A stretch of 64,000 bases of DNA from Muricea muricata (lineage: Eukaryota; Cnidaria; Anthozoa; Malacalcyonacea; Plexauridae). The translations under genes were made by a program, and so were the position numbers. The DNA is taken from NCBI GenBank assembly GCA_963855995.1, contig OY979731.1:5054942-5118941 (forward strand), in the 5' to 3' direction. A model generated the notes under the pieces. The model worked only from the letters and a program-made list of their open reading frames with translations. It searched no databases and was not told where the DNA came from. Of this stretch, positions 1 to 64,000 are shown piece after piece (positions within the stretch are counted from its first letter, which is position 1; each line of letters opens with the position of its first letter).

Positions 1-208
1 TCTTAGAACCATAAAAGTCGCGTTTTAAGCGTTCTAGAAGCGATTTGAGCGTAAAAACATGCTCAAATGACCAAATAAAAATTGCCGTCTTAGATCGACC
101 ACGGCAACGTTTTAGAGCTTAAAATGGTGTTTTCAGTGCTAAAGTGAACGAGTTGAGCGCAATGATGTACTGCAATCAGGGACCTAAAAGAGACCTTCTA
201 AATGGAAA
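1..208 (+). repeat. Partial monomer at window edge, B-like
   Basis: The window opens inside a monomer that differs from typical domain A classes. It has CCATAAAAGTCGCG, CCAAATAAAAATTGCC and TTAGATCGACC. These markers are otherwise typical of domain B (for example near 44,030-44,060, 44,300 and 51,790) and of the B-like island near 28,510. From about 160 onward it changes into an ordinary X2 context. It is either an exchange junction or the edge of another B-type segment to the left. Confidence 0.7.
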
Positions 209-557
209 TTGCAGAACTTACCAAGTCGGGAATCATGATTTCGGCGCTCAAACCATCGAGATGAATGACACAACATGTTGAAATGAGAAACCTATAACTT
301 TCTTGTAAACTGAAAAGAAACGATCTTAGAAGCATCAAAATCGCGTTTTAAGTGTTCTAGAAGCGATTTGAGCGGGAAAACATGCTCAAATCACTAACTA
401 AAAATTGCCGTCTTAAATCGATCACATCGACGTCTTACAGCTTGAAATGCTGTTTTCAGTGCTAAAGTGAACGAGTTGAGCGCAATGATGTACTTTAATG
501 ACGGATCTTAAAAAAGACCTTCTAATTTGATATTGCAGAACTTAGCAAGTCGGGAAT

Positions 558-576
558 CATGTTTTCGGCGCTCAAA
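558..576 (-). other. Motif Q: inverted partner of the hairpin-core motif
   Basis: Read on the minus strand, this is TTTGAGCG-CC-GAAAACATG. On the plus strand at 691-708 the same monomer has TTTGAGCG-T-GAAAACATG, the left arm and loop of the hairpin (motif P). The similarity extends to a CGAT just outside both. Every monomer therefore carries the motif twice in opposite orientations, about 115 bp apart. The shared core of 17 matching bases in a 323-bp unit is unlikely to be chance. Confidence 0.8.
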
Positions 577-855
577 CCATCGAGATGACCGAAACAACAT
601 GTTGAAATGTGAAACCTGTAACTTGCTTGTAAACTGAAAAGAAACGACCTTAGAACCATCAAAATCGCGTTTTAAGCGTTCTAGAAGGAATTTGAGCGTG
701 AAAACATGCTCAAATCACCAACTAAAAATTGCTGTCTTAAATCGATCACGGCGACGTTTTACAGCTTAAAATGCGGTTTTCAGTGCTAAAGTGAACGAGT
801 TGAGCGCAATGATGTACTGCAATCACGGATCTAAAAGAGACCTTCTAAATGGATA

Positions 856-1178
856 TTGCAGAACTTAGCAAGTCGAGAATCATGTTTACGGCGGTCAAAC
901 CATCGAGATGACCGAAACAACATGTTGAAATGTGAAACCTATAACTTGCTTGTAAACTCAAAAGAAACGACCTTAGAACCATCAAAATCGCGTTTTAAGC
1001 GTGCTAAAAGCGATTTGAGCGTAAAAACATGCTCAAATCACCAACAAAAAATTTCCGTCTTAAATCGATAACGGCGACGTTTTAGAGCTTAAAATGATGT
1101 TTTCAGTGCTAAAGTGAATGAGTTGAGCGCAATGATGTACTGCAATCACAGATCTAAAAGAGACCTTCTAAATGGATA
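856..1178 (+). repeat. Representative monomer, class M1, with internal anatomy
   Basis: This monomer shows the parts shared by the family. In order: the phase mark TTGCAGAACTTAGC; the reverse-oriented motif Q (CATGTTTACGGCG..., here the diverged M1 form); a 10-bp palindrome CAACATGTTG at 918-927; an A-rich stretch ending in AAAAGAAACGACC; TCGCGTTTTAAGCG; the hairpin GATTTGAGC / GCTCAAATC; a CpG-rich stretch ATCGATAACGGCGACG; the near-palindrome TTTTAGAGCTTAAAA; and GAGTTGAGCGCAATGATG, which contains a third TTGAGCG. M1 copies start near 856, 2149, 3442, 5058, 5704, 8614, 10554, 10877, 14110, 15403, 16696, 19929, 21222, 22515, 23161, 25100, 26070, 29303, 31889, 33182, 34475, 35768, 39648 and 40941. 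A frame of 71 codons is open through each M1 copy but starts at TTG. Confidence 0.92.
918..927. other. Representative 10-bp palindrome CAACATGTTG
   Basis: A perfect palindrome found in most monomers between motif Q and the A-rich stretch. It is changed to TAACATGTTG in M3 and some B monomers, to CAATATGTTG near 24,839 and 25,809, and to CAGCATGTTG in a B subset (near 44,881, 52,633, 55,217). Several mosaic junctions fall close to it. I assign no function. Confidence 0.75.
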
Positions 1179-1501
1179 TTGCAGAACTTAGCAAGTCGAG
1201 AATCATGTTTACGGCGCTCAAACCATCGAGATGACCGAAACAACATGTTGAAATGACAAATCTATAACTTGCTTGTAAACTTAAAAGAAACGACCTTAGA
1301 ACCATCAAAATTGCGTTTTAAGCGTTCTAGAAGCGATTTGAGCGTGAAAACATGCTCAAATCACCAACTAAAAATTGCCGTTTTAAATCGACCATGGCGA
1401 CGTTGTAGAGCTTAAAATGGTGTTTTTAGTGCTAGAGTTAACGAGTTGAGCGCAATGATGTACTGCAATCACGGACCTAAAAGAGACCTTCTAAATGGAA
1501 T
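1179..1501 (+). repeat. Representative monomer, class M2
   Basis: M2 is marked by GAAATGACAAATC in place of the usual GTGAAACC and by AAAATTGCG in place of AAAATCGCG. Its hairpin is perfect (1335-1362). Copies follow M1 in nearly all regular units (for example near 2472, 11200, 14433, 15726, 17019, 20252, 21545, 29626, 32212, 33505, 36091, 39971, 41264). M2 also occurs out of order near 7644, 9584, 24130 and 42234, where it marks rearranged junctions. Confidence 0.9.
1335..1362. other. Representative hairpin: 9-bp arms, 10-nt loop
   Basis: GATTTGAGC (1335-1343) and GCTCAAATC (1354-1362) are perfect reverse complements separated by GTGAAAACAT. The element occurs once per monomer at the same place. 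It is intact in M1, M2, X1 and X2, 8 bp in X3, broken on the right in M3 and X4, and weakened on the left in M4. In domain B it ranges from perfect to lost. It could be a dimeric protein site, a DNA cruciform or an RNA hairpin; nothing here decides between them. Confidence 0.85.
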
Positions 1502-1825
1502 TTGCAGAACTTAGCAAGTCGGGAATCATGTTTTCGGCGCTAAAACCATCGAGATGAGCGAAATAACATGTATAAATGAGAAACCTATAACTTGCTAGTA
1601 AACTGAAAAGAAACGATCTTAGAACCATCAAAATCGCGTTTTAAGCGTTCTAGAAGCAATTTGAGCGTGAAAACATGTTAAAATAACTAACTAAAAATTG
1701 CCGTCTTAAATCGATCACATCGACGTTTTACAGCTTGAAATGCTGTTTTCAGTGCTAAAGTGAACGAGTTGAGCGCAATGATGTACTGCAATGACGGTTC
1801 TAAAAAAAGACCTTCTAATTTGATA
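1502..1825 (+). repeat. Representative monomer, class M3 (hairpin right arm lost)
   Basis: M3 carries GCGCTAAAACC, GAGCGAAATAAC and GCTAGTAAACTG. The left hairpin arm survives (AATTTGAGC), but the right arm reads GTTAAAATA, so the inverted repeat is destroyed. At 324 bp it is one base longer than its neighbours, which gives the tetramer its 1,293-bp length. The copy at 1502 also has a private change, CATGTATAAATG near 1568, shared only with the copy near 21,868. A variant M3' with GCCTTCTAGAAGCG and an intact hairpin leads into X1 at the start of each composite unit (near 11523, 17342, 26393, 29949, 36414). Confidence 0.88.
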
Positions 1826-2148
1826 TTGCAGAACTTAGCAAGTCCGGAATCATGTTTTTGGCGCTCAAACCATCGAGATGACCGAAACAACATGTTGAAA
1901 TGTGAAACCTATAACTTGCTTGTACACTGAAAAGAAACGACCTTAGAACCATCAAAATCGCGTTTTAAGCGTTCTAGAAGTAATTTTAGCGTGAAAACAT
2001 GCTCAAATCATCAACTAAAAATTGCTGTCTTAAATCGATCACGGCGACGTTTTACAGCTTAAAATGCGGTTTTCAGTGCTAAAGTGAACGAGTTGAGCGC
2101 AATGATGTACTGCAATCACGGATCTAAAAGAGACCTTCTAAATGGATA
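1826..2148 (+). repeat. Representative monomer, class M4 (hairpin left arm altered)
   Basis: M4 has AAGTCCGGAATC, CTTGTACACTG and TAATTTTAGCG. The right hairpin arm GCTCAAATC is intact, but the left arm reads ATTTTAGC, so pairing is weakened. It closes both the tetramer and the long X-series and is always followed by M1 in regular units. Copies start near 3119, 8291, 10230, 13787, 15080, 16373, 19606, 20899, 22192, 24777, 25747, 28980, 31566, 32859, 34152, 35445, 39324, 40618, 41911 and 42881. On the minus strand a frame of about 68 codons is open across the M3/M4 junction; it is a by-product of the repeat. Confidence 0.88.
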
Positions 2149-3441
2149 TTGCAGAACTTAGCAAGTCGAGAATCATGTTTACGGCGGTCAAACCATCGAG
2201 ATGACCGAAACAACATGTTGAAATGTGAAACCTATAACTTGCTTGTAAACTCAAAAGAAACGACCTTAGAACCATCAAAATCGCGTTTTAAGCGTGCTAA
2301 AAGCGATTTGAGCGTAAAAACATGCTCAAATCACCAACAAAAAATTGCCGTCTTAAATCGATAACTGCGACGTTTTAGAGCTTAAAATGATGTTTTCAGT
2401 GCTAAAGTGAATGAGTTGAGCGCAATGATGTACTGCAATCACAGAACTAAAAGAGACCTTCTAAATGGATATTGCAGAACTTAGCAAGTCGAGAATCATG
2501 TTTACGGCGCTCAAACCATCGAGATGACCGAAACAACATGTTGAAATGACAAATCTATAACTTGCTTGTAAACTTAAAAGAAACGACCTTAGAACCATCA
2601 AAATTGCGTTTTAAGCGTTCTAGAAGCGATTTGAGCGTGAAAACATGCTCAAATCACCAACTAAAAATTGCCGTTTTAAATCGACCATGGCGACGTTTTA
2701 GAGCTTAAAATGGTGTTTTTAGTGCTAGAGTTAACGAGTTGAGCGCAATGATGTACTGCAATCACGGACCTAAAAGAGACCTTCTAAATGGAATTTGCAG
2801 AACTTAGCAAGTCGGGAATCATGTTTTCGGCGCTAAAACCATCGAGATGAGCGAAATAACATGTTGAAATGAGAAACCTATAACTTGCTAGTAAACTGAA
2901 AAGAAACGATCTTAGAACCATCAAAATCGCGTTTTAAGCGTTCTAGAAGCAATTTGAGCGTGAAAACATGTTAAAATAACTAACTAAAAATTGCCGTCTT
3001 AAATCGATCACATCGACGTTTTACAGCTTGAAATGCTGTTTTCAGTGCTAAAGTGAACGAGTTGAGCGCAATGATGTACTGCAATGACGGTTCTAAAAAA
3101 AGACCTTCTAATTTGATATTGCAGAACTTAGCAAGTCCGGAATCATGTTTACGGCGCTCAAACCATCGAGATGACCGAAACAACATGTTGAAATGTGAAA
3201 CCTATAACTTGCTTGTACACTGAAAAGAAACGACCTTAGAACCATCAAAATCGCGTTTTAAGCGTTCTAGAAGTAATTTTAGCGTGAAAACATGCTCAAA
3301 TCACCAACTAAAAATTGCTGTCTTAAATCGATCACGGCGACGTTTTACAGCTTAAAATGCGGTTTTCAGTGCTAAAGTGAACGAGTTGAGCGCAATGATG
3401 TACTGCAATCACGGATCTAAAAGAGACCTTCTAAATGGATA
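2149..3441 (+). repeat. 1,293-bp tetramer HOR copy
   Basis: Second consecutive M1-M2-M3-M4 unit. It carries the private changes GATAACTGCGACG near 2363 and CACAGAAC near 2448, both found again near 22,727 and 22,805. Its M4 has CATGTTTACGG in place of the usual CATGTTTTTGG. Confidence 0.92.
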
Positions 3442-6400
3442 TTGCAGAACTTAGCAAGTCGAGAATCATGTTTACGGCGGTCAAACCATCGAGATGACCG
3501 AAACAACATGTTGAAATGTGAAACCTATAACTTGCTTGTAAACTCAAAAGAAACGACCTTAGAACCATCAAAATCGCGTTTTAAGCGTGCTAAAAGCGAT
3601 TTGAGCGTAAAAACATGCTCAAATCACCAACAAAAAATTGCCGTCTTAAATCGATAACGGCGACGTTTTAGAGCTTAAAATGGTGTTTTTAGTCCTATAG
3701 TGAACGAGTTGAGCGCAATGATGTACTGCAATCACGGACCTAAAAGAGACCTTCTAAATGGAATTTGCAGAACTTACCAAGTCGGGAATCAAGATTTCGG
3801 CGCTCAAACCATCGAGATGAATGAAAAAACATGTTGAAATGAGAAACCTATAACTTGCTTGTAAACTGAAAAGAAACGATCTTAGAACCATCAAAATCGC
3901 GTTTTAAGCGTTCTAGAAGCAATTTGATCGTGAAAACATGTTAAAATCACTAACTAAAAATTGCCGTCTTAAATCGATCACATCGACGTTTTACAGCTTG
4001 AAATGCTGTTTTCAGTGCTAAAGTGAACGAGTTGAGCGCAATGATGTACTGCAATGACGGTTCTAAAAAAAGACCTTCTAGTTTGATATTGCAGAACTTA
4101 GCAAGTCGGGAATCATGTTTTTTGCGCTCAAACCATCGAGATGACCGAAACAACATGTTGAAATGTGAAACCTATAACTTTCTTGTACACTGAAAAGAAA
4201 CGACCTTAGAACCATCAAAATCGCGTTTTAAGCGTTCTAGAAGCGATTTGAGCCTGAAAACATGCTCAAATCACCAACTAAAAATTCCCGTTTTAAATCG
4301 ACCACGGCGACGTTTTAGAGCTTAAAATGGTGTTTTTAGTGCTAGAGTGAATGAGTTGAGCACAATCATGTACTGTAATCACGGACCTAAAAAAGACTTT
4401 CTAAATGGAATTTGCAGAACTTAGCAAGTCGGGAATCATGTTTTCGGCGCTCAAACCATCGAGATAAGCGAAATAACATGTTGAAATGAGAAACCTATAA
4501 CTTGCTTGTAAACTCAAAAGAAACGATCTTAGCACCATCAAAATCGCGTTTTAAGCGTCCTAGAGGCGTTTTGAGCGTAAAAACATGCTCATATCACCAA
4601 CTTAAAATTGCCGTCTTAAAACGACCATGGCGACGTTTTAGAGCTTAAAATGGTGTTTTTAGTGCAAGAGTTAACGAATTGAGCGCAATGATGTACTGCA
4701 ATCACGGACCTAAAAGAGACCTTCTAAATGGAATTTGCAGAACTTAGCAAGTCGGGAATCATGTTTTCGGCGCTAAAACCATCGAGATGAGCGAAATAAC
4801 ATGTTGAAATGAGAAACCTATAACTTGCTTGTAAACTGAAAAGAAACGATCTTAGAAGCATCAAAATCGCGTTTTAAGCCTTCTAGAAGCGATTTGAGCG
4901 TGAAAACATGCTCAAATCACTAACTAAAAATTGCCGTCTTAAATAGATCACGGCGACGTTTTACAGCTTAAAATGCGGTTTTCAGTGCTAAAGTGAACGA
5001 GTTGAGCGCAATGATGTACTGCAATCACGGATCTAAAAGAGACCTTCTAAATGGATATTGCAGAACTTAGCAAGTCGAGAATCATGTTTACGGCGGTCAA
5101 ACCATCGAGATGACCGAAACAACATGTTGAAATGTGAAACCTATAACTTGCTTGTAAACTCCAAAGAAACGACCTTAGAACCATCAAAATCGCGTTTTAA
5201 GCGTGCTAAAAGCGATTTGAGCGTAAAAACATGCTCAAATCACCAACAAAAAATTGCCGTCTTAAATCGATAGCGGCGACGTTTTAGAGCTTAAAATGAT
5301 GTTTTCAGTGCTAAAGTGAATGAGTTGAGCGCAATGATGTACTGCAATCACGGATCTAAAAGAGACCTTCTAAATGGAAATTGCAGAACTTACCAAGTCG
5401 GGAATCATGATTTCGGCGCTCAAACCATCGAGATGAATGACACAACATGTTGAAATGAGAAACCTATAACTTTCTTGTAAACTGAAAAGAAACGATCTTA
5501 GAAGCATCAAAATCGCGTTTTAAGTGTTCTAGAAGCGATTTGAGCGGGAAAACATGCTCAAATCACTAACTAAAAATTGCCGTCTTAAATAGATCACGGC
5601 GACGTTTTACAGCTTAAAATGCGGTTTTCAGTGCTAAAGTGAACGAGTTGAGCGCAATGATGTACTGCAATCACGGATCTAAAAGAGACCTTCTAAATGG
5701 ATATTGCAGAACTTAGCAAGTCGAGAATCATGTTTACGGCGGTCAAACCATCGAGATGACCGAAACAACATGTTGAAATGTGAAACCTATAACTTGCTTG
5801 TAAACTCAAAAGAAACGACCTTAGAACCATCAAAATCGCGTTTTAAGCGTGCTAAAAGCGATTTGAGCGTAAAAACATGCTCAAATCACCAACAAAAAAT
5901 TGCCGTCTTAAATCGATAGCGGCGACGTTTTAGAGCTTAAAATGATGTTTTCAGTGCTAAAGTGAATGAGTTGAGCGCAATGATGTACTGCAATCACGGA
6001 TCTAAAAGAGACCTTCTAAATGGAAATTGCAGAACTTACCAAGTCGGGAATCATGATTTCGGCGCTCAAACCATCGAGATGAATGACACATTATGTTGAA
6101 ATGAGAAACCTATAACTTTCTTGTAAACTGAAAAGAAACGATCTTAGAAGCATCAAAATCGCGTTTTAAGTGTTCTAGAAGCGATTTGAGCGGGAAAACA
6201 TGCTCAAATCACTAACTAAAAATTGCCGTCTTAAATCGATCACATCGACGTTTTACAGCTTAAAATGCTGTTTTCAGTGCTAAAGTGAACGAGTTGAGCG
6301 CAATGATGTACTTTAATGACGGATCTTAAAAAAGACCTTCTAATTTGATATTGCAGAACTTAGCAAGTCGGGAATCATGTTTTCGGCACTCAAACCATCG

Positions 6401-9400
6401 AGATGACCGAAACAACATGTTGAAATGTGAAACCTGTAACTTGCTTGTAAACTGAAAAGAAACGACCTTAGAACCATCAAAATCGCGTTTTAAGCGTTCT
6501 AGAAGGAATTTGAGCGTGAAAACATGCTCAAATCACCAACTTAAAATTGCCGTCTTAAATCGACCACGGCGACGTTTTAGAGCTTAAAATGGTGTTTTTA
6601 GTCCTATAGTGAACGAGTTGAGCGCAATGATGTACTGCAATCACGGACCTAAAAGAGACCTTCTAAATGGAATTTGCAGAACTTACCAAGTCGGGAATCA
6701 TGATTTCGGCGCTCAAACCATCGAGATGAATGAAAAAACATGTTGAAATGAGAAACCTATAACTTGCTTGTAAACTGAAAAGAAACGATCTTAGAACCAT
6801 CAAAATCGCGTTTTAAGCGTTCTAGAAGCAATTTGAGCGTGAAAACATGTTAAAATAACTAACTAAAAATTGCCGTCTTAAATCGATCACATCGACGTTT
6901 TACAGCTTGAAATGCTGTTTTCAGTGCTAAAGTGAACGAGTTGAGCGCAATGATGTACTTTAATGACGGATCTTAAAAAAGACCTTCTAATTTGATATTG
7001 CAGAACTTAGCAAGTCGGGAATCATGTTTTCGGCGCTCAAACCATCGAGATGACAGAAACAACATGTTGAAATGTGAAACCTATAACTTGCTTGTAAACT
7101 GAAAAGAAACGACCTTAGAACCATCAAAATCGCGTTTTAAGCGCTCAAAAAGCGATTTGAGCGTAAAAACATGCTCAAATCACCAACTAAAAATTGCTAT
7201 CTTAAATCGACCACGGCGACGTTTTAGAGCTTAAAATAGTGTTTTTAGTCCTATAGTGAACGAGTTGAGCGCAATGATGTACTGCAATCACGGACCTAAA
7301 AGAGACCTTCTAAATGGAATTTGCAGAACTTACCAAGTCGGGAATCATGATTTCGGCGCTCAAACCATCGAGATGAATGAAAAAACATGTTGAAATGAGA
7401 AACCTATAACTTGCTTGTAAACTGAAAAGAAACGATCTTAGAACCATCAAAATCGCGTTTTAAGCGTTCTAGAAGCAATTTGAGCGTGAAAACATGTTAA
7501 AATAACTAACTAAAAATTGCCGTCTTAAATCGATCACATCGACGTTTTACAGCTTGAAATGCTGTTTTCAGTGCTAAAGTGAACGAGTTGAGCGCAATGA
7601 TGTACTGCAATCACGGATCTAAAAGAGACCTTCTAAATGGATATTGCAGAACTTAGCAAGTCGAGAATCATGTTTACGGCGCTCAAACCATCGAGATGAC
7701 CGAAACAACATGTTGAAATGACAAATCTATAACTTGCTTGTAAACTTAAAAGAAACGACCTTAGAACCATCAAAATTGCGTTTTAAGCGTTCTAGAAGCG
7801 ATTTGAGCGTGAAAACATGCTCAAATCACCAACTAAAAATTGCCGTTTTAAATCGACCATGGCGACGTTTTAGAGCTTAAAATGGTGTTTTTAGTGCTAG
7901 AGTTAACGAGTTGAGCGCAATGATGTACTGCAATCACGGACCTAAAAGAGACCTTCTAAATGGAATTTGCAGAATTTAGCAAGTCGGGAATCATGTTTTC
8001 GGCGCTAAAACCATCGAGATGAGCGAAATAACATGTTGAAATGAGAAACCTATAACTTGCTAGTAAACTGAAAAGAAACGATCTTAGAACCATCAAAATC
8101 GCGTTTTAAGCGTTCTAGAAGCAATTTGAGCGTGCAAACATGTTAAAATAACTAACTAAAAATTGCCGTCTTAAATCGATCACATCGACGTTTTACAGCT
8201 TGAAATGCTGTTTTCAGTGCTAAAGTGAACGAGTTGAGCGCAATGATGTACTGCAATGACGGTTCTAAAAAAAGACCTTCTAATTTGATATTGCAGAACT
8301 TAGCAAGTCTGGAATCATGTTTTTGGCGCTCAAACCATCGAGATGACCGAAACAACATGTTGAAATGTGAAACCTATAACTTGCTTGTACACTGAAAAGA
8401 AACGACCTTAGAACCATCAAAATCGCGTTTTAAGCGTTCTAGAAGTAATTTTAGCGTGAAAACATGCTCAAATCACCAACTAAAAATTGCTGTCTTAAAT
8501 CGATCACGGCGACGTTTTACAGCTTAAAATGCGGTTTTCAGTGCTAAAGTGAACGAGTTGAGCGCAATGATGTACTGCAATCACGGATCTAAAAGAGACC
8601 TTCTAAATGGATATTGCAGAACTTAGCAAGTCGAGAATCATGTTTACGGCGGTCAAACCATCGAGATGACCGAAACAACATGTTGAAATGTGAAACCTAT
8701 AACTTGCTTGTAAACTCAAAAGAAACGACCTTAGAACCATCAAAATCGCGTTTTAAGCGTGCTAAAAGCGATTTGAGCGTAAAAACATGCTCAAATCACC
8801 AACAAAAAATTGCCGTCTTAAATCGATAGCGGCGACGTTTTAGAGCTTAAAATGATGTTTTCAGTGCTAAAGTGAATGAGTTGAGCGCAATGATGTACTG
8901 CAATCACGGATCTAAAAGAGACCTTCTAAATGAAAATTGCAGAACTTACCAAGTCGGGAATCATGATTTCGGCGCTCAAACCATCGAGATGAATGACACA
9001 ACATGTTGAAATGAGAAACCTATAACTTTCTTGTAAACTGAAAAGAAACGATCTTAGAAGCATCAAAATCGCGTTTTAAGTGTTCTAGAAGCGATTTGAG
9101 CGGGAAAACATGCTCAAATCACTAACTAAAAATTGCCGTCTTAAATCGATCACATCGACGTTTTACAGCTTAAAATGCTGTTTTCAGTGCTAAAGTGAAC
9201 GAGTTGAGCGCAATGATGTACTTTAATGACGGATCTTAAAAAAGACCTTCTAATTTGATATTGCAGAACTTAGCAAGTCGGGAATCATGTTTTCGGCACT
9301 CAAACCATCGAGATGACCGAAACAACATGTTGAAATGTGAAACCTGTAACTTGCTTGTAAACTGAAAAGAAACGACCTTAGAACCATCAAAATCGCGTTT

Positions 9401-10553
9401 TAAGCGTTCTAGAAGGAATTTGAGCGTGAAAACATGCTCAAATCACCAACTTAAAATTGCCGTCTTAAATCGACCACGGCGACGTTTTAGAGCTTAAAAT
9501 GGTGTTTTTAGTCCTATAGTGAACGAGTTGAGCGCAATGATGTACTGCAATCACGGATCTAAAAGAGACCTTCTAAATGGATATTGCAGAACTTAGCAAG
9601 TCGAGAATCATGTTTACGGCGCTCAAACCATCGAGATGACCGAAACAACATGTTGAAATGACAAATCTATAACTTGCTTGTAAACTTAAAAGAAACGACC
9701 TTAGAACCATCAAAATTGCGTTTTAAGCGTTCTAGAAGCGATTTGAGCGTGAAAACATGCTCAAATCACCAACTAAAAATTGCCGTTTTAAATCGACCAT
9801 GGCGACGTTTTAGAGCTTAAAATGGTGTTTTTAGTGCTAGAGTTAACGAGTTGAGCGCAATGATGTACTGCAATCACGGACCTAAAAGAGACCTTCTAAA
9901 TGGAATTTGCAGAATTTAGCAAGTCGGGAATCATGTTTTCGGCGCTAAAACCATCGAGATGAGCGAAATAACATGTTGAAATGAGAAACCTATAACTTGC
10001 TAGTAAACTGAAAAGAAACGATCTTAGAACCATCAAAATCGCGTTTTAAGCGTTCTAGAAGCAATTTGAGCGTGCAAACATGTTAAAATAACTAACTAAA
10101 AATTGCCGTCTTAAATCGATCACATCGACGTTTTACAGCTTGAAATGCTGTTTTCAGTGCTAAAGTGAACGAGTTGAGCGCAATGATGTACTGCAATGAC
10201 GGTTCTAAAAAAAGACCTTCTAATTTGATATTGCAGAACTTAGCAAGTCCGGAATCATGTTTTTGGCGCTCAAACCATCGAGATGACCGAAACAACATGT
10301 TGAAATGTGAAACCTATAACTTGCTTGTACACTGAAAAGAAACGACCTTAGAACCATCAAAATCGCGTTTTAAGCGTTCTAGAAGTAATTTTAGCGTGAA
10401 AACATGCTCAAATCACCAACTAAAAATTGCTGTCTTAAATCGATCACGGCGACGTTTTACAGCTTAAAATGCGGTTTTCAGTGCTAAAGTGAACGAGTTG
10501 AGCGCAATGATGTACTGCAATCACGGATCTAAAAGAGACCTTCTAAATGGATA
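3442..10553 (+). repeat. Rearranged part of domain A (mixed M, X and B-like monomers)
   Basis: Here the regular order breaks down. The M1 at 3442 switches into an X3-type tail at about 3,660-3,710. It is followed by X4, an M4-like monomer, and a B-like stretch near 4,280-4,700 (CACAATCATGTACTG, AAAAAAGACTTTC, GAGATAAGCG). Then come M3', two M1-X2 dimers, an X3/X4 series, M2-M3-M4, M1, X2-X3, M2-M3-M4 and M1. The sequence near 7,968-8,613 (M3-M4) reappears near 9,907-10,553 at an offset of about 1,940 bp, sharing the unusual GCAGAATTTAGC and GCGTGCAAAC. The picture is one of repeated unequal exchange. Confidence 0.8.
5058..6349 (+). repeat. Two tandem copies of a 646-bp M1-X2 dimer
   Basis: M1 at 5058 and X2 at about 5381 are followed by the same pair at 5704 and about 6027, offset 646 bp. 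Both M1 copies share GATAGCGGCGACG in place of GATAACGG. The second X2 has the private change CACATTATGTTG near 6088. M1-X2 adjacency also occurs at 8614-9259, again with GATAGCGG, so the three pairs are related. Confidence 0.87.
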
Positions 10554-11199
10554 TTGCAGAACTTAGCAAGTCGAGAATCATGTTTACGGCGGTCAAACCA
10601 TCGAGATGACCGAAACAACATGTTGAAATGTGAAACCTATAACTTGCTTGTAAACTCAAAAGAAACGACGTTAGAACCATCAAAATCGCGTTTTAAGCGT
10701 GCTAAAAGCGATTTGAGCGTAAAAACATGCTCAAATCACCAACAAAAAATTGCCGTCTTAAATCGATAACGGCGACGTTTTAGAGCTTAAAATGATGTTT
10801 TCAGTGCTAAAGTGAATGAGTTGAGCGCAATGATGTACTGCAATCACGGATCTAAAAGAGACCTTCTAAATGGATATTGCAGAACTTAGCAAGTCGAGAA
10901 TCATGTTTACGGCGGTCAAACCATCGAGATGACCGAAACAACATGTTGAAATGTGAAACCTATAACTTGCTTGTAAACTCAAAAGAAACGACGTTAGAAC
11001 CATCAAAATCGCGTTTTAAGCGTGCTAAAAGCGATTTGAGCGTAAAAACATGCTCAAATCACCAACAAAAAATTGCCGTCTTAAATCGATAACGGCGACG
11101 TTTTAGAGCTTAAAATGATGTTTTCAGTGCTAAAGTGAATGAGTTGAGCGCAATGATGTACTGCAATCACGGATCTAAAAGAGACCTTCTAAATGGATA
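10554..11199 (+). repeat. Single-monomer tandem duplication (M1-M1, 323 bp)
   Basis: Two M1 monomers lie side by side at 10554 and 10877, with no M2-M3-M4 between them. Both share the private change AAACGACGTTAG (near 10,666 and 10,989) where other M1 copies have CGACCTTAG. The pair therefore arose by a one-register slip that copied one monomer. Confidence 0.9.
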
Positions 11200-14100
11200 T
11201 TGCAGAACTTAGCAAGTCGAGAATCATGTTTACGGCGCTCAAACCATCGAGATGACCGAAACAACATGTTGAAATGACAAATCTATAACTTGCTTGTAAA
11301 CTTAAAAGAAACGACCTTAGAACCATCAAAATTGCGTTTTAAGCGTTCTAGAAGCGATTTGAGCGTGAAAACATGCTCAAATCACCAACTAAAAATTGCC
11401 GTTTTAAATCGACCATGGCGACGTTTTAGAGCTTAAAATGGTGTTTTTAGTGCAAGAGTTAACGAGTTGAGCGCAATGATGTACTGCAATCACGGACCTA
11501 AAAGAGACCTTCTAAATGGAATTTGCAGAACTTAGCAAGTCGGGAATCATGTTTTCGGCGCTAAAACCATCGAGATGAGCGAAATAACATGTTGAAATGA
11601 GAAACCTATAACTTGCTTGTAAACTGAAAAGAAACGATCTTAGAAGCATCAAAATCGCGTTTTAAGCCTTCTAGAAGCGATTTGAGCGTGAAAACATGCT
11701 CAAATCACTAACTAAAAAGTGCCGTCTTAAATCGATCACGGCGACGTTTTACAGCTTAAAATGTGGTTTTCAGCACTAAAGTGAACGAGTTGAGCGCAAT
11801 CATGTACTGCAATCACGGATCTAAAAGAGACCTTCTAAATGGATATTTCAGAACTTAGCAAGTCGAGAATCATGTTTACGGCGCTCAAACCATCGAGATG
11901 ACCGAAACAACATGTTGAAATGTGAAACCTATAACTTGCTTGTAAACTCAAAAGAAACGACCTTAAAACCATCAAAATCGCGTTTTAAGCGCTCAAAAAG
12001 CGATTTGAGCGTAAAAACATGCTCAAATCACCAACTAAAAATTGCTATCTTAAATCGACCACGGCGACGTTTTAGAGCTTAAAATGGTGTTTTTAGTGCT
12101 AGAACGAACGAGTTGAGCGCAATGATGTACTGCAATCAGGGACCTAAAAGAGACCTTCTAAATGGAAATTGCAGAACTTACCAAGTCGGGAATCATGATT
12201 TCGGCGCTCAAACCATCGAGATGAATGACACAACATGTTGAAATGAGAAACCTATAACTTTCTTGTAAACTGAAAAGAAACGATCTTAGAAGCATCAAAA
12301 TCGCGTTTTAAGTGTTCTAGAAGCGATTTGAGCGGGAAAACATGCTCAAATCACTAACTAAAAATTGCCGTCTTAAATCGATCACATCGACGTCTTACAG
12401 CTTGAAATGCTGTTTTCAGTGCTAAAGTGAACGAGTTGAGCGCAATGATGTACTTTAATGACGGATCTTAAAAAAGACCTTCTAATTTGATATTGCAGAA
12501 CTTAGCAAGTCGGGAATCATGTTTTCGGCGCTCAAACCATCGAGATGACCGAAACAACATGTTGAAATGTGAAACCTGTAACTTGCTTGTAAACTGAAAA
12601 GAAACGACCTTAGAACCATCAATATCGCGTTTTAAGCGTTCTAGAAGGAATTTGAGCGTGAAAACATGCTCAAATCACCAACTTAAAATTGCCGTCTTAA
12701 ATCGACCACGGCGACGTTTTAGAGCTTAAAATGGTGTTTTTAGTCGTATAGTGAACGAGTTGAGCGCAATGATGTACTGCAATCACGGACCTAAAAGAGA
12801 CCTTCTAAATGGAATTTGCAGAACTTACCAAGTCGGGAATCATGATTTCGGCGCTCAAACCATCGAGATGAATGAAAAAACATGTTGAAATGAGAAACCT
12901 ATAACTTGCTTGTAAACTGAAAAGAAACGATCTTAGAACCATCAAAATCGCGTTTTAAGCGTTCTAGAAGCAATTTGAGCGTGAAAACATGTTAAAATAA
13001 CTAACTAAAAATTGCCGTCTTAAATCGATCACATCGACGTTTTACAGCTTGAAATGCTGTTTTCAGTGCTAAAGTGAACGAGTTGAGCGCAATGATGTAC
13101 TTTAATGACGGATCTTAAAAAAGACCTTCTAATTTGATATTGCAGAACTTAGCAAGTCGGGAATCATGTTTTCGGCGCTCAAACCATCGAGATGACCGAA
13201 ACAACATGTTGAAATGTGAAACCTATAACTTGCTTGTAAACTGAAAAGAAACGACCTTAGAACCATCAAAATCGCGTTTTAAGCGTTCTAGAAGTAATTT
13301 GAGCGTGAAAACATGCTCAAATCACCAACTTAAAATTGCCGTCTTAAATCGACCACGGCGACGTTTTAGAGCTTAAAATGGTGTTTTTAGTCCTATAGTG
13401 AACGAGTTGAGCGCAATGATGTACTGCAATCACGGACCTAAAAGAGACCTTCTAAATGGAATTTGCAGAACTTACCAAGTCGGGAATCATGATTTCGGCG
13501 CTCAAACCATCGAGATGAATGAAAAAACATGTTGAAATGAGAAACCTATAACTTGCTTGTAAACTGAAAAGAAACGATCTTAGAACCATCAAAATCGCGT
13601 TTTAAGCGTTCTAGAAGCAATTTGAGCGTGAAAACATGTTAAAATAACTAACTAAAAATTGCCGTCTTAAATCGATCACATCGACGTTTTACAGCTTGAA
13701 ATGCTGTTTTCAGTGCTAAAGTGAACGAGTTGAGCGCAATGATGTACTGCAATGACGGTTCTAAAAAAAGACCTTCTAATTTGATATTGCAGAACTTAGC
13801 AAGTCCGGAATCATGTTTTTGGCGCTCAAACCATCGAGATGACCGAAACAACATGTTGAAATGTGAAACCTATAACTTGCTTGTACACTGAAAAGAAACG
13901 ACCTTAGAACCATCAAAATCGCGTTTTAAGCGTTCTAGAAGTAATTTTAGCGTGAAAACATGCTCAAATCACCAACTAAAAATTGCTGTCTTAAATCGAT
14001 CACGGCGACGTTTTACAGCTTAAAATGCGGTTTTCAGTGCTAAAGTGAACGAGTTGAGCGCAATGATGTACTGCAATCACGGATCTAAAAGAGACCTTCT

Positions 14101-16695
14101 AAATGGATATTGCAGAACTTAGCAAGTCGAGAATCATGTTTACGGCGGTCAAACCATCGAGATGTCCGAAACAACATGTTGAAATGTGAAACCTATAACT
14201 TGCTTGTAAACTCAAAAGAAACGACCTTAGAACCATCAAAATCGCGTTTTAAGCCTGCTAAAAGCGATTTGAGCGTAAAAACATGCTCAAATCATCAACA
14301 AAAAATTGCCGTCTTAAATCGATAACGGCGACGTTTTAGAGCTTAAAATGATGTTTTCAGTGCTAAAGTGAATGAGTTGAGCGCAATGATGTACTGCAAT
14401 CACGGATCTAAAAGAGACCTTCTAAATGGATATTGCAGAACTTAGCAAGTCGAGAATCATGTTTACGGCGCTCAAACCATCGAGATGACCGAAACAACAT
14501 GTTGAAATGACAAATCTATAACTTGCTTGTAAACTTAAAAGAAACGGCCTTAGAACCATCAAAATTGCGTTTTAAGCGTTCGAGAAGCGATTTGAGCGTG
14601 AAAACATGCTCAAATCACCAACTAAAAATTGCCGTTTTAAATCGACCATGGCGACGTTTTAGAGCTTAAAATGGTGTTTTTAGTGCTAGAGTTAACGAGT
14701 TGAGCGCAATAATGTACTGCAATCACGGACCTAAAAGAGACCTTCTAAATGGAATTTGCAGAACTTAGCAAGTCGGGAATCATGTTTTCGGCGCTAAAAC
14801 CATCGAGATGAGCGAAATAACATGTTGAAATGAGAAAGCTATAACTTGCTAGTAAACTGAAAAGAAACGATCTTAGAACCATCAAAATCGCGTTTTAAGC
14901 GTTCTAGAAGCAATTTGAGCGTGAAAACATGTTAAAATAACTAACTAAAAATTGCCGTCTTAAATCGATCACATCGACGTTTTACAGCTTGAAATGCTGT
15001 TTTCAGTGCTAAAGTGAACGAGTTGAGCGCAATGATGTACTGCAATGACGGTTCTAAAAAAAGACCTTCTAATTTGATATTGCAGAACTTAGCAAGTCCG
15101 GAATCATGTTTTTGGCGCTCAAACCATCGAGATGACCGAAACAACATGTTGAAATGTGAAACCTATAACTTGCTTGTACACTGAAAAGAAACGACCTTAG
15201 AACCATCAAAATCGCGTTTTAAGCGTTCTAGAAGTAATTTTAGCGTGAAAACATGCTCAAATCACCAACTAAAAATTGCTGTCTTAAATCGATCACGGCG
15301 ACGTTTTACAGCTTAAAATGCGGTTTTCAGTGCTAAAGTGAACGAGTTGAGCGCAATGATGTACTGCAATCACGGATCTAAAAGAGACCTTCTAAATGGA
15401 TATTGCAGAACTTAGCAAGTCGAGAATCATGTTTACGGCGGTCAAACCATCGAGATGACCGAAACAACATGTTTAAATGTGAAACCTATAACTTGCTTGT
15501 AAACTCAAAAGAAACGACCTTAGAACCATCAAAATCGCGTTTTAAGCGTGCTAAAAGCGATTTGAGCGTAAAAACATGCTCAAATCATCAACAAAAAATT
15601 GCCGTCTTAAATCGATAACGGCGACGTTTTAGAGCTTAAAATGATGTTTTCAGTGCTAAAGTGAATGAGTTGAGCGCAATGATGTACTGCAATCACGGAT
15701 CTAAAAGAGACCTTCTAAATGGATATTGCAGAACTTAGCAAGTCGAGAATCATGTTTACGGCGCTCAAACCATCGAGATGACCGAAACAACATGTTGAAA
15801 TGACAAATCTATAACTTGCTTGTAAACTTAAAAGAAACGACCTTAGAACCATCAAAATTGCGTTTTAAGCGTTCTAGAAGCGATTTGAGCGTGAAAACAT
15901 GCTCAAATCACCAACTAAAAATAGTTGTTTTAAATCGACCATGGCGACGTTTTAGAGCTTAAAATGGTGTTTTTAGTGCTAGAGTTAACGAGTTGAGCGC
16001 AATGATGTACTGCAATCACGGACCTAAAAGAGACCTTCTAAATGGAATTTGCAGAACTAAGCAAGTCGGGAATCATGTTTTCGGCGCTAAAACCATCGAG
16101 ATGAGCGAAATAACATGTTGAAATGAGAAACCTATAACTTGCTAGTAAACTGAAAAGAAACGATCTTAGAACCATCAAAATCGCGTTTTAAGCGTTCTAG
16201 AAGCGATTTGAGCGTGCAAACATGTTAAAATAACTAACTAAAAATTGCCGTCTTAAATCGATCACATCGACGTTTTACAGCTTGAAATGCTGTTTTCAGT
16301 GCTAAAGTGAACGAGTTGAGCGCAATGATGTACTGCAATGACGGTTCTAAAAAAAGACCTTCTAATTTGATATTGCAGAACTTAGCAAGTCCGGAATCAT
16401 GTTTTTGGCGCTCAAACCATCGAGATGACCGAAACAACATGTTGAAATGTGAAACCTATAACTTGCTTGTACACTGAAAAGAAACGACCTTAGAACCATC
16501 AAAATCGCGTTTTAAGCGTTCTAGAAGTAATTTTAGCGTGAAAACATGCTCAAATCACCAACTAAAAATTGCTGTCTTAAATCGATCACGGCGACGTTTT
16601 ACAGCTTAAAATGCGGTTTTCAGTGCTAAAGTGAACGAGTTGAGCGCAATGATGTACTGCAATCACGGATCTAAAAGAGACCTTCTAAATGGATA
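10877..16695 (+). repeat. Composite 18-monomer HOR, copy 1 (5,819 bp)
   Basis: Order: M1 M2 M3' X1 X2 X3 X4 X3 X4 M4, then two tetramers M1 M2 M3 M4 starting at 14110 and 15403. The next unit repeats all class changes at an offset of 5,819 bp. Private changes shared with the next unit include GAGAAAGCT near 14,834 (also near 20,653) and AAATCATCAAC near 14,290 and 15,583 (the latter also near 20,109). Differences I noticed include GCAAGAG near 11,452, ATCAATATCGC near 12,618 and AGTCGTATAG near 12,742. I estimate the two copies are about 99% identical. Confidence 0.9.
11990..12011. other. Alternative hairpin of class X1
   Basis: X1 monomers read CGCTCAAA (11,990-11,997), then AAGCGA, then TTTGAGCG (12,004-12,011), an 8-bp inverted repeat with a 6-nt spacer. 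Its right half is also the left arm of the ordinary hairpin, so the two structures are mutually exclusive. Other copies lie near 7,142, 17,809, 26,860, 30,416 and 36,881. The new arm replaces the usual CGTTCTAG. Confidence 0.8.
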
Positions 16696-19600
16696 TTGCA
16701 GAACTTAGCAAGTCGAGAATCATGTTTACGGCGGTCAAACCATCGAGATGACCGAAACAACATGTTGAAATGTGAAACCTATAACTTGCTTGTAAACTCA
16801 AAAGAAACGACCTTAGAACCATCAAAATCGCGTTTTAAGCGTGCTAAAAGCGATTTGAGCGTAAAAACATGCTCAAATCACCAACAAAAAATTGCCGTCT
16901 TAAATCGATAACGGCGACGTTTTAGAGCTTAAAATGATGTTTTCAGTGCTAAAGTGAATGAGTTGAGCGCAATGATGTACTGCAATCACGGATCTCAAAG
17001 AGACCTTCTAAATGGATATTGCAGAACTTAGCAAGTCGAGAATCATGTTTACGGCGCTCAAACCATCGAGATGACCGAAACAACATGTTGAAATGACAAA
17101 TCTATAACTTGCTTGTAAACTTAAAAGAAACGACCTTAGAACCATCAAAATTGCGTTTTAAGCGTTCTAGAAGCGATTTGAGCGTGAAAACATGCTCAAA
17201 TCACCAACTAAAAATTGCCGTTTTAAATCGACCATGGCGACGTTTTAGAGCTTAAAATGGTGTTTTTAGTGCTAGAGTTAACGAGTTGAGCGCAATGATG
17301 TACTGCAATCACGGACCTAAAAGAGACCTTCTAAATGGAATTTGCAGAACTTAGCAAGTCGGGAATCATGTTTTCGGCGCTAAAACCATCGAGATGAGCG
17401 AAATAACATGTTGAAATGAGAAACCTATAACTTGCTAGTAAACTGAAAAGAAACGATCTTAGAAATATCAAAATCGCGTTTTAAGCCTTCTAGAAGCGAT
17501 TTGAGCGTGAAAACATGCTCAAATCACTAACTAAAAAGTGCCGTCTTAAATCGATCACGGCGACGTTTTACAGCTTAAAATGTGGTTTTCAGCACTAAAG
17601 TGAACGAGTTGAGCGCAATCATGTACTGCAATCACGGATCTAAAAGAGACCTTTTAAATGGATATTTCAGAACTTAGCAAGTCGAGAATCATGTTTACGG
17701 CGCTCAAACTATCGAGATGACCGAAACAACATGTTGAAATGTGAAACCTATAACTTGCTTGTAAACTCAAAAGAAACGACCTTAAAACCATCAAAATCGC
17801 GTTTTAAGCGCTCAAAAAGCGATTTGAGCGTAAAAACATGCTCAAATCACCAACTAAAAATTGCTATCTTAAATCGACCACGGCGACGTTTTAGAGCTTA
17901 AAATGGTGTTTTTAGTGCTAGAACGAACGAGTTGAGCGCAATGATGTACTGCAATCAGGGACCTAAAAGAGACCTTCTAAATGGAAATTGCAGAACTTAC
18001 CAAGTCGGGAATCATGATTTCGGCGCTCAAACCATCGAGATGAATGACACAACATGTTGAAATGAGAAACCTATAACTTTCTTGTAAACTGAAAAGAAAC
18101 GATCTTAGAAGCATCAAAATCGCGTTTTAAGTGTTCTAGAAGCGATTTGAGCGGGAAAACATGCTCAAATCACTAACTAAAAATTGCCGTCTTAAATCGA
18201 TCACATCGACGTCTTACAGCTTGAAATGCTGTTTTCAGTGCTAAAGTGAACGAGTTGAGCGCAATGATGTACTTTAATGACGGATCTTAAAAAAGACCTT
18301 CTAATTTGATATTGCAGAACTTAGCAAGTCGGGAATCATGTTTTCGGCGCTCAAACCATCGAGATGACCGAAACAACATGTTGAAATGTGAAACCTGTAA
18401 CTTGCTTGTAAACTGAAAAGAAACGACCTTAGAACCATCAAAATCGCGTTTTAAGCGTTCTAGAAGGAATTTGAGCGTGAAAACATGCTCAAATCACCAA
18501 CTTAAAATTGCCGTCTTAAATCGACCACGGCGACGTTTTAGAGCTTAAAATGGTGTTTTTAGTCCTATAGTGAACGAGTTGAGCGCAATGATGTACTGCA
18601 ATCACGGACCTAAAAGAGACCTTCTAAATGGAATTTGCAGAACTTACCAAGTCGGGAATCATGATTTCGGCGCTCAAACCATCGAGATGAATGAAAAAAC
18701 ATGTTGAAATGAGAAACCTATAACTTGCTTGTAAACTGAAAAGAAACGATCTTAGAACCATCAAAATCGCGTTTTAAGTGTTCTAGAAGCAATTTGAGCG
18801 TGAAAACATGTTAAAATAACTAACTAAAAATTGCCGTCTTAAATCGATCACATCGACGTTTTACAGCTTGAAATGCTGTTTTCAGTGCTAAAGTGAACGA
18901 GTTGAGCGCAATGATGTACTTTAATGACGGATCTTAAAAAAGACCTTCTAATTTGATATTGCAGAACTTAGCAAAACGGGAATCATGTTTTCGGCGCTCA
19001 AACCATCGAGATGACCGAAACAACATGTTGAAATGTGAAACCTATAACTTGCTTGTAAACTGAAAAGAAACGACCTTAGAACCATCAAAATCGCGTTTTA
19101 AGCGTTCTAGAAGTAATTTGAGCGTGAAAACATGCTCAAATCACCAACTTAAAATTGCCGTCTTAAATCGACCACGGCGACGTTTTAGAGCTTAAAATGG
19201 TGTTTTTAGTCCTATAGTGAACGAGTTGAGCGCAATGATGTACTGCAATCACGGACCTAAAAGAGACCTTCTAAATGGAATTTGCAGATTTTACCAAGTC
19301 GGGAATCATGATTTCGGCGCTCAAACCATCGAGATGAATGAAAAAACATGTTGAAATGAGAAACCTATAACTAGCTTGTAAACTGAAAAGAAACGATCTT
19401 AGAACCATCAAAATCGCGTTTTAAGCGTTCTAGAAGCAATTTGAGCGTGAAAACATGTTAAAATAACTAACTAAAAATTGCCGTCTTAAATCGATCACAT
19501 CGACGTTTTACAGCTTGAAATGCTGTTTTCAGTGCTAAAGTGAACGAGTTGAGCGCAATGATGTACTGCAATGACGGTTCTAAAAAAAGACCTTCTAATT

Positions 19601-22514
19601 TGATATTGCAGAACTTAGCAAGTCCGGAATCATGTTTTTGGCGCTCAAACCATCGAGATGACCGAAACAACATGTTGAAATGTGAAACCTATAACTTGCT
19701 TGTACACTGAAAAGAAACGACCTTAGAACCATCAAAATCGCGTTTTAAGCGTTCTAGAAGTAATTTTAGCGTGAAAACATGCTCAAATCACCAACTAAAA
19801 ATTGCTGTCTTAAATCGATCACGGCGACGTTTTACAGCTTAAAATGCGGTTTTCAGTGCTAAAGTGAACGAGTTGAGCGCAATGATGTACTGCAATCACG
19901 GATCTAAAAGAGACCTTCTAAATGGATATTGCAGAACTTAGCAAGTCGAGAATCATGTTTACGGCGGTCAAACCATCGAGATGACCGAAACAACATGTTG
20001 AAATGTGAAACCTATAACTTGCTTGTAAACTCAAAAGAAACGACCTTAGAACCATCAAAATCGCGTTTTAAGCGTGCTAAAAGCGATTTGAGCGTAAAAA
20101 CATGCTCAAATCATCAACAAAAAATTGCCGTCTTAAATCGATAACGGCGACGTTTTAGAGCTTAAAATGATGTTTTCAGTGCTAAAGTGAATGAGTTGAG
20201 CGCAATGATGTACTGCAATCACGGATCTAAAAGAGACCTTCTAAATGGATATTGCAGAACTTAGCAAGTCGAGAATCATGTTTACGGCGCTCAAACCATC
20301 GAGATGACCGAAACAACATGTTGAAATGACAAATCTATAACTTGCTTGTAAACTTAAAAGAAACGACCTTAGAACCATCAAAATTGCGTTTTAAGCGTTC
20401 TAGAAGCGATTTGAGCGTGAAAACATGCTCAAATCACCAACTAAAAATTGCCGTTTTAAATCGACCATGGCGACGTTTTAGAGCTTAAAATGGTGTTTTT
20501 AGTGCTAGAGTTAACGAGTTGAGCGCAATGATGTACTGCAATCACGGACCTAAAAGAGACCTTCTAAATGGAATTTGCAGAACTTAGCAAGTCGGGAATC
20601 ATGTTTTCGGCGCTAAAACCATCGAGATGAGCGAAATAACATGTTGAAATGAGAAAGCTATAACTTGCTAGTAAACTGAAAAGAAACGATCTTAGAACCA
20701 TCAAAATCGCGTTTTAAGCGTTCTAGAAGCAATTTGAGCGTGAAAACATGTTAAAATAACTAACTAAAAATTGCCGTCTTAAATCGATCACATCGACGTT
20801 TTACAGCTTGAAATGCTGTTTTCAGTGCTAAAGTGAACGAGTTGAGCGCAATGATGTACTGCAATGACGGTTCTAAAAAAAGACCTTCTAATTTGATATT
20901 GCAGAACTTAGCAAGTCCGGAATCATGTTTTTGGCGCTCAAACCATCGAGATGACCGAAACAACATGTTGAAATGTGAAACCTATAACTTGCTTGTACAC
21001 TGAAAAGAAACGACCTTAGAACCATCAAAATCGCGTTTTAAGCGTTCTAGAAGTAATTTTAGCGTGAAAACATGCTCAAATCACCAACTAAAAATTGCTG
21101 TCTTAAATCGATCACGGCGACGTTTTACAGCTTAAAATGCGGTTTTCAGTGCTAAAGTGAACGAGTTGAGCGCAATGATGTACTGCAATCACGGATCTAA
21201 AAGAGACCTTCTAAATGGATATTGCAGAACTTAGCAAGTCGAGAATCATGTTTACGGCGGTCAAACCATCGAGATGACCGAAACAACATGTTGAAATGTG
21301 AAACCTATAACTTGCTTGTAAACTCAAAAGAAACGACCTTAGAACCATCAAAATCGCGTTTTAAGCGTGCTAAAAGCGATTTGAGCGTAAAAACATGCTC
21401 AAATCACCAACAAAAAATTGCCGTCTTAAATCGATAACGGCGACGTTTTAGAGCTTAAAATGATGTTTTCAGTGCTAAAGTGAATGAGTTGAGCGCAATG
21501 ATGTACTGCAATCACAGATCTAAAAGAGACCTTCTAAATGGATATTGCAGAACTTAGCAAGTCGAGAATCATGTTTACGGCGCTCAAACCATCGAGATGA
21601 CCGAAACAACATGTTGAAATGACAAATCTATAACTTGCTTGTAAACTTAAAAGAAACGACCTTAGAACCATCAAAATTGCGTTTTAAGCGTTCTAGAAGC
21701 GATTTGAGCGTGAAAACATGCTCAAATCACCAACTAAAAATTGCCGTTTTAAATCGACCATGGCGACGTTTTAGAGCTTAAAATGGTGTTTTTAGTGCTA
21801 GAGTTAACGAGTTGAGCGCAATGATGTACTGCAATCACGGACCTAAAAGAGACCTTCTAAATGGAATTTGCAGAACTTAGCAAGTCGGGAATCATGTTTT
21901 CGGCGCTAAAACCATCGAGATGAGCGAAATAACATGTATAAATGAGAAACCTATAACTTGCTAGTAAACTGAAAAGAAACGATCTTACAACCATCAAAAT
22001 CGCGTTTTAAGCGTTCTAGAAGCAATTTGAGCGTGAAAACATGTTAAAATAACTAACTAAAAATTGCCGTCTTAAATCGATCACATCGACGTTTTACAGC
22101 TTGAAATGCTGTTTTCAGTGCTAAAGTGAACGAGTTGAGCGCAATGATGTACTGCAATGACGGTTCTAAAAAAAGACCTTCTAATTTGATATTGCAGAAC
22201 TTAGCAAGTCCGGAATCATGTTTTTGGCGCTCAAACCATCGAGATGACCGAAACAACATGTTGAAATGTGAAACCTATAACTTGCTTGTACACTGAAAAG
22301 AAACGACCTTAGAACCATCAAAATCGCGTTTTAAGCGTTCTAGAAGTAATTTTAGCGTGAAAACATGCTCAAATCATCAACTAAAAATTGCTGTCTTAAA
22401 TCGATCACGGCGACGTTTTACAGCTTAAAATGCGGTTTTCAGTGCTAAAGTGAACGAGTTGAGCGCAATGATGTACTGCAATCACGGATCTAAAAGAGAC
22501 CTTCTAAATGGATA
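16696..22514 (+). repeat. Composite 18-monomer HOR, copy 2 (5,819 bp)
   Basis: Same monomer order as the preceding unit, with the X3-X4 dimer twice (18,312-19,605) and two tetramers at 19929 and 21222. Its own differences include CTTAGAAATATC near 17,458, GCAAAACGGG near 18,971, GCAGATTTTACC near 19,285 and CATGTATAAATG near 21,934. The AAATATC change also occurs in the units at 29303 and 35768 but not in the one at 10877, so this unit is closer to those downstream in that stretch. Confidence 0.9.
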
Positions 22515-25500
22515 TTGCAGAACTTAGCAAGTCAAGAATCCTGTTTACGGCGGTCAAACCATCGAGATGACCGAAACAACATGTTGAAATGTGAAACCTA
22601 TAACTTGCTTGTAAACTCAAAAGAAACGACCTTAGAACCATCAAAATCGCGTTTTAAGCGTGCTAAAAGCGATTTGAGCGTAAAAACATGCTCAAATCAC
22701 CAACAACAAATTGCCGTCTTAAATCGATAACTGCGACGTTTTAGAGCTTAAAATGATGTTTTCAGTGCTAAAGTGAATGAGTTGAGCGCAATGATGTACT
22801 GCAATCACAGAACTAAAAGAGACCTTCTAAATGGATATTGCAGAACTTAGCAAGTCCGGAATCATGTTTACGGCGCTCAAACCATCGAGATGACCGAAAC
22901 AACATGTTGAAATGTGAAACCTATAACTTGCTTGTACACTGAAAAGAAACGACCTTAGAACCATCAAAATCGCGTTTTAAGCGTTCTAGAAGTAATTTTA
23001 GCGTGAAAACATGCTCAAATCACCAACTAAAAATTGCTGTCTTAAATCGATCACGGCAACGTTTTACAGCTTAAAATGCGGTTTTCAGTGCTAAAGTGAA
23101 CGAGTTGAGCGCAATGATGTACTGCAATCACGGATCTAAAAGAGACCTTCTAAATGGATATTGCAGAACTTAGCAAGTCGAGAATCATGTTTACGGCGGT
23201 CAAACCATCGAGATGACCGAAACAACATGTTGAAATGTGAAACCTATAACTTGCTTGTAAACTCAAAAGAAACGACCTTAGAACCATCAAAATCGCGTTT
23301 TAAGCGTGCTAAAAGCGATTTGAGCGTAAAAACATGCTCAAATCACCAACAAAAAATTGCCGTCTTAAATCGATAACGGCGACGTTTTAGAGCTTAAAAT
23401 GATGTTTTCAGTGCTAAAGTGAATGAGTTGAGCGCAATGATGTACTGCAATCACGGATCTAAAAGAGACCTTCTAAATGGATATTGCAGAACTTAGCAAG
23501 TCGAGAATCATGTTTACGGCGCTCAAACCATCGAGATGACCGAAACAACATGTTGAAATGACAAATCTATAACTTGCTTGTAAACTTAAAAGAAACGACC
23601 TTAGAACCATCAAAATTGCGTTTTAAGCGTTCTAGAAGCGATTTGAGCGTGAAAACATGCTCAAATCACCAACTAAAAATTGCCGTTTTAAATCGACCAT
23701 GGCGACGTTTTAGAGCTTAAAATGGTGTTTTTAGTGCTAGAGTTAACGAGTTGAGCGCAATGATGTACTGCAATCACGGACCTAAAAGAGACCTTCTAAA
23801 TGGAATTTGCAGAACTTAGCAAGTCGGGAATCATGTTTTCGGCGCTAAAACCATCGAGATGAGCGAAATAACATGTTGAAATGTGAAACCTATAACTTGC
23901 TTGTACACTGAAAAGAAACGACCTTAGAACCATCAAAATCGCGTTTTAAGCGTTCTAGAAGTAATTTTAGCGTGAAAACATGCTCAAATCACCAACTAAA
24001 AATTGCTGTCTTAAATCGATCACGGCGACGTTTTACAGCTTAAAATGCGGTTTTCAGTGCTAAAGTGAACGAGTTGAGCGCAATGATGTACTGCAATCAC
24101 GTATCTAAAAGAGACCTTCTAAATGGATATTGCAGAACTTAGCAAGTCGAGAATCATGTTTACGGCGCTCAAACCATCGAGATGACCGAAACAACATGTT
24201 AAAATGACAAATCTATAACTTGCTTGTAAACTTAAAAGAAACGACCTTAGAACCATCAAAATTGCGTTTTAAGCGTTCTAGAAGCGATTTGAGCGTGAAA
24301 ACATGCTCAAATCACCAACTAAAAATTGCCGTTTTAAATCGACCATGGCGACGTTTTAGAGCTTAAAATGGTGTTTTTAGTGCTAGAGTTAACGAGTTGA
24401 GCGCAATGATGTACTGCAATCACGGACCTAAAAGAGACCTTCTAAATGGAATTTGCAGAACTTAGCAAGTCGGGAATCATGTTTTCGGCGCTAAAACCAT
24501 CGAGATGAGCGAAATAACATGTTGAAATGAGAAACCTATAACTTGCTAGTAAACTGAAAAGAAACGATCTTAGAACCATCAAAATCGCGTTTTAAGCGTT
24601 CTAGAAGCAATTTGAGCGTGAAAACATGTTAAAATAACTAACTAAAAATTGCCGTCTTAAATCGATCACATCGACGTTTTACAGCTTGAAATGCTGTTTT
24701 CAGTGCTAAAGTGAACGAGTTGAGCGCAATGATGTACTGCAATGACGGTTCTAAAAAAAGACCTTCTAATTTGATATTGCAGAACTTAGCAAGTCCGGAA
24801 TCATGTTTTTGGCGCTCAAACCATCGAGATGACCGAAACAATATGTTGAAATGTGAAACCTATAACTTGCTTGTACACTGAAAAGAAACGACCTTAGAAC
24901 CATCAAAATCGCGTTTTAAGCGTTCTAGAAGTAATTTTAGCGTGAAAACATGCTCAAATCACCAACTAAAAATTTCTGTCTTAAATCGATCACGGCGACG
25001 TTTTACAGCTTAAAATACGGTTTTCAGTGCTAAAGTGAACGAGTTGAGCGCAATGATGTACTGCAATCACGGATCTAAAAGAGACCTTCTAAATGGATAT
25101 TGCAGAACTTAGCAAGTCGAGAATCATGTTTACGGCGGTCAAACCATCGAGATGACCGAAACAACATGTTGAAATGTGAAACCTATAACTTGCTTGTAAA
25201 CTCAAAAGAAACGACCTTAGAACCATCAAAATCGCGTTTTAAGCGTGCTAAAAGCGATTTGAGCGTAAAAACATGCTCAAATCACCAACAAAAAATTGCC
25301 ATCTTAAATCGATAACGGCGACGTTTTAGAGCTTAAAATGATGTTTTCAGTGCTAAAGTGAATGAGTTGAGCGCAATGATGTACTGCAATCACGGATCTA
25401 AAAGAGACCTTCTAAATGGATATTGCAGAACTTAGCAAGTCGGGAATCATGTTTTCGGCGCTAAAACCATCGAGATGAGCGAAATAACATGTTGAAATGA

Positions 25501-26069
25501 GAAACCTATAACTTGCTAGTAAACTGAAAATAAACGATCTTAGAACCATCAAAATCGCGTTTTAAGCGTTCTAGAAGCAATTTGAGCGTGAAAACATGTT
25601 AAAATAACTAACTAAAAATTGCCGTCTTAAATCGATCACATCGACGTTTTACAGCTTGAAATGCTGTTTTCAGTGCTAAAGTGAACGAGTTGAGCGCAAT
25701 GATGTACTGCAATGACGGTTCTAAAAAAAGACCTTCTAATTTGATATTGCAGAACTTAGCAAGTCCGGAATCATGTTTTTGGCGCTCAAACCATCGAGAT
25801 GACCGAAACAATATGTTGAAATGTGAAACCTATAACTTGCTTGTACACTGAAAAGAAACGACCTTAGAACCATCAAAATCGCGTTTTAAGCGTTCTAGAA
25901 GTAATTTTAGCGTGAAAACATGCTCAAATCACCAACTAAAAATTTCTGTCTTAAATCGATCACGGCGACGTTTTACAGCTTAAAATACGGTTTTCAGTGC
26001 TAAAGTGAACGAGTTGAGCGCAATGATGTACTGCAATCACGGATCTAAAAGAGACCTTCTAAATGGATA
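22515..26069 (+). repeat. Rearranged tetramer remnants between composite units
   Basis: Order: M1 (22515), M4 (22838), M1 (23161), M2, an M3-to-M4 hybrid (about 23,807), M2 (24,130), M3, M4, M1 (25100), M3, M4. The M1-M4 junction near 22,840 looks like a two-monomer deletion of a tetramer: its left side matches the M2 start near 2,450-2,480 and its right side matches the M4 start near 3,119. The hybrid near 23,807 begins as M3 (GCGCTAAAACC) and ends as M4 (CTTGTACACTG, TAATTTTAGCG), switching near the CAACATGTTG-equivalent palindrome. Confidence 0.82.
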
Positions 26070-26392
26070 TTGCAGAACTTAGCAAGTCGAGAATCATGTT
26101 TACGGCGGTCAAACCATCGAGATGACCGAAACAACATGTTGAAATGTGAAACCTATAACTTGCTTGTAAACTCAAAAGAAACGACCTTAGAACCATCAAA
26201 ATCGCGTTTTAAGCGTGCTAAAAGCGATTTGAGCGTAAAAACATGCTCAAATCACCAACAAAAAATTGCCGTCTTAAATCGATAACGGCGACGTTTTAGA
26301 GCTTAAAATGATGTTTTCAGTGCTAAAGTGAATGAGTTGAGCGCAATGATGTACTGCAATCACGGATCTAAAAGAGACCTTCTAAATGGATA
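24453..26392 (+). repeat. Tandem duplication of a three-monomer block (970 bp, M3-M4-M1)
   Basis: Copies at 24,453-25,422 and 25,423-26,392, with a short third start reaching about 26,537. Both share CAATATGTTG in place of the palindrome CAACATGTTG (near 24,839 and 25,809), AATTTCTGTC (near 24,972 and 25,942) and TAAAATACGG (near 25,012 and 25,982). The change AAAATAAACG occurs in the second copy and the partial third (near 25,528 and 26,498) but not in the first. This orders the events. Confidence 0.9.
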
Positions 26393-29302
26393 TTGCAGAA
26401 CTTAGCAAGTCGGGAATCATGTTTTCGGCGCTAAAACCATCGAGATGAGCGAAATAACATGTTGAAATGAGAAACCTATAACTTGCTAGTAAACTGAAAA
26501 TAAACGATCTTAGAACCATCAAAATCGCGTTTTAAGCCTTCTAGAAGCGATTTGAGCGTGAAAACATGCTCAAATCACTAACTAAAAAGTGCCGTCTTAA
26601 ATCGATCACGGCGACGTTTTACAGCTTAAAATGTGGTTTTCAGCACTAAAGTGAACGAGTTGAGCGCAATCATGTACTGCAATCACGGATCTAAAAGAGA
26701 CCTTCTAAATGGATATTTCAGAACTTAGCAAGTCGAGAATCATGTTTACGGCGCTCAAACCATCGAGATGACCGAAACAACATGTTGAAATGTGAAACCT
26801 ATAACTTGCTTGTAAACTCAAAAGAAACGACCTTAAAACCATCAAAATCGCGTTTTAAGCGCTCAAAAAGCGATTTGAGCGTAAAAACATGCTCAAATCA
26901 CCAACTAAAAATTGCTATCTTAAATCGACCACGGCGACGTTTTAGAGCTTAAAATGGTGTTTTTAGTGCTAGAACGAACGAGTTGAGCGCAATGATGTAC
27001 TGCAATCAGGGACCTAAAAGAGACCTTCTAAATGGAAATTGCAGAACTTACCAAGTCGGGAATCATGATTTCGGCGCTCAAACCATCGAGATGAATGACA
27101 CAACATGTTGAAATGAGAAACCTATAACTTTCTTGTAAACTGAAAAGAAACGATCTTAGAAGCATCAAAATCGCGTTTTAAGTATTCTAGAAGCGATTTG
27201 AGCGGGAAAACATGCTCAAATCACTAACTAAAAATTGCCGTCTTAAATCGATCACATCGACGTCTTACAGCTTGAAATGCTGTTTTCAGTGCTAAAGTGA
27301 ACGAGTTGAGCGCAATGATGTACTTTAATGACGGATCTTAAAAAAGACCTTCTAATTTGATATTGCAGAACTTAGCAAGTCGGGAATCATGTTTTCGGCG
27401 CTCAAACCATCGAGATGACCGAAACAACATGTTGAAATGTGAAACCTGTAACTTGCTTGTAAACTGAAAAGAAACGACCTTAGAACCATCAAAATCGCGT
27501 TTTAAGCGTTCTAGAAGGAATTTGAGCGTGAAAACATGCTCAAATCACCAACTTAAAATTGCCGTCTTAAATCGACCACGGCGACGTTTTAGAGCTTAAA
27601 ATGGTGTTTTTAGTCCTATAGTGAACGAGTTGAGCGCAATGATGTACTGCAATCACGGACCTAAAAGAGACCTTCTAAATGGAATTTGCAGAACTTACCA
27701 AGTCGGGAATCATGATTTCGGCGCTCAAACCATCGAGATGAATGAAAAAACATGTTGAAATGAGAAACCTATAACTTGCTTGTAAACTGAAAAGAAACGA
27801 TCTTAGAACCATCAAAATCGCGTTTTAAGCGTTCTAGAAGCAATTTGAGCGTGAAAACATGTTAAAATAACTAACTAAAAATTGCCGTCTTAAATCGATC
27901 ACATCGACGTTTTACAGCTTGAAATGCTGTTTTCAGTACTAAAGTGAACGAGTTGAGCGCAATGATGTACTTTAATGACGGATCTTAAAAAAGACCTTCT
28001 AATTTGATATTGCAGAACTTAGCAAGTCGGGAATCATGTTTTTGGCGCTCAAACCATCGAGATGACCGAAACAACATGTTGAAATGTGAAACCTATAACT
28101 TGCTTGTACACTGAAAAGAAACGACCTTAGAACCATCAAAATCGCGTTTTAAGCGTTCTAGAAGTAATTTGAGCGTGAAAACATGCTCAAATCACCAACT
28201 AAAAATTGCCGTTTTAAATCGACCACGGCGACGTTTTAGAGCTTAAAATGGTGTTTTTAGTGCTAGAGTGAATGAGTTGAGCACAATCATGTACTGTAAT
28301 CACGGACCTAAAAAAGACTTTCTAAATGGAATTTGCAGAACTTAGCAAGTCGGGAATCATGTTTTCGGCGCTCAAACCATCGAGATGAGCGAAATAACAT
28401 GTTGAAATGAGAAACCTATAACTTGCTTGTAAACTCAAAAGAAACGATCTTAGCACCATCAAAATCGCGTTTTAAACGTCCTAGGGGCGATTTGAGCGTA
28501 AAAACATGCTCATATCACCAAATAAAAATTGCCGTCTTAGATCGACTACGGCGACGTTTTAGAGCTTAAAATGGTGTTTTCAGTGCTAAAGTGAACGAGT
28601 TGAGCGCAATGATGTACTGCAATTACGGACCTAAAAGAGACCTTCTAAATGGAAATTGCAGAACTTAGCAAGTCGGGAATCATGTTTTCGGCGCTCAAAC
28701 CATCGAGATGAGCGAAACAACATGTTGAAATGAGAAACCTATAACTTGCTTGTAAACTGAAAAGAAACGATCTTAGAACCATCAAAATCGCGTTTTAAGC
28801 GTTCTAGAAGCAATTTGAGCGTGAAAACATGTTAAAATAACTAACTAAAAATTGCCGTCTTAAATCGATCACATCGACGTTTTACAGCTTGAAATGCTGT
28901 TTTCAGTGCTAAAGTGAACGAGTTGAGCGCAGTGATGTACTGCAATGACGGTTCTAAAAAAAGACCTTCTAATTTGATATTGCAGAACTTAGCAAGTCCG
29001 GAATCATGTTTTTGGCGCTCAAACCATCGAGATGACCGAAACAACATGTTGAAATGTGAAACCTATAACTTGCTTGTACACTGAAAAGAAACGACCTTAG
29101 AACCATCAAAATCGCGTTTTAAGCGTTCTAGAAGTAATTTTAGCGTGAAAACATGCTCAAATCACCAACTAAAAATTGCTGTCTTAAATCGATCACGGCG
29201 ACGTTTTACAGCTTAAAATGCGGTTTTCAGTGCTAAAGTGAACGAGTTGAGCGCAATGATGTACTGCAATCACGGATCTAAAAGAGACCTTCTAAATGGA
29301 TA
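26070..29302 (+). repeat. Composite unit with one X3-X4 dimer and a B-like insertion
   Basis: Order: M1, M3', X1, X2, X3, X4, an M4-like monomer (28,010), then two monomers with domain B features (about 28,333 and 28,656), then M4 and M1. Its 3,233-bp length equals that of the long arm in the units at 10877 and 16696, but the content differs. M2 is missing, and the second X3-X4 pair is replaced by B-like sequence, including CACAATCATGTACTG near 28,282, CCTAGGGGCG near 28,480 and TTAGATCGAC near 28,537. Confidence 0.82.
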
Positions 29303-32300
29303 TTGCAGAACTTAGCAAGTCGAGAATCATGTTTACGGCGGTCAAACCATCGAGATGACCGAAACAACATGTTGAAATGTGAAACCTATAACTTGCTTGT
29401 AAACTCAAAAGAAACGACCTTAGAACCATCAAAATCGCGTTTTAAGCGTGCTAAAAGCGATTTGAGCGTAAAAACATGCTCAAATCACCAACAAAAAATT
29501 GCCGTCTTAAATCGATAACGGCGACGTTTTAGAGCTTAAAATGATGTTTTCAGTGCTAAAGTGAATGAGTTGAGCGCAATGATGTACTGCAATCACGGAT
29601 CTAAAAGAGACCTTCTAAATGGATATTGCAGAACTTAGCAAGTCGAGAATCATGTTTACGGCGCTCAAACCATCGAGATGACCGAAACAACATGTTGAAA
29701 TGACAAATCTATAACTTGCTTGTAAACTTAAAAGAAACGACCTTAGAACCATCAAAATTGCGTTTTAAGCGTTCTAGAAGCGATTTGAGCGTGAAAACAT
29801 GCTCAAATCACCAACTAAAAATTGCCGTTTTAAATCGACCATGGCGACGTTTTAGAGCTTAAAATGGTGTTTTTAGTGCTAGAGTTAACGAGTTGAGCGC
29901 AATGATGTACTGCAATCACGGACCTAAAAGAGACCTTCTAAATGGAATTTGCAGAACTTAGCAAGTCGGGAATCATGTTTTCGGCGCTAAAACCATCGAG
30001 ATGAGCGAAATAACATGTTGAAATGAGAAACCTATAACTTGCTAGTAAACTGAAAAGAAACGATCTTAGAAATATCAAAATCGCGTTTTAAGCCTTCTAG
30101 AAGCGATTTGAGCGTGAAAACATGCTCAAATCACTAACTAAAAAGTGCCGTCTTAAATCGATCACGGCGACGTTTTACAGCTTAAAATGTGGTTTTCAGC
30201 ACTAAAGTGAACGAGTTGAGCGCAATCATGTACTGCAATCACGGATCTAAAAGAGACCTTCTAAATGGATATTTCAGAACTTAGCAAGTCGAGAATCATG
30301 TTTACGGCGCTCAAACCATCGAGATGACCGAAACAACATGTTGAAATGTGAAACCTATAACTTGCTTGTAAACTCAAAAGAAACGACCTTAAAACCATCA
30401 AAATCGCGTTTTAAGCGCTCAAAAAGCGATTTGAGCGTAAAAACATGCTCAAATCACCAACTAAAAATTGCTATCTTAAATCGACCACGGCGACGTTTTA
30501 GAGCTTAAAATGGTGTTTTTAGTGCTAGAACGAACGAGTTGAGCGCAATGATGTACTGCAATCAGGGACCTAAAAGAGACCTTCTAAATGGAAATTGCAG
30601 AACTTACCAAGTCGGGAATCATGATTTCGGCGCTCAAACCATCGAGATGAATGACACAACATGTTGAAATGAGAAACCTATAACTTTCTTGTAAACTGAA
30701 AAGAAACGATCTTAGAAGCATCAAAATCGCGTTTTAAGTATTCTAGAAGCGATTTGAGCGGGAAAACATGCTCAAATCACTAACTAAAAATTTCCGTCTT
30801 AAATCGATCACATCGACGTCTTACAGCTTGAAATGCTGTTTTCAGTGCTAAAGTGAACGAGTTGAGCGCAATGATGTACTTTAATGACGGATCTTAAAAA
30901 AGACCTTCTAATTTGATATTGCAGAACTTAGCAAGTCGGGAATCATGTTTTCGGCGCTCAAACCATCGAGATGACCGAAACAACATGTTGAAATGTGAAA
31001 CCTATAACTTGCTTGTAAACTGAAAAGAAACGACCTTAGAACCATCAAAATCGCGTTTTAAGCGTTCTAGAAGGAATTTGAGCGTGAAAAAATGCTCAAA
31101 TCACCAACTTAAAATTGCCGTCTTAAATCGACCACAGCGACGTTTTAGAGCTTAAAATGGTGTTTTTAGTCCTATAGTGAACGAGTTGAGCGCAATGATG
31201 TACTGCAATCACGGACCTAAAAGAGACCTTCTAAATGGAATTTGCAGAACTTACCAAGTCGGGAATCATGATTTCGGCGCTCAAACCATCGAGATGAATG
31301 AAAAAACATGTTGAAATGAGAAACCTATAACTTGCTTGTAAACTGAAAAGAAACGATCTTAGAACCATCAAAATCGCGTTTTAAGCGTTCTAGAAGCAAT
31401 TTGAGCGTGAAAACATGTTAAAATAACTAACTAAAAATTGCCGTCTTAAATCGATCACATCGACGTTTTACAGCTTGAAATGCTGTTTTCAGTGCTAAAG
31501 TGAACGAGTTGAGCGCAATGATGTACTGCAATGACGGTTCTAAAAAAAGACCTTCTAATTTGATATTGCAGAACTTAGCAAGTCCGGAATCATGTTTTTG
31601 GCGCTCAAACCATCGAGATGACCGAAACAACATGTTGAAATGTGAAACCTATAACTTGCTTGTACACTGAAAAGAAACGACCTTAGAACCATCAAAATCG
31701 CGTTTTAAGCGTTCTAGAAGTAATTTTAGCGTGAAAACATGCTCAAATCACCAACTAAAAATTGCTGTCTTAAATCGATCACGGCGACGTTTTACAGCTT
31801 AAAATGCGGTTTTCAGTGCTAAAGTGAACGAGTTGAGCGCAATGATGTACTGCAATCACGGATCTAAAAGAGACCTTCTAAATGGATATTGCAGAACTTA
31901 GCAAGTCGAGAATCATGTTTACGGCGGTCAAACCATCGAGATGACCGAAACAACATGTTGAAATGTGAAACCTATAACTTGCTTGTAAACTCAAAAGAAA
32001 CGACCTTAGAACCATCAAAATCGCGTTTTAAGCGTGCTAAAAGCGATTTGAGCGTAAAAACATGCTCAAATCACCAACAAAAAATTGCCGTCTTAAATCG
32101 ATAACGGCGACGTTTTAGAGCTTAAAATGATGTTTTCAGTGCTACAGTGAATGAGTTGAGCGCAATGATGTACTGCAATCACGGATCTAAAAGAGACCTT
32201 CTAAATGGATATTGCAGAACTTAGCAAGTCGAGAATCATGTTTACGGCGCTCAAACCATCGAGATGACCGAAACAACATGTTGAAATGACAAATCTATAA

Positions 32301-35300
32301 CTTGCTTGTAAACTTAAAAGAAACGACCTTAGAACCATCAAAATTGCGTTTTAAGCGTTCTAGAAGCGATTTGAGCGTGAAAACATGCTCAAATCACCAA
32401 CTAAAAATTGCCGTTTTAAATCGACCAAGGCGACGTTTTAGAGCTTAAAATGGTGTTTTTAGTGCTAGAGTTAACGAGTTGAGCGCAATGATGTACTGCA
32501 ATCACGGACCTAAAAGAGACCTTCTAAATGGAATTTGCAGAACTTAGCAAGTCGGGAATCATGTTTTCGGCGCTAAAACCATCGAGATGAGCGAAATAAC
32601 ATGTTGAAATGAGAAACCTATAACTTGCTAGTAAACTGAAAAGAAACGATCTTAGAACCATCAAAATCGCGTTTTAAGCGTTCTAGAAGCAATTTGAGCG
32701 TGAAAACATGTTAAAATAACTAACTAAAAATTGCCGTCTTAAATCGATCACATCGACGTTTTACAGCTTGAAATGCTGTTTTCAGTGCTAAAGTGAACGA
32801 GTTGAGCGCAATGATGTACTGCAATGACGGTTCTAAAAAAAGACCTTCTAATTTGATATTGCAGCACTTAGCAAGTCCGGAATCATGTTTTTGGCGCTCA
32901 AACCATCGAGATGACCGAAACAACATGTTGAAATGTGAAACCTATAACTTGCTTGTACACTGAAAAGAAACGACCTTAGAACCATCAAAATCGCGTTTTA
33001 AGCGTTCTAGAAGTAATTTTAGCGTGAAAACATGCTCAAATCACCAACTAAAAATTGCTGTCTTAAATCGATCACGGCAACGTTTTACAGCTTAAAATGC
33101 GGTTTTCAGTGCTAAAGTGAACGAGTTGAGCGCAATGATGTACTGCAATCACGGATCTAAAAGAGACCTTCTAAATGGATATTGCAGAACTTAGCAAGTC
33201 GAGAATCATGTTTACGGCGGTCAAACCATCGAGATGACCGAAACAACATGTTGAAATGTGAAACCTATAACTTGCTTGTAAACTCAAAAGAAACGACCTT
33301 AGAACCATCAAAATCGCGTTTTAAGCGTGCTAAAAGCGATTTGAGCGTAAAAACATGCTCAAATCACCAACAAAAAATTGCCGTCTTAAATCGATAACGG
33401 CGACGTTTTAGAGCTTAAAATGATGTTTTCAGTGCTAAAGTGAATGAGTTGAGCGCAATGATGTACTGCAATCACGGATCTAAAAGAGACCTTCTAAATG
33501 GATATTGCAGAACTTAGCAAGTCGAGAATCATGTTTACGGCGCTCAAACCATCGAGATGACCGAAACAACATGTTGAAATGACAAATCTATAACTTGCTT
33601 GTAAACTTAAAAGAAACGACCTTAGAACCATCAAAATTGCGTTTTAAGCGTTCTAGAAGCGATTTGAGCGTGAAAACATGCTCAAATCACCAACTAAAAA
33701 TTGCCGTTTTAAATCGACCATGGCGACGTTTTAGAGCTTAAAATGGTGTTTTTAGTGCTAGAGTTAACGAGTTGAGCGCAATGATGTACTGCAATCACGG
33801 ACCTAAAAGAGACCTTCTAAATGGAATTTGCAGAACTTAGCAAGTCGGGAATCACGTTTTCGGCGCTAAAACCATCGAGATGAGCGAAATAACATGTTGA
33901 AATGAGAAACCTATAACTTGCTAGTAAACTGAAAAGAAACGATCTTAGAACCATCAAAATCGCGTTTTAAGCGTTCTAGAAGCAATTTGAGCGTGAAAAC
34001 ATGTTAAAATAACTAACTAAAAATTGCCGTCTTAAATCGATCACATCGACGTTTTAGAGCTTAAAATGCTGTTTTCAGTGCTAAAGTGGACGAGTTGAGC
34101 GCAATGATGTACTGCAATGACGGTTCTAAAAAAAGACCTTCTAATTTGATATTGTAGAACTTAGCAAGTCCGGAATCATGTTTTTGGCGCTCAAACCATC
34201 GAGATGACCGAAACAACATGTTGAAATGTGAAACCTATAACTTGCTTGTACACTGAAAAGAAACGACCTTAGAACCATAAAAATCGCGTTTTAAGCGTTC
34301 TAGAAGTAATTTTAGCGTGAAAACATGCTCAAATCACCAACTAAAAATTGCTGTCTTAAATCGATCACGGCGACGTTTTACAGCTTAAAATGCGGTTTTC
34401 AGTGCTAAAGTGAACGAGTTGAGCGCAATGATGTACTGCAATCACGTATCTAAAAGAGACCTTCTAAATGGATATTGCAGAACTTAGCAAGTCGAGAATC
34501 ATGTTTACGGCGGTCAAACCATCGAGATGACCGAAACAACATGTTGAAATGTGAAACCTATAACTTGCTTGTAAACTCAAAAGAAACGACCTTAGAACCA
34601 TCAAAATCGCGTTTTAAGCGTGCTAAAAGCGATTTGAGCGTAAAAACATGCTCAAATCACCAACAAAAAATTGCCGTCTTAAATCGATAACGGCGACGTT
34701 TTAAAGCTTAAAATGATGTTTTCAGTGCTAAAGTGAATGAGTTGAGCGCAATGATGTACTGCAATCACGGATCTAAAAGAGACCTTCTAAATGGATATTG
34801 CAGAACTTAGCAAGTCGGAAATCATGTTTTCGGCGCTAAAACCATCGAGATGAGCGAAATAACATGTTGAAATGAGAAACCTATAACTTGCTAGTAAACT
34901 GAAAAGAAACGATGTTAGAACCATCAAAATCGCGTTTTAAGCCTTCTAGAAGCGATTTGAGCGTGAAAACATGCTCAAATCACTAACTAAAAAGTGCCGT
35001 CTTAAATCGATCACGGCGACGTTTTACAGCTTAAAATGTGGTTTTCAGCACTAAAGTGAACGAGTTGAGCGCAATCATGTACTGCAATCACGGATCTAAA
35101 AGAGACCTTCTAAATGGATATTTCAGAACTTAGCAAGTCGAGAATCATGTTTACGGCGCTCAAACCATCGAGATGAGCGAAATAACATGTTGAAATGAGA
35201 AACCTATAACTTGCTAGTAAACTGAAAAGAAACGATCTTAGAACCATCAAAATCGCGTTTTAAGCGTTCTAGAAGCAATTTGAGCGTGAAAACGTGTTAA

Positions 35301-35767
35301 AATAACTAACTAAAAATTGCCGTCTTAAATCGATCACATCGACGTTTTACAGCTTGAAATGCTGCTTTCAGTGCTAAAGTGAACGAGTTGAGCGCAATGA
35401 TGTACTGCAATGACGGTTCTAAAAAAAGACCTTCTAATTTGATATTGCAGAACTTAGCAAGTCCGGAATCATGTTTTTGGCGCTCAAACCATCGAGATGA
35501 CCGAAACAACATGTTGAAATGTGAAACCTATAACTTGCTTGTACACTGAAAAGAAACGACCTTAGAACCATCAAAATCGCGTTTTAAGCGTTCTAGAAGT
35601 AATTTTAGCGTGAAAACATGCTCAAATCACCAACTAAAAATTGCTGTCTTAAATCGATCACGGCGACGTTTTACAGCTTAAAATGCGGTTTTCAGTGCTA
35701 AAGTGAACGAGTTGAGCGCAATGATGTACTGCAATCACGTATCTAAAAGAGACCTTCTAAATGGATA
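29303..35767 (+). repeat. Composite HOR with one X3-X4 dimer and three tetramers (6,465 bp)
   Basis: Order: M1 M2 M3' X1 X2 X3 X4 M4, then tetramers at 31889, 33182 and 34475. It has one X3-X4 pair where the units at 10877 and 16696 have two. The M3' carries CTTAGAAATATC. Private markers include GCTACAGTG near 32,141, GCAGCACTTAG near 32,862, AAGTGGACGAG near 34,085 and ATTGTAGAAC near 34,151. All four recur about 7,759 bp downstream in the next unit. Confidence 0.88.
34475..35767 (+). repeat. Mosaic tetramer of normal length
   Basis: This unit is 1,293 bp like the regular tetramers but reads M1, M3' (GCCTTCTAGAAGCG), an X1 start that becomes M3, then M4. The X1-to-M3 switch lies near 35,155-35,185, where GGCGCTCAAACC is followed by GAGCGAAATAAC. 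The length is kept although the internal order is not M1-M2-M3-M4, so exchange happened in register by whole monomers. Confidence 0.8.
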
Positions 35768-38700
35768 TTGCAGAACTTAGCAAGTCGAGAATCATGTTTA
35801 CGGCGGTCAAACCATCGAGATGACCGAAACAACATGTTGAAATGTGAAAGCTATAACTTGCTTGTAAACTCAAAAGAAACGACCTTAGAACCATCAAAAT
35901 CGCGTTTTAAGCGTGCTAAAAGCGATTTGAGCGTAAAAACATGCTCAAATCACCAACAAAAAATTGCCGTCTTAAATCGATAACGGCGACGTTTTAGAGC
36001 TTAAAATGATGTTTTCAGTGCTAAAGTGAATGAGTTGAGCGCAATGATGTACTGCAATCACGGATCTAAAAGAGACCTTCTAAATGGATATTGCAGAACT
36101 TAGCAAGTCGAGAATCATGTTTACGGCGCTCAAACCATCGAGATGACCGAAACAACATGTTGAAATGACAAATCTATAACTTGCTTGTAAACTTAAAAGA
36201 AACGACCTTAGAACCATCAAAATTGCGTTTTAAGCGTTCTAGAAGCGATTTGAGCGTGAAAACATGCTCAAATCACCAACTAAAAATTGCCGTTTTAAAT
36301 CGACCATGGCGACGTTTTAGAGCTTAAAATGGTGTTTTTAGTGCTAGAGTTAACGAGTTGAGCGCAATGATGTACTGCAATCACGGACCTAAAAGAGACC
36401 TTCTAAATGGAATTTGCAGAACTTAGCAAGTCGGGAATCATGTTTTCGGCGCTAAAACCATCGAGATGAGCGAAATAACATGTTGAAATGAGAAACCTAT
36501 AACTTGCTAGTAAACTGAAAAGAAACGATCTTAGAAATATCAAAATCGCGTTTTAAGCCTTCTAGAAGCGATTTGAGCGTGAAAACATGCTCAAATCACT
36601 AACTAAAAAGTGCCGTCTTAAATCGATCACGGCGACGTTTTACAGCTTAAAATGTGGTTTTCAGCACTAAAGTGAACGAGTTGAGCGCAATCATGTACTG
36701 CAATCACGGATCTAAAAGAGACCTTCTAAATGGATATTTCAGAACTTAGCAAGTCGAGAATCATGTTTACGGCGCTCAAACCATCGAGATGACCGAAACA
36801 ACATGTTGAAATGTGAAACCTATAACTTGCTTGTAAACTCAAAAGAAACGACCTTAAAACCATCAAAATCGCGTTTTAAGCGCTCAAAAAGCGATTTGAG
36901 CGTAAAAACATGCTCAAATCACCAACTAAAAATTGCTATCTTAAATCGACCACGGCGACGTTTTAGAGCTTAAAATGGTGTTTTTAGTGCTAGAACGAAC
37001 GAGTTGAGCGCAATGATGTACTGCAATCAGGGACCTAAAAGAGACCTTCTAAATGGAAATTGCAGAACTTACCAAGTCGGGAATCATGATTTCGGCGCTC
37101 AAACCATCGAGATGAATGACACAACATGTTGAAATGAGAAACCTATAACTTTCTTGTAAACTGAAAAGAAACGATCTTAGAAGCATCAAAATCGCGTTTT
37201 AAGTATTCTAGAAGCGATTTGAGCGGGAAAACATGCTCAAATCACTAACTAAAAATTGCCGTCTTAAATCGATCACATCGACGTCTTACAGCTTGAAATG
37301 CTGTTTTCAGTGCTAAAGTGAACGAGTTGAGCGCAATGATGTACTTTAATGACGGATCTTAAAAAAGACCTTCTAATTTGATATTGCAGAACTTAGCAAG
37401 TCGGGAATCATGTTTTCGGCGCTCAAACCATCGAGATGACCGAAACAACATGTTGAAATGTGAAACCTGTAACTTGCTTGTAAACTGAAAAGAAACGACC
37501 TTAGAACCATCAAAATCGCGTTTTAAGCGTTCTAGAAGGAATTTGAGCGTGAAAAAATGCTCAAATCACCAACTTAAAATTGCCGTCTTAAATCGACCAC
37601 GGCGACGTTTTAGAGCTTAAAATGGTGTTTTTAGTCCTATAGTGAACGAGTTGAGCGCAATGATGTACTGCAATAACGGACCTAAAAGAGACCTTCTAAA
37701 TGGAATTTGCAGAACTTACCAAGTCGGGAATCATGATTTCGGCGCTCAAACCATCGAGATGAATGAAAAAACATGTTGAAATGAGAAACCTATAACTTGC
37801 TTGTAAACTGAAAAGAAACGATCTTAGAACCATCAAAATCGCGTTTTAAGCGTTCTAGAAGCAATTTGAGCGTGAAAACATGTTAAAATAACTAACTAAA
37901 AATTGCCGTCTTAAATCGATCACATCGACGTTTTACAGCTTGAAATGCTGTTTTCAGTGCTAAAGTGAACGAGTTGAGCGCAATGATGTACTTTAATGAC
38001 GGATCTTAAAAAAGACCTTCTAATTTCATATTGCAGAACTTAGCAAGTCGGGAATCATGTTTTCGGCGCTCAAACCATCGAGATGACCGAAACAACATGT
38101 TGAAATGTGAAACCTATAACTTGCTTGTAAACTGAAAAGAAACGACCTTAGAACCATCAAAATCGCGTTTTAAGCGTTCTAGAAGGAATTTGAGCGTGAA
38201 AAAATGCTCAAATCACCAACTTAAAATTGCCGTCTTAAATCGACCACGGCGACGTTTTAGAGCTTAAAATGGTGTTTTTAGTCCTATAGTGAACGAGTTG
38301 AGCGCAATGATGTACTGCAATCACGGACCTAAAAGAGACCTTCTAAATGGAATTTGCAGAACTTACCAAGTCGGGAATCATGATTTCGGCGCTCAAACCA
38401 TCGAGATGAATGAAAAAACATGTTGAAATGAGAAACCTATAACTTGCTTGTAAACTGAAAAGAAACGATCTTAGAACCATCAAAATCGCGTTTTAAGCGT
38501 TCTAGAAGCAATTTGAGCGTGAAAACATGTTAAAATAACTAACTAAAAATTGCCGTCTTAAATCGATCACATCGACGTTTTACAGCTTGAAATGCTGTTT
38601 TCAGTGCTAAAGTGAACGAGTTGAGCGCAATGATGTACTTTAATGACGGATCTTAAAAAAGACCTTCTAATTTGATATTGCAGAACTTAGCAAGTCGGGA

Positions 38701-41700
38701 ATCATGTTTTCGGCGCTCAAACCATCGAGATGACCGAAACAACATGTTGAAATGTGAAACCTATAACTTGCTTGTAAACTGAAAAGAAACGACCTTAGAA
38801 CCATCAAAATCGCGTTTTAAGCGTTCTAGAAGGAATTTGAGCGTGAAAAAATGCTCAAATCACCAACTTAAAATTGCCGTCTTAAATCGACCACGGCGAC
38901 GTTTTAGAGCTTAAAATGGTGTTTTTAGTCCTATAGTGAACGAGTTGAGCGCAATGATGTACTGCAATCACGGACCTAAAAGAGACCTTCTAAATGGAAT
39001 TTGCAGAACTTACCAAGTCGGGAATCATGATTTCGGCGCTCAAACCATCGAGATGAATGAAAAAACATGTTGAAATGAGAAACCTATAACTTGCTTGTAA
39101 ACTGAAAAGAAACGATCTTAGAACCATCAAAATCGCGTTTTAAGCGTTCTAGAAGCAATTTGAGCGTGAAAACATGTTAAAATAACTAACTAAAAATTGC
39201 CGTCTTAAATCGATCACATCGACGTTTTACAGCTTGAAATGCTGTTTTCAGTGCTAAAGTGAACGAGTTGAGCGCAATGATGTACTGCAATGACGGTTCT
39301 AAAAAAAGACCTTCTAATTTGATATTGCAGAACTTAGCAAGTCCGGAATCATGTTTTCGGCGCTCAAACCATCGAGATGACCGAAACAACATGTTGAAAT
39401 GTGAAACCTATAACTTGCTTGTACACTGAAAAGAAACGACCTTAGAACCATCAAAATCGCGTTTTAAGCGTTCTAGAAGTAATTTTAGCGTGAAAACATG
39501 CTCAAATCACCAACTAAAAATTGCTGTCTTAAATCGATCACGGCGACGTTTTACAGCTTAAAATGCGGTTTTCAGTGCTAAAGTGAACGAGTTGAGCGCA
39601 ATGATGTACTGCAATCACGGATCTAAAAGAGACCTTCTAAATGGATATTGCAGAACTTAGCAAGTCGAGAATCATGTTTACGGCGGTCAAACCATCGAGA
39701 TGACCGAAACAACATGTTGAAATGTGAAACCTATAACTTGCTTGTAAACTCAAAAGAAACGACCTTAGAACCATCAAAATCGCGTTTTAAGCGTGCTAAA
39801 AGCGATTTGAGCGTAAAAACATGCTCAAATCACCAACAAAAAATTGCCGTCTTAAATCGATAACGGCGACGTTTTAGAGCTTAAAATGATGTTTTCAGTG
39901 CTACAGTGAATGAGTTGAACGCAATGATGTACTGCAATCACGGATCTAAAAGAGACCTTCTAAATGGATATTGCAGAACTTAGCAAGTCGAGAATCATGT
40001 TTACGGCGCTCAAACCATCGAGATGACCGAAACAACATGTTGAAATGACAAATCTATAACTTGCTTGTAAACTTAAAAGAAACGACCTTAGAACCATCAA
40101 AATTGCGTTTTAAGCGTTCTAGAAGCGATTTGAGCGTGAAAACATGCTCAAATCACCAACTAAAAATTGCCGTTTTAAATCGACCATGGCGACGTTTTAG
40201 AGCTTAAAATGGTGTTTTTAGTGCTAGAGTTAACGAGTTGAGCGCAATGATGTACTGCAATCACGGACCTAAAAGAGACCTTCTAAATGGAATTTGCAGA
40301 ACTTAGCAAGTCGGGAATCATGTTTTCGGCGCTAAAACCATCGAGATGAGCGAAATAACATGTTGAAATGAGAAACCTATAACTTGCTAGTAAACTGAAA
40401 AGAAACGATCTTAGAACCATCAAAATCGCGTTTTAAGCGTTCTAGAAGCAATTTGAGCGTGAAAACATGTTAAAATAACTAACTAAAAATTGCCGTCTTA
40501 AATCGATCACATCGACGTTTTACAGCTTGAAATGCTGTTTTCAGTGCTAAAGTGAACGAGTTGAGCGCAATGATGTACTGCAATGACGGTTCTAAAAAAA
40601 GACCTTCTAATTTGATATTGCAGCACTTAGCAAGTCCGGAATCATGTTTACGGCGCTCAAACCATCGAGATGACCGAAACAACATGTTGAAATGTGAAAC
40701 CTATAACTTGCTTGTACACTGAAAAGAAACGACCTTAGAACCATCAAAATCGCGTTTTAAGCGTTCTAGAAGTAATTTTAGCGTGAAAACATGCTCAAAT
40801 CACCAACTAAAAATTGCTGTCTTAAATCGATCACGGCAACGTTTTACAGCTTAAAATGCGGTTTTCAGTGCTAAAGTGAACGAGTTGAGCGCAATGATGT
40901 ACTGCAATCACGGATCTAAAAGAGACCTTCTAAATGGATATTGCAGAACTTAGCAAGTCGAGAATCATGTTTACGGCGGTCAAACCATCGAGATGACCGA
41001 AACAACATGTTGAAATGTGAAACCTATAACTTGCTTGTAAACTCAAAAGAAACGACCTTAGAACCATCAAAATCGCGTTTTAAGCGTGCTAAAAGCGATT
41101 TGAGCGTAAAAACATGCTCAAATCACCAACAAAAAATTGCCGTCTTAAATCGATAACGGCGACGTTTTAGAGCTTAAAATGATGTTTTCAGTGCTAAAGT
41201 GAATGAGTTGAGCGCAATGATGTACTGCAATCACGGATCTAAAAGAGACCTTCTAAATGGATATTGCAGAACTTAGCAAGTCGAGAATCATGTTTACGGC
41301 GCTCAAACCATCGAGATGACCGAAACAACATGTTGAAATGACAAATCTATAACTTGCTTGTAAACTTAAAAGAAACGACCTTAGAACCATCAAAATTGCG
41401 TTTTAAGCGTTCTAGAAGCGATTTGAGCGTGAAAACATGCTCAAATCACCAACTAAAAATTGCCGTTTTAAATCGACCATGGCGACGTTTTAGAGCTTAA
41501 AATGGTGTTTTTAGTGCTAGAGTTAACGAGTTGAGCGCAATGATGTACTGCAATCACGGACCTAAAAGAGACCTTCTAAATGGAATTTGCAGAACTTAGC
41601 AAGTCGGGAATCATGTTTTCGGCGCTAAAACCATCGAGATGAGCGAAATAACATGTTGAAATGAGAAACCTATAACTTGCTAGTAAACTGAAAAGAAACG

Positions 41701-42233
41701 ATCTTAGAACCATCAAAATCGCGTTTTAAGCGTTCTAGAAGCAATTTGAGCGTGAAAACATGTTAAAATAACTAACTAAAAATTGCCGTCTTAAATCGAT
41801 CACATCGACGTTTTACAGCTTGAAATGCTGTTTTCAGTGCTAAAGTGGACGAGTTGAGCGCAATGATGTACTGCAATGACGGTTCTAAAAAAAGACCTTC
41901 TAATTTGATATTGTAGAACTTAGCAAGTCCGGAATCATGTTTTTGGCGCTCAAACCATCGAGATGACCGAAACAACATGTTGAAATGTGAAACCTATAAC
42001 TTGCTTGTACACTGAAAAGAAACGACCTTAGAACCATAAAAATCGCGTTTTAAGCGTTCTAGAAGTAATTTTAGCGTGAAAACATGCTCAAATCACCAAC
42101 TAAAAATTTCTGTCTTAAATCGATCACGGCGACGTTTTACAGCTTAAAATACGGTTTTCAGTGCTAAAGTGAACGAGTTGAGCGCAATGATGTACTGCAA
42201 TCACGGATCTAAAAGAGACCTTCTAAATGGATA
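35768..42233 (+). repeat. Composite HOR with three X3-X4 dimers and two tetramers
   Basis: Order: M1 M2 M3' X1 X2 (X3 X4) x3 M4, then M1 M2 M3 M4 at 39648 and at 40941. The last M4 (about 41,911) runs into a 970-bp duplication. Up to X2 it is nearly the same as the unit starting at 29303. From M4 onward it matches that unit at an offset of 7,759 bp; the shift comes from two extra dimers. Confidence 0.87.
37384..39324 (+). repeat. Three tandem copies of the 646-bp X3-X4 dimer
   Basis: X3 starts near 37,384, 38,031 and 38,678, each followed by X4. The marker CCAACTTAAAATTG recurs near 37,569, 38,216 and 38,863. All three share a loop change, GTGAAAAAATGC in place of GTGAAAACATGC. The second and third copies read CCTATAAC where the first reads CCTGTAAC, so the extra copies probably derive from one pair. 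The same dimer occurs once near 30,919-31,565 and twice near 12,493-13,786 and 18,312-19,605. Confidence 0.9.
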
Positions 42234-42979
42234 TTGCAGAACTTAGCAAGTCGAGAATCATGTTTACGGCGCTCAAACCATCGAGATGACCGAAACAACA
42301 TGTTGAAATGACAAATCTATAACTTGCTTGTAAACTTAAAAGAAACGACCTTAGAACCATCAAAATTGCGTTTTAAGCGTTCTAGAAGCGATTTGAGCGT
42401 GAAAACATGCTCAAATCACCAACTAAAAATTGCCGTTTTAAATCGACCATGGCGACGTTTTAGAGCTTAAAATGGTGTTTTTAGTGCTAGAGTTAACGAG
42501 TTGAGCGCAATGATGTACTGCAATCACGGACCTAAAAGAGACCTTCTAAATGGAATTTGCAGAACTTAGCAAGTCGGGAATCATGTTTTCGGCGCTAAAA
42601 CCATCGAGATGAGCGAAATAACATGTTGAAATGAGAAACCTATAACTTGCTAGTAAACTGAAAAGAAACGATCTTAGAACCATCAAAATCGCGTTTTAAG
42701 CGTTCTAGAAGCAATTTGAGCGTGAAAACATGTTAAAATAACTAACTAAAAATTGCCGTCTTAAATCGATCACATCGACGTTTTACAGCTTGAAATGCTG
42801 TTTTCAGTGCTAAAGTGGACGAGTTGAGCGCAATGATGTACTGCAATGACGGTTCTAAAAAAAGACCTTCTAATTTGATATTGTAGAACTTAGCAAGTCC
42901 GGAATCATGTTTTTGGCGCTCAAACCATCGAGATGACCGAAACAACATGTTGAAATGTGAAACCTATAACTTGCTTGTA
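41206..42979 (+). repeat. Tandem duplication of a three-monomer block (970 bp, M2-M3-M4) at the edge of domain A
   Basis: Copy 1 covers about 41,206-42,175. Copy 2 covers about 42,176-42,979 and is cut short where domain B begins. Both carry AAGTGGACGAG (near 41,843 and 42,813) and ATTGTAGAAC (near 41,910 and 42,880). M4 is followed directly by M2 at the junction, which skips M1. The truncated end coincides with the change of monomer type, so the A/B junction cuts this duplication. Confidence 0.88.
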
Positions 42980-43203
42980 AACTGAAAAGAAACGACCTTA
43001 GAACCATCAAAATCGCGTTTTAAGCCTTCTAGAAGCGATTTGAGCGTGAAAACATGCTCAAATGACTAACTAAAAATTGCCGTCTTAAATCGATCACGGC
43101 GAAGTTTTACAGCTTAAAATGCGGTTTTCAGTGCTAAAGTGAACGAGTTGAGCGCAATGATGTACTGCAATCACGGATCTAAAAGAGACCTTCTAAATGG
43201 ATA

Positions 43204-45465
43204 TTGCAGAACTTAGCAAGTCGGCAATCATGTTTTCGGCGCTCAAACCATCGAGATGAATGAAACAACATGTTGAAATGAGAAACCTATAACTTGCTTG
43301 TAAACTGAAAAGAAACGATCTTAGAAGCATCAAAATCGCGTTTTAAGCGTTCTAAAAGCGATTTGAGAGTAAAAACATACTCAAATCACCACCTAAAAAT
43401 TGCCGTCTTAAATCGATCACGGCGACGTTTTAAAGCTTAAAATAATGTTTTCAGTGCTAAAGTGAACGAGTTTAGCGCAATGATGTACTGCAATCACGGA
43501 CCTAAAAGAGACCTTCTAAATGGAATTTGCAGAACTTAGCAAGTCGGGAATCATGTTTTCGGCGCTAAAACCATCGAGATGAGCGAAATAACATGTTGAA
43601 ATGAGAAACCTATAACTTGCTTGTAAACTGAAAAGAAACGATCTTAGAACCATCAAAATCGCGTTTTAAGCCTTCTAGAAGCGATTTGAGCGTGAAAACA
43701 TGCTCAAATCACTAACTAAAAATTGCCGTCTTAAATCGATCACGGCGACGTTTTACAGCTTAAAATGCGGTTTTCAGTGCTAAAGTGAACGAGTTGAGCG
43801 CAATGATGTACTGCAATCACGGATCTAAAAGAGACCTTCTAAATGGATATTGCAGAACTTAGCAAGTCGAGAATCATGTTTTCGGCGCTCAAACCATCGA
43901 GATGAGCAAAATAACATGTTGAAATAAGAAACCTGTAACTTGCTTATAAACTCAAAAGAAAGGATCTTAGCACCATAGAAATCGCGTTTTAAGCGTTCTA
44001 GAAGCCATTTGAGCGTAAAAACATGCTCAAATCACCAAATAAAAATTGCCGTTTTAGATCGACCACGGCGACGTTTTAGAGCTTAAAATGGTGTTTTCAG
44101 TGCTAAAGTTAACGAGTTGAGCGCATTATGTACTGCAATCACGGACCTAAAAGAGACCTTCTAAATGGAAATTGCAGAACTTAGCAAGTCGGGAATCATG
44201 TTTTCGGCGCTCATACCATCGAGATGGGCGAAACAACATGTTAAAATGAGAAACCTATAACTTGCTTGTAAACTGAAAAGAAACGAAGTTAGAACCATAA
44301 AAGTCGCGTTTTAAGCGTTCTAGAAGCGATTTGAGCGTAAAAACATGCTCAAATCACCAACTTAATATTGCCGTCTTAAAACGACCATGGCGACGTTTTA
44401 GAGCTTAAAATGGTGTTTTTAGTGCTAGAGTGAACGAGTTGAGCGCAATGATGTACTGCAATCACGGACCTAAAAGAGACCTTCTAAATGGAATTTGCAG
44501 AACTTAGCAAGTCGGGAATCATGTTTTCGGCGCTCAAACCATCGGGATGAGCGAAATAACATGTTGAAATGAGAAACCTATAACTTGCTTGTAAACTGAA
44601 AAGAAACGATCTTAGAACCATCAAAATCGCGTTTTAAGCCTTCTAGAGGCGATTTGAGCGTGAAAACATGCTCAAATCACTAACTAAAAATTGCCGTCTT
44701 AAATCGATCACCGGCGACATTTTACAGCTTAAAATGCTGTTTTCAGTGCTAAAGTGAACGAGTTGAGCGCAATGATGTACTGCAATATCGGATCTAAAAG
44801 AGACCTTCTAAATGGATAGTGCAGAACTTAGCAAGTCGGGAATCATGTTTTTGGCGCTCAAACCATCGAGATGACCGAAACAGCATGTTGAAATGTGAAA
44901 CCTATAACTTGCTTGTAAACTCAAAAGAAACGACCTTAGAACCATCAAAACCGCGTGTTTTAAGCGTTCTAAAAGCGAATTGAGCGTAAAAACATGCTCA
45001 AATCACCAACTAAAATCTGCCGTCTTAAATCGACCACGGCGACGTTTTAGAGCTTAAAATGGTGTTTTTAGTGCTAGAACGAACGAGTTGAGCGTTATGA
45101 TGTACTGCAATCAGGGATTTAAAAGAGACCTTCTAAATGGAAATTGCAGAACTTAGCAAGTCGGGAATCATGTTTTCGGCGCTCAAACCATCGAGATGAA
45201 TGAAACAACATGTTGAAATGAGAAACCTATAACTTGCTTGTAAACTGAAAAGAAACGATCTTAAAACCATCAAAATCGCGTTTTAAGCGTTCTAGAAGCG
45301 ATTTGAGCGTGAAAACATGCTCAAATCACTAACTAAAAATTGCCGTCTTAAATCGATCACGGCGACGTTTTACAGCTTAAAATGCTGTTTTCAGTGCTAA
45401 AGTGAACGAGTTGAGCGCAATGATGTACTGCAATCACGGATCTAAAAGAGACATTCAAATTTGAT
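43204..45465 (+). repeat. Domain B, first block of seven mixed monomers
   Basis: Monomers start near 43,204, 43,527, 43,850, 44,174, 44,497, 44,820 and 45,143. Near 43,370 the hairpin arms read GATTTGAG / CTCAAATC with the inner pair changed from C:G to A:A. Near 43,566 an M3-like GCGCTAAAACC occurs. About 43,860-44,900 matches about 51,610-52,640 at an offset near 7,751 bp, including AAAGGATCTTAGCACC. The monomer at 44,820 has CAGCATGTTG in place of the palindrome and CCGCGTGTTTTAAG with a two-base insertion. Confidence 0.8.
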
Positions 45466-45547
45466 ATTGTAGAACTTAGCAAGTCGGGAATCATGTTTTT
45501 GGCGCTCAAGCCAACGAGATGACCGAAACAACATGTTGAAATGTGAA

Positions 45548-48500
45548 ACCTATAACTTGCTTGTAAACTCAAAAGAAACGACCTTAGAACCTTCAAAATC
45601 GCGTTTTAAGCGTTCTAGAAGCGATTTGAGCGTGAAAACATGCTCAAACCACCAACTAAAAATTGCCGTCTTAAATCGACCACGGCGAAGTTTTAGAGCT
45701 TTAAATGGTCTTTTTAGTGCTAGAGTGAACGAGTTGAGCACATTCATGTACTGTAATCACGGACCTAAAAGAGACCTTCTAAATGGAATTTGCAGAACTT
45801 AGAAAGTCGGGAATCATGTTTTCGGCGCTCAAACCATCGAGATGAGCGAAATAACATGTTTAAATAAGAAACCTATAACTTGCTTATAAACTCAAAAGAA
45901 ATGATCTTAGCACTATAAAAATCGCGTTTTAAGCGTTCTAGAAGCCATTTGAGCGTAAAAACATGCTCAAATCACCAACTTAAAATTGCCGTCTTAAAAC
46001 GACCATGGCGACGTTTTAGAGCTTAAAATGGTGTTTTCAGTGCTAAAGTGAACGAGTTGAGCGCATTATGTACTGCAATCACGGACCTAAAAGAGACCTT
46101 CCAAATGGAATTTGCAGAACTTAGCAAGTCGGGAATCATGTTTTCGGCGCTCAAACCATCGAGATAAGCGAAATAACATGTTGAAATGAGAAACCTATAA
46201 CTATCTTGTAAACTTAAAAGAAACGATCTTAGAACCATCAAAATCGCGTTTTAAGCCTTCTAGAAGCGATTTGAGCGTGAAAACATGCTCAAATCACTAA
46301 CTAAAAATTGCCGTCTTAAATCGATCGCGGCGACGTTTCACAGCTTAAAATGCGGTTTTCAGTGCTAAAGTGAACGATTTGAGCGCAATGATGTACTGCA
46401 ATCACGGACTAAAAGAGACCTTCTAAATGGATATTGCAGAACTTAGCAAGTCGGGAATCATGTTTTTGGCGCTCAAACCATCGAGATGACCGAAACAACA
46501 TGTTGAAATGTGAAACCTATAACTTGCTTGTAAACTCAAAAGAAACGACCTTAGAACCATCAAAATCTCGTTTTAAGCGTTCTAAAAGCGATTTGAGCGT
46601 AAAAACATGCTCAAATCACCAACTAAAAATTGCTATCTTAAATCGACCACGGCGACGTTTTAAAGCTTAAAATGGTGTTTTTAGTGCTAGAACGAACGAG
46701 TTGAGCGCAATGATGTACTGCAATCACAGATCTAAAAGAGACGTTCTAAATGGAAATTGAAGAACTTAGCAAGTCGGCAATCATGTTTACGGCGCTCAAA
46801 CCATCGAATTGAGCGATATAACATGTTGAAATGAGAAACCCATAACTTGCTTGTAAACTGAAAAGAAACGATCTTAGAACCATCAAAATCGCGTTTTAAG
46901 CGTTCTGTAAGCGATTTGAGCGTGAAAACATACTCAAATCACCACCTAAAAATTTCCGTCTTAAATCGATCACGGCGACGTTTTAAAGCTTAAAATAATG
47001 TTTTCAGTGCTAAAGTGAACGAGTTGAGCGCAATGATGTACTGCAATCACGGATCTAAAAGAGACCTTCTAATTTGATATTGCAGAACTTAGCAAGTGCG
47101 GAATCATGTTTTCGGCGCACAAGCCATCGAGATGACCGAAACAACATGTTGAAATGTGAAACCTATAACTTGCTTGTAAACTCAAAAGAAACGACCTTAG
47201 AACCACCAAAATCGCGTTTTAAGCGTGCTAGAAGCGATTCTAGCGTGTAAACATGCTCAAATCACCAACTAAAAATATCCGTCTTAAATCGACCACGGCG
47301 ACGTTTTAGAGCTTAAAATGGTTTTTTTAGTGCTAGAGTGAACGAGTTGAGCACAATCATGTACTGCAATCAGGGACCTAAAAGAGACCTTCTAAATAGA
47401 AATTGCAGAACTTAGCAAGTCGGGAATCATGTTTTCTGCGCTCAAACCATCGAGATGAGCGAAACAACATGTTGAAATGAGAAACCTATAACTTGCTTGT
47501 AAACTGAAAAGAAACGATCTTAGAACCATCAAAATCGCGTTTTAAGCGTTCTAGAAGCGATTTTAAAGTGAAAACATGCTCAAATCACGAACTAAAAATT
47601 GCCGTCTTAAATCGATCACGGCGACGTTTTACAGCTTAAAATGCTGTTTTCAGTGCTAAAGTGAACGAGTTGAGCGCAATGATGTACTGCAATCACGGAT
47701 CTAAAAGAGACATTCTAAATGGAAATTGCAGAACTTAGCAAGTCGGCAATCATGTTTTCTGCGCTCAAACCATCGAGATGAGCGAAACAACATGTTGAAA
47801 TGAGAAACCTATAACTTGCTTGTAAACTGAAAAGAAACGATCTTAGAACCATCAAAATCGCGTTTTAAGCGTTCTAGAAGCGATTTTAAAGTGAAAACAT
47901 ACTCAAATCACCACCTAAAAATTTCCGTCTTAAATCGATCACGGCGACGTTTTAAAGCTTAAAATAATGTTTTCAGTGCTAAAGTGAACGAGTTGAGCGC
48001 AATGATGTACTGCAATCACGGATCTAAAAGAGACCTTCTAATTTGATATTGCAGAACTTAGCAAGTGCGGAATCATGTTTTCGGCGCACAAGCCATCGAG
48101 ATGACCGAAACAACATGTTGAAATGTGAAACCTATAACTTGCTTGTAAACTCAAAAGAAACGACCTTAGAACCACCAAAATCGCGTTTTAAGCGTGCTAG
48201 AAGCGATTCTAGCATGTAAACATGCTCAAATCACCAACTAAAAATATCCGTCTTAAATCGACCACGGCGACGTTTTAGAGCTTAAAATGGTTTTTTTAGT
48301 GCTAGAGTGAACGAGTTGAGCACAATCATGTACTGCAATCAGGGACCTAAAAGAGACCTTCTAAATAGAAATTGCAGAACTTAGCAAGTCGGGAATCATG
48401 TTTTCTGCGCTCAAACCATCGAGATGAGCGAAACAACATGTTGAAATGAGAAACCTATAACTTGCTTGTAAACTGAAAAGAAACGATCTTAGAACCATCA

Positions 48501-49330
48501 AAATCGCGTTTTAAGCGTTCTAGAAGCGATTTTAAAGTGAAAACATGCTCAAATCACGAACTAAAAATTGCCGTCTTAAATCGATCACGGCGACGTTTTA
48601 CAGCTTAAAATGCTGTTTTCAGTGCTAAAGTGAACGAGTTGAGCGCAATGATGTACTGCAATCACGGATCTAAAAGAGACATTCTAAATGGAAATTGCAG
48701 AACTTAGCAAGTCGGCAATCATGTTTACGGCGCTCAAACCATCGAATTGAGCGAAATAACATGTTGAAACGAGAAACCCATAACTGGCTTGTAAACATAA
48801 AAGAAACGATCTTAGAACCATCAAAATCGCGTTTTAAGCGTTCTGGAAGCGATTTCTGAGTAAAAACATACTCAAATCACCACCTAAAAATTGCCGTTTT
48901 AAATCGATCACGGCTACGTTTTAAAGCTTAAAATAATTTTTTCAGTGCTAAATTGAACGAGTTGAGCGCAATGATGTACTGCAATCACGGACCTAAAAGA
49001 GACCTTCTAAATGGAATTTGCAGAACTTAGCAAGTCAAGAATCATGTTTTCGGCGCTCAAACCATCGAGATGAGCGAAATAACATGTTGAAATGAGAAAC
49101 CTATAACTTGCTTGTAAACTGAAAAGAAACGATCTAAGAACCATCAAAATCGTGTTTTAAGCGTTCTAGAAGTGATTTGAACGTGAAAACATGCTCAAAT
49201 CAGCAACTAAAAATTGCCGTCTTAAATCGATCACGGCGACGTTTTACAGCTTAAAATGCTGTTTTCAGTGCTAAAGTGAACGAGTTGAGCGCAATGATGT
49301 ACTGCAATCACGAATCTAAAAGAGACCTTC
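45548..49330 (+). repeat. Domain B block related to 55,561-58,374
   Basis: The order of variants here follows the downstream block at an offset of 10,013 bp, falling to about 9,044 bp after a local three-monomer duplication. Shared markers include CACATTCATG, TCTCGTTTTAAGCG (near 46,566 and 56,579), AATTGAAGAACTTAG (near 46,757), CGATTCTAGCG (near 47,237) and AAACGAGAAACCCATAACTGG (near 48,770). Single-base differences are scattered, for example AAACCCATAAC here against AAACAGATAAC downstream. This copy is therefore older than the two 17-mers. Confidence 0.82.
46922..48724 (+). repeat. Tandem duplication of a three-monomer block (969 bp) in domain B
   Basis: Copy 1 is about 46,922-47,890; copy 2 is about 47,891-48,724. 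Markers repeat at an offset of 969 bp: GGCGCACAAGCC (near 47,114 and 48,083), CGATTCTAGC (near 47,235 and 48,204) and CTAAATAGAAATTG (near 47,391 and 48,360). The junction monomer, about 47,727-48,050, is a patchwork. It begins with GCAATC, then GTTTTCTGCG and GATTTTAAAGTG as in the monomer before it, then switches at GTGAAAACATACTC. The switch point shows where the unequal exchange resolved. Confidence 0.87.
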
Positions 49331-52300
49331 TAACTGGAAATTGCAGAACTTAGCAAGTCGGCAATCATGTTTACGGCGCTCAAACCATCGAATTGAGCGA
49401 AAAAACATGTTGAAATGAGAAACCCATAACTTGCTTGTAAACTGAAAAGAAACGATCTTAGAACCATCAAAATCGCGTTTTAAGCGTTCTGGAAGCGATT
49501 TAAGAGTAAAAACATACTCAAATCACCACCTAAAAATTGCCGTCTTAAATCGATCACGGCGACGTTTTAAAGCTTGAAATAATGTTTTCAGTGCTAAAGT
49601 GAACGAGTTGAGCGCAATGATGTACTGCAATTACGGACCTAAAAGAGACATTCTAAATGGAATTTGCACAACTTAGCAAGTCAGAAATCATGTTTTCGGC
49701 GCTCAAACCATCGAGATGAGCGAAAAAACATGTTGAATGAGAAACCTATAACTTGATTGTAAACTGAAAAGAAACGATCTTAGAACCATCAAAATCGCGT
49801 TTTAAGCCTTCTAGAAGCGATTTAAGCGTGAAAACATGCTTAAATCACTAACTATAAATTGCCGTCTTAAATCGATAACGGCGACGTTTTACAGGTTAAA
49901 ATGCTGTTTTCAGTGCTAAAGTGAACGAGTTGAGCGCAATGATGTACTGCAATCACGGATTTAAAAGAGACCTTCTAAATCTATATTGCAGAACTTAGCA
50001 AGTCGGGAATCATGTTTTTGGCGCTCAAACCATCGAGATGACCGAAACAACATGTTGAAATGTGAAACCTATAACTTGCTTGTAAACTCAAAAGAAACGA
50101 CCTTAGAACCATCAAAATCGCGTTTTAAGCGTTCTAGAAGCGATTTGAGCGTGAAAACATGCTCAAATCACCAACTAAAAATTGCCGTCTTAACTCGACC
50201 ACGGCGACGTTTTAGGGCTTAAAATGGTGTTTTTAGTGCTAGAGTGAACGAGTTGAGCACAATCATGTACTGTAATCACGGACCTAAAAAAGACTTTCTA
50301 AATGGAATTTGCAGAACTTAGCAAGTCGGGAATCATGTTTTAGGCGCTCAAACCATCGAGATGACCGAAACAACATGTTGAAATGAGAAACCTATAACTT
50401 GCTTGTAAACTGAAAAGAAACGATCTTAGAACCATCAAAATCGCGTTTTAAGCGTTCTAGAAGCGATTTTAGCGTGAAAACATGCTCAAATCACTAACTA
50501 AAAATTGCCGTCTTAAATCGATCACGGCGACGTTTTACAGCTTAAAATGCTTTTTTCAGTGCTAAAGTGAACGAGTTGAGCGCAATGATGTACTGCAACC
50601 ACGGATCTAAAAGAGACCTTCTAAATGGAAATTGCAGAACTTAGCAAGTCGGCAATCATGTTTACGGCGCTCAAACCATCGAATTGAGCGAAATAACATG
50701 TTGAAATGAGAGACCCATAACTTGCTTGTAAACTGAAAAGAAACGATCTTAGAACCATCAAAATCGCGTTTTAAGCGTTCTGGAAGCGATTTGAGAGTAA
50801 AAACATACTCAAATCACCACCTAAAAATTGCCGTCTTAAATCGATCACGGCGACGTTTTACAGCTTAAAATGCTTTTTTCAGTGCTAAAGTGAACGAGTT
50901 GAGCGCAATGATGTATTGCAATCACGGACCTAAAAGAGACCTTCTAAATGGAAATTGCAGAACTTAGCAAGTCGGGAATCATATTTTCGGCGCTCAAACC
51001 ATCGAGATGAATGAAACAACATGTTAAAATGAGAAACCTATAACTTGCTTGTAAACTGAAAAGAAACGATCTTAAAACCATCAAAATCGCGTTTTAAGCG
51101 TTCTAGAAGCGATTTGAGCGTGAAAACATGCTCAAATACTTAACTAAAAATTGCCGTCTTAAATCGATCACGGCGACGTTTTACAGCTTCAAATGCTGTT
51201 TTCAGTGCTAAAGTGAACGAGTTTAGCGCAATGATGTACTGCAATCACGGATATAAAAGAGACATTCAAATTTGATATTGCAGAAGTTAGCAAGTCGGGA
51301 ATCATGTTTTTGGCGCTCAAGCCAACGAGATGACCGAAACAACATGTTGAAATGTGAAACCTATAACTTGCTTGTAAACTCAAAAGAAACGACCTTAGAA
51401 CCTTCAAAATCGCGTTTTAAGCGTTCTAGAAGCGATTTGAGCGTGAAAACATGCTCAAATCACCAACTAAAAATTGCCGTCTTAAATCGACCACGGCGAA
51501 GTTTTAGAGCTTTAAATGGTCTTTTTAGTGCTAGAGTGAACGAGTTGAGCACATTCATGTACTGTAATCACGGACCTAAAAGAGACCTTCTAAATGGAAT
51601 TTGCAGAACTTAGAAAGTCGGGAATCATGTTTTCGGCGCTCAAACCATCGAGATGAGCGAAATAACATGTTGAAATAAGAAACCTGTAACTTGCTTATAA
51701 ACTCAAAAGAAAGGATCTTAGCACCATAAAAATCGCGTTTTAAGCGTTCTAGAAGCCATTTGAGCGTAAAAACATGCTCAAATCACCAAATAAAAATTGC
51801 CGTTTTAGATCGACCACGGCGACGTTTTAGAGCTTAAAATGGTGTTTTCAGTGCTAAAGTGAACGAGTTGAGCGCATTATGTACTGCAATCACGGACCTA
51901 AAAGAGACCTTCTAAATGGAAATTGCAGAACTTAGCAAGTCGGGAATCATGTTTTCGGCGCTCATACTATCGAGATGAGCGAAACAACATGTTAAAATGA
52001 GAAACCTATAACTTGCTTGTAAACTGAAAAGAAACGAAGTTAGAACCATAAAAGTCGCGTTTTAAGCGTTCTAGAAGCGATTTGAGCGTAAAAACATGCT
52101 CAAATCACCAACTTAAAATTGCCCTCTTAAAACAACCATGGCGACGTTTTAGAGCTTAAAATGGTGTTTTTAGTGCTAGAGTGAACGAGTTGAGCGCAAT
52201 GATATACTGCAATCACGGACCTAAACGAGACCTTCTAAATGGAATTTGCAGAACTTAGCAAGTCGGGAATCATGTTTTCGGCGCTCAAACCATCGAGATG

Positions 52301-53149
52301 AATGAAACAACATGTTGAAATGAGAAACCTATAACTTGCTTGTAAACTGAAAAGAAACGATCTTAGAAGCATCAAAATCGCGTTTTAAGCCTTCTAGAAG
52401 CGATTTGAGCGTGAAACCATGCTCAAATCACTAACTAAAAATTGCCGTCTTAAATCGATCACCCGCGACATTTTACAGCTTAAAATGCTGTTTTCAGTGC
52501 TAAAGTGAACGAGTTGAGCGCAATGATGTACTGCAATATCGGATCTAAAAGAGACCTTCTAAATGGATAGTGCAGAACTTAGCAAGTCGGGAATCATGTT
52601 TTTGGCGCTCAAACCATCGAGATGACCGAAACAGCATGTTGAAATGTGAAACCTATAACTTGCTTGTAAACTCAAAAGAAACGACCTTAGAACCATCAAA
52701 ATCGCGTTTTAAGCGTTCTGGAAGCGATTTGAGAGTAAAAACATACTCAAATCACCACCTAAAAATTGCCGTCTTAAATCGATCACGGCGACCTTTTAAA
52801 GCTTAAATAATGTTTTCAGTGCTAAAGTGAACGAGTTGAGCGCAATGATGTACTGCAATCACGGACCTAAAAGAGACCTTCTAAATGGAATTTGCAGAAC
52901 TTAGCAAGTCGGGAATCATGTTTTCGGCGCTAAAACCATCGAGATGAGCGAAATAACATGTTGAAATGAGAAACCTATAACTTGCTTGTAAACTGAAAAG
53001 AAACGATCTTAGAACCATCAAAATCGCGTTTTAAGCCTTCTAGAAGCGATTTGAGCGTGAAAACATGCTCAAATCACTAACTAAAAATTGCCGTCTTAAA
53101 TCGATCACGGCGACGTTTTACAGCTTAAAATGCGGTTTTCAGTGCTAAA
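49331..53149 (+). repeat. Domain B, mixed monomers upstream of the 17-mer repeats
   Basis: About 12 monomers with no simple short period. The block from about 50,955 to 51,640 matches about 45,143-45,830 at an offset near 5,811 bp. About 51,640-52,640 matches 43,880-44,900. Near 50,240-50,300 lies the B sequence (CACAATCATGTACTG, AAAAAAGACTTTC) that also appears as islands in domain A near 4,360 and 28,290. There are one-base deletions near 49,735 (GTTGAATGAG) and near 52,806 (CTTAAATAATG). Confidence 0.75.
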
Positions 53150-56100
53150 GTGAACGAGTTGAGCGCAATGATGTACTGCAATCACGGATCTAAAAGAGAC
53201 CTTCTAAATGGATATTGCAGAACTTAGCAAGTCGGGAATCATGTTTTCGGCGCTCAAACCATCGGGATGAGCGAAATAACATGTTGAAATGAGAAACCTA
53301 TAACTTGCTTGTAAACTGAAAAGAAACGATCTTAGAACCATCAAAATCGCGTTTTAAGCCTTCTAGAGGCGATTTGAGCGTGAAAACATGCTCAAATCAC
53401 TAACTAAAAATTGCCGTCTTAAATCGATCACCCGCGACGTTTTAGAGCTTAAAATGGTGTTTTCAGTGCTAAAGTGAACGAGTTGAGCGCATTATGTACT
53501 GCAATCACGGACCTAAAAGAGACCTTCTAAATGGAAATTGCAGAACTTAGCAAGTCGGGAATCATGTTTTCGGCGCTCATACCATCGAGATGACCGAAAC
53601 AGCATGTTGAAATGTGAAACCTATAACTTGCTTGTAAACTCAAAAGAAACGACCTTAGAACCATCAAAACCGCGTGTTTTAAGCGTTCTAAAAGCGATTT
53701 GAGCGTAAAAACATGCTCAAATCACCAACTAAAATCTGCCGTCTTAAATCGACCACGGCGACGTTTTAGAGCTTAAAATGGTGTTTTTAGTGCTAGAACG
53801 AACGAGTTGAGCATTATGATGTACTGCAATCAGGGACCTAAAAGAGACCTTCTAAATGGAAATTGCAGAACTTAGCAAGTCGGGAATCATGTTTTTGGCA
53901 CTCAAGCCAACGAGATGACCGAAACAACATGTTGAAATGTGAAACCTATAACTTGCTTGTAAACTCAAAAGAAACGACCTTAGAACCTTCAAAATCGCGT
54001 TTTAAGCGTTCTAGAAGCGATTTGAGCGTGAAAACATGCTCAAACCACCAACTAAAAACTGCCGTCTTAAATCGACCACGGCGAAGTTTTAGAGCTTTAA
54101 ATGGTCTTTTTAGTGCTAGAGTGAACGAGTTGAGCACATTCATGTACTGTAATCACGGACCTAAAAGAGACCTTCTAAATGGAATTTGCAGAACTTAGAA
54201 AGTCGGGAATCATGTTTTCGGCGCTCAAACCATCGAGATGAGCGAAATAACATGTTGAAATGTGAAACCTATAACTTGCTTGTAAACTGAAAAGAAACGA
54301 CCTTAGAACCATCAAAATCGCGTTTTAAGCCTTCTAGAAGCGATTTGAGCGTGAAAACATGCTCAAATGAGTAACTAAAAATTGCCGTCTTAAATCGATC
54401 ACGGCGACGTTTTACAGCTTAAAATGCGGTTTTCAGTGCTAAAGTGAACGAGTTGAGCGCAATGATGTACTGCAATCACGGATCTAAAAGAGACCTTCTA
54501 AATGGATATTGCAGAACTTAGCAAGTCGAGAATCATGTTTACGGCGGTCAAACCATCGAGATGACCGAAACAACATGTTGAAATGTGAAACCTATAACTT
54601 GCTTGTAAACTCAAAAGAAACGACCTTAGAACCATCAAAATCGCGTTTTAAGCGTGCTAAAAGCGATTTGAGCGTAAAAACATGCTCAAATCACCAACAA
54701 AAAATTGCCGTCTTAAATCGATCACGGCGACGTTTTAAAGCTTAAAATAATGTTTTCAGTGCTAAAGTGAACGAGTTGAGCGCAATGATGTACTGCAATC
54801 ACGGACCTAAAAGAGACCTTCAAAATGGAAATTGCAGAATTTAGCAAGTCGGCAATCATGTTTTCGGCGCTCAAACCATCGAGATGAATGAAACAACATG
54901 TTGAAATGAGAAACCTATAACTTGCTTGTAAACTGAAAAGAAACGATCTTAGAAGCATCAAAATCGCGTTTTAAGCGTTCTAAAAGCGATTTGAGAGTAA
55001 AAACATACTCAAATCACCACCTAAAAATTGCCGTCTTAAATCGATCACGGCGACGTTTTAAAGCTTAAAATAATGTTTTCAGTGCTAAAGTGAACGAGTT
55101 TAGCGCAATGATGTACTGCAATCACGGACCTAAAAGAGACCTTCTAAATGGAATTTGCAGAACTTAGCAAGTCGGGAATCATGTTTTTGGCGCTCAAACC
55201 ATCGAGATGACCGAAACAGCATGTTGAAATGTGAAACCTATAACTTGCTTGTAAACTCAAAAGAAACGACCTTAGAACCATCAAAACCGCGTGTTTTAAG
55301 CGTTCTAAAAGCGATTTGAGCGTAAAAACATGCTCAAATCACCAACTAAAATCTGCCGTCTTAAATCGACCACGGCGACGTTTTAGAGCTTAAAATGGTG
55401 TTTTTAGTGCTAGAACGAACGAGTTAAGCGTTATGATGTATTGCAATCAGGGATTTAAAAGAGACCTTCTAAATGGAAATTGCAGAACTTAGCAAGTCGG
55501 GAATCATGTTTTCGGCGCTCAAACCATCGAGATGAATGAAACAACATGTTGAAATGAGAAACCTATAACTTGCTTGTAAACTCAAAAGAAACGACCTTAG
55601 AACCTTCAAAATCGCGTTTTAAGCGTTCTAGAAGCGATTTGAGCGTGAAAACATGCTCAAACCACCAACTAAAAATTTCCGTCTTAAATCGACCACGGCG
55701 AAGTTTTAGAGCTTTAAATGGTCTTTTTAGTGCTAGAGTGAACGAGTTGAGCACATTCATGTACTGTAATCACGGACCTAAAAGAGACCTTCTAAATGGA
55801 ATTTGCAGAACTTAGAAAGTCGGGAATCATGTTTTCGGCGCTCAAACCATCGAGATGAGCGAAATAACATGTTTAAATAACAAACCTATAACTTGCTTAT
55901 AAACTCAAAAGAAAGGATCTTAGCACTATAAAAATCGCGTTTTAAGCGTTCTAGAAGCCATTTGAGCGTAAAAACATGCTCAAATCACCAACTTAAAATT
56001 GCCGTCTTAAAACGACCATGGCGACGTTTTAGAGCTTAAAATGGTGTTTTCAGTGCTAAAGTGAACGAGTTGAGCGCATTATGTACTGCAATCACGGACC

Positions 56101-58642
56101 TAAAAAAGACCTTCTAAATGGAATTTGCAGAACTTAGCAAGTCGGGAATCATGTTTTCGGCGCTCAAACCATCGAGATAAGCGAAATAACATGTTGAAAT
56201 GAGAAACCTATAACTTGCTTGTAAACTTAAAAGAAACGATCTTAGAACCATCAAAATCGCGTTTTAAGCCTTCTAGAAGCGATTTGAGCGTGAAAACATG
56301 CTCAAATCACTAACTAAAAATTGCCGTCTTAAATCGATCACGGCGACGTTTCACAGCTTAAAATGCGGTTTTCAGTGCTAAAGTGAACGATTTGAGCGCA
56401 ATGATGTACTGCAATCACGGACTAAAAGAGACCTTCTAAATGGATATTGCAGAACTTAGCAAGTCGGGAATCATGTTTTTGGCGCTCAAACCATCGAGAT
56501 GACCGAAACAACATGTTGAAATGTGAAACCTATAACTTGCTTGTAAACTCAAAAGAAACGACCTTAGAACCATCAAAATCTCGTTTTAAGCGTTCTAAAA
56601 GCGATTTGAGCGTAAAAACATGCTCAAATCACCAACTAAAAATTGCTATCTTAAATCGACCACGGCGACGTTTTAAAGCTTAAAATGGTGTTTTTAGTGC
56701 TAGAACGAACGAGTTGAGCGCAATGATGTACTGCAATCACAGATTTAAAAGAGACGTTCTAAATGGAAATTGAAGAACTTAGCAAGTCGGCAATCATGTT
56801 TACGGCGCTCAAACCATCGAATTGAGCGAAATAACATGTTGAAATGAGAAACAGATAACTTGCTTGTAAACTGAAAAGAAACGATCTTAGAACCATCAAA
56901 ATCGCGTTTTAAGCGTTCTGGAAGCGATTTGAGCGTGAAAACATACTCAAATCACCACCTAAAAATTTCCGTCTTAAATCGATCACGGCGACGTTTTAAA
57001 GCTTAAAATAATGTTTTCAGTGCTAAAGTGAACGAGTTGAGCGCAATGATGTACTGCAATCACGGATCTAAAAAAGACCTTCTAATTTGATATTGCAGAA
57101 CTTAGCAAGTGCGGAATCATGTTTTCGGCGCTCAAGCCATCGAGATGACCGAAACAACATGTTGAAATGTGAAACCTATAACTTGCTTGTAAACTCAAAA
57201 GAAACGACCTTAGAACCACCAAAATCGCGTTTTAAGCGTGCTAGAAGCGATTCTAGCGTGTAAACATGCTCAAATCACCAACTAAAAATATCCGTCTTAA
57301 ATCGACCACGGCGAAGTTTTAGAGCTTAAAATGGTTTTTTTAGAGCTAAAGTGAACGAGTTGAGCACAATCATGTACTGCAATCAGGGACCTAAAAGAGA
57401 CCTTCTAAATAGAAATTGCAGAACTTAGCAAGTCGGGAATCATGTTTTCTGCGCTCAAACCATCGAGATGAGCGAAACAACATGTTGAAATGAGAAACCT
57501 ATAACTTGCTTGTAAACTGAAAAGAAACGATCTTAGAACCATCAAAATCGCGTTTTAAGCGTTCTAGAAGCGATTTTAAAGTGAAAACATGCTCAAATCA
57601 CTAACTAAAAATTGTCGTCTTAAATCGATCACGGCGACGTTTTACAGCTTAAAATGCTGTTTTCAGTGCTAAAGTGAACGAGTTGAGCGCAATGATGTAC
57701 TGCAATCACGGATCTAAAAGAGACATTCTAAATGGAAATTGCAGAACTTAGCAAGTCGGCAATCATGTTTACGGCGCTCAAACCATCGAATTGAGCGAAA
57801 TAACATGTTGAAACGAGAAACCCATAACTGGCTTGTAAACATAAAAGAAACGATCTTAGAACCATCAAAATCGCGTTTTAAGCGTTCTGGAAGCGATTTC
57901 AGAGTAAAAACATACTCAAATAACCACCTAAAAATTGCCGTTTTAAATCGATCACGGCGACGTTTTAAAGCTTAAAATAATTTTTTCAGTGCTAAATTGA
58001 ACGAGTTTAGCGCAATGATGTACTGCAATCACGGACCTAAAAGAGATCTTCTAAATGGAATTTGCAGAACTTAGCAAGTCAAGAATCATGTTTTCGGCGC
58101 TCAAACCATCGAGATGAGCGAAATAACATGTTGAAATGAGAAACCTATAACTTGCTTGTAAACTGAAAAGAAACGATCTAAGAACCATCAAAATCGTGTT
58201 TTAAGCGTTCTAGAAGTGATTTGAACGTGAAAACATGCTCAAATCACCAACTAAAAATTGCCGTCTTAAATCGATCACGGCGACGTTTTACAGCTTAAAA
58301 TGCTGTTTTCAGTGCTAAAGTGAACGAGTTGAGCGCAATGATGTACTGCAATCACGAATCTAAAAGAGACCTTCTAAATGGATAGTGCAGAACTTAGCAA
58401 GTCGGGAATCATGTTTTCGGCGCTCATACCATCGAGATGGGCGAAACAACATGTTAAAATGAGAAACCTATAACTTGCTTGTAAACTGAAAAGAAACGAA
58501 GTTAGAACCATAAAAGTCGCGTTTTAAGCGTTCTAGAAGCGATTTGAGCGTAAAAACATGCTCAAATCACCAACTTAATATTGCCGTCTTAAAACGACCA
58601 TGGCGACGTTTTAGAGCTTAAAATGGTGTTTTTAGTGCTAGA
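53150..58642 (+). repeat. 17-monomer HOR in domain B, copy 1 (5,493 bp)
   Basis: The sequence from about 53,150 is repeated at an exact offset of 5,493 bp until the window ends. I placed the left edge where upstream sequence stops matching: GTGCTAAAG near 53,140 against GTGCTAGAG near 58,633. The unit combines B monomers with one A-type M1 monomer (near 54,509). It also contains both kinds of B hairpin variant and the CCGCGTGTTTTAAG insertion variants. Confidence 0.93.
54504..54715 (+). repeat. A-type M1 segment embedded in the domain B 17-mer
   Basis: This part has the full set of M1 markers (CGAGAATC, GGCGGTCAAACC, CGTGCTAAAAGCG, CCAACAAAAAATTGCC), which are absent elsewhere in domain B except in the second 17-mer copy near 59,997-60,208. 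The flanking sequence on both sides is B-type and matches 42,960-43,200 and 43,204-43,500, where no M1 lies between. It looks like one whole A monomer gained by exchange before the 17-mer was duplicated. Confidence 0.85.
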
Positions 58643-61600
58643 GTGAACGAGTTGAGCGCAATGATGTACTGCAATCACGGATCTAAAAGAGACCTTCTAA
58701 ATGGATATTGCAGAACTTAGCAAGTCGGGAATCATGTTTTCGGCGCTCAAACCATCGGGATGAGCGAAATAACATGTTGAAATGAGAAACCTATAACTTG
58801 CTTGTAAACTGAAAAGAAACGATCTTAGAACCATCAAAATCGCGTTTTAAGCCTTCTAGAGGCGATTTGAGCGTGAAAACATGCTCAAATCACTAACTAA
58901 AAATTGCCGTCTTAAATCGATCACCCGCGACGTTTTAGAGCTTAAAATGGTGTTTTCAGTGCTAAAGTGAACGAGTTGAGCGCATTATGTACTGCAATCA
59001 CGGACCTAAAAGAGACCTTCTAAATGGAAATTGCAGAACTTAGCAAGTCGGGAATCATGTTTTCGGCGCTCATACCATCGAGATGACCGAAACAGCATGT
59101 TGAAATGTGAAACCTATAACTTGCTTGTAAACTCAAAAGAAACGACCTTAGAACCATCAAAACCGCGTGTTTTAAGCGTTCTAAAAGCGATTTGAGCGTA
59201 AAAACATGCTCAAATCACCAACTAAAATCTGCCGTCTTAAATCGACCACGGCGACGTTTTAGAGCTTAAAATGGTGTTTTTAGTGCTAGAACGAACGAGT
59301 TGAGCATTATGATGTACTGCAATCAGGGACCTAAAAGAGACCTTCTAAATGGAAATTGCAGAACTTAGCAAGTCGGGAATCATGTTTTTGGCACTCAAGC
59401 CAACGAGATGACCGAAACAACATGTTGAAATGTGAAACCTATAACTTGCTTGTAAACTCAAAAGAAACGACCTTAGAACCTTCAAAATCGCGTTTTAAGC
59501 GTTCTAGAAGCGATTTGAGCGTGAAAACATGCTCAAACCACCAACTAAAAATTGCCGTCTTAAATCGACCACGGCGAAGTTTTAGAGCTTTAAATGGTCT
59601 TTTTAGTGCTAGAGTGAACGAGTTGAGCACATTCATGTACTGTAATCACGGACCTAAAAGAGACCTTCTAAATGGAATTTGCAGAACTTAGAAAGTCGGG
59701 AATCATGTTTTCGGCGCTCAAACCATCGAGATGAGCGAAATAACATGTTGAAATGTGAAACCTATAACTTGCTTGTAAACTGAAAAGAAACAACCTTAGA
59801 ACCATCAAAATCGCGTTTTAAGCCTTCTAGAAGCGATTTGAGCGTGAAAACATGCTCAAATGAGTAACTAAAAATTGCCGTCTTAAATCGATCACGGCGA
59901 CGTTTTACAGCTTAAAATGCGGTTTTCAGTGCTAAAGTGAACGAGTTGAGCGCAATGATGTACTGCAATCACGGATCTAAAAGAGACCTTCTAAATGGAT
60001 ATTGCAGAACTTAGCAAGTCGAGAATCATGTTTACGGCGGTCAAACCATCGAGATGACCGAAACAACATGTTGAAATGTGAAACCTATAACTTGCTTGTA
60101 AACTCAAAAGAAACGACCTTAGAACCATCAAAATCGCGTTTTAAGCGTGCTAAAAGCGATTTGAGCGTAAAAACATGCTCAAATCACCAACAAAAAATTG
60201 CCGTCTTAAATCGATCACGGCGACGTTTTAAAGCTTAAAATAATGTTTTCAGTGCTAAAGTGAACGAGTTGAGCGCAATGATGTACTGCAATCACGGACC
60301 TAAAAGAGACCTTCAAAATGGAAATTGCAGAATTTAGCAAGTCGGCAATCATGTTTTCGGCGCTCAAACCATCGAGATGAATGAAACAACATGTTGAAAT
60401 GAGAAACCTATAACTTGCTTGTAAACTGAAAAGAAACGATCTTAGAAGCATCAAAATCGCGTTTTAAGCGTTCTAAAAGCGATTTGAGAGTAAAAACATA
60501 CTCAAATCACCACCTAAAAATTGCCGTCTTAAATCGATCACGGCGACGTTTTAAAGCTTAAAATAATGTTTTCAGTGCTAAAGTGAACGAGTTTAGCGCA
60601 ATGATGTACTGCAATCACGGACCTAAAAGAGACCTTCTAAATGGAATTTGCAGAACTTAGCAAGTCGGGAATCATGTTTTTGGCGCTCAAACCATCGAGA
60701 TGACCGAAACAGCATGTTGAAATGTGAAACCTATAACTTGCTTGTAAACTCAAAAGAAACGACCTTAGAACCATCAAAACCGCGTGTTTTAAGCGTTCTA
60801 AAAGCGATTTGAGCGTAAAAACATGCTCAAATCACCAACTAAAATCTGCCGTCTTAAATCGACCACGGCGACGTTTTAGAGCTTAAAATGGTGTTTTTAG
60901 TGCTAGAACGAACGAGTTAAGCGTTATGATGTATTGCAATCAGGGATTTAAAAGAGACCTTCTAAATGGAAATTGCAGAACTTAGCAAGTCGGGAATCAT
61001 GTTTTCGGCGCTCAAACCATCGAGATGAATGAAACAACATGTTGAAATGAGAAACCTATAACTTGCTTGTAAACTCAAAAGAAACGACCTTAGAACCTTC
61101 AAAATCGCGTTTTAAGCGTTCTAGAAGCGATTTGAGCGTGAAAACATGCTCAAACCACCAACTAAAAATTTCCGTCTTAAATCGACCACGGCGAAGTTTT
61201 AGAGCTTTAAATGGTCTTTTTAGTGCTAGAGTGAACGAGTTGAGCACATTCATGTACTGTAATCACGGACCTAAAAGAGACCTTCTAAATGGAATTTGCA
61301 GAACTTAGAAAGTCGGGAATCATGTTTTCGGCGCTCAAACCATCGAGATGAGCGAAATAACATGTTTAAATAACAAACCTATAACTTGCTTATAAACTCA
61401 AAAGAAAGGATCTTAGCACTATAAAAATCGCGTTTTAAGCGTTCTAGAAGCCATTTGAGCGTAAAAACATGCTCAAATCACCAACTTAAAATTGCCGTCT
61501 TAAAACGACCATGGCGACGTTTTAGAGCTTAAAATGGTGTTTTCAGTGCTAAAGTGAACGAGTTGAGCGCATTATGTACTGCAATCACGGACCTAAAAAA

Positions 61601-64000
61601 GACCTTCTAAATGGAATTTGCAGAACTTAGCAAGTCGGGAATCATGTTTTCGGCGCTCAAACCATCGAGATAAGCGAAATAACATGTTGAAATGAGAAAC
61701 CTATAACTTGCTTGTAAACTTAAAAGAAACGATCTTAGAACCATCAAAATCGCGTTTTAAGCCTTCTAGAAGCGATTTGAGCGTGAAAACATGCTCAAAT
61801 CACTAACTAAAAATTGCCGTCTTAAATCGATCACGGCGACGTTTCACAGCTTAAAATGCGGTTTTCAGTGCTAAAGTGAACGATTTGAGCGCAATGATGT
61901 ACTGCAATCACGGACTAAAAGAGACCTTCTAAATGGATATTGCAGAACTTAGCAAGTCGGGAATCATGTTTTTGGCGCTCAAACCATCGAGATGACCGAA
62001 ACAACATGTTGAAATGTGAAACCTATAACTTGCTTGTAAACTCAAAAGAAACGACCTTAGAACCATCAAAATCTCGTTTTAAGCGTTCTAAAAGCGATTT
62101 GAGCGTAAAAACATGCTCAAATCACCAACTAAAAATTGCTATCTTAAATCGACCACGGCGACGTTTTAAAGCTTAAAATGGTGTTTTTAGTGCTAGAACG
62201 AACGAGTTGAGCGCAATGATGTACTGCAATCACAGATTTAAAAGAGACGTTCTAAATGGAAATTGAAGAACTTAGCAAGTCGGCAATCATGTTTACGGCG
62301 CTCAAACCATCGAATTGAGCGAAATAACATGTTGAAATGAGAAACAGATAACTTGCTTGTAAACTGAAAAGAAACGATCTTAGAACCATCAAAATCGCGT
62401 TTTAAGCGTTCTGGAAGCGATTTGAGCGTGAAAACATACTAAAATCACCACCTAAAAATTTCCGTCTTAAATCGATCACGGCGACGTTTTAAAGCTTAAA
62501 ATAATGTTTTCAGTGCTAAAGTGAACGAGTTGAGCGCAATGATGTACTGCAATCACGGATCTAAAAGAGACCTTCTAATTTGATATTGCAGAACTTAGCA
62601 AGTGCGGAATCATGTTTTCGGCGCTCAAGCCATCGAGATGACCGAAACAACATGTTGAAATGTGAAACCTATAACTTGCTTGTAAACTCAAAAGAAACGA
62701 CCTTAGAACCACCAAAATCGCGTTTTAAGCGTGCTAGAAGCGATTCTAGCGTGTAAACATGCTCAAATCACCAACTAAAAATATCCGTCTTAAATCGACC
62801 ACGGCGACGTTTTAGAGCTTAAAATGGTTTTTTTAGAGCTAAAGTGAACGAGTTGAGCACAATCATGTACTGCAATCAGGGACCTAAAAGAGACCTTCTA
62901 AATAGAAATTGCAGAACTTAGCAAGTCGGGAATCATGTTTTCTGCGCTCAAACCATCGAGATGAGCGAAACAACATGTTGAAATGAGAAACCTATAACTT
63001 GCTTGTAAACTGAAAAGAAACGATCTTAGAACCATCAAAATCGCGTTTTAAGCGTTCTAGAAGCGATTTTAAAGTGAAAACATGCTCAAATCACTAACTA
63101 AAAATTGTCGTCTTAAATCGATCACGGCGACGTTTTACAGCTTAAAATGCTGTTTTCAGTGCTAAAGTGAACGAGTTGAGCGCAATGATGTACTGCAATC
63201 ACGGATCTAAAAGAGACATTCTAAATGGAAATTGCAGAACTTAGCAAGTCGGCAATCATGTTTACGGCGCTCAAACCATCGAATTGAGCGAAATAACATG
63301 TTGAAACGAGAAACCCATAACTGGCTTGTAAACATAAAAGAAACGATCTTAGAACCATCAAAATCGCGTTTTAAGCGTTCTGGAAGCGATTTCAGAGTAA
63401 AAACATACTCAAATAACCACCTAAAAATTGCCGTTTTAAATCGATCACGGCGACGTTTTAAAGCTTAAAATAATTTTTTCAGTGCTAAATTGAACGAGTT
63501 TAGCGCAATGATGTACTGCAATCACGGACCTAAAAGAGATCTTCTAAATGGAATTTGCAGAACTTAGCAAGTCAAGAATCATGTTTTCGGCGCTCAAACC
63601 ATCGAGATGAGCGAAATAACATGTTGAAATGAGAAACCTATAACTTGCTTGTAAACTGAAAAGAAACGATCTAAGAACCATCAAAATCGTGTTTTAAGCG
63701 TTCTAGAAGTGATTTGAACGTGAAAACATGCTCAAATCACCAACTAAAAATTGCCGTCTTAAATCGATCACGGCGACGTTTTACAGCTTAAAATGCTGTT
63801 TTCAGTGCTAAAGTGAACGAGTTGAGCGCAATGATGTACTGCAATCACGAATCTAAAAGAGACCTTCTAAATGGATAGTGCAGAACTTAGCAAGTCGGGA
63901 ATCATGTTTTCGGCGCTCATACCATCGAGATGGGCGAAACAACATGTTAAAATGAGAAACCTATAACTTGCTTGTAAACTGAAAAGAAACGAAGTTAGAA
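58643..64000 (+). repeat. 17-monomer HOR in domain B, copy 2 (truncated by window end)
   Basis: About 5,358 of 5,493 bp are present; position 64,000 corresponds to 58,507 of copy 1. By eye I found only a handful of single-base differences. They lie near 54,058/59,551, 54,298/59,791, 56,946/62,439, 57,074/62,567 and 57,315/62,808. Identity is therefore about 99.9%. The unit probably continues past the window, so the true copy number is unknown. Confidence 0.93.
59997..60208 (+). repeat. Second copy of the embedded A-type M1 segment
   Basis: Identical by eye to 54,504-54,715 at the 5,493-bp offset. It is flanked by the same B sequences, including CAAATGAGTAAC on the left and TTTTAAAGCTTAAAATAATG on the right. 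Confidence 0.87.

Follow-up and report, generated by a model that had tools for sequence, protein, structure and literature searches.

The window, by which we mean the whole stretch of 64 kb that was analysed, corresponds to positions 5054942-5118941 of C16, an 11.6-Mb contig of a genome that comprises 74 contigs and 453 Mb. It is filled by a single head-to-tail array, which TRF reported as 198 copies of a 323-base period between positions 2 and 64000. The monomers stand head to tail and are of one length (spacings 322-325 for the 197 complete monomers), with a mean identity of 91.7% between them. The coordinates of the features are given in Table 1. From 43850 to 64000 we noticed other monomer classes, spacings of 322 and 325 bp and a 17-mer unit, whose copy at 58708 is cut off by the window end. 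The observed/expected ratio of CpG across the window was 1.46.

Table 1. Features of the satellite array (positions are those of the window; class letters are explained in the text)
Feature	Position	Strand	Basis or remark
323-bp satellite array	1..64000	+	TRF period 323; two domains meeting at ~42.9-43.9 kb
Two-domain division of the array	meeting at ~42.9-43.9 kb		monomer classes and spacings change there
A-BCDEBCDEB-C, right part of an n=0 relative (original cut)	209..3764	+	
Unit 1, 18 monomers, CDMNA(KF)2BCDEBCDEB	10877..16695	+	class string
K-F run of unit 1, n=2	12493..13786	+	core comparison
Unit 2 frame, 18 monomers, n=2 (CDMNA KFKF BCDEBCDEB)	16696..22514	+	class string
K-F run of unit 2, n=2	18312..19605	+	core comparison
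21 extra monomers past unit 2	22515..29302	+	broken tetramers and a fifth MNAKF, then G-O-E-B
Unit 3 frame, 16 monomers, n=1 (CDMNA KF BCDEBCDEB)	29303..34474	+	class string
K-F run of unit 3, n=1	30919..31565	+	K has the later-K state at column 86
Broken tetramer C-M-E-B after unit 3	34475..35767	+	class string
Unit 4, 20 monomers, n=3 (CDMNA KFKFKF BCDEBCDEB)	35768..42233	+	class string
K-F run of unit 4, n=3	37384..39324	+	
Domain 2, 17-mer higher-order repeat of 5493 bp	53215..64000	+	copies from 53215 and 58708, 99.85%

The array extends past the window, and its region spans ~5.0-5.7 Mb of the contig. The surroundings were examined over 264 kb, joined from adjacent stretches of C16. Along this joined sequence the satellite is broken into pieces on the minus strand at 4985.0-5011.8 kb; from 5011.6 kb to at least 5248.9 kb it runs on the plus strand, apart from a short piece at 5130.8 kb that is inverted. 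Satellite matches of up to 100% reappear on the minus strand at 5.56-5.73 Mb, where the 30 kb examined carry many of the monomer classes of the window and other monomers match at only 95-97%. The strand switches at 5011.7 kb, at 5130.8 kb and in 5.56-5.73 Mb; the array therefore carries inversions. Irregular monomer spacings of 85, 495 and 643 bases were seen at 5014-5032 kb and 5174-5200 kb of the contig, and in the stretch L009 minus-strand monomers recurrently bear an internal duplication of 94 bases (periods 94 and 416). Outside the window, in the stretch L010, the satellite holds a retrotransposon (~3775-8195 of that stretch) with a GAAAT-like tail and two open frames with Pfam matches to endonuclease and reverse transcriptase; we read this insertion as being of the non-LTR type. 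A search of plasmid and phage sequences with 1940 bases gave no match, ARAGORN found no tRNA genes in the window, and Rfam at gathering scores found nothing at positions 10000-20000. A literature search for a 323-bp satellite named no match, a result of little weight given its partial coverage.

The preliminary description had proposed a nested hierarchy running from monomer through dimer or tetramer to composite unit. The analysis upholds this hierarchy and adds levels below and above it. The monomer consensus of the first domain has a self-identity of 46% at lag 108, whereas 1000 shuffles reached a best value of 33% on average and 37% at most; judged from this periodicity, the 323-bp monomer resembles a trimer of ~108 bp that has diverged, which would be an older level. 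Above the level of the unit there are block duplications, for example one of 29 monomers at 99.94% and a lag of 51 monomers.

Composite units and the monomer cut

The 197 complete monomers were clustered at 3%, and each was given a class letter (the classes M1, M2, M3', X1, X2, X3, X4 and M4 of the preliminary description are here C, D, M, N, A, K, F and B, respectively). The resulting class string contains the frame C-D-M-N-A-(K-F)n-B-CDEB-CDEB four times, with starts at exactly 10877, 16696, 29303 and 35768 and with n=2, 2, 1 and 3, confirming the frame and the dimer counts proposed earlier for these four units; all n values come from one assembled haplotype. These counts were stable at clustering thresholds of 2, 2.5, 3 and 4% and, at 3%, when the cut point was moved by 80, 160, 200 or 260 bp. 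Two class assignments changed under these treatments: class F merged into class E at the 4% threshold and at the 80-bp shift, and at shifts of 160, 200 and 260 the closing monomer of the unit 4 frame changed class because the sequence after it differs. The frame occurs four times in the first 130 monomers; 2000 shuffled class orders did not contain it once, and none of 2000 first-order Markov strings reached four (mean 0.18, maximum 3), the frame having been picked for this test after it had been seen. The unit cores are 99.26-99.72% identical, as against the mean of 91.7% between window monomers. The units are not all contiguous, since the segment 22515-29302 separates units 2 and 3 and the tetramer C-M-E-B separates units 3 and 4. 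The variants of the unit differ by whole monomers, and hybrid monomer classes are present.

Moving the cut ~200 bases downstream gives units of the form CD-MN-(AF)n-EB-CDEB-CDEB, with unit 4 ending in C and not in B. The shifted cut gives a simpler frame: three CDEB tetramers, the first of which carries MN(AF)n as an insert between its D and its E. The unit length is then 12 + 2 + 2n monomers, that is 18, 18, 16 and 20, and the monomers called X2 (A) and inner X4 (F) in the preliminary description are parts of one and the same dimer. In the original cut the 12 F copies of the window end differently at their 3' side. At columns 290-304 the tail is of A type in six inner copies, which stand in runs and are followed by K, L or G, and of E type in the four terminal copies, which precede B; the F consensus was built without the copies at 3765 (followed by G) and 7321 (followed by D), both of which have further tails. 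The F monomer is A-like from its 5' end to column 58 and E-like over most of its middle. The F/A hybrids can be an effect of the cut point, and both the unit frame and its hybrids are shown to depend on the position at which the monomers are cut. Among 79 monomer classes, 37 fit a two-parent mosaic under our own cut-offs, a count in which chance fits are uncontrolled.

Relatives of the frame lie beyond the four units. The fifth MNAKF within the window starts at 26393, and its K has G at column 86. Upstream on the contig, a frame MNAKFK(20)EB is found at 5033.2 kb and a shortened copy at 5050.6 kb. Two further relatives, at 5038.0 and 5054.5 kb, carry a different X1 and have n=0 in the original cut; in the shifted cut their A passes straight into B. 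For the relative at 209..3764, C, D and M are located outside the window and its class (21) is cut by the window start. In total, 18 AF dimers (shifted register) lie between 5.01 and 5.10 Mb of the contig, and the copy number of the AF run in the stretch ranges from 0 to 3 in the original cut.

Probable order of events in the dimer run

To follow the history of n, we compared the core of 14 monomers shared by the four units, a comparison that leaves aside the fifth MNAKF (26393) and the upstream frames. All nine of the two-two SNP splits outside the run group the units as (1,2)(3,4). The four n values are therefore not independent: units 1 and 2 may share n=2 by inheritance, and the values of 1 and 3 then take two changes. 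Within the run, column 86 carries G in the first K of units 1, 2 and 4, and A in the later K monomers and in the single K of unit 3. Among the classes compared, the other classes have A at this column, G being the derived state. Every K of units 3 and 4 has A at column 175. Most simply, the ancestor would have had n=2, with unit 3 then losing a dimer but keeping the later K and unit 4 gaining one. An ancestor with n=1, to whose descendants G at column 86 spread later by conversion, is conceivable as well. The idea that n=1 and n=3 are both products of one exchange was rejected on the states of column 86, because the K of unit 3 (A) needs an exchange before this column and the K monomers of unit 4 (G, A, A) need one after it.

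The last two dimers of unit 4 (from 37907 and 38554 in the shifted register) differ at one site only, and at two or more sites when compared with the other seven copies. This near-identity fits a recent local copy. Dimers from separate places (18188 and 27239) also differ at only one site, and the close pair within unit 4 is therefore weak proof of local copying.

We consider it very probable that the locus is an ordinary satellite array of higher-order repeats that evolves by unequal homologous exchange, and that differences in n are structural variants of its unit. Such exchange would take place between sister chromatids or by an equivalent repair of breaks. In the first event, an F-type monomer would have recombined with an A-type monomer two positions away, with the switch in columns 230-289, turning one dimer into two. 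Unit 3 would then have lost one dimer by exchange between column 230 of A and column 85 of K, and unit 4 would have gained one by exchange between column 87 of K and column 289 of F. The run would vary because near-identical dimers stand in tandem there. At the diagnostic sites the dimer copies combine the states of neighbouring monomer types, a mosaic pattern that unequal homologous exchange would be predicted to leave. Similar mosaics would also be expected from conversion, from break-induced replication or from slippage of long units; that crossover, rather than conversion or break-induced replication, lies behind those seen here is what we infer. The history is drawn from four units and few diagnostic sites. 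It offers a small, fairly well-resolved case of nested satellite repeats growing and shrinking, in which a single assembly is enough to recover some of the sequence of events and approximate breakpoints.

Placement of putative exchanges along the array

The preliminary description had noted that the expansion point sits at the same place in each unit and had taken this to suggest a preferred site of exchange or slippage. The shared place stands at the level of the dimer run, where it is expected because in-register pairing can add or remove dimers that are already in tandem. The preferred site itself is not supported. It would be a sequence in or near the insert, for example columns 230-289 of A/F, that breaks often and drives the dimer count. 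The breakpoint intervals of the three inferred events measure 60, 179 and 526 bases of the 646-base dimer and have 60 columns in common, 230-289 of A/F, but randomly placed intervals share a point in 32% of 20000 trials. Within the frame, copy number changes in the run only, and the 14-monomer core of the four units shows no change of count; this contrast is partly a selection effect because the four units were picked for having the remainder of the frame in common. The tetramers, which also stand in tandem, keep one count across the four units. A perfect dyad of 9 bp with a 10-base loop occupies columns 157-184 of the monomer consensus, but it lies outside columns 230-289 and belongs to the monomer consensus generally. 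DNA folding of three 150-base pieces gave z values of -0.4, -2.1 and 1.4 against shuffles, so that one of the three folds better than its shuffles.

To place switches of ancestry, we applied a copying model to 202 monomers (5.032-5.097 Mb of C16), which returned 29 or 36 switches for the two jump probabilities used. The switches that could be located to within 160 bases, 23 and 30 in number, were evenly distributed along the monomer (chi-square 1.98 and 1.97, 7 df); this histogram omits wider switches, 6 of 29 and 6 of 36. At the lower jump probability, 1e-6, and with wide switches included, 20 switches fell within 10877-42233. Four of these were in the dimer runs including A, which make up 20 of the 97 monomers; this proportion and the even spread along the monomer argue against a preferred site, although the tests have little power. 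Pairs of related blocks differed by whole monomers elsewhere too: of 37 such rows, which are non-independent, 9 came from 5.156-5.229 Mb, an interval in which no K monomer was found. Taken together, a special exchange site is neither needed nor supported, and we regard its existence as unlikely.

In a related proposal, the AF run would be a fast counter within a slower unit, changing faster than the rest, perhaps through breaks in columns 230-289 of A/F. We hold this to be quite unlikely; if true, the AF counter could mark sister exchange in the array. Least probable is an assembly error by which a true n=2 would have been collapsed to n=1 in unit 3 and expanded to n=3 in unit 4: the run dimers are ~98-99.9% alike, as such an error would favour, but the runs are at most 1.9 kb, which is shorter than an ordinary long read, several copies are marked by differences found in no other copy, and the diagnostic states are combined in units 3 and 4 in ways particular to them.

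Comparison with known higher-order repeats

By analogy with the higher-order repeats of human alpha satellite, which it resembles, the array can be described as a higher-order satellite repeat that has structural variants. As in human alpha satellite (PMC9549924), these variants involve gains and losses of whole monomers and hybrid monomers, the latter being abundant in the human repeats. In human alpha-satellite repeats, a hybrid monomer is visible or not according to the cut point of the monomers (PMC9549924, section 2.5.2), and the F/A hybrids behave alike in this respect. The primate alpha-satellite monomer is ~171 bp, compared with 323 bp here (best internal lag 108). No match to the CENP-B box was found in the window with up to one mismatch. 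The 323-bp monomer and the lack of a CENP-B box in the window rule out primate alpha satellite as the identity of the array.

The human D1Z5 array is reported to have evolved by accumulated unequal crossovers together with conversion (PMC2853522). As in our array, adjacent repeats there fall into subsets that have diagnostic variants in common, and unequal crossovers are placed at the junctions between subsets. The variants given there for D1Z5 are nucleotide differences between repeats, whereas here the number of dimers varies too. For chromosome 5, PMC11062924 describes new alpha-satellite higher-order variants of four and six monomers, which are thought to derive from a longer unit by loss of whole monomers; both there and here shorter units would come from longer ones in this way. 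In contrast to those variants, the short and long states here stand near each other in few copies, and no variant has spread. In a survey of animals and plants, 76 of the 171 species with Sanger data were reported to have a clear higher-order structure, and its short reads rarely showed units of three or more monomers, unlike the units described here (PMC4053949). Set beside these systems, the gain and loss of dimers at this locus looks like ordinary behaviour for a satellite array.
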